Position numbers and translations under genes: made by a program. This document shows, piece by piece, positions 1-64,000 of a stretch of DNA of 64,000 nucleotides. Location: NCBI GenBank assembly GCA_949152475.1, contig OX424568.1:15537667-15601666 (forward strand). The letters are read 5' to 3'. Position 1 is the stretch's first letter; every line of letters begins with the position of its first letter. The notes under the pieces were generated by a model, which was not told the DNA's origin, did not search any database, and saw only the letters and a program-made list of their open reading frames with translations. The stretch comes from Terebella lapidaria (lineage: Eukaryota; Annelida; Polychaeta; Terebellida; Terebellidae).

Positions 1-151
1 CCGGGTCAAAATTATAATGTGTGTATAGGATGTCATTCTACACATGTGACTAAAATTTCAAGAGAATTCATTGAAAATTGAACGAGTTATGAATTTTTGA
101 AAAATCGCCCCATGTTAAAGATAGGGATTTTTCGAGTTTTCAAGAATTTTT

Positions 152-163
152 GATGACGTCATC
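152..163. promoter_or_regulatory. CRE/ATF-like 12-bp palindrome, one per A unit
   Basis: GATGACGTCATC is a perfect palindrome containing the full CREB/ATF site TGACGTCA. It recurs at the same offset in all A units and, as a related TGACGTCA site, in every B1 tail and most B1 and B2 cores. Binding is possible from the motif alone; function is not shown. Confidence 0.5.
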
Positions 164-268
164 AATAAACCGATTTTCTTCAAAAACTTTCGGTGTCCTT
201 CCTGGGTGAATACCTACCTATCAGAAAAATTTGGTGATGCTCGCACTAAAACTGTGGCCTGTAACGTG

Positions 269-274
<6 letters not shown>

Positions 275-318
<44 letters not shown>
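275..318 (+). repeat. (GACA)n microsatellite, first of 35 in array A
   Basis: Eleven perfect GACA copies followed by a short CAAA run. Every A unit has one at the same place. Copy numbers worked out from the sequence and unit lengths, units 1 to 35: 11, 15, 12, 10, 8, 9, 7, 6, 9, 8, 6, 8, 11, 9, 9, 10, 10, 9, 7, 9, 9, 9, 9, 6, 10, 9, 10, 9, 9, 8, 9, 10, 7, 9, 10. Units 13, 27 and 28 also have altered GACA/CAAA junctions. An ACAG-type microsatellite next to core repeats is a known feature of bivalve pearl-like elements. Confidence 0.95.
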
Positions 319-322
<4 letters not shown>

Positions 323-343
323 AACAAACGGAACTGACCAACA

Positions 344-372
344 TAGTTGTCGAATTTTCAATTCGTCAACTA
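344..372 (+). repeat. Terminal hairpin of the A unit (first copy)
   Basis: Arms TAGTTGTCGAATT and AATTCGTCAACTA pair over 13 positions with one T-T mismatch and a TTC loop. The same hairpin follows the microsatellite in every A unit. The right arm ends in CTAA followed by T, which resembles the CTRR end with a 3' T target of Helitrons. The last copy (37034-37062) marks the edge of the array. A version with the mismatch replaced by an A-T pair lies at 40743-40771. Confidence 0.85.
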
Positions 373-485
373 ATAAAGCTTCGCAAGTAGAAGAGACCCT
401 GCGTATATCCGTTTCATGTACAGGATCTTTGGTTTTTAGATGAATGGTGCTCCCTACGCATTTTCGTAAATGTCGATAGTGCTGA

Positions 486-493
486 TATAAAAG
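486..493 (+). promoter_or_regulatory. Candidate TATA box, first A unit
   Basis: TATAAAAG lies at the left end of module M in every A unit. Array C has TATAAAG at the equivalent place. Keeping a TATA box between two otherwise diverged satellites suggests a Pol II promoter that could transcribe each unit rightwards. No initiator or RNA evidence is available. Confidence 0.4.
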
Positions 494-910
494 AGCCCCT
501 GGCTCGCCAGAGATTGTATTTAAACAAGAGTTTTAGGCTTTGTTATATCACTTGTGCATTACTGAGTTAGAAAACCACAGAAATGTTGCTTTAGATCAGT
601 ATTCAGATGCATACAAGGTATATTGTATTACTACGCGACCGAGTGTTGACATTAGAGACGGTACATGTGCACAGGGGGTAATCGTTTCCACATCTTATTG
701 AGTTGTAAACGGGCTGACGAACAGATTTACCCCAGGTCTCTTTAAGTCTTGATATCTCAGCGAGTTTTCAAGTTATTTTGAACATGAAAAATGCACCTTA
801 AACTAGAAATAACACCGCATTTTTCCACAAAACAGCTTCAAAATTCAATGTTCAATGATTTTTTGAAAATTGGATCCAGAGGAAAAATAAATGTATCCAT
901 AAAACCCGGA

Positions 911-929
911 ATCCGGATCCGATCCGGAT
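911..929. repeat. 19-bp GC-rich palindrome in the A unit
   Basis: ATCCGGATCCGATCCGGAT is an inverted repeat with 9-bp arms around one central C. A relative, ATCCGGGTC-CG-ATCCGGGTC, arranged as a direct repeat, lies 165 bp downstream (1076-1095). Both occur in every unit and stand out as GC-rich islands in AT-rich sequence. Confidence 0.7.
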
Positions 930-1356
930 GAAATTTTGTCAGTTTATGGACCATGATAGTCCGCCACTTTGTAGGAAAAATCAAGCTGAAATATGCACAA
1001 TAGACCGAAATATAATATAAAATATAAGTTAAATGGAGTTTTCAATGTTAAATTCAAATAGCTGTCAAATCCGTAATCCGGGTCCGATCCGGGTCAAAAT
1101 TATAATGTGTGTATAGGATGTCATTCTACACATGTGACTAAAATTTCAAGAGAATTCATTGAAAATTGAACGAGTTATGAATTTTTGAAAAATCGCCCCA
1201 TGTTAAAGATAGGGATTTTTCGAGTTTTCAAGAATTTTTGATGACGTCATCAATAAACCGATTTTCTTCAAAAACTTTCGGTGTCCTTCCTGGGTGAATA
1301 CCTACCTATCAGAAAAATTTGGTGATGCTCGCACTAAAACTGTGGCCTGTAACGTG

Positions 1357-1426
<70 letters not shown>

Positions 1427-2460
1427 AACAAACGGAACTGACCAACATAGTTGTCGAATTTTCAATTCGTCAACTAATAAAGCTTCGCAAGTAGAAGAGA
1501 CCCTGCGTATATCCGTTTCATGTACAGGATCTTTGGTTTTTAGATGAATGGTGCTCCCTACGCATTTTCGTAAATGTCGATAGTGCTGATATAAAAGAGC
1601 CCCTGGCTCGCCAGAGATTGTATTTAAACAAGAGTTTTAGGCTTTGTTATATCACTTGTGCATTACTGAGTTAGAAAACCACAGAAATGTTGCTTTAGAT
1701 CAGTATTCAGATGCATACAAGGTATATTGTATTACTACGCGACCGAGTGTTGACATTAGAGACGGTACATGTGCACAGGGGGTAATCGTTTCCACATCTT
1801 ATTGAGTTGTAAACGGGCTGACGAACAGATTTACCCCAGGTCTCTTTAAGTCTTGATATCTCAGCGAGTTTTCAAGTTATTTTGAACATGAAAAATGCAC
1901 CTTAAACTAGAAATAACACCGCATTTTTCCACAAAACAGCTTCAAAATTCAATGTTCAATGATTTTTTGAAAATTGGATCCAGAGGAAAAATAAATGTAT
2001 CCATAAAACCCGGAATCCGGATCCGATCCGGATGAAATTTTGTCAGTTTATGGACCATGATAGTCCGCCACTTTGTAGGAAAAATCAAGCTGAAATATGC
2101 ACAATAGACCGAAATATAATATAAAATATAAGTTAAATGGAGTTTTCAATGTTAAATTCAAATAGCTGTCAAATCCGTAATCCGGGTCCGATCCGGGTCA
2201 AAATTATAATGTGTGTATAGGATGTCATTCTACACATGTGACTAAAATTTCAAGAGAATTCATTGAAAATTGAACGAGTTATGAATTTTTGAAAAATCGC
2301 CCCATGTTAAAGATAGGGATTTTTCGAGTTTTCAAGAATTTTTGATGACGTCATCAATAAACCGATTTTCTTCAAAAACTTTCGGTGTCCTTCCTGGGTG
2401 AATACCTACCTATCAGAAAAATTTGGTGATGCTCGCACTAAAACTGTGGCCTGTAACGTG

Positions 2461-2518
<58 letters not shown>

Positions 2519-3552
2519 AACAAACGGAACTGACCAACATAGTTGTCGAATTTTCAATTCGTCAACTAATAAAGCTTCGCAAGTAGAAGAGACCCTGCGT
2601 ATATCCGTTTCATGTACAGGATCTTTGGTTTTTAGATGAATGGTGCTCCCTACGCATTTTCGTAAATGTCGATAGTGCTGATATAAAAGAGCCCCTGGCT
2701 CGCCAGAGATTGTATTTAAACAAGAGTTTTAGGCTTTGTTATATCACTTGTGCATTACTGAGTTAGAAAACCACAGAAATGTTGCTTTAGATCAGTATTC
2801 AGATGCATACAAGGTATATTGTATTACTACGCGACCGAGTGTTGACATTAGAGACGGTACATGTGCACAGGGGGTAATCGTTTCCACATCTTATTGAGTT
2901 GTAAACGGGCTGACGAACAGATTTACCCCAGGTCTCTTTAAGTCTTGATATCTCAGCGAGTTTTCAAGTTATTTTGAACATGAAAAATGCACCTTAAACT
3001 AGAAATAACACCGCATTTTTCCACAAAACAGCTTCAAAATTCAATGTTCAATGATTTTTTGAAAATTGGATCCAGAGGAAAAATAAATGTATCCATAAAA
3101 CCCGGAATCCGGATCCGATCCGGATGAAATTTTGTCAGTTTATGGACCATGATAGTCCGCCACTTTGTAGGAAAAATCAAGCTGAAATATGCACAATAGA
3201 CCGAAATATAATATAAAATATAAGTTAAATGGAGTTTTCAATGTTAAATTCAAATAGCTGTCAAATCCGTAATCCGGGTCCGATCCGGGTCAAAATTATA
3301 ATGTGTGTATAGGATGTCATTCTACACATGTGACTAAAATTTCAAGAGAATTCATTGAAAATTGAACGAGTTATGAATTTTTGAAAAATCGCCCCATGTT
3401 AAAGATAGGGATTTTTCGAGTTTTCAAGAATTTTTGATGACGTCATCAATAAACCGATTTTCTTCAAAAACTTTCGGTGTCCTTCCTGGGTGAATACCTA
3501 CCTATCAGAAAAATTTGGTGATGCTCGCACTAAAACTGTGGCCTGTAACGTG

Positions 3553-3602
<50 letters not shown>

Positions 3603-4636
3603 AACAAACGGAACTGACCAACATAGTTGTCGAATTTTCAATTCGTCAACTAATAAAGCTTCGCAAGTAGAAGAGACCCTGCGTATATCCGTTTCATGTA
3701 CAGGATCTTTGGTTTTTAGATGAATGGTGCTCCCTACGCATTTTCGTAAATGTCGATAGTGCTGATATAAAAGAGCCCCTGGCTCGCCAGAGATTGTATT
3801 TAAACAAGAGTTTTAGGCTTTGTTATATCACTTGTGCATTACTGAGTTAGAAAACCACAGAAATGTTGCTTTAGATCAGTATTCAGATGCATACAAGGTA
3901 TATTGTATTACTACGCGACCGAGTGTTGACATTAGAGACGGTACATGTGCACAGGGGGTAATCGTTTCCACATCTTATTGAGTTGTAAACGGGCTGACGA
4001 ACAGATTTACCCCAGGTCTCTTTAAGTCTTGATATCTCAGCGAGTTTTCAAGTTATTTTGAACATGAAAAATGCACCTTAAACTAGAAATAACACCGCAT
4101 TTTTCCACAAAACAGCTTCAAAATTCAATGTTCAATGATTTTTTGAAAATTGGATCCAGAGGAAAAATAAATGTATCCATAAAACCCGGAATCCGGATCC
4201 GATCCGGATGAAATTTTGTCAGTTTATGGACCATGATAGTCCGCCACTTTGTAGGAAAAATCAAGCTGAAATATGCACAATAGACCGAAATATAATATAA
4301 AATATAAGTTAAATGGAGTTTTCAATGTTAAATTCAAATAGCTGTCAAATCCGTAATCCGGGTCCGATCCGGGTCAAAATTATAATGTGTGTATAGGATG
4401 TCATTCTACACATGTGACTAAAATTTCAAGAGAATTCATTGAAAATTGAACGAGTTATGAATTTTTGAAAAATCGCCCCATGTTAAAGATAGGGATTTTT
4501 CGAGTTTTCAAGAATTTTTGATGACGTCATCAATAAACCGATTTTCTTCAAAAACTTTCGGTGTCCTTCCTGGGTGAATACCTACCTATCAGAAAAATTT
4601 GGTGATGCTCGCACTAAAACTGTGGCCTGTAACGTG

Positions 4637-4678
<42 letters not shown>

Positions 4679-5712
4679 AACAAACGGAACTGACCAACAT
4701 AGTTGTCGAATTTTCAATTCGTCAACTAATAAAGCTTCGCAAGTAGAAGAGACCCTGCGTATATCCGTTTCATGTACAGGATCTTTGGTTTTTAGATGAA
4801 TGGTGCTCCCTACGCATTTTCGTAAATGTCGATAGTGCTGATATAAAAGAGCCCCTGGCTCGCCAGAGATTGTATTTAAACAAGAGTTTTAGGCTTTGTT
4901 ATATCACTTGTGCATTACTGAGTTAGAAAACCACAGAAATGTTGCTTTAGATCAGTATTCAGATGCATACAAGGTATATTGTATTACTACGCGACCGAGT
5001 GTTGACATTAGAGACGGTACATGTGCACAGGGGGTAATCGTTTCCACATCTTATTGAGTTGTAAACGGGCTGACGAACAGATTTACCCCAGGTCTCTTTA
5101 AGTCTTGATATCTCAGCGAGTTTTCAAGTTATTTTGAACATGAAAAATGCACCTTAAACTAGAAATAACACCGCATTTTTCCACAAAACAGCTTCAAAAT
5201 TCAATGTTCAATGATTTTTTGAAAATTGGATCCAGAGGAAAAATAAATGTATCCATAAAACCCGGAATCCGGATCCGATCCGGATGAAATTTTGTCAGTT
5301 TATGGACCATGATAGTCCGCCACTTTGTAGGAAAAATCAAGCTGAAATATGCACAATAGACCGAAATATAATATAAAATATAAGTTAAATGGAGTTTTCA
5401 ATGTTAAATTCAAATAGCTGTCAAATCCGTAATCCGGGTCCGATCCGGGTCAAAATTATAATGTGTGTATAGGATGTCATTCTACACATGTGACTAAAAT
5501 TTCAAGAGAATTCATTGAAAATTGAACGAGTTATGAATTTTTGAAAAATCGCCCCATGTTAAAGATAGGGATTTTTCGAGTTTTCAAGAATTTTTGATGA
5601 CGTCATCAATAAACCGATTTTCTTCAAAAACTTTCGGTGTCCTTCCTGGGTGAATACCTACCTATCAGAAAAATTTGGTGATGCTCGCACTAAAACTGTG
5701 GCCTGTAACGTG

Positions 5713-5758
<46 letters not shown>

Positions 5759-6792
5759 AACAAACGGAACTGACCAACATAGTTGTCGAATTTTCAATTC
5801 GTCAACTAATAAAGCTTCGCAAGTAGAAGAGACCCTGCGTATATCCGTTTCATGTACAGGATCTTTGGTTTTTAGATGAATGGTGCTCCCTACGCATTTT
5901 CGTAAATGTCGATAGTGCTGATATAAAAGAGCCCCTGGCTCGCCAGAGATTGTATTTAAACAAGAGTTTTAGGCTTTGTTATATCACTTGTGCATTACTG
6001 AGTTAGAAAACCACAGAAATGTTGCTTTAGATCAGTATTCAGATGCATACAAGGTATATTGTATTACTACGCGACCGAGTGTTGACATTAGAGACGGTAC
6101 ATGTGCACAGGGGGTAATCGTTTCCACATCTTATTGAGTTGTAAACGGGCTGACGAACAGATTTACCCCAGGTCTCTTTAAGTCTTGATATCTCAGCGAG
6201 TTTTCAAGTTATTTTGAACATGAAAAATGCACCTTAAACTAGAAATAACACCGCATTTTTCCACAAAACAGCTTCAAAATTCAATGTTCAATGATTTTTT
6301 GAAAATTGGATCCAGAGGAAAAATAAATGTATCCATAAAACCCGGAATCCGGATCCGATCCGGATGAAATTTTGTCAGTTTATGGACCATGATAGTCCGC
6401 CACTTTGTAGGAAAAATCAAGCTGAAATATGCACAATAGACCGAAATATAATATAAAATATAAGTTAAATGGAGTTTTCAATGTTAAATTCAAATAGCTG
6501 TCAAATCCGTAATCCGGGTCCGATCCGGGTCAAAATTATAATGTGTGTATAGGATGTCATTCTACACATGTGACTAAAATTTCAAGAGAATTCATTGAAA
6601 ATTGAACGAGTTATGAATTTTTGAAAAATCGCCCCATGTTAAAGATAGGGATTTTTCGAGTTTTCAAGAATTTTTGATGACGTCATCAATAAACCGATTT
6701 TCTTCAAAAACTTTCGGTGTCCTTCCTGGGTGAATACCTACCTATCAGAAAAATTTGGTGATGCTCGCACTAAAACTGTGGCCTGTAACGTG

Positions 6793-6830
<38 letters not shown>

Positions 6831-7867
6831 AACAAACGGAACTGACCAACATAGTTGTCGAATTTTCAATTCGTCAACTAATAAAGCTTCGCAAGTAGAA
6901 GAGACCCTGCGTATATCCGTTTCATGTACAGGATCTTTGGTTTTTAGATGAATGGTGCTCCCTACGCATTTTCGTAAATGTCGATAGTGCTGATATAAAA
7001 GAGCCCCTGGCTCACCAGAGATTGTATTTAAACAAGAGTTTTAGGCTTTGTTATATCACTTGTGCATTACTGAGTTAGAAAACCACAGAAATGTTGCTTT
7101 AGATCAGTATTCAGATGCATACAAGGTATATTGTATTACTACGCGACCGAGTGTTGACATTAGAGACGGTACATGTGCACAGGGGGTAATCGTTTCCACA
7201 TCTTATTGAGTTGTAAACGGGCTGACGAACAGATTTACCCCAGGTCTCTTTAAGTCTTGATATCTCAGCGAGTTTTCAAGTTATTTTGAACATGAAAAAT
7301 GCACCTTAAACTAGAAATAACACCGCATTTTTCCACAAAACAGCTTCAAAATTCAATGTTCAATGATTTTTTGAAAATTGGATCCAGAGGAAAAATAAAT
7401 GTATCCATAAAACCCGGAATCCGGATCCGATCCGGATGAAATTTTGTCAGTTTATGGACCATGATAGTCCGCCACTTTGTAGGAAAAATCAAGCTGAAAT
7501 ATGCACAATAGACCGAAATATAATATAAAATATAAGTTAAATGGAGTTTTCAATGTTAAATTCAAATAGCTGTCAAATCCGTAATCCGGGTCCGATCCGG
7601 GTCAAAATTATAATGTGTGTATAGGATGTCATTCTACACATGTGACTAAAATTTCAAGAGAATTCATTGAAAATTGAACGAGTTATGAATTTTTGAAAAA
7701 TCGCCCCATGTTAAAGATAGGGATTTTTCGAGTTTTCAAGAATTTTTGATGACGTCATCAATAAACCGATTTTCTTCAAAAACTTTCGGTGTCCTTCCTG
7801 GGTGAATACCTACCTATCAGAAAAATTTGGTGATGCTCGCACTAAAACTGTGGCCTGTAACGTGCAA

Positions 7868-7898
<31 letters not shown>

Positions 7899-8932
7899 AA
7901 CAAACGGAACTGACCAACATAGTTGTCGAATTTTCAATTCGTCAACTAATAAAGCTTCGCAAGTAGAAGAGACCCTGCGTATATCCGTTTCATGTACAGG
8001 ATCTTTGGTTTTTAGATGAATGGTGCTCCCTACGCATTTTCGTAAATGTCGATAGTGCTGATATAAAAGAGCCCCTGGCTCGCCAGAGATTGTATTTAAA
8101 CAAGAGTTTTAGGCTTTGTTATATCACTTGTGCATTACTGAGTTAGAAAACCACAGAAATGTTGCTTTAGATCAGTATTCAGATGCATACAAGGTATATT
8201 GTATTACTACGCGACCGAGTGTTGACATTAGAGACGGTACATGTGCACAGGGGGTAATCGTTTCCACATCTTATTGAGTTGTAAACGGGCTGACGAACAG
8301 ATTTACCCCAGGTCTCTTTAAGTCTTGATATCTCAGCGAGTTTTCAAGTTATTTTGAACATGAAAAATGCACCTTAAACTAGAAATAACACCGCATTTTT
8401 CCACAAAACAGCTTCAAAATTCAATGTTCAATGATTTTTTGAAAATTGGATCCAGAGGAAAAATAAATGTATCCATAAAACCCGGAATCCGGATCCGATC
8501 CGGATGAAATTTTGTCAGTTTATGGACCATGATAGTCCGCCACTTTGTAGGAAAAATCAAGCTGAAATATGCACAATAGACCGAAATATAATATAAAATA
8601 TAAGTTAAATGGAGTTTTCAATGTTAAATTCAAATAGCTGTCAAATCCGTAATCCGGGTCCGATCCGGGTCAAAATTATAATGTGTGTATAGGATGTCAT
8701 TCTACACATGTGACTAAAATTTCAAGAGAATTCATTGAAAATTGAACGAGTTATGAATTTTTGAAAAATCGCCCCATGTTAAAGATAGGGATTTTTCGAG
8801 TTTTCAAGAATTTTTGATGACGTCATCAATAAACCGATTTTCTTCAAAAACTTTCGGTGTCCTTCCTGGGTGAATACCTACCTATCAGAAAAATTTGGTG
8901 ATGCTCGCACTAAAACTGTGGCCTGTAACGTG

Positions 8933-8978
<46 letters not shown>

Positions 8979-10012
8979 AACAAACGGAACTGACCAACAT
9001 AGTTGTCGAATTTTCAATTCGTCAACTAATAAAGCTTCGCAAGTAGAAGAGACCCTGCGTATATCCGTTTCATGTACAGGATCTTTGGTTTTTAGATGAA
9101 TGGTGCTCCCTACGCATTTTCGTAAATGTCGATAGTGCTGATATAAAAGAGCCCCTGGCTCGCCAGAGATTGTATTTAAACAAGAGTTTTAGGCTTTGTT
9201 ATATCACTTGTGCATTACTGAGTTAGAAAACCACAGAAATGTTGCTTTAGATCAGTATTCAGATGCATACAAGGTATATTGTATTACTACGCGACCGAGT
9301 GTTGACATTAGAGACGGTACATGTGCACAGGGGGTAATCGTTTCCACATCTTATTGAGTTGTAAACGGGCTGACGAACAGATTTACCCCAGGTCTCTTTA
9401 AGTCTTGATATCTCAGCGAGTTTTCAAGTTATTTTGAACATGAAAAATGCACCTTAAACTAGAAATAACACCGCATTTTTCCACAAAACAGCTTCAAAAT
9501 TCAATGTTCAATGATTTTTTGAAAATTGGATCCAGAGGAAAAATAAATGTATCCATAAAACCCGGAATCCGGATCCGATCCGGATGAAATTTTGTCAGTT
9601 TATGGACCATGATAGTCCGCCACTTTGTAGGAAAAATCAAGCTGAAATATGCACAATAGACCGAAATATAATATAAAATATAAGTTAAATGGAGTTTTCA
9701 ATGTTAAATTCAAATAGCTGTCAAATCCGTAATCCGGGTCCGATCCGGGTCAAAATTATAATGTGTGTATAGGATGTCATTCTACACATGTGACTAAAAT
9801 TTCAAGAGAATTCATTGAAAATTGAACGAGTTATGAATTTTTGAAAAATCGCCCCATGTTAAAGATAGGGATTTTTCGAGTTTTCAAGAATTTTTGATGA
9901 CGTCATCAATAAACCGATTTTCTTCAAAAACTTTCGGTGTCCTTCCTGGGTGAATACCTACCTATCAGAAAAATTTGGTGATGCTCGCACTAAAACTGTG
10001 GCCTGTAACGTG

Positions 10013-10054
<42 letters not shown>

Positions 10055-11091
10055 AACAAACGGAACTGACCAACATAGTTGTCGAATTTTCAATTCGTCA
10101 ACTAATAAAGCTTCGCAAGTAGAAGAGACCCTGCGTATATCCGTTTCATGTACAGGATCTTTGGTTTTTAGATGAATGGTGCTCCCTACGCATTTTCGTA
10201 AATGTCGATAGTGCTGATATAAAAGAGCCCCTGGCTCACCAGAGATTGTATTTAAACAAGAGTTTTAGGCTTTGTTATATCACTTGTGCATTACTGAGTT
10301 AGAAAACCACAGAAATGTTGCTTTAGATCAGTATTCAGATGCATACAAGGTATATTGTATTACTACGCGACCGAGTGTTGACATTAGAGACGGTACATGT
10401 GCACAGGGGGTAATCGTTTCCACATCTTATTGAGTTGTAAACGGGCTGACGAACAGATTTACCCCAGGTCTCTTTAAGTCTTGATATCTCAGCGAGTTTT
10501 CAAGTTATTTTGAACATGAAAAATGCACCTTAAACTAGAAATAACACCGCATTTTTCCACAAAACAGCTTCAAAATTCAATGTTCAATGATTTTTTGAAA
10601 ATTGGATCCAGAGGAAAAATAAATGTATCCATAAAACCCGGAATCCGGATCCGATCCGGATGAAATTTTGTCAGTTTATGGACCATGATAGTCCGCCACT
10701 TTGTAGGAAAAATCAAGCTGAAATATGCACAATAGACCGAAATATAATATAAAATATAAGTTAAATGGAGTTTTCAATGTTAAATTCAAATAGCTGTCAA
10801 ATCCGTAATCCGGGTCCGATCCGGGTCAAAATTATAATGTGTGTATAGGATGTCATTCTACACATGTGACTAAAATTTCAAGAGAATTCATTGAAAATTG
10901 AACGAGTTATGAATTTTTGAAAAATCGCCCCATGTTAAAGATAGGGATTTTTCGAGTTTTCAAGAATTTTTGATGACGTCATCAATAAACCGATTTTCTT
11001 CAAAAACTTTCGGTGTCCTTCCTGGGTGAATACCTACCTATCAGAAAAATTTGGTGATGCTCGCACTAAAACTGTGGCCTGTAACGTGCAA

Positions 11092-11122
<31 letters not shown>

Positions 11123-12156
11123 AACAAACGGAACTGACCAACATAGTTGTCGAATTTTCAATTCGTCAACTAATAAAGCTTCGCAAGTAGAAGAGACCCT
11201 GCGTATATCCGTTTCATGTACAGGATCTTTGGTTTTTAGATGAATGGTGCTCCCTACGCATTTTCGTAAATGTCGATAGTGCTGATATAAAAGAGCCCCT
11301 GGCTCGCCAGAGATTGTATTTAAACAAGAGTTTTAGGCTTTGTTATATCACTTGTGCATTACTGAGTTAGAAAACCACAGAAATGTTGCTTTAGATCAGT
11401 ATTCAGATGCATACAAGGTATATTGTATTACTACGCGACCGAGTGTTGACATTAGAGACGGTACATGTGCACAGGGGGTAATCGTTTCCACATCTTATTG
11501 AGTTGTAAACGGGCTGACGAACAGATTTACCCCAGGTCTCTTTAAGTCTTGATATCTCAGCGAGTTTTCAAGTTATTTTGAACATGAAAAATGCACCTTA
11601 AACTAGAAATAACACCGCATTTTTCCACAAAACAGCTTCAAAATTCAATGTTCAATGATTTTTTGAAAATTGGATCCAGAGGAAAAATAAATGTATCCAT
11701 AAAACCCGGAATCCGGATCCGATCCGGATGAAATTTTGTCAGTTTATGGACCATGATAGTCCGCCACTTTGTAGGAAAAATCAAGCTGAAATATGCACAA
11801 TAGACCGAAATATAATATAAAATATAAGTTAAATGGAGTTTTCAATGTTAAATTCAAATAGCTGTCAAATCCGTAATCCGGGTCCGATCCGGGTCAAAAT
11901 TATAATGTGTGTATAGGATGTCATTCTACACATGTGACTAAAATTTCAAGAGAATTCATTGAAAATTGAACGAGTTATGAATTTTTGAAAAATCGCCCCA
12001 TGTTAAAGATAGGGATTTTTCGAGTTTTCAAGAATTTTTGATGACGTCATCAATAAACCGATTTTCTTCAAAAACTTTCGGTGTCCTTCCTGGGTGAATA
12101 CCTACCTATCAGAAAAATTTGGTGATGCTCGCACTAAAACTGTGGCCTGTAACGTG

Positions 12157-12198
<42 letters not shown>

Positions 12199-13232
12199 AA
12201 CAAACGGAACTGACCAACATAGTTGTCGAATTTTCAATTCGTCAACTAATAAAGCTTCGCAAGTAGAAGAGACCCTGCGTATATCCGTTTCATGTACAGG
12301 ATCTTTGGTTTTTAGATGAATGGTGCTCCCTACGCATTTTCGTAAATGTCGATAGTGCTGATATAAAAGAGCCCCTGGCTCGCCAGAGATTGTATTTAAA
12401 CAAGAGTTTTAGGCTTTGTTATATCACTTGTGCATTACTGAGTTAGAAAACCACAGAAATGTTGCTTTAGATCAGTATTCAGATGCATACAAGGTATATT
12501 GTATTACTACGCGACCGAGTGTTGACATTAGAGACGGTACATGTGCACAGGGGGTAATCGTTTCCACATCTTATTGAGTTGTAAACGGGCTGACGAACAG
12601 ATTTACCCCAGGTCTCTTTAAGTCTTGATATCTCAGCGAGTTTTCAAGTTATTTTGAACATGAAAAATGCACCTTAAACTAGAAATAACACCGCATTTTT
12701 CCACAAAACAGCTTCAAAATTCAATGTTCAATGATTTTTTGAAAATTGGATCCAGAGGAAAAATAAATGTATCCATAAAACCCGGAATCCGGATCCGATC
12801 CGGATGAAATTTTGTCAGTTTATGGACCATGATAGTCCGCCACTTTGTAGGAAAAATCAAGCTGAAATATGCACAATAGACCGAAATATAATATAAAATA
12901 TAAGTTAAATGGAGTTTTCAATGTTAAATTCAAATAGCTGTCAAATCCGTAATCCGGGTCCGATCCGGGTCAAAATTATAATGTGTGTATAGGATGTCAT
13001 TCTACACATGTGACTAAAATTTCAAGAGAATTCATTGAAAATTGAACGAGTTATGAATTTTTGAAAAATCGCCCCATGTTAAAGATAGGGATTTTTCGAG
13101 TTTTCAAGAATTTTTGATGACGTCATCAATAAACCGATTTTCTTCAAAAACTTTCGGTGTCCTTCCTGGGTGAATACCTACCTATCAGAAAAATTTGGTG
13201 ATGCTCGCACTAAAACTGTGGCCTGTAACGTG

Positions 13233-13286
<54 letters not shown>

Positions 13287-14319
13287 AACAACGGAACTGA
13301 CCAACATAGTTGTCGAATTTTCAATTCGTCAACTAATAAAGCTTCGCAAGTAGAAGAGACCCTGCGTATATCCGTTTCATGTACAGGATCTTTGGTTTTT
13401 AGATGAATGGTGCTCCCTACGCATTTTCGTAAATGTCGATAGTGCTGATATAAAAGAGCCCCTGGCTCGCCAGAGATTGTATTTAAACAAGAGTTTTAGG
13501 CTTTGTTATATCACTTGTGCATTACTGAGTTAGAAAACCACAGAAATGTTGCTTTAGATCAGTATTCAGATGCATACAAGGTATATTGTATTACTACGCG
13601 ACCGAGTGTTGACATTAGAGACGGTACATGTGCACAGGGGGTAATCGTTTCCACATCTTATTGAGTTGTAAACGGGCTGACGAACAGATTTACCCCAGGT
13701 CTCTTTAAGTCTTGATATCTCAGCGAGTTTTCAAGTTATTTTGAACATGAAAAATGCACCTTAAACTAGAAATAACACCGCATTTTTCCACAAAACAGCT
13801 TCAAAATTCAATGTTCAATGATTTTTTGAAAATTGGATCCAGAGGAAAAATAAATGTATCCATAAAACCCGGAATCCGGATCCGATCCGGATGAAATTTT
13901 GTCAGTTTATGGACCATGATAGTCCGCCACTTTGTAGGAAAAATCAAGCTGAAATATGCACAATAGACCGAAATATAATATAAAATATAAGTTAAATGGA
14001 GTTTTCAATGTTAAATTCAAATAGCTGTCAAATCCGTAATCCGGGTCCGATCCGGGTCAAAATTATAATGTGTGTATAGGATGTCATTCTACACATGTGA
14101 CTAAAATTTCAAGAGAATTCATTGAAAATTGAACGAGTTATGAATTTTTGAAAAATCGCCCCATGTTAAAGATAGGGATTTTTCGAGTTTTCAAGAATTT
14201 TTGATGACGTCATCAATAAACCGATTTTCTTCAAAAACTTTCGGTGTCCTTCCTGGGTGAATACCTACCTATCAGAAAAATTTGGTGATGCTCGCACTAA
14301 AACTGTGGCCTGTAACGTG

Positions 14320-14365
<46 letters not shown>

Positions 14366-15131
14366 AACAAACGGAACTGACCAACATAGTTGTCGAATTT
14401 TCAATTCGTCAACTAATAAAGCTTCGCAAGTAGAAGAGACCCTGCGTATATCCGTTTCATGTACAGGATCTTTGGTTTTTAGATGAATGGTGCTCCCTAC
14501 GCATTTTCGTAAATGTCGATAGTGCTGATATAAAAGAGCCCCTGGCTCGCCAGAGATTGTATTTAAACAAGAGTTTTAGGCTTTGTTATATCACTTGTGC
14601 ATTACTGAGTTAGAAAACCACAGAAATGTTGCTTTAGATCAGTATTCAGATGCATACAAGGTATATTGTATTACTACGCGACCGAGTGTTGACATTAGAG
14701 ACGGTACATGTGCACAGGGGGTAATCGTTTCCACATCTTATTGAGTTGTAAACGGGCTGACGAACAGATTTACCCCAGGTCTCTTTAAGTCTTGATATCT
14801 CAGCGAGTTTTCAAGTTATTTTGAACATGAAAAATGCACCTTAAACTAGAAATAACACCGCATTTTTCCACAAAACAGCTTCAAAATTCAATGTTCAATG
14901 ATTTTTTGAAAATTGGATCCAGAGGAAAAATAAATGTATCCATAAAACCCGGAATCCGGATCCGATCCGGATGAAATTTTGTCAGTTTATGGACCATGAT
15001 AGTCCGCCACTTTGTAGGAAAAATCAAGCTGAAATATGCACAATAGACCGAAATATAATATAAAATATAAGTTAAATGGAGTTTTCAATGTTAAATTCAA
15101 ATAGCTGTCAAATCCGTAATCCGGGTCCGAT

Positions 15132-15399
15132 CCGGGTCAAAATTATAATGTGTGTATAGGATGTCATTCTACACATGTGACTAAAATTTCAAGAGAATTC
15201 ATTGAAAATTGAACGAGTTATGAATTTTTGAAAAATCGCCCCATGTTAAAGATAGGGATTTTTCGAGTTTTCAAGAATTTTTGATGACGTCATCAATAAA
15301 CCGATTTTCTTCAAAAACTTTCGGTGTCCTTCCTGGGTGAATACCTACCTATCAGAAAAATTTGGTGATGCTCGCACTAAAACTGTGGCCTGTAACGTG

Positions 15400-15445
<46 letters not shown>

Positions 15446-16195
15446 AACAAACGGAACTGACCAACATAGTTGTCGAATTTTCAATTCGTCAACTAATAAA
15501 GCTTCGCAAGTAGAAGAGACCCTGCGTATATCCGTTTCATGTACAGGATCTTTGGTTTTTAGATGAATGGTGCTCCCTACGCATTTTCGTAAATGTCGAT
15601 AGTGCTGATATAAAAGAGCCCCTGGCTCGCCAGAGATTGTATTTAAACAAGAGTTTTAGGCTTTGTTATATCACTTGTGCATTACTGAGTTAGAAAACCA
15701 CAGAAATGTTGCTTTAGATCAGTATTCAGATGCATACAAGGTATATTGTATTACTACGCGACCGAGTGTTGACATTAGAGACGGTACATGTGCACAGGGG
15801 GTAATCGTTTCCACATCTTATTGAGTTGTAAACGGGCTGACGAACAGATTTACCCCAGGTCTCTTTAAGTCTTGATATCTCAGCGAGTTTTCAAGTTATT
15901 TTGAACATGAAAAATGCACCTTAAACTAGAAATAACACCGCATTTTTCCACAAAACAGCTTCAAAATTCAATGTTCAATGATTTTTTGAAAATTGGATCC
16001 AGAGGAAAAATAAATGTATCCATAAAACCCGGAATCCGGATCCGATCCGGATGAAATTTTGTCAGTTCCGCCACTTTGTAGGAAAAATCAAGCTGAAATA
16101 TGCACAATAGACCGAAATATAATATAAAATATAAGTTAAATGGAGTTTTCAATGTTAAATTCAAATAGCTGTCAAATCCGTAATCCGGGTCCGAT
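15132..16195 (+). repeat. A unit 15 with a 16-bp deletion
   Basis: This unit lacks 16 bp present in all others, just after the shared TTTTGTCAGTT at the right end of module M, giving a length of 1064 bp. With 9 GACA copies it would otherwise be 1080 bp. The deletion is private to this unit, so it arose after the array spread or was never copied. Confidence 0.9.
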
Positions 16196-16463
16196 CCGGG
16201 TCAAAATTATAATGTGTGTATAGGATGTCATTCTACACATGTGACTAAAATTTCAAGAGAATTCATTGAAAATTGAACGAGTTATGAATTTTTGAAAAAT
16301 CGCCCCATGTTAAAGATAGGGATTTTTCGAGTTTTCAAGAATTTTTGATGACGTCATCAATAAACCGATTTTCTTCAAAAACTTTCGGTGTCCTTCCTGG
16401 GTGAATACCTACCTATCAGAAAAATTTGGTGATGCTCGCACTAAAACTGTGGCCTGTAACGTG

Positions 16464-16513
<50 letters not shown>

Positions 16514-17547
16514 AACAAACGGAACTGACCAACATAGTTGTCGAATTTTCAATTCGTCAACTAATAAAGCTTCGCAAGTAGAAGAGACCCTGCGTATATC
16601 CGTTTCATGTACAGGATCTTTGGTTTTTAGATGAATGGTGCTCCCTACGCATTTTCGTAAATGTCGATAGTGCTGATATAAAAGAGCCCCTGGCTCGCCA
16701 GAGATTGTATTTAAACAAGAGTTTTAGGCTTTGTTATATCACTTGTGCATTACTGAGTTAGAAAACCACAGAAATGTTGCTTTAGATCAGTATTCAGATG
16801 CATACAAGGTATATTGTATTACTACGCGACCGAGTGTTGACATTAGAGACGGTACATGTGCACAGGGGGTAATCGTTTCCACATCTTATTGAGTTGTAAA
16901 CGGGCTGACGAACAGATTTACCCCAGGTCTCTTTAAGTCTTGATATCTCAGCGAGTTTTCAAGTTATTTTGAACATGAAAAATGCACCTTAAACTAGAAA
17001 TAACACCGCATTTTTCCACAAAACAGCTTCAAAATTCAATGTTCAATGATTTTTTGAAAATTGGATCCAGAGGAAAAATAAATGTATCCATAAAACCCGG
17101 AATCCGGATCCGATCCGGATGAAATTTTGTCAGTTTATGGACCATGATAGTCCGCCACTTTGTAGGAAAAATCAAGCTGAAATATGCACAATAGACCGAA
17201 ATATAATATAAAATATAAGTTAAATGGAGTTTTCAATGTTAAATTCAAATAGCTGTCAAATCCGTAATCCGGGTCCGATCCGGGTCAAAATTATAATGTG
17301 TGTATAGGATGTCATTCTACACATGTGACTAAAATTTCAAGAGAATTCATTGAAAATTGAACGAGTTATGAATTTTTGAAAAATCGCCCCATGTTAAAGA
17401 TAGGGATTTTTCGAGTTTTCAAGAATTTTTGATGACGTCATCAATAAACCGATTTTCTTCAAAAACTTTCGGTGTCCTTCCTGGGTGAATACCTACCTAT
17501 CAGAAAAATTTGGTGATGCTCGCACTAAAACTGTGGCCTGTAACGTG

Positions 17548-17597
<50 letters not shown>

Positions 17598-18631
17598 AAC
17601 AAACGGAACTGACCAACATAGTTGTCGAATTTTCAATTCGTCAACTAATAAAGCTTCGCAAGTAGAAGAGACCCTGCGTATATCCGTTTCATGTACAGGA
17701 TCTTTGGTTTTTAGATGAATGGTGCTCCCTACGCATTTTCGTAAATGTCGATAGTGCTGATATAAAAGAGCCCCTGGCTCGCCAGAGATTGTATTTAAAC
17801 AAGAGTTTTAGGCTTTGTTATATCACTTGTGCATTACTGAGTTAGAAAACCACAGAAATGTTGCTTTAGATCAGTATTCAGATGCATACAAGGTATATTG
17901 TATTACTACGCGACCGAGTGTTGACATTAGAGACGGTACATGTGCACAGGGGGTAATCGTTTCCACATCTTATTGAGTTGTAAACGGGCTGACGAACAGA
18001 TTTACCCCAGGTCTCTTTAAGTCTTGATATCTCAGCGAGTTTTCAAGTTATTTTGAACATGAAAAATGCACCTTAAACTAGAAATAACACCGCATTTTTC
18101 CACAAAACAGCTTCAAAATTCAATGTTCAATGATTTTTTGAAAATTGGATCCAGAGGAAAAATAAATGTATCCATAAAACCCGGAATCCGGATCCGATCC
18201 GGATGAAATTTTGTCAGTTTATGGACCATGATAGTCCGCCACTTTGTAGGAAAAATCAAGCTGAAATATGCACAATAGACCGAAATATAATATAAAATAT
18301 AAGTTAAATGGAGTTTTCAATGTTAAATTCAAATAGCTGTCAAATCCGTAATCCGGGTCCGATCCGGGTCAAAATTATAATGTGTGTATAGGATGTCATT
18401 CTACACATGTGACTAAAATTTCAAGAGAATTCATTGAAAATTGAACGAGTTATGAATTTTTGAAAAATCGCCCCATGTTAAAGATAGGGATTTTTCGAGT
18501 TTTCAAGAATTTTTGATGACGTCATCAATAAACCGATTTTCTTCAAAAACTTTCGGTGTCCTTCCTGGGTGAATACCTACCTATCAGAAAAATTTGGTGA
18601 TGCTCGCACTAAAACTGTGGCCTGTAACGTG

Positions 18632-18677
<46 letters not shown>

Positions 18678-19711
18678 AACAAACGGAACTGACCAACATA
18701 GTTGTCGAATTTTCAATTCGTCAACTAATAAAGCTTCGCAAGTAGAAGAGACCCTGCGTATATCCGTTTCATGTACAGGATCTTTGGTTTTTAGATGAAT
18801 GGTGCTCCCTACGCATTTTCGTAAATGTCGATAGTGCTGATATAAAAGAGCCCCTGGCTCGCCAGAGATTGTATTTAAACAAGAGTTTTAGGCTTTGTTA
18901 TATCACTTGTGCATTACTGAGTTAGAAAACCACAGAAATGTTGCTTTAGATCAGTATTCAGATGCATACAAGGTATATTGTATTACTACGCGACCGAGTG
19001 TTGACATTAGAGACGGTACATGTGCACAGGGGGTAATCGTTTCCACATCTTATTGAGTTGTAAACGGGCTGACGAACAGATTTACCCCAGGTCTCTTTAA
19101 GTCTTGATATCTCAGCGAGTTTTCAAGTTATTTTGAACATGAAAAATGCACCTTAAACTAGAAATAACACCGCATTTTTCCACAAAACAGCTTCAAAATT
19201 CAATGTTCAATGATTTTTTGAAAATTGGATCCAGAGGAAAAATAAATGTATCCATAAAACCCGGAATCCGGATCCGATCCGGATGAAATTTTGTCAGTTT
19301 ATGGACCATGATAGTCCGCCACTTTGTAGGAAAAATCAAGCTGAAATATGCACAATAGACCGAAATATAATATAAAATATAAGTTAAATGGAGTTTTCAA
19401 TGTTAAATTCAAATAGCTGTCAAATCCGTAATCCGGGTCCGATCCGGGTCAAAATTATAATGTGTGTATAGGATGTCATTCTACACATGTGACTAAAATT
19501 TCAAGAGAATTCATTGAAAATTGAACGAGTTATGAATTTTTGAAAAATCGCCCCATGTTAAAGATAGGGATTTTTCGAGTTTTCAAGAATTTTTGATGAC
19601 GTCATCAATAAACCGATTTTCTTCAAAAACTTTCGGTGTCCTTCCTGGGTGAATACCTACCTATCAGAAAAATTTGGTGATGCTCGCACTAAAACTGTGG
19701 CCTGTAACGTG

Positions 19712-19749
<38 letters not shown>

Positions 19750-20783
19750 AACAAACGGAACTGACCAACATAGTTGTCGAATTTTCAATTCGTCAACTAA
19801 TAAAGCTTCGCAAGTAGAAGAGACCCTGCGTATATCCGTTTCATGTACAGGATCTTTGGTTTTTAGATGAATGGTGCTCCCTACGCATTTTCGTAAATGT
19901 CGATAGTGCTGATATAAAAGAGCCCCTGGCTCGCCAGAGATTGTATTTAAACAAGAGTTTTAGGCTTTGTTATATCACTTGTGCATTACTGAGTTAGAAA
20001 ACCACAGAAATGTTGCTTTAGATCAGTATTCAGATGCATACAAGGTATATTGTATTACTACGCGACCGAGTGTTGACATTAGAGACGGTACATGTGCACA
20101 GGGGGTAATCGTTTCCACATCTTATTGAGTTGTAAACGGGCTGACGAACAGATTTACCCCAGGTCTCTTTAAGTCTTGATATCTCAGCGAGTTTTCAAGT
20201 TATTTTGAACATGAAAAATGCACCTTAAACTAGAAATAACACCGCATTTTTCCACAAAACAGCTTCAAAATTCAATGTTCAATGATTTTTTGAAAATTGG
20301 ATCCAGAGGAAAAATAAATGTATCCATAAAACCCGGAATCCGGATCCGATCCGGATGAAATTTTGTCAGTTTATGGACCATGATAGTCCGCCACTTTGTA
20401 GGAAAAATCAAGCTGAAATATGCACAATAGACCGAAATATAATATAAAATATAAGTTAAATGGAGTTTTCAATGTTAAATTCAAATAGCTGTCAAATCCG
20501 TAATCCGGGTCCGATCCGGGTCAAAATTATAATGTGTGTATAGGATGTCATTCTACACATGTGACTAAAATTTCAAGAGAATTCATTGAAAATTGAACGA
20601 GTTATGAATTTTTGAAAAATCGCCCCATGTTAAAGATAGGGATTTTTCGAGTTTTCAAGAATTTTTGATGACGTCATCAATAAACCGATTTTCTTCAAAA
20701 ACTTTCGGTGTCCTTCCTGGGTGAATACCTACCTATCAGAAAAATTTGGTGATGCTCGCACTAAAACTGTGGCCTGTAACGTG

Positions 20784-20829
<46 letters not shown>

Positions 20830-21863
20830 AACAAACGGAACTGACCAACATAGTTGTCGAATTTTCAATTCGTCAACTAATAAAGCTTCGCAAGTAGAAG
20901 AGACCCTGCGTATATCCGTTTCATGTACAGGATCTTTGGTTTTTAGATGAATGGTGCTCCCTACGCATTTTCGTAAATGTCGATAGTGCTGATATAAAAG
21001 AGCCCCTGGCTCGCCAGAGATTGTATTTAAACAAGAGTTTTAGGCTTTGTTATATCACTTGTGCATTACTGAGTTAGAAAACCACAGAAATGTTGCTTTA
21101 GATCAGTATTCAGATGCATACAAGGTATATTGTATTACTACGCGACCGAGTGTTGACATTAGAGACGGTACATGTGCACAGGGGGTAATCGTTTCCACAT
21201 CTTATTGAGTTGTAAACGGGCTGACGAACAGATTTACCCCAGGTCTCTTTAAGTCTTGATATCTCAGCGAGTTTTCAAGTTATTTTGAACATGAAAAATG
21301 CACCTTAAACTAGAAATAACACCGCATTTTTCCACAAAACAGCTTCAAAATTCAATGTTCAATGATTTTTTGAAAATTGGATCCAGAGGAAAAATAAATG
21401 TATCCATAAAACCCGGAATCCGGATCCGATCCGGATGAAATTTTGTCAGTTTATGGACCATGATAGTCCGCCACTTTGTAGGAAAAATCAAGCTGAAATA
21501 TGCACAATAGACCGAAATATAATATAAAATATAAGTTAAATGGAGTTTTCAATGTTAAATTCAAATAGCTGTCAAATCCGTAATCCGGGTCCGATCCGGG
21601 TCAAAATTATAATGTGTGTATAGGATGTCATTCTACACATGTGACTAAAATTTCAAGAGAATTCATTGAAAATTGAACGAGTTATGAATTTTTGAAAAAT
21701 CGCCCCATGTTAAAGATAGGGATTTTTCGAGTTTTCAAGAATTTTTGATGACGTCATCAATAAACCGATTTTCTTCAAAAACTTTCGGTGTCCTTCCTGG
21801 GTGAATACCTACCTATCAGAAAAATTTGGTGATGCTCGCACTAAAACTGTGGCCTGTAACGTG

Positions 21864-21909
<46 letters not shown>

Positions 21910-22943
21910 AACAAACGGAACTGACCAACATAGTTGTCGAATTTTCAATTCGTCAACTAATAAAGCTTCGCAAGTAGAAGAGACCCTGCGTATATCCGTT
22001 TCATGTACAGGATCTTTGGTTTTTAGATGAATGGTGCTCCCTACGCATTTTCGTAAATGTCGATAGTGCTGATATAAAAGAGCCCCTGGCTCGCCAGAGA
22101 TTGTATTTAAACAAGAGTTTTAGGCTTTGTTATATCACTTGTGCATTACTGAGTTAGAAAACCACAGAAATGTTGCTTTAGATCAGTATTCAGATGCATA
22201 CAAGGTATATTGTATTACTACGCGACCGAGTGTTGACATTAGAGACGGTACATGTGCACAGGGGGTAATCGTTTCCACATCTTATTGAGTTGTAAACGGG
22301 CTGACGAACAGATTTACCCCAGGTCTCTTTAAGTCTTGATATCTCAGCGAGTTTTCAAGTTATTTTGAACATGAAAAATGCACCTTAAACTAGAAATAAC
22401 ACCGCATTTTTCCACAAAACAGCTTCAAAATTCAATGTTCAATGATTTTTTGAAAATTGGATCCAGAGGAAAAATAAATGTATCCATAAAACCCGGAATC
22501 CGGATCCGATCCGGATGAAATTTTGTCAGTTTATGGACCATGATAGTCCGCCACTTTGTAGGAAAAATCAAGCTGAAATATGCACAATAGACCGAAATAT
22601 AATATAAAATATAAGTTAAATGGAGTTTTCAATGTTAAATTCAAATAGCTGTCAAATCCGTAATCCGGGTCCGATCCGGGTCAAAATTATAATGTGTGTA
22701 TAGGATGTCATTCTACACATGTGACTAAAATTTCAAGAGAATTCATTGAAAATTGAACGAGTTATGAATTTTTGAAAAATCGCCCCATGTTAAAGATAGG
22801 GATTTTTCGAGTTTTCAAGAATTTTTGATGACGTCATCAATAAACCGATTTTCTTCAAAAACTTTCGGTGTCCTTCCTGGGTGAATACCTACCTATCAGA
22901 AAAATTTGGTGATGCTCGCACTAAAACTGTGGCCTGTAACGTG

Positions 22944-22989
<46 letters not shown>

Positions 22990-24023
22990 AACAAACGGAA
23001 CTGACCAACATAGTTGTCGAATTTTCAATTCGTCAACTAATAAAGCTTCGCAAGTAGAAGAGACCCTGCGTATATCCGTTTCATGTACAAGATCTTTGGT
23101 TTTTAGATGAATGGTGCTCCCTACGCATTTTCGTAAATGTCGATAGTGCTGATATAAAAGAGCCCCTGGCTCGCCAGAGATTGTATTTAAACAAGAGTTT
23201 TAGGCTTTGTTATATCACTTGTGCATTACTGAGTTAGAAAACCACAGAAATGTTGCTTTAGATCAGTATTCAGATGCATACAAGGTATATTGTATTACTA
23301 CGCGACCGAGTGTTGACATTAGAGACGGTACATGTGCACAGGGGGTAATCGTTTCCACATCTTATTGAGTTGTAAACGGGCTGACGAACAGATTTACCCC
23401 AGGTCTCTTTAAGTCTTGATATCTCAGCGAGTTTTCAAGTTATTTTGAACATGAAAAATGCACCTTAAACTAGAAATAACACCGCATTTTTCCACAAAAC
23501 AGCTTCAAAATTCAATGTTCAATGATTTTTTGAAAATTGGATCCAGAGGAAAAATAAATGTATCCATAAAACCCGGAATCCGGATCCGATCCGGATGAAA
23601 TTTTGTCAGTTTATGGACCATGATAGTCCGCCACTTTGTAGGAAAAATCAAGCTGAAATATGCACAATAGACCGAAATATAATATAAAATATAAGTTAAA
23701 TGGAGTTTTCAATGTTAAATTCAAATAGCTGTCAAATCCGTAATCCGGGTCCGATCCGGGTCAAAATTATAATGTGTGTATAGGATGTCATTCTACACAT
23801 GTGACTAAAATTTCAAGAGAATTCATTGAAAATTGAACGAGTTATGAATTTTTGAAAAATCGCCCCATGTTAAAGATAGGGATTTTTCGAGTTTTCAAGA
23901 ATTTTTGATGACGTCATCAATAAACCGATTTTCTTCAAAAACTTTCGGTGTCCTTCCTGGGTGAATACCTACCTATCAGAAAAATTTGGTGATGCTCGCA
24001 CTAAAACTGTGGCCTGTAACGTG

Positions 24024-24069
<46 letters not shown>

Positions 24070-25106
24070 AACAAACGGAACTGACCAACATAGTTGTCGA
24101 ATTTTCAATTCGTCAACTAATAAAGCTTCGCAAGTAGAAGAGACCCTGCGTATATCCGTTTCATGTACAGGATCTTTGGTTTTTAGATGAATGGTGCTCC
24201 CTACGCATTTTCGTAAATGTCGATAGTGCTGATATAAAAGAGCCCCTGGCTCGCCAGAGATTGTATTTAAACAAGAGTTTTAGGCTTTGTTATATCACTT
24301 GTGCATTACTGAGTTAGAAAACCACAGAAATGTTGCTTTAGATCAGTATTCAGATGCATACAAGGTATATTGTATTACTACGCGACCGAGTGTTGACATT
24401 AGAGACGGTACATGTGCACAGGGGGTAATCGTTTCCACATCTTATTGAGTTGTAAACGGGCTGACGAACAGATTTACCCCAGGTCTCTTTAAGTCTTGAT
24501 ATCTCAGCGAGTTTTCAAGTTATTTTGAACATGAAAAATGCACCTTAAACTAGAAATAACACCGCATTTTTCCACAAAACAGCTTCAAAATTCAATGTTC
24601 AATGATTTTTTGAAAATTGGATCCAGAGGAAAAATAAATGTATCCATAAAACCCGGAATCCGGATCCGATCCGGATGAAATTTTGTCAGTTTATGGACCA
24701 TGATAGTCCGCCACTTTGTAGGAAAAATCAAGCTGAAATATGCACAATAGACCGAAATATAATATAAAATATAAGTTAAATGGAGTTTTCAATGTTAAAT
24801 TCAAATAGCTGTCAAATCCGTAATCCGGGTCCGATCCGGGTCAAAATTATAATGTGTGTATAGGATGTCATTCTACACATGTGACTAAAATTTCAAGAGA
24901 ATTCATTGAAAATTGAACGAGTTATGAATTTTTGAAAAATCGCCCCATGTTAAAGATAGGGATTTTTCGAGTTTTCAAGAATTTTTGATGACGTCATCAA
25001 TAAACCGATTTTCTTCAAAAACTTTCGGTGTCCTTCCTGGGTGAATACCTACCTATCAGAAAAATTTGGTGATGCTCGCACTAAAACTGTGGCCTGTAAC
25101 GTGCAA

Positions 25107-25137
<31 letters not shown>

Positions 25138-26171
25138 AACAAACGGAACTGACCAACATAGTTGTCGAATTTTCAATTCGTCAACTAATAAAGCTTCGCA
25201 AGTAGAAGAGACCCTGCGTATATCCGTTTCATGTACAAGATCTTTGGTTTTTAGATGAATGGTGCTCCCTACGCATTTTCGTAAATGTCGATAGTGCTGA
25301 TATAAAAGAGCCCCTGGCTCGCCAGAGATTGTATTTAAACAAGAGTTTTAGGCTTTGTTATATCACTTGTGCATTACTGAGTTAGAAAACCACAGAAATG
25401 TTGCTTTAGATCAGTATTCAGATGCATACAAGGTATATTGTATTACTACGCGACCGAGTGTTGACATTAGAGACGGTACATGTGCACAGGGGGTAATCGT
25501 TTCCACATCTTATTGAGTTGTAAACGGGCTGACGAACAGATTTACCCCAGGTCTCTTTAAGTCTTGATATCTCAGCGAGTTTTCAAGTTATTTTGAACAT
25601 GAAAAATGCACCTTAAACTAGAAATAACACCGCATTTTTCCACAAAACAGCTTCAAAATTCAATGTTCAATGATTTTTTGAAAATTGGATCCAGAGGAAA
25701 AATAAATGTATCCATAAAACCCGGAATCCGGATCCGATCCGGATGAAATTTTGTCAGTTTATGGACCATGATAGTCCGCCACTTTGTAGGAAAAATCAAG
25801 CTGAAATATGCACAATAGACCGAAATATAATATAAAATATAAGTTAAATGGAGTTTTCAATGTTAAATTCAAATAGCTGTCAAATCCGTAATCCGGGTCC
25901 GATCCGGGTCAAAATTATAATGTGTGTATAGGATGTCATTCTACACATGTGACTAAAATTTCAAGAGAATTCATTGAAAATTGAACGAGTTATGAATTTT
26001 TGAAAAATCGCCCCATGTTAAAGATAGGGATTTTTCGAGTTTTCAAGAATTTTTGATGACGTCATCAATAAACCGATTTTCTTCAAAAACTTTCGGTGTC
26101 CTTCCTGGGTGAATACCTACCTATCAGAAAAATTTGGTGATGCTCGCACTAAAACTGTGGCCTGTAACGTG

Positions 26172-26221
<50 letters not shown>

Positions 26222-27255
26222 AACAAACGGAACTGACCAACATAGTTGTCGAATTTTCAATTCGTCAACTAATAAAGCTTCGCAAGTAGAAGAGACCCTG
26301 CGTATATCCGTTTCATGTACAGGATCTTTGGTTTTTAGATGAATGGTGCTCCCTACGCATTTTCGTAAATGTCGATAGTGCTGATATAAAAGAGCCCCTG
26401 GCTCGCCAGAGATTGTATTTAAACAAGAGTTTTAGGCTTTGTTATATCACTTGTGCATTACTGAGTTAGAAAACCACAGAAATGTTGCTTTAGATCAGTA
26501 TTCAGATGCATACAAGGTATATTGTATTACTACGCGACCGAGTGTTGACATTAGAGACGGTACATGTGCACAGGGGGTAATCGTTTCCACATCTTATTGA
26601 GTTGTAAACGGGCTGACGAACAGATTTACCCCAGGTCTCTTTAAGTCTTGATATCTCAGCGAGTTTTCAAGTTATTTTGAACATGAAAAATGCACCTTAA
26701 ACTAGAAATAACACCGCATTTTTCCACAAAACAGCTTCAAAATTCAATGTTCAATGATTTTTTGAAAATTGGATCCAGAGGAAAAATAAATGTATCCATA
26801 AAACCCGGAATCCGGATCCGATCCGGATGAAATTTTGTCAGTTTATGGACCATGATAGTCCGCCACTTTGTAGGAAAAATCAAGCTGAAATATGCACAAT
26901 AGACCGAAATATAATATAAAATATAAGTTAAATGGAGTTTTCAATGTTAAATTCAAATAGCTGTCAAATCCGTAATCCGGGTCCGATCCGGGTCAAAATT
27001 ATAATGTGTGTATAGGATGTCATTCTACACATGTGACTAAAATTTCAAGAGAATTCATTGAAAATTGAACGAGTTATGAATTTTTGAAAAATCGCCCCAT
27101 GTTAAAGATAGGGATTTTTCGAGTTTTCAAGAATTTTTGATGACGTCATCAATAAACCGATTTTCTTCAAAAACTTTCGGTGTCCTTCCTGGGTGAATAC
27201 CTACCTATCAGAAAAATTTGGTGATGCTCGCACTAAAACTGTGGCCTGTAACGTG

Positions 27256-27301
<46 letters not shown>

Positions 27302-28335
27302 AACAAACGGAACTGACCAACATAGTTGTCGAATTTTCAATTCGTCAACTAATAAAGCTTCGCAAGTAGAAGAGACCCTGCGTATATCCGTTTCATGTAC
27401 AGGATCTTTGGTTTTTAGATGAATGGTGCTCCCTACGCATTTTCGTAAATGTCGATAGTGCTGATATAAAAGAGCCCCTGGCTCGCCAGAGATTGTATTT
27501 AAACAAGAGTTTTAGGCTTTGTTATATCACTTGTGCATTACTGAGTTAGAAAACCACAGAAATGTTGCTTTAGATCAGTATTCAGATGCATACAAGGTAT
27601 ATTGTATTACTACGCGACCGAGTGTTGACATTAGAGACGGTACATGTGCACAGGGGGTAATCGTTTCCACATCTTATTGAGTTGTAAACGGGCTGACGAA
27701 CAGATTTACCCCAGGTCTCTTTAAGTCTTGATATCTCAGCGAGTTTTCAAGTTATTTTGAACATGAAAAATGCACCTTAAACTAGAAATAACACCGCATT
27801 TTTCCACAAAACAGCTTCAAAATTCAATGTTCAATGATTTTTTGAAAATTGGATCCAGAGGAAAAATAAATGTATCCATAAAACCCGGAATCCGGATCCG
27901 ATCCGGATGAAATTTTGTCAGTTTATGGACCATGATAGTCCGCCACTTTGTAGGAAAAATCAAGCTGAAATATGCACAATAGACCGAAATATAATATAAA
28001 ATATAAGTTAAATGGAGTTTTCAATGTTAAATTCAAATAGCTGTCAAATCCGTAATCCGGGTCCGATCCGGGTCAAAATTATAATGTGTGTATAGGATGT
28101 CATTCTACACATGTGACTAAAATTTCAAGAGAATTCATTGAAAATTGAACGAGTTATGAATTTTTGAAAAATCGCCCCATGTTAAAGATAGGGATTTTTC
28201 GAGTTTTCAAGAATTTTTGATGACGTCATCAATAAACCGATTTTCTTCAAAAACTTTCGGTGTCCTTCCTGGGTGAATACCTACCTATCAGAAAAATTTG
28301 GTGATGCTCGCACTAAAACTGTGGCCTGTAACGTG

Positions 28336-28381
<46 letters not shown>

Positions 28382-29417
28382 CAAACAAACGGAACTGACC
28401 AACATAGTTGTCGAATTTTCAATTCGTCAACTAATAAAGCTTCGCAAGTAGAAGAGACCCTGCGTATATCCGTTTCATGTACAGGATCTTTGGTTTTTAG
28501 ATGAATGGTGCTCCCTACGCATTTTCGTAAATGTCGATAGTGCTGATATAAAAGAGCCCCTGGCTCGCCAGAGATTGTATTTAAACAAGAGTTTTAGGCT
28601 TTGTTATATCACTTGTGCATTACTGAGTTAGAAAACCACAGAAATGTTGCTTTAGATCAGTATTCAGATGCATACAAGGTATATTGTATTACTACGCGAC
28701 CGAGTGTTGACATTAGAGACGGTACATGTGCACAGGGGGTAATCGTTTCCACATCTTATTGAGTTGTAAACGGGCTGACGAACAGATTTACCCCAGGTCT
28801 CTTTAAGTCTTGATATCTCAGCGAGTTTTCAAGTTATTTTGAACATGAAAAATGCACCTTAAACTAGAAATAACACCGCATTTTTCCACAAAACAGCTTC
28901 AAAATTCAATGTTCAATGATTTTTTGAAAATTGGATCCAGAGGAAAAATAAATGTATCCATAAAACCCGGAATCCGGATCCGATCCGGATGAAATTTTGT
29001 CAGTTTATGGACCATGATAGTCCGCCACTTTGTAGGAAAAATCAAGCTGAAATATGCACAATAGACCGAAATATAATATAAAATATAAGTTAAATGGAGT
29101 TTTCAATGTTAAATTCAAATAGCTGTCAAATCCGTAATCCGGGTCCGATCCGGGTCAAAATTATAATGTGTGTATAGGATGTCATTCTACACATGTGACT
29201 AAAATTTCAAGAGAATTCATTGAAAATTGAACGAGTTATGAATTTTTGAAAAATCGCCCCATGTTAAAGATAGGGATTTTTCGAGTTTTCAAGAATTTTT
29301 GATGACGTCATCAATAAACCGATTTTCTTCAAAAACTTTCGGTGTCCTTCCTGGGTGAATACCTACCTATCAGAAAAATTTGGTGATGCTCGCACTAAAA
29401 CTGTGGCCTGTAACGTG

Positions 29418-29460
<43 letters not shown>

Positions 29461-30230
29461 CACAAACAAACGGAACTGACCAACATAGTTGTCGAATTTT
29501 CAATTCGTCAACTAATAAAGCTTCGCAAGTAGAAGAGACCCTGCGTATATCCGTTTCATGTACAGGATCTTTGGTTTTTAGATGAATGGTGCTCCCTACG
29601 CATTTTCGTAAATGTCGATAGTGCTGATATAAAAGAGCCCCTGGCTCGCCAGAGATTGTATTTAAACAAGAGTTTTAGGCTTTGTTATATCACTTGTGCA
29701 TTACTGAGTTAGAAAACCACAGAAATGTTGCTTTAGATCAGTATTCAGATGCATACAAGGTATATTGTATTACTACGCGACCGAGTGTTGACATTAGAGA
29801 CGGTACATGTGCACAGGGGGTAATCGTTTCCACATCTTATTGAGTTGTAAACGGGCTGACGAACAGATTTACCCCAGGTCTCTTTAAGTCTTGATATCTC
29901 AGCGAGTTTTCAAGTTATTTTGAACATGAAAAATGCACCTTAAACTAGAAATAACACCGCATTTTTCCACAAAACAGCTTCAAAATTCAATGTTCAATGA
30001 TTTTTTGAAAATTGGATCCAGAGGAAAAATAAATGTATCCATAAAACCCGGAATCCGGATCCGATCCGGATGAAATTTTGTCAGTTTATGGACCATGATA
30101 GTCCGCCACTTTGTAGGAAAAATCAAGCTGAAATATGCACAATAGACCGAAATATAATATAAAATATAAGTTAAATGGAGTTTTCAATGTTAAATTCAAA
30201 TAGCTGTCAAATCCGTAATCCGGGTCCGAT

Positions 30231-30498
30231 CCGGGTCAAAATTATAATGTGTGTATAGGATGTCATTCTACACATGTGACTAAAATTTCAAGAGAATTCA
30301 TTGAAAATTGAACGAGTTATGAATTTTTGAAAAATCGCCCCATGTTAAAGATAGGGATTTTTCGAGTTTTCAAGAATTTTTGATGACGTCATCAATAAAC
30401 CGATTTTCTTCAAAAACTTTCGGTGTCCTTCCTGGGTGAATACCTACCTATCAGAAAAATTTGGTGATGCTCGCACTAAAACTGTGGCCTGTAACGTG

Positions 30499-30544
<46 letters not shown>

Positions 30545-31302
30545 AACAAACGGAACTGACCAACATAGTTGTCGAATTTTCAATTCGTCAACTAATAAAG
30601 CTTCGCAAGTAGAAGAGACCCTGCGTATATCCGTTTCATGTACAGGATCTTTGGTTTTTAGATGAATGGTGCTCCCTACGCATTTTTCGATAGTGCTGAT
30701 ATAAAAGAGCCCCTGGCTCGCCAGAGATTGTATTTAAACAAGAGTTTTAGGCTTTGTTATATCACTTGTGCATTACTGAGTTAGAAAACCACAGAAATGT
30801 TGCTTTAGATCAGTATTCAGATGCATACAAGGTATATTGTATTACTACGCGACCGAGTGTTGACATTAGAGACGGTACATGTGCACAGGGGGTAATCGTT
30901 TCCACATCTTATTGAGTTGTAAACGGGCTGACGAACAGATTTACCCCAGGTCTCTTTAAGTCTTGATATCTCAGCGAGTTTTCAAGTTATTTTGAACATG
31001 AAAAATGCACCTTAAACTAGAAATAACACCGCATTTTTCCACAAAACAGCTTCAAAATTCAATGTTCAATGATTTTTTGAAAATTGGATCCAGAGGAAAA
31101 ATAAATGTATCCATAAAACCCGGAATCCGGATCCGATCCGGATGAAATTTTGTCAGTTTATGGACCATGATAGTCCGCCACTTTGTAGGAAAAATCAAGC
31201 TGAAATATGCACAATAGACCGAAATATAATATAAAATATAAGTTAAATGGAGTTTTCAATGTTAAATTCAAATAGCTGTCAAATCCGTAATCCGGGTCCG
31301 AT
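30231..31302 (+). repeat. A unit 29 with an 8-bp deletion
   Basis: An 8-bp deletion near 30685 shortens the stretch between CGCAT and GATAGTGCTG. The unit has 9 GACA copies, and 1080 minus 8 gives the observed 1072 bp. It is private to this unit. Confidence 0.9.
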
Positions 31303-31570
31303 CCGGGTCAAAATTATAATGTGTGTATAGGATGTCATTCTACACATGTGACTAAAATTTCAAGAGAATTCATTGAAAATTGAACGAGTTATGAATTTTT
31401 GAAAAATCGCCCCATGTTAAAGATAGGGATTTTTCGAGTTTTCAAGAATTTTTGATGACGTCATCAATAAACCGATTTTCTTCAAAAACTTTCGGTGTCC
31501 TTCCTGGGTGAATACCTACCTATCAGAAAAATTTGGTGATGCTCGCACTAAAACTGTGGCCTGTAACGTG

Positions 31571-31612
<42 letters not shown>

Positions 31613-32646
31613 AACAAACGGAACTGACCAACATAGTTGTCGAATTTTCAATTCGTCAACTAATAAAGCTTCGCAAGTAGAAGAGACCCTGCGTATATCC
31701 GTTTCATGTACAGGATCTTTGGTTTTTAGATGAATGGTGCTCCCTACGCATTTTCGTAAATGTCGATAGTGCTGATATAAAAGAGCCCCTGGCTCGCCAG
31801 AGATTGTATTTAAACAAGAGTTTTAGGCTTTGTTATATCACTTGTGCATTACTGAGTTAGAAAACCACAGAAATGTTGCTTTAGATCAGTATTCAGATGC
31901 ATACAAGGTATATTGTATTACTACGCGACCGAGTGTTGACATTAGAGACGGTACATGTGCACAGGGGGTAATCGTTTCCACATCTTATTGAGTTGTAAAC
32001 GGGCTGACGAACAGATTTACCCCAGGTCTCTTTAAGTCTTGATATCTCAGCGAGTTTTCAAGTTATTTTGAACATGAAAAATGCACCTTAAACTAGAAAT
32101 AACACCGCATTTTTCCACAAAACAGCTTCAAAATTCAATGTTCAATGATTTTTTGAAAATTGGATCCAGAGGAAAAATAAATGTATCCATAAAACCCGGA
32201 ATCCGGATCCGATCCGGATGAAATTTTGTCAGTTTATGGACCATGATAGTCCGCCACTTTGTAGGAAAAATCAAGCTGAAATATGCACAATAGACCGAAA
32301 TATAATATAAAATATAAGTTAAATGGAGTTTTCAATGTTAAATTCAAATAGCTGTCAAATCCGTAATCCGGGTCCGATCCGGGTCAAAATTATAATGTGT
32401 GTATAGGATGTCATTCTACACATGTGACTAAAATTTCAAGAGAATTCATTGAAAATTGAACGAGTTATGAATTTTTGAAAAATCGCCCCATGTTAAAGAT
32501 AGGGATTTTTCGAGTTTTCAAGAATTTTTGATGACGTCATCAATAAACCGATTTTCTTCAAAAACTTTCGGTGTCCTTCCTGGGTGAATACCTACCTATC
32601 AGAAAAATTTGGTGATGCTCGCACTAAAACTGTGGCCTGTAACGTG

Positions 32647-32692
<46 letters not shown>

Positions 32693-33726
32693 AACAAACG
32701 GAACTGACCAACATAGTTGTCGAATTTTCAATTCGTCAACTAATAAAGCTTCGCAAGTAGAAGAGACCCTGCGTATATCCGTTTCATGTACAGGATCTTT
32801 GGTTTTTAGATGAATGGTGCTCCCTACGCATTTTCGTAAATGTCGATAGTGCTGATATAAAAGAGCCCCTGGCTCGCCAGAGATTGTATTTAAACAAGAG
32901 TTTTAGGCTTTGTTATATCACTTGTGCATTACTGAGTTAGAAAACCACAGAAATGTTGCTTTAGATCAGTATTCAGATGCATACAAGGTATATTGTATTA
33001 CTACGCGACCGAGTGTTGACATTAGAGACGGTACATGTGCACAGGGGGTAATCGTTTCCACATCTTATTGAGTTGTAAACGGGCTGACGAACAGATTTAC
33101 CCCAGGTCTCTTTAAGTCTTGATATCTCAGCGAGTTTTCAAGTTATTTTGAACATGAAAAATGCACCTTAAACTAGAAATAACACCGCATTTTTCCACAA
33201 AACAGCTTCAAAATTCAATGTTCAATGATTTTTTGAAAATTGGATCCAGAGGAAAAATAAATGTATCCATAAAACCCGGAATCCGGATCCGATCCGGATG
33301 AAATTTTGTCAGTTTATGGACCATGATAGTCCGCCACTTTGTAGGAAAAATCAAGCTGAAATATGCACAATAGACCGAAATATAATATAAAATATAAGTT
33401 AAATGGAGTTTTCAATGTTAAATTCAAATAGCTGTCAAATCCGTAATCCGGGTCCGATCCGGGTCAAAATTATAATGTGTGTATAGGATGTCATTCTACA
33501 CATGTGACTAAAATTTCAAGAGAATTCATTGAAAATTGAACGAGTTATGAATTTTTGAAAAATCGCCCCATGTTAAAGATAGGGATTTTTCGAGTTTTCA
33601 AGAATTTTTGATGACGTCATCAATAAACCGATTTTCTTCAAAAACTTTCGGTGTCCTTCCTGGGTGAATACCTACCTATCAGAAAAATTTGGTGATGCTC
33701 GCACTAAAACTGTGGCCTGTAACGTG

Positions 33727-33776
<50 letters not shown>

Positions 33777-34810
33777 AACAAACGGAACTGACCAACATAG
33801 TTGTCGAATTTTCAATTCGTCAACTAATAAAGCTTCGCAAGTAGAAGAGACCCTGCGTATATCCGTTTCATGTACAGGATCTTTGGTTTTTAGATGAATG
33901 GTGCTCCCTACGCATTTTCGTAAATGTCGATAGTGCTGATATAAAAGAGCCCCTGGCTCGCCAGAGATTGTATTTAAACAAGAGTTTTAGGCTTTGTTAT
34001 ATCACTTGTGCATTACTGAGTTAGAAAACCACAGAAATGTTGCTTTAGATCAGTATTCAGATGCATACAAGGTATATTGTATTACTACGCGACCGAGTGT
34101 TGACATTAGAGACGGTACATGTGCACAGGGGGTAATCGTTTCCACATCTTATTGAGTTGTAAACGGGCTGACGAACAGATTTACCCCAGGTCTCTTTAAG
34201 TCTTGATATCTCAGCGAGTTTTCAAGTTATTTTGAACATGAAAAATGCACCTTAAACTAGAAATAACACCGCATTTTTCCACAAAACAGCTTCAAAATTC
34301 AATGTTCAATGATTTTTTGAAAATTGGATCCAGAGGAAAAATAAATGTATCCATAAAACCCGGAATCCGGATCCGATCCGGATGAAATTTTGTCAGTTTA
34401 TGGACCATGATAGTCCGCCACTTTGTAGGAAAAATCAAGCTGAAATATGCACAATAGACCGAAATATAATATAAAATATAAGTTAAATGGAGTTTTCAAT
34501 GTTAAATTCAAATAGCTGTCAAATCCGTAATCCGGGTCCGATCCGGGTCAAAATTATAATGTGTGTATAGGATGTCATTCTACACATGTGACTAAAATTT
34601 CAAGAGAATTCATTGAAAATTGAACGAGTTATGAATTTTTGAAAAATCGCCCCATGTTAAAGATAGGGATTTTTCGAGTTTTCAAGAATTTTTGATGACG
34701 TCATCAATAAACCGATTTTCTTCAAAAACTTTCGGTGTCCTTCCTGGGTGAATACCTACCTATCAGAAAAATTTGGTGATGCTCGCACTAAAACTGTGGC
34801 CTGTAACGTG

Positions 34811-34848
<38 letters not shown>

Positions 34849-35882
34849 AACAAACGGAACTGACCAACATAGTTGTCGAATTTTCAATTCGTCAACTAAT
34901 AAAGCTTCGCAAGTAGAAGAGACCCTGCGTATATCCGTTTCATGTACAGGATCTTTGGTTTTTAGATGAATGGTGCTCCCTACGCATTTTCGTAAATGTC
35001 GATAGTGCTGATATAAAAGAGCCCCTGGCTCGCCAGAGATTGTATTTAAACAAGAGTTTTAGGCTTTGTTATATCACTTGTGCATTACTGAGTTAGAAAA
35101 CCACAGAAATGTTGCTTTAGATCAGTATTCAGATGCATACAAGGTATATTGTATTACTACGCGACCGAGTGTTGACATTAGAGACGGTACATGTGCACAG
35201 GGGGTAATCGTTTCCACATCTTATTGAGTTGTAAACGGGCTGACGAACAGATTTACCCCAGGTCTCTTTAAGTCTTGATATCTCAGCGAGTTTTCAAGTT
35301 ATTTTGAACATGAAAAATGCACCTTAAACTAGAAATAACACCGCATTTTTCCACAAAACAGCTTCAAAATTCAATGTTCAATGATTTTTTGAAAATTGGA
35401 TCCAGAGGAAAAATAAATGTATCCATAAAACCCGGAATCCGGATCCGATCCGGATGAAATTTTGTCAGTTTATGGACCATGATAGTCCGCCACTTTGTAG
35501 GAAAAATCAAGCTGAAATATGCACAATAGACCGAAATATAATATAAAATATAAGTTAAATGGAGTTTTCAATGTTAAATTCAAATAGCTGTCAAATCCGT
35601 AATCCGGGTCCGATCCGGGTCAAAATTATAATGTGTGTATAGGATGTCATTCTACACATGTGACTAAAATTTCAAGAGAATTCATTGAAAATTGAACGAG
35701 TTATGAATTTTTGAAAAATCGCCCCATGTTAAAGATAGGGATTTTTCGAGTTTTCAAGAATTTTTGATGACGTCATCAATAAACCGATTTTCTTCAAAAA
35801 CTTTCGGTGTCCTTCCTGGGTGAATACCTACCTATCAGAAAAATTTGGTGATGCTCGCACTAAAACTGTGGCCTGTAACGTG

Positions 35883-35928
<46 letters not shown>

Positions 35929-36694
35929 AACAAACGGAACTGACCAACATAGTTGTCGAATTTTCAATTCGTCAACTAATAAAGCTTCGCAAGTAGAAGA
36001 GACCCTGCGTATATCCGTTTCATGTACAGGATCTTTGGTTTTTAGATGAATGGTGCTCCCTACGCATTTTCGTAAATGTCGATAGTGCTGATATAAAAGA
36101 GCCCCTGGCTCGCCAGAGATTGTATTTAAACAAGAGTTTTAGGCTTTGTTATATCACTTGTGCATTACTGAGTTAGAAAACCACAGAAATGTTGCTTTAG
36201 ATCAGTATTCAGATGCATACAAGGTATATTGTATTACTACGCGACCGAGTGTTGACATTAGAGACGGTACATGTGCACAGGGGGTAATCGTTTCCACATC
36301 TTATTGAGTTGTAAACGGGCTGACGAACAGATTTACCCCAGGTCTCTTTAAGTCTTGATATCTCAGCGAGTTTTCAAGTTATTTTGAACATGAAAAATGC
36401 ACCTTAAACTAGAAATAACACCGCATTTTTCCACAAAACAGCTTCAAAATTCAATGTTCAATGATTTTTTGAAAATTGGATCCAGAGGAAAAATAAATGT
36501 ATCCATAAAACCCGGAATCCGGATCCGATCCGGATGAAATTTTGTCAGTTTATGGACCATGATAGTCCGCCACTTTGTAGGAAAAATCAAGCTGAAATAT
36601 GCACAATAGACCGAAATATAATATAAAATATAAGTTAAATGGAGTTTTCAATGTTAAATTCAAATAGCTGTCAAATCCGTAATCCGGGTCCGAT

Positions 36695-36962
36695 CCGGGT
36701 CAAAATTATAATGTGTGTATAGGATGTCATTCTACACATGTGACTAAAATTTCAAGAGAATTCATTGAAAATTGAACGAGTTATGAATTTTTGAAAAATC
36801 GCCCCATGTTAAAGATAGGGATTTTTCGAGTTTTCAAGAATTTTTGATGACGTCATCAATAAACCGATTTTCTTCAAAAACTTTCGGTGTCCTTCCTGGG
36901 TGAATACCTACCTATCAGAAAAATTTGGTGATGCTCGCACTAAAACTGTGGCCTGTAACGTG

Positions 36963-37012
<50 letters not shown>

Positions 37013-37062
37013 AACAAACGGAACTGACCAACATAGTTGTCGAATTTTCAATTCGTCAACTA
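36695..37062 (+). repeat. Last, partial A unit; right edge of array A
   Basis: Unit 35 runs from the usual start through 10 GACA copies to the hairpin (37034-37062) and stops there. Beyond ...CAACTA the sequence changes from the normal ATAAAGC to ACAAACGAG. The array edge therefore coincides with the end of the hairpin, as expected if the hairpin is a real element terminus. Confidence 0.9.
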
Positions 37063-37119
37063 ACAAACGAGATACCATTGGCCTAAAGGCCAAACTTGTC
37101 GAAATCTTTTTCTACATGC

Positions 37120-38883
37120 GTGGCCTACTTTAAGCATAATTGAATGAGGTTTCCGACGGTGTAATCCATTTCATTAAGGATAAATACTTACCCAGATACA
37201 ATCCTATTTCGAAAATGGACGTTTGACGTCATGACGTCATTGTTGTTGAATGTAACGTGTTTAAACTCGGTACATGGCTGGGTATTAATATTTGACATAG
37301 GTTCCCATAATTACAGTCTAATAACTTCAAATTTAGGTGCACTGTGGATGTTTCAATGTTTGCTGAAAAGTCGAAAAATTGGTATGGCAGGCATTACGTT
37401 TATTACGTCATAGCGGAATATCTATCATGGGAACGAATTGGACAGTAGCCCCCATAACCAAAATTCAACGAGCTTTCCAATGGTGCAATCCGCTTCTCTA
37501 TGCGACAAAAACTTTCCGATATATAGCCCCATTTTGAAAATTGACGTTTTGCGTCATGACGTCATTGACGTTGAACGTAGCGCGTTGAATCTTGGTATAT
37601 CACTGTATATTAATATTTCACATAGGTTCTCATAATCACAGTTCAATACCTTTAAATTTGAGTGCCCTGTGGATATTTGAAAGTTTGCTGAAAAGTCGAA
37701 AATTTTTTATGACTGGCCTTACGTTTATGACGTCATAGCGGAAAATCTATCGGGGCGGAAATGTATCGGACAGTACCCTCCTGAACCAGAATTCAACGAG
37801 CTTTCGAGTGGTGCAATCCGCTTCTCTGTGCGACAAATACTTTCAGATATATAGCCCCTTTTTTTAAATTGACGTTTTACGTCATGACGTCATTGACGTT
37901 GTACGTAGCGCGTTGAAACTTGGTATATGGCTGTATATTGGTATTTCACATAGGTTCTCATAATTACAGTTCAATACCTTTAAATTTGAGTGCCCTGTGG
38001 ATATTTGAAAGTTTGCTGAAAAGTCGAAAAACTTGTATGACAGGCCTTACGTTTATGACGTCATAGCGGAAAATATATGATGGCGGAAAAGTATCGGACA
38101 GTACCCTCCTAAACCAGAATTCAATGTGCTTTCCAATGGTGCAATCCGCTTTTCTGTGCGACAAATATCTATCGATATATAGCTCCATTGTGAAAATTGA
38201 CGTTTTACGTCATGACGTCATTGACGTTGCACGTAGCGTGTTGAAACTCGGTATATGGCTGGGTAATAAAGTTCCACATACGTTCTCATAATTACAGTCT
38301 ATTACCTTCAAAATTGAGTGCACTGTGGTTGTTTGAAAGTTTGCTGAAAAGCCGAAAAACTTGTATGACAGGCCTTACGTTTTTGACGTCATAGCGGAAA
38401 ATTTATCATGGCGGAAAAGTATCGGACAGTACCCTCCTAATCCAGAATTCAACGAGCTTTCGAGTGGTGCAATCCGCTTCTCTGTGCGACAAATACTTTC
38501 AGAAATATGGCCCCATTTTTAAAATTAACGTTTTACGTCATGACGTCATTGACGTTGAACGTAGCGCGTTGAAACTTGGTATATGGCTGTATATTAATAT
38601 TTCACATAGGTTCTCATAATTACAGCTCAAAACTTTAAAATTTGAGTGCACTGTGGATGTTTGAATGTTTGCTGAAAAGTCGAAAATTTTGTATGACAGG
38701 CCTTACGTTTATGACGTCATAGCGGAAAATTTATCAGTGCGGCAAAGTATCGGATAGTACCCTCTTGAACCAGAATTCAACGAGCTTTCCAGTGGTGCAA
38801 TCCGCTTCTCTGTACGACGAATAGTTTCCGATATATAGCCCCATTTTTGAAAATTGACGTTTTACGTCGTGACGTCATTGACG
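37120..38883 (+). repeat. B1 328-bp satellite cores, first block
   Basis: Using ACGTTTATGACGTCATAGCGG as marker, copies begin at 37395, 37721, 38049, 38377 and 38705, with spacings of 326, 328, 328 and 328 bp. A diverged partial copy lies to the left. Each core carries a TATGACGTCATA palindrome and, about 150 bp on, a cluster of the type ACGTCATGACGTCATTGACGT-like overlapping sites. Copies differ from each other at many places, so this block is clearly older than arrays A and C. The open frames seen in it differ from copy to copy. Confidence 0.92.
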
Positions 38884-39212
38884 TTCAATTGATTCGAGTG
38901 AAACTTCGCAGGTTGATGGATAATATGAACATATATCAGTGTACTAAATTTCAGAAATATAGTTACAAATTTGACTGCTGTGTGAATTTTTGAAAATTCG
39001 CCAATGATGAGAGATAGGGATTTTTCGAGTTTTTAAAAATTTTTGGTGACGTCATCAATTTACCGATTTTTTTCAAAAACGTGCGGTCGCGTCCTTGGCC
39101 GAATACCTATTCATCAAAAAAGTTTTGGGATGTTAGCGTGAAAACTGTGGCCGCTAGAGAGGTAACAAACAAACTTACAAACAAATTCACAGACATCCGC
39201 GAGTGACCAACA
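38884..39212 (+). repeat. B1 tail, first copy
   Basis: The last core switches at about 38884 into a tail ending in AACTGTGG and a CAAA-type tract. Tail landmarks are GAATTTTTGAAAATTCGCC, GATAGGGATTTTTCGAGTTTT and GGTGACGTCATCAAT. The same tail is found near 40370-40690, 53820-54140 and 55375-55645, and in diverged form inside every A unit (about 80-270 in unit 1). This ties array A to the B1 family. Confidence 0.85.
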
Positions 39213-39244
39213 TACTTGGCGAAAATCGAAGATTTCGCCAAGTA
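39213..39244 (+). repeat. Terminal hairpin, GGC/GCC variant
   Basis: Left arm TACTTGGCGAAAATC and right arm GATTTCGCCAAGTA pair over 14 bp with one bulged A and a GAA loop. Compared with the other hairpins, the seventh pair is G-C here, where others have C-G or A-T. Confidence 0.88.
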
Positions 39245-39246
39245 AC

Positions 39247-40724
39247 GAGAGCCCCTAGGGCACCCACTTGCCGGAATGCATACTCATGTGCTTCTGTACG
39301 AATAATACTTTCCGATATATAGTCCCATTTTGATAATTGACGCTTTACGTCATGACGTCATTGACGTTGCATGTAGCGTGTTGAAACTCGGTGTATGGCT
39401 GGGTATTGATATTCCACATACGTTCTCACAATTAAAGTTCAATACCTTAAAATTTGGGTACACTGTGGATGCTTGAAAGTTTGCTGAAAAGTCGAAAAAT
39501 TGGTATGACAGGCCTTACGTTTATGACGTCATAGCGGAAAATCTATCATAGCGAAAAAGTATCGGACAGTACTCTACTGAACCAGAATTCAACGAGCTTT
39601 CCAATGGTGCAATCCGTTTCTCTGTACATATATATATCGGAATATTTTCCGATATATAGCTCCATTTTCAAAATTGACGTTAGACGTCATGGTGTCAGTG
39701 TCGTTGCACGTAACGTCTTGAAGCTCAGTACATTGCTGGGTATTAATATTCCACGTGTGTCCTCATGATTACAGTCAAATTACTTCATATTTGATAACAC
39801 TGTGGATGTTTGAAAGTTTGCTGAAAAGTCAAAAATTTGGTATGACAGGCCTTACGTTTATGACGTCATAGCGGAAAATCTATCATGGCGGAAAAGTATC
39901 GGACAGTGCTCTCCTTAACCAGAATTCAACGAGCTTTCTGATGGTGCAATCCGCTTTTCTTTACGACAAATACTTTACGATATATAACCCCATTTTCAAA
40001 ATTGACGTTTGACGTCATGACGTCATCATCGTTGCACGTAACGTCTTGAAACTCAATACATAACTGGGTAATAAAGTTCTAAATAAGTCCTCAAGATTAC
40101 AGTCCAATAATTTCAAATTTGCGAACACTGTGGATGTTTGAAAGATTGCTGAAAAGTCGAAAATTTGGTATGACAGGCCTTACGTTTATGACGTCATAGC
40201 GGAAAATCTATCATGGCGGAAAAGTATCGGACAGTACTCTTCCGAACCAGAATTCAACGAGCTTTCCAACGGTGCAATCCGCTTCTCTCTACGACCAATA
40301 CTCTCCTATATATAGCCCCATTTTGAAAATTGACGTTTCACGTCGTGACGTCATTGACGTTCAACCGATCCGAATTAAACTTCGCAGTATGATGGATGAT
40401 ATCACCATATATCGGTGTGCTAAATTTCAGAGGTGTCGGTTCAAATTTGACTGTTCTGTGAATTTTTGAAAATTCGCCAATGTTGAGAGATAGGGATTTT
40501 TTGAGTATTCAAGAATTTTTGGTGACGTCATCAATGGATCGATTTTTTCCAAAAACGTGCGGTCTCGTCCTAGGGCGAATACCTATCTATTAAAAAAATT
40601 TCGGGATGCTAGCTCAAAAACTGTGGACGCTAGAGGGCGCACAACCAAACACACACACAAACAAACACATAAACAAACCAACTGACCAACATACTTGCCG
40701 AAATCGAAGATTCCGGCAAGTAAC
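39247..40724 (+). mobile_element. B1-type hairpin-ended element E2
   Basis: It opens with the short hairpin GCCC-CTA-GGGC (39251-39261) and ACTTGCCGGAAT (from 39266). B1 cores are marked at 39517, 39853 and 40182 (spacing 336 and 329 bp), followed by the B1 tail, a CAAA/CACA tract (about 40645-40680) and a hairpin at 40692-40722. ACTTGCCGGAAT at the left and ATTCCGGCAAGT at the right are perfect 12-bp inverted repeats. It directly abuts E1 with only a few bases between the two termini. Confidence 0.6.
40692..40722 (+). repeat. Terminal hairpin of E2
   Basis: Arms TACTTGCCGAAATC and GATTCCGGCAAGTA, loop GAA, 13 of 14 pairs (one A-C mismatch). Confidence 0.88.
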
Positions 40725-40773
40725 AAACGGAACTGACCAACATAGTTGACGAATTTTTAATTCGTCAACTAAT
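40725..40773 (+). repeat. Orphan A-type tail with a perfect hairpin
   Basis: Right after the E2 end comes the A-type end sequence GGAACTGACCAACATAGTTG and a hairpin at 40743-40771: arms TAGTTGACGAATT and AATTCGTCAACTA, all 13 pairs perfect, loop TTT. It has no A unit body to its left. The simplest reading is that E1 and E2 inserted between this tail and the last A unit at 37062. Confidence 0.75.
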
Positions 40774-42224
40774 GAACCGACATAGTCGACTAACTTGCCG
40801 GAATAGCTGGCAATGACCTTGAACTTTTACCAAAGACTTTGAATTTTTGCAAAGTTGATGCATCTGGTTATTTTAAATATGAGTAATGGCATTTTTCTAG
40901 ATTTTGTATAGTTGATGGAAAACATTGAAAAAAGTATTATATTTCTTTCCTAGCATAAGCAGTTTGTGGTCATGAAAGACTGATAGGATTCGGATCTTTT
41001 GTGACGTCATCAATAGAGCTATTTTTCTCAAAATCATTCTGTCAAGAGCCATTATCCTACAGAATATCTACATCAAATTTGAAAAGAATCAAGCAACAAA
41101 TGTGGACGCTATGAGTATGAAAAGACAAACAAATGAAATTTTCTCCAATTTTCCGTCATAAAAAGGTCAATTAGGCCATTACCACTGCAATTATTGAACT
41201 GATATTTGTCAAATAGCTTCAGTAGGTATCCCCAATACTTACCAGAGCACCGGATCAACAATAATCATAAATGGTTTATGCATCTCATGTAAACAATCAA
41301 TTGAAGTATGATAAAATCACGTTTCACGTCATTATGACGTCATATGACGTCAGATTCCAAAAATAAGAACAAATATCGAAACTACTCCCGAAGACCTTTC
41401 AAACGAGTTACTACTCGATATTTTCGCGAAAGGTCAAGGTCAAGGTCATTTTTTGGGTCAACTTCGACCTCAGGCGCTTGCAAAGGCTATCGGCTATACG
41501 CCTTAGGTGTAAATACAAAAGTTCATAGGCTAAGTGAGTGCAATACTGTGGATTTACTTTCGTGTCTCTATCTTGCTTACTTCCTGAGATATAGTGACCT
41601 ACATGGTTTTCACTTGCGGGTCAATATTGACCTTGACTTCCGACCTTTGACCTTGAAATTTCGCGGAACAAAAGAACTCGTCCTTGGCTATAAACAGGTG
41701 TATCATTAGATTTTTACGCACATTATTGACGCTTTTATCAGCATGGACAGCTTGAAACATGCAATTTCGCTTATAATGGGACCGATTTCGTTGCCATAGA
41801 AACGTCAATTACGTCATAACGGATTGACCGATCGCGCTAAAAATTGACATTGACCATAAGGGACCGGTCCGACATCGTTTCCAAGCATCAGATCGAAAAT
41901 CGGAGGAGGTGACCTCCAAGGTCAAATATTCGACCTCAGGCGAACTTCAAAAGGTCAAGGTCAAATGTCAAGGTCAAGGTCACAAAAGATAGAACTCGAG
42001 TATATCTACGATATGCACTTGAATTGAAGTTTCTACGACGATTAGAACCGGAATTATGGCCACTTACGTGTTTTCGACGTTTTGTGTGACCTTGACCTTG
42101 ACCTTTGACCTATATACACCAAAATAGGACATTTTCTGCCCAGTATCCTAGAGAATATGTGCACCAAATTTGGAAGAAATCGAGTGAGAAATGTGGACGC
42201 TAGGCTGTAAACAAACAAACAAAT
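40774..42224 (+). mobile_element. B2-type element, recent copy 1
   Basis: It starts GAACCGACATAGTCGACTAA then ACTTGCCGGAAT, and ends in GTGGACGCTAGG-CTGTAAACAAACAAACAA without a long hairpin. Inside at about 41105-41127 is another end-like passage (GTGGACGCTATG then ACAAACAAATG), so the unit is itself composite. It holds clusters of AGGTCA and TGACCT and several TGACGTCA sites. An ATG-started frame of 121 codons (41344-41709) runs over the half-site array and reads Arg-Ser-Arg-Ser there; it is not kept open in diverged copies. Confidence 0.75.
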
Positions 42225-43671
42225 GAACCGACATAGTCGACTAACTTGCCGGAATAGCTGGCAATGACCTTGAACTTTTACCAAAGACTTTGAATTTTTT
42301 GCAAAGTTGATGCATCTGGTTATTTTAAATATGAGTAATGGCATTTTTCTAGATTTTGTATAGTTGATGGAAAACATTGAAAAAAGTATTATATTTCTTT
42401 CCTAGCATAAGCAGTTTGTGGTCATGAAAGACTGATAGGATTCGGATCTTTTGTGACGTCATCAACAGAGCTATTTTTCTCAAAATCATTCTGTCAAGAG
42501 CCATTATCCTACAGAATATCTACATCAAATTTGAAAAGAATCAAGCAACAAATGTGGAAGCTATGAGTATGAAAAGACAAACAAATGAAATTTTCTCCAA
42601 TTTTCCGTCATAAAAAGGTCAATTAGGCCATTACCACTGCAATTATTGAACTGATATTTGTCAAATAGCGTCAGTAGGTATCCCCAATACTTACCAGAGC
42701 ACCGGATCAACAATAATCATAAATGGTTTATGCATCTCATGTAAACAATCAATTGAAGTATGATAAAATCACGTTTCACGTCATTATGACGTCATATGAC
42801 GTCAGATTCCAAAAATAAGAACATATATCGAAACTACTCCCGAAGACCTTTCAAACGAGTTACTACTCGATATTTTCGCGAAAGGTCAAGGTCAAGGTCA
42901 TTTTTTGGGTCAACTTCGACCTCAGGCGCTTGCAAAGGCTATCGGCCATACGCCTTAGGTGTAAATACAAAAGTTGATAGGCTAAGTGAGTGCAATACTG
43001 TGGATTTACTTTCGTGTCTCTATCTTGCTTACTTCCTGAGATATAGTGACCTACGTGGTTTTCACTTGCGGGTCAATATTGACCTTGACTTCCGACGCTT
43101 GACCTTGAAATTTCGCGGAACAAAAGAACTCGTCCTTGGCTATAAACAGGTGTATCATTAGATTTTTACGCACATTATTGACGCTTTTATCAGCATGGAC
43201 AGCTTGAAACATGCAATTTCGCTTATAATGGGACCGATTTCGTTGCCATAGAAACGTCAATTACGTCATAACGGATTGACCGATCGCGCTAAAAATTGAC
43301 ATTGACCATAAGGGACCGGTCCGACATCGTTCCCAAGCATCAGATCGAAAATCGGAGGAGGTGACCTCCAAGGTCAAATATTCGACCTCAGGCGAACTTC
43401 TCAAGGTCAAGGTCAAAGGTCAAGGTCAAGTCACAAAAGATAGAACTCGAGTATATCTACGATATGCACTTGAATTGAAGTTTCTACGACGATTAGAACC
43501 GGAATTATGGCCACTTACGTGTTTTCGACGTTTTGTGTGACCTTGACCTTGACCTTTGACCTATATACACCAAAATAGGACGTTTTCTGCCCAGTATCCT
43601 AGAGAATATGTGCACCAAATTTGGAAGAAATCGAGTGAGAAATGTGGACGCTAGGCTGTAAACAAACAAAC
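42225..43671 (+). mobile_element. B2-type element, recent copy 2 (tandem with copy 1)
   Basis: Nearly identical to copy 1 at an offset of 1451-1452 bp, with only scattered substitutions and one- to few-base length changes. The two copies lie head to tail, so this is a recent tandem duplication on top of the older chain. Confidence 0.85.
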
Positions 43672-44836
43672 GAGAGGCCATAGGCCACGCACTTGCCGGA
43701 ATGACCTTGACTTTTGCACTTGACCTCTTGTCAGGAGCTCATTGAGAGGTTATAATAGACGTTAATGTCTCAAGCATCATTCTACAATATCAGATTTGTT
43801 TGAAGTCTCTAGGACGATTAGAGGCCGGAGTTATGGTCACTTATCTGTTCTCATTGTTTTGCATGACCTTGACCTTCGTCATTTGTCATCAATTCTATGT
43901 GGCACACATAGTGTGAATGGAGTTTTTGAATATGCATGATAAAATTATGTTTATATATGCTATATTATCATCAAACAAAATCATAATATCTTCGAATAAT
44001 GATTTTCCTTTGAAATTTTACCGATTTGTTGCCACAAAAACGTAAATTACGTCAAAACGGATATATCAATTGAGCTAAAAATAGATAGAGACTATCATAG
44101 AAAGAATCCACATCGCTTGCATCTGTTAGACCTGCAGTAAATGTTATAACTTTGCACATCTGACACTCAAATGGCCTAAATGTCAGTCTGAAATCACATT
44201 TGACGTCATTATGACGTCAATTGACGTCCGATTCCAAAAATGACACCAGATTTGGAAAGTACTCTCGAAGACCTTTCAAACGAGCTACTACTCGATATTT
44301 TGGAAAAAGGTCAAGGTCAAGGTCACTTTTGAGGTCAAATTCGACCTCAGGCGCTTGTGAAGGCTATCGGTCATACGCCTTAGGTGTAAATGTATAAGTT
44401 GTTAGGCTAAGCGAGTGCTATCCTGTGGATTTACTTTCGTGTCTCTATCTTGCTTACTTCCTGAGATATAGTGACCTACATGGTTTTCGCTTGCGGGTCA
44501 ATATTGACCTTGGCTTTCGACCTTTGACCTTGAAACTTCGTGGAACAGAAGAACTCGTCCTTGGCTATAAAATGTTTTATCATTAGATTTTTACGCACAT
44601 TATTGACGCTTTTATCAGCATGGACAGCTAGAAACGTGCAATTTCACTTACAATGGGACCGATTTCGTTGCCATAGAAACGTCAATTACGTCACAACGGA
44701 TTGACCGATCGCGCTAAAAATTGATATTGACCATAAGGGACCAGTCCCACATTGTTTCCGAGCATCAGATCGAAAATCGGAGGAGGTGGCCTCCAAGGTC
44801 AAATATTCGACCTCGGGCGAACTTCTCAAGGTCAAA

Positions 44837-44986
44837 GTCAAAGGTCAAGGTCAAGGTCACAAAAGATAGAACTCGAGTATATCTACAATATGCACTTGAT
44901 TTGAAGTCTCTACGACGATTAGAACCGGAGTAAAGGGCACTTATGTGTTTTCGACATTTTACATGACCTTGACCTTGACCTTTGAC
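44837..44986. repeat. Half-site array with a perfect 23-bp inverted repeat
   Basis: A run of AGGTCA half-sites (44837-44859) is the exact reverse complement of the TGACCT run at 44964-44986, with 104 bases between. The left arm reads GTCAAAGGTC then AAGGTC repeats. Equivalent but less perfect pairs occur in each B2 core, for example near 41958/42090, 43403/43550, 49515/49658, 51175/51312 and in each C unit. The runs contain the extended half-site TCAAGGTCA (ERR/FTZ-F1 type) and spaced-by-one direct repeats (DR1 type). The pair could fold as a long hairpin if transcribed. Confidence 0.85.
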
Positions 44987-45138
44987 CTAGATTCACCAAA
45001 ATAGTGCGGTGTCTGCCCAGTAATCTACAGATATAGAGTATGTAATATGAACCGATTCGACCTAGAACTGTGGACGCTAGAGTGCAAACAAACACACAAA
45101 CAAACAAACAAACCCATCCATCCACAAACAGACCAACA

Positions 45139-45169
45139 TACTTGCCGGAATTGAAAATTCCGGCAAGTA
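45139..45169 (+). repeat. Terminal hairpin of E5, perfect 14-bp stem
   Basis: Arms TACTTGCCGGAATT and AATTCCGGCAAGTA, loop GAA, no mismatch. Confidence 0.92.
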
Positions 45170-45175
45170 ACAAAT

Positions 45176-46624
45176 GAACCGACATAGTCGACTAACTTGC
45201 CGGAATAGCTGGCAATGACCTTGAACTTTTACCAAAGACTTTGAATTTTTTGCAAAGTTGATGCATCTGGTTATTTTAAATATGAGTAATGGCATTTTTC
45301 TACATTTTGTATAGTTGATGGAAAACATTGAAAAAAGTATTATATTTCTTTCCTAGCATAAGCAGTTTGTGGTCATGAAAGACTGATAGGATTCGGATCT
45401 TTTGTGACGTCATCAATAGAGCTATTTTTCTCAAAATCATTCTGTCAAGAGCCATTATCCTACAGAATATCTACATCAAATTTGAGAAGAATCAAGCAAC
45501 AAATGTGGACGCTATGAGTATGAAAAGACAAACAAATGAAATTTTCTCCAATTTTCCGTCATAAAAAGGTCAATTAGGCCATTACCACTGCAATTATTGA
45601 ACTGATATTTGTCAAATAGCTTCAGTAGGTATCCCCAATACTTACCAGAGCACCGGATCAACAATAATCATAAATGGTTTATGCATCTCATGTAAACAAT
45701 CAATTGAAGTATGATAAAATCACGTTTCACGTCATTATGACGTCATATGACGTCAGATTCCAAAAATAAGAACATATATCGAAACTACTCCCGAAGACCT
45801 TTCAAACGAGTTACTACTCGATATTTTCGCGAAAGGTCAAGGTCAAGGTCATTTTTTGGGTCAACTTCGACCTCAGGCGCTTGCAAAGGCTATCGGCCAT
45901 ACGCCTTAGGTGTAAATACAAAAGTTGATAGGCTAAGTGAGTACAATACTGTGGATTTACTTTCGTGTCTCTATCTTGCTTACTTCCTGAGATATAGTGA
46001 CCTACATGGTTTTCACTTGCGGGTCACTATTGACCTTGACTTCCGACCTTTGACCTTGAAATTTCGCGGAACAAAAGAACTCGTCCTTGGCTATAAACAG
46101 GTGTATCATTAGATTTTTACGCACATTATTGACGCTTTTATCAGCATGGACAGCTTGAAACATGCAATTTCGCTTATAATGGGACCGATTTCGTTGCCAT
46201 AGAAACGTCAATTACGTCATAACGGATTGACCGATCGCGCTAAAAATTGACATTGACCATAAGGGACCGGTCCGACATCGTTTCCAAGCATCAGATCGAA
46301 AATCGGAGGAGGTGACCTCCAAGGTCAAATATTCGACCTCAGGCGAACTTCTCAAGGTCAAGGTCAAATGTCAAGGTCAAGGTCACAAAAGATAGAACTC
46401 GAGTATATCTACCATATGCACTTGATTTGAAGTCTCTACGACAATTAGAAATGGAGTTATGGCCACTTATGTGTTTTCGACGTTTTGCTTGACCTTGACC
46501 TTGACCTTGGACCTAGAATCACCAAAAGTGTGCAGTCGCGAGCCATGAACCTACATGATATGCACACTAAGTTTGGAAGAAGTCAAGCGAGAATTGTGGA
46601 CACTAGGGGCGAACAACCAAACAA
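45176..46624 (+). mobile_element. B2-type element, recent copy 3
   Basis: Starts with the same GAACCGACATAGTCGACTAA as copies 1 and 2 and is nearly identical to them to about 46405. It then changes to a different B2 right end (CTAGGGGCGAACAACCAAACAAATG). Either a hybrid made by recombination between B2 copies, or gene conversion that stopped there. Confidence 0.78.
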
Positions 46625-47724
46625 ATGAAATTTTACCGATTTGTTGCCACCAAAACGTCAAATACGTCAAAACGGATTTATCGATTGAGATAAAAATAGG
46701 TAGAGACTATCATAGAAAAAATCCACATCGTTTGCATCTGTTAGATCTGCAGTAAATGTTAAAACTTTGCATATCTGACACTCAAAAGGCCTAAATGTCA
46801 GACTGAAATCACATTTGACGTCATTATGACGTCAATTGACGTCCGATTCCGAAAATGACAACAGATTTGGAAAGTACTCTCAAAGACCTTTCAAACGAGC
46901 TACTACTCGATATTTTTGCAAAAGGTCAAGGTCAAGGTCATTTTTGAGGTCAACTTCGACCTCAGGCGCTTGCAAAGGCTATTGGTCATACGCCTTAGGT
47001 ATCAATGCAAAAGTTGTTAGGCTAAGTGAGTGTAATACTGTAGATTTACTTTAGTGTCTCTATCTTGTTTACTTCTTGAGATATAGTGACCTACATGGTT
47101 TTCACTTGCGGGTCAATATTGACCTTGACTTTCGACCTTTGACCTTGAAATTTCGTGGAATAAAAGAACTCGTCCTTTGCTATAAACAGGTGTATCATTA
47201 GATTTTTATGCACATTATTGACGCTTCTATCAGCATGGACAGTTTGAAACATGCAATTTCGCTTATAATGGGACCGATTTCGTTGCCATAGAAACGTCAA
47301 TTACGTCACAACGGATGGACAAATCGCGCTAAAAATTGATATTGACCATGAGGGACCGGTCCCACATCGTTTCCAAGCATCAGATTGAAAATCGGAGGAG
47401 GTGACCTCCAAGGTCAAATATTCGACCTAGGGCGAACTTCTCAAGGTCAAGGTCAAAGGTCAAGGTCAAGTCACAAAAGATAGAACTCGAGTATATCTAC
47501 GATATGCACTTGAATTGAAGTTTCTACGACGATTAGAACCGGAATTATGGCCACTTACGTGTTTTCGACGTTTTGTGTGACCTTGACCTTGACCTTTGAC
47601 CTATATACACCAAAATAGGACGTTTTCTGCCCAGTATCCTAGAGAATATGTGCACCAAATTTGGAAGAAATCGAGTGAGAAATGTGGACGCTAGGCTGTA
47701 AACAAACAAACAAACAAACACACA
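46625..47724 (+). mobile_element. B2-type fragment, 5'-truncated
   Basis: Begins inside the B2 body at GAAATTTTACCGATTTGTTG, matching E5 from about 44015, with no opening terminus. It continues colinear with E5 to the CAAA tract at 47700-47727. The frame corresponding to the 121-codon one in copies 1-3 is cut to 72 codons here, as expected for non-coding sequence. Confidence 0.75.
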
Positions 47725-49804
47725 AACGAGAGCCCATAGGGCACACACTTGCCGGAACCAAAATATATGTCATATGCCAATGACATGACATATGGATTTG
47801 AACAAATTGACTAAAATTTCTTCCCTACTTACTACGTTTACTTACTTACTTTACTTCATTTTACTTTAGTTTACTTCACAAACTACTCTTACTATCAATG
47901 TTACCTCATTGAACGTCACAGCACCAAAAATAAGACATGAATAGACTCAGGAGACCAAGAACTTTCTAACGGTATACTACTCGATATGATGAGCTGAACT
48001 TCGTACTTGACCTCGATATTGAGCTCATCACAAAGTCTCAAAAACAATGTCAAATGTCATATTCAAAGTCAAATAAGAAAGGCTTCTCAATATGCTGCAA
48101 TATGGTCATAGTTTGAACTCTCTACGGCGATTAGTTTCGAAGTTACTGCCATTTATGTGATTTTCACGTGATTATGACGTCATTTGTGATCATTTCTATG
48201 CTGCAAACTTACTGTGAATGGATTTTTCTTTAATATGCATGTTAAAATCGTGTTTATATATGTTATATTATCACCAGACAAGATTATAATATCTTCAGAT
48301 AATAAGTTTCCTTTGAAATTTTATCGATTTGTTGCCACAAAAACGTCAATTACGTCAAAATAGATATATCAATTGAGCTAAAAATTGACAGAGCATCACA
48401 GGCCGAATCCACATCGTCTGCAGGTGTTAGATCTGCAGTAAATGTTATAAGTTTACACATCTGACACTTAAAAGACCTGAATGTCAGTCTGGAATCACGT
48501 TTGACGTCATTATGACGTCTATAGACGTCCGATTCCAAAAATGACAACAAATTTGAAAAGTACTTTCGAAGACCTTTCAAATGAGCTACTACTCGATATA
48601 TTCACAAAAGGTCAAGGTCAAGGTCATTTTTGAGGTCAACTTTGACCTCAGGCGTCATAGTCAATGGTCACATTGAAGGTCACCTAAGAAAGGCCTTTTG
48701 ATATGCTACAATATGATCCTAGTCTGAACTCTCTACGACGATTAGTTCCGAAGTTATGGTCAATTATGTGATTTTGACCTTTTCTTTGACCTTGACCTTT
48801 ACCTTTGACCTTGGGTCATGAAGATTGTGCATTGCCTGAGCATGGAAATATATATTATACTTGGATATTTTAGTCACAATCGAACAAGAATTGTGGACAC
48901 TATGGCCTTTTGAAATTTCAAAAAATTGACGTTGATGACGTCATTGTGACGTCAATAAACGTCAAATCTGAATATTAATGAGATAGTGTGTGTCAGGGTA
49001 TAAAGACCTTCCATTTGATATACTAATTGATAGGTTTCAGTTAGTTTGGAAATTTGACCTTGAGGTTTTCCTCATGTGACCTCATTTTCCCGACCAGGTT
49101 CAAGGTCAATCATGAAATTGACATATACGTCTGATTGCCATACCTCTTCTGAATGATATGGTTCAAATTTCATGAACCTACGACGATTCCAACAGATGTT
49201 ATTACCGGAAACGCATTTTTCTGGGATTTCGATGACCTTGACCTTGACCTTTGACCTTTGTACTTCAAGTCGTAGAGGTCAATGATGTCAATATGCATAT
49301 CAAGTTTCAATGGATTCCATACACTATTAACGATATTATGGCCTTTTGAAATTTCGGAAATTTGACGTTTATGACGTCATTGTGACGTCAGTTTACGTCG
49401 CAGCGCCAAAATAAGATATCACTGGAATCAGGGGCCCAAGACCTTTCCAACGATATACTACTCGATATGGTGCGCTGAACTTCGTACTTGACCTTGACTT
49501 CGACCTCAGGCGAACTTCTCAAGGTCAAGGTTAAAGTTCAAGGTCAAGGTCACGGAAGATAGAACTCGAGTATATCTACAATATGCACTTAATTTGAAGT
49601 CTCTACGACGATTAGAACCGGAGTTATGGCCACTTATGTGTTTTCGACGTTTTGCATGACCTTGACCTTGACCTTTGACCTAGATACACCAAAATAGGAC
49701 GTTTCCTGCGCGGTATTCTAGAGAATATGTGCACTGAATTTGGAGGAAATCGGGTGAGAAATGTGGACGCTAGGCTGTAAACAAACAAACACACAAACAA
49801 ACAA
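47725..49804 (+). mobile_element. B2-type element E8
   Basis: Short hairpin GCCC-ATA-GGGC (47732-47742) then ACTTGCCGGAA. After an unusual start (inverted repeat and TTAC-rich stretch) come several degenerate B2 cores with TGACCT runs near 48785, 49223 and 49659, about 436 bp apart. It ends in a CAAA/CACA tract at about 49780-49806 without its own long hairpin, as if E9 had inserted in that tract. Confidence 0.65.
47766..47895. repeat. Short inverted repeat and TTAC-rich low-complexity tract
   Basis: ATATGTCAT (47766-47774) and ATGACATAT (47786-47794) pair perfectly over 9 bp. From about 47825 to 47895 follows imperfect TTAC/TTTAC/TTACTT sequence that no other element here has. I do not recognise it. 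Confidence 0.75.
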
Positions 49805-51519
49805 ACGAGAGCCCCTAGGGCACCCACTTGCCGGAACGCATACTCATGATTTTTGACAGGTTTCAATGAGTTTGTAAACTTGACCTTGAAAACTTATTCA
49901 TGTGATTCCATGGATTTAACATATAAGCATGAGTGCCATGCCTGTTCTGAATATGATTCAAATTTCATGAAACTACGACGATTCGAGCAGAAGTTATCAC
50001 CAGTAATGTGTTTTTCTGGGATTTTGATGACCTTGACCTTTGACCATGTGGTTCATGTCGTAGAGGCCAACGCTGTCAATATGTATATCAATATCCAAAA
50101 GATTCCCTCCAGTATTGATGTTAGAACCTTTTGAAATTTCAGATATTTGACATTTCTGTCATCATTGTGACGTCACTGAACGTCATAGCGCCAAAATTAA
50201 GACATCACGATAATCAGGAGACCGAGACCTTTCCAACGGTATCCTATTCAGTATGGTGCACTGAACTTTGTACTTGACCTTGATATTGACTTGTGGCGAA
50301 CTTCTGAAGGTCAAGGTCAAAGGTCACATTCAAGGTCACCTAAGAAAGGCCTATTGATATGCCACAATATGGTCTTAGTTTGAACTCTCTGCGACCATTA
50401 GTTCCGAAGTTATGCTTTTATGTGATTTTGACCTTTTCCTTGAACTTGACCTCGACCTTTGACCTTTGGTCACGAAGATTGTGCATTGTCTGTGTATGGC
50501 GATACAGACTATACTAGAATAATTCCGTCGGAATCGAACAAGAATTGTGGACACTATGGCCTTTTGAAATTTCGAAAAATTGACGTTCATGACGTCACTG
50601 TGAGGTCAATGAACGTCACATCTCAAAACTAATGAGATACTATGTATCAGGGAATCAAGACCTTCCATTTGATATACTACTTGATAGGTTTCAATTAGTT
50701 TGAAAATTTGACCTTGAAGTTTTGCTAATGTGACCTCATTTTTCGACTAAGTTCAAGGTCAATCATCGAATTGACATATACGTCTGATTGGGATACCTCT
50801 TCTGAATGATATGGTTCAAATTTCATGAGCCTACGACGATTCAAGCAGATGTTATTACTGAAAAGGTGTTTTTCTAGGATTTCGATGACCTTGACCTTGA
50901 CCTTTGACCTTTGTACTTCAATTCGTAGAGGTCAATGCCGTCAATATGCATACCAAGTTTCAAGAGATTCCAAACAGTATTGACGATGTTATGGCCTTTT
51001 GAAATTTCGGAAATTTGACGTTTATGACGTCATTGTGACGTCAGTTTACGTCACAGCGCCAAAAATAAGGTATCATTGGAATCATGGGCTAACGATCTTT
51101 CCAACGATATACTACACGATATGATGCGCTGACCTTTGTACTTGACCTTGATATTGAGCATAGGCGAACTTCTCAAGGTCAAGGTCAAATGTCAAGGTCA
51201 AGGTCACGGAAGCTAGAACTCGAGTATATCTACAATATGAACTTGGTTTGAAGTCTCTAGGACGATTAGAATCGGAGTTATGGCCACTGATGTGTTTTGG
51301 ACATTTTGTGTGACCTTGACCTTGACCTTTGACCTAGACACACCAAAATAGGACGTTTTTGGGCCATCATCCTAGAGAATGTGCACAATAATTTTGGAAG
51401 TAATTCATGTAGAATTGTGGACGCTAGAGGGCGAACAGACAAACAGACAAACAGACAAACACATATACAAACGAACTGACCAACATACTTGCCGAAATCG
51501 TAGATTCCGGCAAGTAACA
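49805..51519 (+). mobile_element. B2-type hairpin-ended element E9 (looks end-complete)
   Basis: Short hairpin GCCC-CTA-GGGC (49811-49821), ACTTGCCGGAA from 49826, cores with TGACCT runs near 50027, 50435, 50886 and 51313, a CAGACAAA-type tract (about 51434-51470) and a hairpin at 51486-51516 (arms TACTTGCCGAAATC and GATTCCGGCAAGTA, loop GTA, one mismatch). The stretch 50752-51420 is the part most like the body of the C unit. The first 40 bp after the short hairpin repeat those of E2 (CATACTCATG), although the bodies belong to different families. Confidence 0.68.
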
Positions 51520-51522
51520 AAT

Positions 51523-51945
51523 GAACCGACATAGTCGACTAACTTGCCGGAAGTGCTGCCAGTGATCTTGACCTTCTACTGGGTAACCTAGATTTTTTAC
51601 AATCTTCATGTACCTGGCCATTCTGAATGTGAGAGTGAATATTCATCATTTTTCAGTGATAAAAACGTTAGTTACGTCAAAACAAATAGAAGAATCAAAC
51701 TGAGAATTGAAAATTTTCCTCATTAGATATGTATAAATCTCCCTATAATACCAAATCCAGAAAAAACAAATCCATAATACCAAATGTCCAAATGGGATTT
51801 TGATGACCTTGACCTTGGCCTTTGACCTATGTAGTTCAATTCGTAGAGGTCAATGTTATCAATGGGTATATCAAGTTTCAAGATATTCCATACAGTATTG
51901 ACGCTGTTATGGCCTTTTGGAATTTCGGAAATTTAACCTGTATGA
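51523..51945 (+). mobile_element. B2-type element start, body truncated
   Basis: Opens GAACCGACATAGTCGACTAA and ACTTGCCGGAA like copies 1-3, then diverged B2 sequence with a TGACCT run near 51803. Similarity stops at about 51945 in the middle of a core, where sequence of another kind begins. Its matching end may be one of the three hairpins at 54142-54305. Confidence 0.6.
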
Positions 51946-52152
51946 TGCAGTCAGAGTTTGATGATGCCAAAAACAAACGTAAAATACAACAGTTTGCAAT
52001 GAAAATTGTAGCTCGATCAAATAGTTCATCCGAAGACACACTGAAATATTCCACTCATATTCATGAAACACTTTTTTGTTATCTCCATAAAGGCACGAAG
52101 TAGTAGATTCTTTGTGCTTTCTGCTTCAGGCTTGATTTTGATTTAATATCGC

Positions 52153-52195
52153 GAAACTCATGTGGAATAATAATACCCAGCCATACACCGAGGTT
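52153..52195 (-). repeat. Inverted fragment of the B1 core
   Basis: Read on the minus strand, this matches the B1 core passage CTCGGTGTATGGCTGGGTAT and the ATTCCACAT after it (compare 39389-39420). It is the only piece of B1 in the opposite orientation that I noticed. Confidence 0.8.
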
Positions 52196-52381
52196 GAAGG
52201 CTAGAAACGGTTCAATTTTCGTGAAAATCGGTCAAGTGAAGAGGTCACAAAAAATCTCAAAAAATTCCTCACGCTGCCGCCACAGCAGCCACACCAATGC
52301 GCAGCCATGAGACATACCTGCATTTATTCTGAGGGCTGTCTCTTGTACGCTATATGCTTCACACTCAACAACTTTCAAAGT

Positions 52382-52455
52382 GACGGTTTGGCTCAGTCAG
52401 TAAAGGCGTTAGGTGTTGGTGCGCGGGGTCAGGAGTTCGATTCCTATTGCCACTT
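52382..52455 (+). mobile_element. tRNA-like SINE head (Pol III A and B boxes)
   Basis: TGGCTCAGTCAG at 52389-52400 fits the Pol III A box with one difference, and AGTTCGATTCC at 52434-52444 fits the B box. Their 45-base spacing is right for a tRNA. A run of eleven or so T follows at once (from 52454), a typical Pol III stop. The D and T stems and the acceptor stem pair poorly, so this is a tRNA-derived SINE head or a decayed tRNA pseudogene, not a working tRNA gene. No anticodon can be assigned with confidence. Confidence 0.62.
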
Positions 52456-52545
52456 TTTTTTTTTAAATTCCAACTAAATTACTTTTTCTGAGTGTTTTTT
52501 TTTGTATTAATTCTGATATGTTTTCCACAGTCACCCTTTTATCTA

Positions 52546-53820
52546 TTCTATTGTTCTGATAATTACAGTCTAATACCTTTAAATTGAAGTGCACTGTGGA
52601 TGTTTGAGAGTTTGCTGAAAAGTTGAAATATTGGTATCACAGGCCTTACGTTTATGACGTCATAGCGGAAAATCTATCATGGCGGAAAAGTATCAGACAG
52701 TACCCTTCTAAAGCAGAATTCAACGAGCTTTCCAATGGTGCAATTCGCTTTTCTGTACGACAAATACTTTCCGATATATAGCCCCATTTCGAAAAATGAC
52801 GTTTCACGTCGTGACGTCATTGACGTTTCACCTAGCGTGTTGAGACTCGGTATATGGCTGGGAAGTATCATTCCACATGAGTTCTGATAATTACAGCCTA
52901 ATATCTTTAAATTTGAGTGCACTGTGGATGTCTGAAAGTTTGCTGAAAGGTCGAAATATCGGTATGACAGGCCATACGTTTATGACGTCATAACGGAAAA
53001 TCTATCAGGGCGGAAACGTATCGGACAGTACCCTCCTAAACGAGAATTCAACGAGCTTTCGAGTGGTACAATCCGCTTCTCTGTGCGATAAATACTTTCA
53101 GATATATAGCCCCATTTTTAAAATTGACGTTTTACGTCATGACGTCATTGACGTTGAACGTAGCGCGTTGAAACTTGGTATATGCCTGTATATTGATATT
53201 TCACATAGGTTCTCATAATTACAGTTCCAAACCTTCAAATTTGAGTGCACTGTGGATGTTTGAAATTTTGCTGAAAAGTCGAAAAATTTGTATGACAGGC
53301 CTTACGTTTATGACGTCATAGCGGAAAATCTATCATGGCGGAAAAGTATCGGATAGTACCCTTCTGAACCAGAATTCAACGAATTTTCCAATGGTGCAAT
53401 TTGCTTCTCCGTACGACAGATACTTTTTGATATATAGCCCCATTTCGAAAATTGACGTTTTACGTCATGACGTCATTGACGTTACACGTAGCGTGTTAAA
53501 ACTTGGTATATGGCTGGGTATCATTATTCCACATAGGTTCTGATAATTACAGCCTAATAACTTTAAAATTGAGTGCACTGTGGATGTTTGAAAGTTTGCT
53601 GAAAAGTCGAAAAATTGGTATGACAGGCCTTACGTTTATGACGTCATAGCGGAAAATCTATCATGGCGGAAAAGTATCGGACAGTACCCTTCTGAACCAG
53701 AATTCAACGAGCTTTCCAATGGTGCAATTCGCTTCTCTGTACGACAAATACTATCCGATATATAGCCCCATTTTGAAAAATGACGTTTCACGTCGTGACG
53801 TCATTGACGTTCAAACAATC
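52546..53820 (+). repeat. B1 328-bp satellite cores, second block
   Basis: Markers at 52648, 52977, 53304 and 53632 give spacings of 329, 327 and 328 bp, with a partial core at the left edge joined to the SINE island. Divergence between copies is like that in the first B1 block. Confidence 0.92.
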
Positions 53821-54141
53821 CGAGTAAAACTTCGCAGTTTGATGGAGGATACTATTATATATCCCTGTGCTGAATTTCAGAAGTATCGGTTTAAATGTGG
53901 CTGCTGTGTGAATTTTTTAAAATTCGCCAATGATGAGAGATAGGGATTTTTTTAGTTTTCAAGAATTTTTGGTGACGTCATCAGTGAACCGATTTTTTCC
54001 AAAAACGTGCGGTCCCGTCCCAGAGCGGATACCTATCTATCAAAAAAAATTCGGAATGCTAGCTCGAAAACTGTGGACGCTAGAGCGCGCACAAACAAAC
54101 GGACAAACAGACAACGCCATAAACAAACAAACCGACCAACA
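53821..54141 (+). repeat. B1 tail with CAAA/GACA-like tract
   Basis: Same tail as at 38884-39212, with GGTGACGTCATCAGTG and AAAACTGTGGACGCTAGAG, ending in CAAACAAACGGACAAACAGAC-like sequence from 54090. Confidence 0.85.
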
Positions 54142-54305
54142 TACTTGCCGAAATCTTTAGATTCCGGCAAGTAACAAACACACAAACACATCCACAAACC
54201 GACCAACATACTTGCCGAAATCGTAGATTCCGGCAAGTAACAAACACACAAACAAATCCACGAACGAACCAACATACTTGCCGAAATCGTAGATTCCGGC
54301 AAGTA
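54142..54305 (+). repeat. Three terminal hairpins in a row
   Basis: Hairpins at 54142-54173, 54209-54239 and 54275-54305, each TACTTGCCGAAATC with GATTCCGGCAAGTA and a 3- or 4-base loop, 66-67 bp apart. Between them stand short CAAACACACAAAC-type tracts and ACCAACATA, that is, the end part of an element without its body. Either a tandem duplication of the tail or the stacked ends of nested insertions. Confidence 0.9.
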
Positions 54306-54311
54306 ACAAAC

Positions 54312-55645
54312 ACACAAACCAGCGACCATAGGTCGTAAGCTTGACGAAATGTTTACTGAACTGATCCTGACCTTGACCTCTGAGATGTGACTCTGAAATT
54401 TTGCAGGTTATATTAGACAACATGCTATTTAGGCATAGACATTCAGTCCAATACCTTCAAATTTGAGTTCACGGTGTAGGTTTGAATGTTTGCTGGAATG
54501 TCGAAAAATTTATATGACCGGCCTTACGTTTATGACGTCATAGCGAAAAATCTATCATGGCGGAAAAGTCACGGACAGGTCCCTCTCAAACCAGAATTCA
54601 ACAAGCTCTCCAGTGGTTCAATCCGCTTCTCTGTACGACAAATACTTTTCAATATATAGCTCCATTCTGAAAATTGACGTTATACGTCATGACGTCATTG
54701 ACGTTGCCCGTAGCGTGTTGAAGCTCGGAATATGACTGGGTATTAATACGCCACATATAGTCTCATAATCATAGTCCAATACCTTCAAATTTGAGTGCAC
54801 GGTGTAGGTTTGAATGTTTGCTGAAATATCAAAAAATTTATATGACTGGCCTTACGTTTATGACGTCATAGCGAAAAATTTATTATAGCAGAAAAGTATC
54901 TAACAAGACCGTCCTAAACCAGAATTCAACGAGCTTTCCAATGGTGTGATGCGCTCCTCTGTACGACGAATACTTTTCAATATATAGCTCCATTTTGAAA
55001 ATTGACGTTTTACGTCATGACGTCATTGACGTTGCACGTGGCATGTTGAAACTCGGCATATGACTGGGTAATAATATGCCACATATGTTCTCATAATCAC
55101 AGTCCAATACCTTCAAATTTGAGTGCACAGTGTAGGTTTGAATGTTCGCTGAAAAGTCGAAAAATTGATATGACCGGCCTTACGTTTATGACGCCATAGC
55201 GAAAAATCTATCATGGCGGAAAAGTATCGGACAGCACCATCCTAAACCAGAATTCAACGAGCTTTCCAGTGGTGCAATCCGCTTCTCTGTACGACAAATA
55301 CTTTTTGAGATATTGCCCCATTTCAAAAATTGACGTTTTACGTCGTGACGTCATTGACGTTCGATGGATCCAAACAAAACTTCGCGGTTTGATGGAAGAT
55401 ATCATCATCCATCGATGTGTCAAATTTCAGAGGTATCGAACTAAATATGACTCCTGTGTGAATTTTTGAAAATTCGCTAATGATGAGAGATAGGGATTTT
55501 TCGAGTTTTTAGGAATTTTTGGTGACGTCATCAATTAACCGATTTTTTTCGAAAAACGTGCAGTGCCGTAACAGGGCTAATAGCTGTACATCAAAGAAGT
55601 TTGGGGATGCTAGCGCAAAAATTGTGGACGCTAGAGTGCGAAAAG
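54312..55645 (+). mobile_element. B1-type element E12
   Basis: Opens with short hairpin CGACC-ATA-GGTCG (54323-54335) then AGCTTGACGAAAT. A small B2-like stretch is followed by B1 cores marked at 54526, 54854 and 55182 (328 bp each) and a B1 tail to about 55645. There is no hairpin at its right end. The opening CTTGACGAAAT is the reverse complement of the right arm of the C-unit hairpin (ATTTCGTCAAG, first at 57025-57036), so the matching end may lie inside array C. Confidence 0.6.
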
Positions 55646-55778
55646 ACAAAAGAGTGAAGCATGGAATTTTGCTTATGATGGGAGCGATTCTGTTGTCATA
55701 AATATCTGGTGCATGCACAGGACCTTTGATCGTGAAAGAAATTACTGCTAAAAACCGGGAATGGGGCCGGTTGCTATG
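55646..55778 (+). repeat. Junction between the B chain and array C
   Basis: A short B2 fragment (about 55650-55705, matching 43203-43255) and then some 70 bp I do not recognise, with GCATGC and several CCGG, up to the first C unit. Homology to C begins at CCGGTTCG, 55779. Confidence 0.6.
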
Positions 55779-55801
55779 CCGGTTCGTCATGCCCAAAATT
55801 T

Positions 55802-56270
55802 CTGATATAAAGTGGCCTGTTGCTTGACCCAGACTATTTAGACATGAGTTTTAGACTTTATCATACCAGTTGGACACCTCTGAGTCAAAAAACAAAAGAA
55901 ATGTTGTTTGAGATGTGCACTTGGATACATATATGATATACTGTACTACTTCGCAACCGAGTGTGTATATTTAGAAGGGGACATGTCCACAGGGGGTAAT
56001 CGTTTCTACAGCTTATTAGCATCTGAACGGATTGAGAATCAAATTCACCCCACTGCTCTTTCTACTTTGATATCTCGGCGAGTTTTCAAGTTATTCCAAA
56101 TGTGAAAAGTGGACCCTAAACTAGAAATAACACTGCAACTGACTGCAAGAAAATTCTTTAAAATTAATGTTCAGTAAATGTGTGAAAATTGGAGCCATGA
56201 AAACATAAAAAATATCTGTAAAATCCCAAAAACTCATGGGATTCCGATTAAGTTTTGTCAGATTATAGAC
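55802..56270 (+). repeat. Module M in array C
   Basis: Counterpart of 482-951 in array A with the same landmarks in the same order and almost the same length (469 against 470 bp). It follows the hairpin of the previous unit by about 124 bp in the repeated copies. Confidence 0.85.
55806..55812 (+). promoter_or_regulatory. Candidate TATA box, first C unit
   Basis: TATAAAG at the left end of module M, in the same place as TATAAAAG in array A and repeated in all C units. Confidence 0.38.
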
Positions 56271-56956
56271 AAAGTTCGAGGTCAATCATGGAATTGACAT
56301 ATTTATCTGATTGCCATACCCCTTCTAAATGACATGGTTCACATTTCATGAGCCCACGATGATTCAAACGGATGCTATTACAGAAAACGTGTTTTTCTGG
56401 GATTTCGATGACCTTGACCTTGACCTTTGACTTTTGTACTTGAGTTCGTAGAGGTCAATGCTGTCAAAATGCATATCAAATTTCAAGGGATTCCATACAC
56501 TATTGACGATGTTATGACCCTTTGAAATTTCGGATTATTGACGTTTAATACGTCATTGTGACGTCAGTTTACGTCGCAGCACCAAAAATGAGATATCACT
56601 GGAATCAGGGGCTCAAGACCTTTCCAACGATATACTACTCGATATACTGCGCCGACCTTCGTATTTTGACCTTGACTTCGACCTCAGGCGAACTTCTCAA
56701 GGTCAAGGTCAAAGGTCAAGGTCAAGGTCACGGAAGATAGAACTCGAATATATCTACAATATACACTTGATTTGAAGTCTCTACGACGATTAGAACTGGA
56801 GTTATGAGCATTTATGTGTTTTCGACGTTTTGCATGACCTTGACCTTGTTATTTGACCTTGAGCTTAACAAAGAACTAGCGACCTTTCTTTTTCAGCCTA
56901 GAAACTTTCTACCAGATTTCATGAATTTTCAATGAGAACTGTGGCCTGTAGAAGGC
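56271..56956 (+). repeat. B2-type body of the C unit
   Basis: From GTTCGAGGTCAATCATGGAA onward it aligns with E8 from about 49098 and E9 from about 50752, including GACGATTAGAAC, TATACTACTCGATAT and the paired AGGTCA and TGACCT runs (near 56700 and 56836). This shows that the C unit was assembled from module M and a B2 element. Confidence 0.85.
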
Positions 56957-57037
56957 GAACAAACAAACAAACAAACATACAAACAAACAAACGGAACCGA
57001 TCAACATACTTGACAAAATCTTTGATTTCGTCAAGTA
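56957..57037 (+). repeat. CAAA microsatellite and terminal hairpin of the C unit
   Basis: (AACA)n-type tract at 56957-56992, then ACCGATCAACATA and a hairpin at 57007-57037: arms TACTTGACAAAATC and GATTTCGTCAAGTA, loop TTT, one A-C mismatch. The seventh pair is A-T, the third class found at this position. Repeats in every C unit. Confidence 0.88.
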
Positions 57038-57110
57038 ATAATATCCGGGGCATATATACAAGCTATTGGGCCTTAGGCAATGCACTACATGTACTATGAA
57101 CCTGTAACAG

Positions 57111-57138
57111 TGCTCACAAACCCGGTGCTCACAAACCC
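57111..57138 (+). repeat. 15-bp direct repeat at the C unit junction
   Basis: TGCTCACAAACCC occurs twice, separated by GG, just before the unit start, in every full C unit. In the flank left of the first unit it is missing, so it belongs to the repeated unit. Confidence 0.85.
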
Positions 57139-60100
57139 CGGTTCGTCATGCCCAAAATTTCTGATATAAAGTGGCCTGTTGCTTGACCCAGACTATTTAG
57201 ACATGAGTTTTAGACTTTATCATACCAGTTGGACACCTCTGAGTCAAAAAACAAAAGAAATGTTGTTTGAGATGTGCACTTGGATACATATATGATATAC
57301 TGTACTACTTCGCAACCGAGTGTGTATATTTAGAAGGGGACATGTCCACAGGGGGTAATCGTTTCTACAGCTTATTAGCATCTGAACGGATTGAGAATCA
57401 AATTCACCCCACTGCTCTTTCTACTTTGATATCTCGGCGAGTTTTCAAGTTATTCCAAATGTGAAAAGTGGACCCTAAACTAGAAATAACACTGCAACTG
57501 ACTGCAAGAAAATTCTTTAAAATTAATGTTCAGTAAATGTGTGAAAATTGGAGCCATGAAAACATAAAAAATATCTGTAAAATCCCAAAAACTCATGGGA
57601 TTCCGATTAAGTTTTGTCAGATTATAGACAAAGTTCGAGGTCAATCATGGAATTGACATATTTATCTGATTGCCATACCCCTTCTAAATGACATGGTTCA
57701 CATTTCATGAGCCCACGATGATTCAAACGGATGCTATTACAGAAAACGTGTTTTTCTGGGATTTCGATGACCTTGACCTTGACCTTTGACTTTTGTACTT
57801 GAGTTCGTAGAGGTCAATGCTGTCAAAATGCATATCAAATTTCAAGGGATTCCATACACTATTGACGATGTTATGACCCTTTGAAATTTCGGATTATTGA
57901 CGTTTAATACGTCATTGTGACGTCAGTTTACGTCGCAGCACCAAAAATGAGATATCACTGGAATCAGGGGCTCAAGACCTTTCCAACGATATACTACTCG
58001 ATATACTGCGCCGACCTTCGTATATGACCTTGACTTCGACCTCAGGCGAACTTCTCAAGGTCAAGGTCAAAGGTCAAGGTCAAGGTCACGGAAGATAGAA
58101 CTCGAATATATCTACAATATACACTTGATTTGAAGTCTCTACGACGATTAGAACTGGAGTTATGAGCATTTATGTGTTTTCGACGTTTTGCATGACCTTG
58201 ACCTTGTTATTTGACCTTGAGCTTAACAAAGAACTAGCGACCTTTCTTTTTCAGCCTAGAAACTTTCTACCAGATTTCATGAATTTTCAATGAGAACTGT
58301 GGCCTGTAGAAGGCGAACAAACAAACAAACAAACATACAAACAAACAAACGGAACCGATCAACATACTTGACAAAATCTTTGATTTCGTCAAGTAATAAT
58401 ATCCGGGGCATATATACAAGCTATTGGGCCTTAGGCAATGCACTACATGTACTATGAACCTGTAACAGTGCTCACAAACCCGGTGCTCACAAACCCCGGT
58501 TCGTCATGCCCAAAATTTCTGATATAAAGTGGCCTGTTGCTTGACCCAGACTATTTAGACATGAGTTTTAGACTTTATCATACCAGTTGGACACCTCTGA
58601 GTCAAAAAACAAAAGAAATGTTGTTTGAGATGTGCACTTGGATACATATATGATATACTGTACTACTTCGCAACCGAGTGTGTATATTTAGAAGGGGACA
58701 TGTCCACAGGGGGTAATCGTTTCTACAGCTTATTAGCATCTGAACGGATTGAGAATCAAATTCACCCCACTGCTCTTTCTACTTTGATATCTCGGCGAGT
58801 TTTCAAGTTATTCCAAATGTGAAAAGTGGACCCTAAACTAGAAATAACACTGCAACTGACTGCAAGAAAATTCTTTAAAATTAATGTTCAGTAAATGTGT
58901 GAAAATTGGAGCCATGAAAACATAAAAAATATCTGTAAAATCCCAAAAACTCATGGGATTCCGATTAAGTTTTGTCAGATTATAGACAAAGTTCGAGGTC
59001 AATCATGGAATTGACATATTTATCTGATTGCCATACCCCTTCTAAATGACATGGTTCACATTTCATGAGCCCACGATGATTCAAACGGATGCTATTACAG
59101 AAAACGTGTTTTTCTGGGATTTCGATGACCTTGACCTTGACCTTTGACTTTTGTACTTGAGTTCGTAGAGGTCAATGCTGTCAAAATGCATATCAAATTT
59201 CAAGGGATTCCATACACTATTGACGATGTTATGACCCTTTGAAATTTCGGATTATTGACGTTTAATACGTCATTGTGACGTCAGTTTACGTCGCAGCACC
59301 AAAAATGAGATATCACTGGAATCAGGGGCTCAAGACCTTTCCAACGATATACTACTCGATATACTGCGCCGACCTTCGTATTTTGACCTTGACTTCGACC
59401 TCAGGCGAACTTCTCAAGGTCAAGGTCAAAGGTCAAGGTCAAGGTCACGGAAGATAGAACTCGAATATATCTACAATATACACTTGATTTGAAGTCTCTA
59501 CGACGATTAGAACTGGAGTTATGAGCATTTATGTGTTTTCGACGTTTTGCATGACCTTGACCTTGTTATTTGACCTTGAGCTTAACAAAGAACTAGCGAC
59601 CTTTCTTTTTCAGCCTAGAAACTTTCTACCAGATTTCATGAATTTTCAATGAGAACTGTGGCCTGTAGAAGGCGAACAAACAAACAAACAAACATACAAA
59701 CAAACAAACGGAACCGATCAACATACTTGACAAAATCTTTGATTTCGTCAAGTAATAATATCCGGGGCATATATACAAGCTATTGGGCCTTAGGCAATGC
59801 ACTACATGTACTATGAACCTGTAACAGTGCTCACAAACCCGGTGCTCACAAACCCCGGTTCGTCATGCCCAAAATTTCTGATATAAAGTGGCCTGTTGCT
59901 TGACCCAGACTATTTAGACATGAGTTTTAGACTTTATCATACCAGTTGGACACCTCTGAGTCAAAAAACAAAAGAAATGTTGTTTGAGATGTGCACTTGG
60001 ATACATATATGATATACTGTACTACTTCGCAACCGAGTGTGTATATTTAGAAGGGGACATGTCCACAGGGGGTAATCGTTTCTACAGCTTATTAGCATCT

Positions 60101-63100
60101 GAACGGATTGAGAATCAAATTCACCCCACTGCTCTTTCTACTTTGATATCTCGGCGAGTTTTCAAGTTATTCCAAATGTGAAAAGTGGACCCTAAACTAG
60201 AAATAACACTGCAACTGACTGCAAGAAAATTCTTTAAAATTAATGTTCAGTAAATGTGTGAAAATTGGAGCCATGAAAACATAAAAAATATCTGTAAAAT
60301 CCCAAAAACTCATGGGATTCCGATTAAGTTTTGTCAGATTATAGACAAAGTTCGAGGTCAATCATGGAATTGACATATTTATCTGATTGCCATACCCCTT
60401 CTAAATGACATGGTTCACATTTCATGAGCCCACGATGATTCAAACGGATGCTATTACAGAAAACGTGTTTTTCTGGGATTTCGATGACCTTGACCTTGAC
60501 CTTTGACTTTTGTACTTGAGTTCGTAGAGGTCAATGCTGTCAAAATGCATATCAAATTTCAAGGGATTCCATACACTATTGACGATGTTATGACCCTTTG
60601 AAATTTCGGATTATTGACGTTTAATACGTCATTGTGACGTCAGTTTACGTCGCAGCACCAAAAATGAGATATCACTGGAATCAGGGGCTCAAGACCTTTC
60701 CAACGATATACTACTCGATATACTGCGCCGACCTTCGTATATGACCTTGACTTCGACCTCAGGCGAACTTCTCAAGGTCAAGGTCAAAGGTCAAGGTCAA
60801 GGTCACGGAAGATAGAACTCGAATATATCTACAATATACACTTGATTTGAAGTCTCTACGACGATTAGAACTGGAGTTATGAGCATTTATGTGTTTTCGA
60901 CGTTTTGCATGACCTTGACCTTGTTATTTGACCTTGAGCTTAACAAAGAACTAGCGACCTTTCTTTTTCAGCCTAGAAACTTTCTACCAGATTTCATGAA
61001 TTTTCAATGAGAACTGTGGCCTGTAGAAGGCGAACAAACAAACAAACAAACATACAAACAAACAAACGGAACCGATCAACATACTTGACAAAATCTTTGA
61101 TTTCGTCAAGTAATAATATCCGGGGCATATATACAAGCTATTGGGCCTTAGGCAATGCACTACATGTACTATGAACCTGTAACAGTGCTCACAAACCCGG
61201 TGCTCACAAACCCCGGTTCGTCATGCCCAAAATTTCTGATATAAAGTGGCCTGTTGCTTGACCCAGACTATTTAGACATGAGTTTTAGACTTTATCATAC
61301 CAGTTGGACACCTCTGAGTCAAAAAACAAAAGAAATGTTGTTTGAGATGTGCACTTGGATACATATATGATATACTGTACTACTTCGCAACCGAGTGTGT
61401 ATATTTAGAAGGGGACATGTCCACAGGGGGTAATCGTTTCTACAGCTTATTAGCATCTGAACGGATTGAGAATCAAATTCACCCCACTGCTCTTTCTACT
61501 TTGATATCTCGGCGAGTTTTCAAGTTATTCCAAATGTGAAAAGTGGACCCTAAACTAGAAATAACACTGCAACTGACTGCAAGAAAATTCTTTAAAATTA
61601 ATGTTCAGTAAATGTGTGAAAATTGGAGCCATGAAAACATAAAAAATATCTGTAAAATCCCAAAAACTCATGGGATTCCGATTAAGTTTTGTCAGATTAT
61701 AGACAAAGTTCGAGGTCAATCATGGAATTGACATATTTATCTGATTGCCATACCCCTTCTAAATGACATGGTTCACATTTCATGAGCCCACGATGATTCA
61801 AACGGATGCTATTACAGAAAACGTGTTTTTCTGGGATTTCGATGACCTTGACCTTGACCTTTGACTTTTGTACTTGAGTTCGTAGAGGTCAATGCTGTCA
61901 AAATGCATATCAAATTTCAAGGGATTCCATACACTATTGACGATGTTATGACCCTTTGAAATTTCGGATTATTGACGTTTAATACGTCATTGTGACGTCA
62001 GTTTACGTCGCAGCACCAAAAATGAGATATCACTGGAATCAGGGGCTCAAGACCTTTCCAACGATATACTACTCGATATACTGCGCCGACCTTCGTATTT
62101 TGACCTTGACTTCGACCTCAGGCGAACTTCTCAAGGTCAAGGTCAAAGGTCAAGGTCAAGGTCACGGAAGATAGAACTCGAATATATCTACAATATACAC
62201 TTGATTTGAAGTCTCTACGACGATTAGAACTGGAGTTATGAGCATTTATGTGTTTTCGACGTTTTGCATGACCTTGACCTTGTTATTTGACCTTGAGCTT
62301 AACAAAGAACTAGCGACCTTTCTTTTTCAGCCTAGAAACTTTCTACCAGATTTCATGAATTTTCAATGAGAACTGTGGCCTGTAGAAGGCGAACAAACAA
62401 ACAAACAAACATACAAACAAACAAACGGAACCGATCAACATACTTGACAAAATCTTTGATTTCGTCAAGTAATAATATCCGGGGCATATATACAAGCTAT
62501 TGGGCCTTAGGCAATGCACTACATGTACTATGAACCTGTAACAGTGCTCACAAACCCGGTGCTCACAAACCCCGGTTCGTCATGCCCAAAATTTCTGATA
62601 TAAAGTGGCCTGTTGCTTGACCCAGACTATTTAGACATGAGTTTTAGACTTTATCATACCAGTTGGACACCTCTGAGTCAAAAAACAAAAGAAATGTTGT
62701 TTGAGATGTGCACTTGGATACATATATGATATACTGTACTACTTCGCAACCGAGTGTGTATATTTAGAAGGGGACATGTCCACAGGGGGTAATCGTTTCT
62801 ACAGCTTATTAGCATCTGAACGGATTGAGAATCAAATTCACCCCACTGCTCTTTCTACTTTGATATCTCGGCGAGTTTTCAAGTTATTCCAAATGTGAAA
62901 AGTGGACCCTAAACTAGAAATAACACTGCAACTGACTGCAAGAAAATTCTTTAAAATTAATGTTCAGTAAATGTGTGAAAATTGGAGCCATGAAAACATA
63001 AAAAATATCTGTAAAATCCCAAAAACTCATGGGATTCCGATTAAGTTTTGTCAGATTATAGACAAAGTTCGAGGTCAATCATGGAATTGACATATTTATC

Positions 63101-64000
63101 TGATTGCCATACCCCTTCTAAATGACATGGTTCACATTTCATGAGCCCACGATGATTCAAACGGATGCTATTACAGAAAACGTGTTTTTCTGGGATTTCG
63201 ATGACCTTGACCTTGACCTTTGACTTTTGTACTTGAGTTCGTAGAGGTCAATGCTGTCAAAATGCATATCAAATTTCAAGGGATTCCATACACTATTGAC
63301 GATGTTATGACCCTTTGAAATTTCGGATTATTGACGTTTAATACGTCATTGTGACGTCAGTTTACGTCGCAGCACCAAAAATGAGATATCACTGGAATCA
63401 GGGGCTCAAGACCTTTCCAACGATATACTACTCGATATACTGCGCCGACCTTCGTATTTTGACCTTGACTTCGACCTCAGGCGAACTTCTCAAGGTCAAG
63501 GTCAAAGGTCAAGGTCAAGGTCACGGAAGATAGAACTCGAATATATCTACAATATACACTTGATTTGAAGTCTCTACGACGATTAGAACTGGAGTTATGA
63601 GCATTTATGTGTTTTCGACGTTTTGCATGACCTTGACCTTGTTATTTGACCTTGAGCTTAACAAAGAACTAGCGACCTTTCTTTTTCAGCCTAGAAACTT
63701 TCTACCAGATTTCATGAATTTTCAATGAGAACTGTGGCCTGTAGAAGGCGAACAAACAAACAAACAAACATACAAACAAACAAACGGAACCGATCAACAT
63801 ACTTGACAAAATCTTTGATTTCGTCAAGTAATAATATCCGGGGCATATATACAAGCTATTGGGCCTTAGGCAATGCACTACATGTACTATGAACCTGTAA
63901 CAGTGCTCACAAACCCGGTGCTCACAAACCCCGGTTCGTCATGCCCAAAATTTCTGATATAAAGTGGCCTGTTGCTTGACCCAGACTATTTAGACATGAG

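Follow-up and report, generated by a model that had tools for sequence, protein, structure and literature searches.

The module M that is common to the two macrosatellites in the 64,000 bp of Terebella lapidaria DNA analysed here (the window) belongs to a cassette of approximately 570 bp from one lineage of non-autonomous Helentrons, of the HINE/DINE-1/Pearl kind. It is thus part of a larger mobile element; a sequence-only reading of the window had described it as a shared module of 470 bp. Both satellites are probably amplified pieces of HINEs, with arrays generated by rolling-circle copying and then homogenised. The features of the window are listed in Table 1.

Table 1. Layout of the window, in window positions
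Feature	Position	Strand	Remarks
A macrosatellite	1-37063	+	units 1068-1104 bp long, 34 within the window
A-type pre-M, unit start directly behind hairpin	372-481	+	
Module M, A type, first full copy	482-951	+	recurs along the A units
A body with (ACAG)n microsatellite	952-1442	+	
A terminal hairpin, CAACATAGTTGTCGAATTTTCAATTCGTCAACTAA	1443-1477	+	putative HINE 5' end on minus-strand reading
Unamplified chain, nested M-less elements	37064-54319	+	
Central tandem repeats of 328 bp, chain element	37206-38885	+	others at 39292-40361 and 52553-53811
Three elements lacking M: E1425 (two copies) and one relative	40772-45170	+	three palindrome ends, one hairpin end
C element palindrome end, CAGCGACCATAGGTCG, with subterminal repeat, GCTTGACGAAAT	54320-54350	+	C15:15591990
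C element 328 bp central repeats	54444-55361	+	
Pre-M, C array head	55705-55801	+	
Module M, C type, head (first) copy	55802-56270	+	
C body with (CAAA)n microsatellite	56271-57001	+	landing site of other elements in the C array
C terminal hairpin, CAACATACTTGACAAAATCTTTGATTTCGTCAAGTAA	57002-57038	+	
C macrosatellite, 1358/1359 bp units	57039-64000	+	element insertions within

The module shared by the A and C satellites

A BLASTN search of the window with one A unit finds M at the head of the C array and in five more C units (E 3e-68), the first A copy and the C head copy being 72.8% identical over 474 columns. The match begins at CTGATATAAA and is colinear through to the end, which bears out the claim that both satellites carry M along its full length. 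M includes a TATAAA stretch. The bodies behind it are of different types, as had also been proposed. While M_A and M_C align at 345 of 465 positions with 9 gaps, the A body and the first 495 bp of the C body align at 273 of 436 with 118 gaps, no better than the baseline of shuffled M_C against M_A (mean 62%, maximum 69%), and the two bodies are therefore unrelated; only the final 80-100 bp or so, the microsatellite and hairpin, are common to both. Upstream of M the similarity of A and C runs on for about 100 bp into a more variable 'pre-M', starting at ATATCYGG. When 40 distinct copies of M are placed in a tree, those with the A body fall into one clade, whereas two independent origins, on starred branches, are required for the E1425-type body, which supports the earlier view of one architecture built from exchanged parts.

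The two satellites were said to hold M in the same slot after the hairpin. This is so for the A and C units, where the gaps are 108 bp (hairpin end 373, M start 482) and 122 bp (hairpin end 57038, M start 57161), but it does not extend to the genome, as the gaps in the arrays seen are about 8, 25-30, 108-122, and 350-366 bp, and the copy at 55802, being the array head, has no hairpin immediately upstream. Likewise, the reported absence of M from the unamplified chain stands for the window, where a search of positions 37,064-55,690 with M_A, M_C, and pre-M (E <= 0.01) finds a single 35 bp scrap, and is explained by the elements of that chain coming from different lineages than M. It is not a rule, however, since a chain on C6 contains two truncated relatives of M (L009 8004-8171 and 8867-9221).

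There are 92 exact A unit junctions, at C15:15446457-15573659, and the C macrosatellite extends downstream to at least about C15:15630.5k, the end of the sequence examined. The M core has 0 matches in viral_contigs and genome_contigs, the hairpin motif has 0 in viral_contigs, an Rfam search gave two chance-level matches, both under gathering scores, and ARAGORN found none.

Ends, targets, and direction of the elements

On the + strand, the full C element consists of the palindrome with its 12 bp subterminal repeat, the 328 bp central repeats, pre-M, M, the body, (CAAA)n, the hairpin, and TAA, with the subterminal repeat present again, inverted, in the hairpin. A GGCCnnnGGCC-type palindrome at one end and a terminal hairpin at the other are features of HINEs, as are the microsatellites, (CAAA)n or (ACAG)n, and the central repeats, here of 328, 257, and 327 bp. 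The four inserts with repeats of 257 or 327 bp have no stop-to-stop frame longer than 87 aa and therefore, in common with HINEs, code for no protein; the middle of the window has 26 such frames of 81-124 aa. Subterminal inverted repeats, 11-15 bp in HINEs, are found at both ends of 10 out of 10 elements sampled, four of which are one family. These 12 bp repeats match within an element with 0-1 mismatch, the mean between elements being 2.0; the search motif included the first letters, and the weight rests on the variable letters (CCGG, GGCG, GACG, and CCAG types). A canonical Helitron (Helitron1), with 5'-TC and 3'-CTRR ends and an A/T target, is ruled out, as the + strand ends are GAG/CAG/AAA.. 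and ..CAAGTAA and neither reading fits.

No target duplication is present at any of eight inserts (L011, L012, L014, two in L015, L046, L049, L050). In each case the joined left and right flanks match an empty site in the same array, confirmed by exact string, and all eight empty sites lie inside (CAAA)n, equivalent to (TTTG)n, within which the cut position is ambiguous. A T-rich target that is not duplicated is again as in HINEs. The insertions sit in the (CAAA)n beside the hairpin of the resident element and, in the cases seen, face the same direction as the resident. The newcomer thus supplies a fresh landing pad with the same facing, and chains and islands therefore extend one way. The hairpins across the whole window number 49 on the + strand and 0 on the - strand. 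Island neighbours may stem from large duplications, so that strand counts are not independent events, but pre-M heads within 100 kb of each other are on the same strand in 41 cases and opposite in 1, among the matches listed, with 38 and 1 for neighbouring Helitron_like_N matches and 66 and 2 for neighbouring pairs of generic palindrome ends.

Long Rep-helicase (Rep-Hel) frames are found in the same islands. Examples of Rep-Hel frames in the genome are those at C4:20718767, C14:4393521, and C6:36420726. The Helitron_like_N matches are over the cut-off, and 104 of 150 scored Rep-Hel matches fall in frames of 2000-2866 aa. Within 100 kb of a pre-M there are 34 of the 78 Helitron_like_N matches, against 2.9 expected from random placement (with the length of C2 assumed to be 60 Mb), and 33 of the 34 share the strand of the nearest pre-M. 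In an autonomous Helentron a single ORF joins Rep, a Pif1 helicase, and an endonuclease. One Rep-Hel ORF, a single copy read as two pieces on either side of its middle, has OTU, PIF1 (over its cut-off), and an Exo_endo_phos match (E 0.00035, 20.8 bits) below the 24.5-bit cut-off. The tie between these frames and the palindrome and hairpin ends is one of co-location and shared strand only; a visual comparison of the listed positions on C1 did not establish a constant distance from frame to palindrome end. That M is a standard part of the autonomous Helentron tail was considered and rejected, as one Rep-Hel copy only (C5:1.73 Mb) has a fragment in its 3' flank (M_A 281-465 and Abody 1-140), and neither M nor Abody was found in four other Rep-Hel 3' flanks, all 3.3 kb long and including two near-copies. 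The frames are on the strand of M, opposite to the inferred HINE polarity, which makes the polarity of these elements uncertain, although the text consulted of PMC5148889 reports that some Helentrons have inverted ORFs.

Origin of the arrays

Under HINE polarity, on the minus strand here, the hairpin would be the 5' end, and the arrays would therefore combine many 5' ends with a single 3' end. Elements that had lost their 3' terminator along with the central repeats would be copied by rolling circle into tandem arrays, homogenisation would follow, and M would be the cassette of one lineage. The hairpin as 3' end, a 'mirror image' of the plant arrays, was dropped on comparison with published HINE descriptions, and the idea that M is flanked by two 5' ends in a chimera does not hold generally, with a 5'-end remnant preceding pre-M in only 5 of 12 distinct contexts.

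In the M arrays the hairpin end is present in every unit, whereas palindrome ends are greatly outnumbered by units; for type C there are 115 palindrome ends (<=3 mismatches) to 804 hairpin junctions (<=1). Among the 63 palindrome ends listed for C1-C7, 41 have a listed same-strand pre-M head 0.88-3.3 kb downstream, 0 have one on the opposite strand, and 22 have none; five pre-M are located upstream at up to 4 kb. Truncation points are seen at five or more different places from about 8 to about 370 bp beyond M, and the lineage has therefore probably turned tandem several times. C1 also has runs of other palindrome ends at a spacing of about 1270 bp, given which tandem growth as such may not necessarily be confined to M.

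A rather unlikely alternative is that the units are HINE-derived but that the arrays grew by unequal crossing-over, slippage, or break-induced copying, with the transposase uninvolved in tandem growth. After masking, 29 of the 34 A units are 1045 bp, with a mean of 0.27 base differences between units, the ACAG counts drift from 6 to 15, two sets of C units show no differences, and unit length differs by place among array clusters, as local homogenisation predicts. Against this, the joints link the TAA terminus to internal points, several of them different, which random duplication would not produce repeatedly. Ordinary crossing-over probably acts once the first tandem copies exist and is partly compatible with a rolling-circle origin.

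M was originally seen as the mark of the two amplified units. It is not specific to them, as there are 3,874 M-core sites in the 762 Mb genome (26 bp core, <=2 mismatches, a lower bound for old copies), and of 10 sampled M heads, viewed over a range of about 3 kb, 4 are single, 5 have a second M, and 1 is blocked by an insert. M is mostly in repeats nonetheless: among the matches listed, a second site lies within 2.5 kb of 83 of 100 exact M-core sites, and the same is true of 69 of 100 exact M-start sites, although these lists hold exact matches on the first contigs only and favour young, homogenised arrays. M is present in each of the 66 tandem pairs examined, a figure biased by the loci having been picked through M. 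A hairpin search independent of M (CCGG-type end then T) gives 366 sites, with five clusters among the 100 listed; in the two clusters that were checked, exact M starts are in 2 of 5 units of the cluster at C1:20.77 Mb, and pre-M with the M start is seen at the head only of the 15 units at C1:45.80-45.83 Mb.

These neighbour counts, the M starts in 2 of 5 units of one of those hairpin clusters and at the head of the other, and the truncation points clustered just past M would agree with M being a cis-acting sequence, such as a cryptic terminator or replication start, that predisposes the element to amplify. This is improbable, since single elements also carry M, the unamplified C6 chain holds its truncated relatives, and shared descent of one array-prone lineage yields the same pattern. 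As to the suggestion that M helps amplification, no result shows M itself driving the process, and an active role, as opposed to merely riding along, is possible. A broader and rather unlikely proposal is that integration is self-seeding and one-way, the elements' own (GTTT)n pad setting direction and giving rise to unidirectional islands, hundreds of kilobases long, in which intact Rep-Hel genes persist alongside their parasites, and that the M lineage repeatedly drops its terminator just past M, which would act as a cryptic rolling-circle stop.

That the M arrays are centromere satellites is very improbable: the clusters noticed at first occupied one or two positions per contig on a number of contigs, but C-type arrays lie on C1 at 38.54-38.64, 47.16-47.21, 57.30-57.36, and 93.70-93.72 Mb and M clusters on C5 at 1.66-1.88 and 13.83-13.85 Mb, and the four sites on C1 reject a classical centromeric satellite with one main locus per chromosome. 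Least credible is an assembly artefact of collapsed or mis-joined repeats, for although near-identical units of about 1 kb are difficult to assemble, the arrays have insertions at differing places, variable ACAG counts, and the same head layout on many contigs.

Comparison with known systems

The route from transposon to satellite has long been debated, for the most part on the basis of degraded remnants. In the present genome its stages coexist, from single elements and nested chains, by way of dimers whose joints differ, to long arrays of near-identical units, and many long open Rep-Hel frames share islands with them. The one-way landing rule offers a simple, testable reason for the polarity of repeat islands and turns each microsatellite adjoining an end hairpin into a predicted insertion site.

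As far as the sections consulted of the published accounts describe them, HINE/DINE-1 elements (non-autonomous Helentrons; PMC4067079) share with those here 12 bp subterminal inverted repeats 2-3 nt from one terminus, an adjoining inverted repeat, a microsatellite, central tandem repeats, a palindrome at the opposite end, and a target that is T-rich on one strand and not duplicated. They differ in that the target here is the elements' own (GTTT)n by the end hairpin, with the insertions seen all one-way, and in the distance from subterminal repeat to palindrome terminus, about 20 nt here and 38-60 bp in mite HINEs. The oyster Cg_HINE/Pearl elements, in the parts of PMC7492417 concerned, similarly have modular flanks with satellite-like central repeats, no target duplication, and related flanks with unrelated repeats behind. 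Cg_HINEs are reported to be evenly dispersed in both orientations with mostly short central repeat arrays, whereas the one-way islands here contain long arrays built of whole end-bearing units, each about 1.1-2.1 kb.

Plant centromeric Helitron arrays (Xiong et al. 2016, as summarised in PMC12628747 and PMC5876387) are also tandem truncated elements explained by a rolling-circle model and, if the HINE polarity is right, share many 5' ends with one 3' end; unlike them, the arrays here have Helentron-type ends, several sites per chromosome instead of centromeres, near-identical units, and the TAA terminus at each joint. The Fusarium FoHeli Helitron2 elements show asymmetric inverted repeats with hairpins, self-insertion, and several 5' ends to a single 3' end, but the text consulted (PMC5148889) gives one nested case and short 5' duplications, whereas nesting here spans hundreds of kilobases. 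Maize Helitrons favour insertion near or into other Helitrons, with nesting that produces multiple termini, and the passages concerned (PMC12477314, PMC3288121) do not mention an orientation rule or a target in the elements' own microsatellite.

Module M in the two satellites and across the genome

A and C, the macrosatellites at opposite ends of the window, had been described in the sequence-only reading as sharing one colinear module of about 470 bp, M, in front of different bodies, and this is indeed the case. M in A matches M in C, with five further full C copies, at 72.8% over 474 columns (E 3e-68), and a global alignment of the two matches 345 of 465 letters, while the bodies to the right match no better than shuffled sequence. 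The roughly 100 bp to the left of M (pre-M) are also common to A and C, starting ATATCYGG, and are more variable than M. The absence of M from the chain between the arrays was likewise confirmed, as queries with both copies of M and with pre-M returned a single 35 bp scrap. The constant slot proposed for M after the hairpin holds in the window (108 bp in A, 122 bp in C) but not elsewhere, where the gap is about 8, 25–30, or 350–366 bp.

The window spans C15:15537667-15601666 in an assembly of 761.6 Mb and 438 contigs. In this assembly there are 3874 sites (1648 + 2226) for the 26 bp M core at ≤2 mismatches, and none for the reversed core. At ≤1 mismatch there are 844 A-type and 804 C-type unit junctions; by these core and junction counts, A and C are therefore two members of a genome-wide family. 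Exact A-type junctions number 97, with 92 in the C15 array of the window, four on contig C14, and one on C6. Two clusters on C4, both opening with the same M-core spacing, are possibly a segmental copy.

The 34 A units in the window differ by a mean of 0.27 bases with (ACAG)n masked, and 29 are of equal length. Because ACAG copy number varies among these near-identical units, this tract mutates faster than the array homogenises.

Coordinates of features, in the window unless a contig (C) or other locus (L) is named
Feature	Position	Remark
M in A	482-951	
M in C	55802-56270	
A units with (ACAG)n	1-37063	6 to 15 ACAG copies
Full C element	54,320 to 57,038	palindrome end to hairpin
Bare end modules	54127-54319; L049; L009 reverse complement 4550-4760	51-66 bp each
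tRNA-like stretch	52380-52460 (+)	GGCTCAGTCAGTAAAGG .. GGAGTTCGATTCC
Palindrome ends of another family	C1:47346835-47349405; C1:47399545-47403377	recur at 1269-1276 bp
M clusters with common spacing	C4:28045162; C4:43047767	2182 bp; 15 Mb apart
N-terminal piece of Helentron ORF	L062 1607-4000	OTU protease and DUF6570 domain
Stretch bounded by inverted repeats	L063 from 2942 to L061 ~393	AAAAAAAAGTATTATGGTTCTGG

Element ends and insertion

The arrays are interrupted by inserts of about 1.3–2.7 kb, which begin with a short palindrome and a 12 bp repeat and close with a hairpin that has this repeat, inverted, as its outer arm. Left and right ends belonging to a single element show 0–1 mismatch in 10 out of 10 elements (four being of one family), against a mean of 2.0 differences between ends of different elements, and a CCAG variant is paired with CTGG at the opposite end. 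In the A type AGTTGACGAATT goes with AATTCGTCAACT, paired by type only, with the left end taken from a neighbouring element. Eight inserts were compared with an unfilled unit from the array in which they lie, the remainder being nested or running off a locus edge; in all eight, left and right flank together restore the empty site exactly, with no target duplication. All eight sit in (CAAA)n directly before the hairpin of the resident and are oriented as it is, the cut position being ambiguous owing to the repeated CAAA. Central repeats of 257 or 327 bp are present in four inserts, which have no frames >87 aa. The repeats seen here may resemble those of bivalves.

Bare end modules, consisting of microsatellite and hairpin, stand in two or three copies with no body between them, and may be stacked remains of nested insertions. 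A tRNA-like stretch, which we take to resemble the head of a tRNA-derived SINE, was not called by ARAGORN or Rfam.

Array layout and the role of M

The full C element consists of palindrome end, 328 bp repeats, pre-M, M, body, and hairpin. There are 115 palindrome ends of the C family (≤3 mismatches) versus the 804 C-type junctions, and of 63 palindrome ends listed on C1–C7, 41 have a listed pre-M head (≤1 mismatch) downstream on the same strand and 22 have none; 40 of the 41 distances are 0.88–2.7 kb, stepwise. Palindrome ends are therefore scarce, and every unit has a hairpin end. C-element ends occur within C arrays also (L047, L048, L049; left junctions only). At the tandem joints seen, the TAA terminus is followed by T, which at C1:20.77 Mb was a search criterion. 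The position inside the element, past M, at which a joint starts varies (C, A, L052/L058, L051/L055, L047, C1:20.77 Mb).

The elements probably have the polarity of HINEs, non-autonomous Helentrons read here from the minus strand with the hairpin 5', which would give the arrays numerous 5' ends and a single 3' end. Rolling-circle copying of terminator-less elements would then produce tandem units, which homogenisation after the joints had formed would make alike. Plain unequal exchange can account for array growth after a dimer exists; for the making of the arrays, we favour rolling-circle copying. The palindrome-end runs on C1 show, from coordinates alone, a layout opposite to that of the M arrays.

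The suggestion that M may help amplification fared unevenly. The M core (≤6 mismatches) is in 66 of 66 tandem unit pairs inspected, from loci chosen through M. Ten heads outside known arrays were selected by eye; in five a second M lies within 2.2 kb, in four the ~3 kb read shows a single M, and in the last an insert blocks the view. A count made independently of M, of CCGG-type hairpin ends with T as the next base, gives 366 sites, 27 of the 100 listed being clustered in five places. Two of these five were checked for M: exact M starts stand in two of the five units at C1:20.77 Mb, and at C1:45.80-45.83 Mb only the head has pre-M and an M start. Bodies have been exchanged; clades of M copies follow the body, and the E1425 body, another type, was gained separately at least twice. 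M would appear to be a cassette belonging to a single lineage that readily grows in tandem, and a causal role in amplification is unlikely.

One-way islands and known systems

The window and 23 loci together hold 139 hairpins, and no source has them on both strands; two loci have none. The genome has 282 pre-M heads. Neighbours share a strand in 41 of 42 cases for pre-M heads within 100 kb (100 listed), 66 of 68 for generic palindrome ends (100 listed), and 38 of 39 for Helitron_like_N matches, counts that are not independent events because adjacent copies may have a common origin. Of the 78 Helitron_like_N matches on C1–C6, 34 lie within 100 kb of a listed pre-M head, where 2.9 would be expected and eight was the maximum in 500 random placements, using an assumed length for C2; 33 of the 34 are on the same strand as the head.

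Open frames of 2000–2866 aa hold 104 of 150 scored Helitron_like_N matches (234 candidates). In one Rep-helicase ORF, scanned as two pieces, OTU, DUF6570, and PIF1 were recognised, together with an endonuclease/phosphatase match that fell below threshold. The 3' flank of this ORF includes a piece of M from A and of the A body, absent from the other four Rep-helicase 3' flanks sampled. Downstream of a Rep-helicase ORF, a stretch bounded by inverted repeats lies between an M tail and an A-body piece. Involvement of a transposase seems probable. The Rep-helicase frames run opposite to the proposed HINE polarity, which counts against the overall reading.

Helitrons are already known to occur nested and in tandem, and Helitron-type elements to give rise to satellites. 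The elements here lack canonical Helitron ends. A rule of landing in the element's own microsatellite in a fixed direction, with one-way islands, was not found in the parts of the open-access literature that were searched, and may have been published elsewhere; oyster satellitomes include Helitron-linked satellites, described without such a landing rule in the accessible part of that account (PMC11136912). For plant arrays in which 5' ends are numerous and the 3' end is single, Xiong et al. (2016) reportedly proposed rolling-circle copying of circles without a terminator (as related in PMC12628747 and cited in PMC5876387); the M arrays have the same layout, given HINE polarity. DINE-1/HINE and Cg_HINE elements, as printed in the parts available, have a subterminal repeat, inverted repeat, microsatellite, central repeats, subterminal repeat, and palindrome, and insert into a T-rich target without duplication (PMC4067079, PMC7492417); read on the other strand, the inserts here have this same layout.
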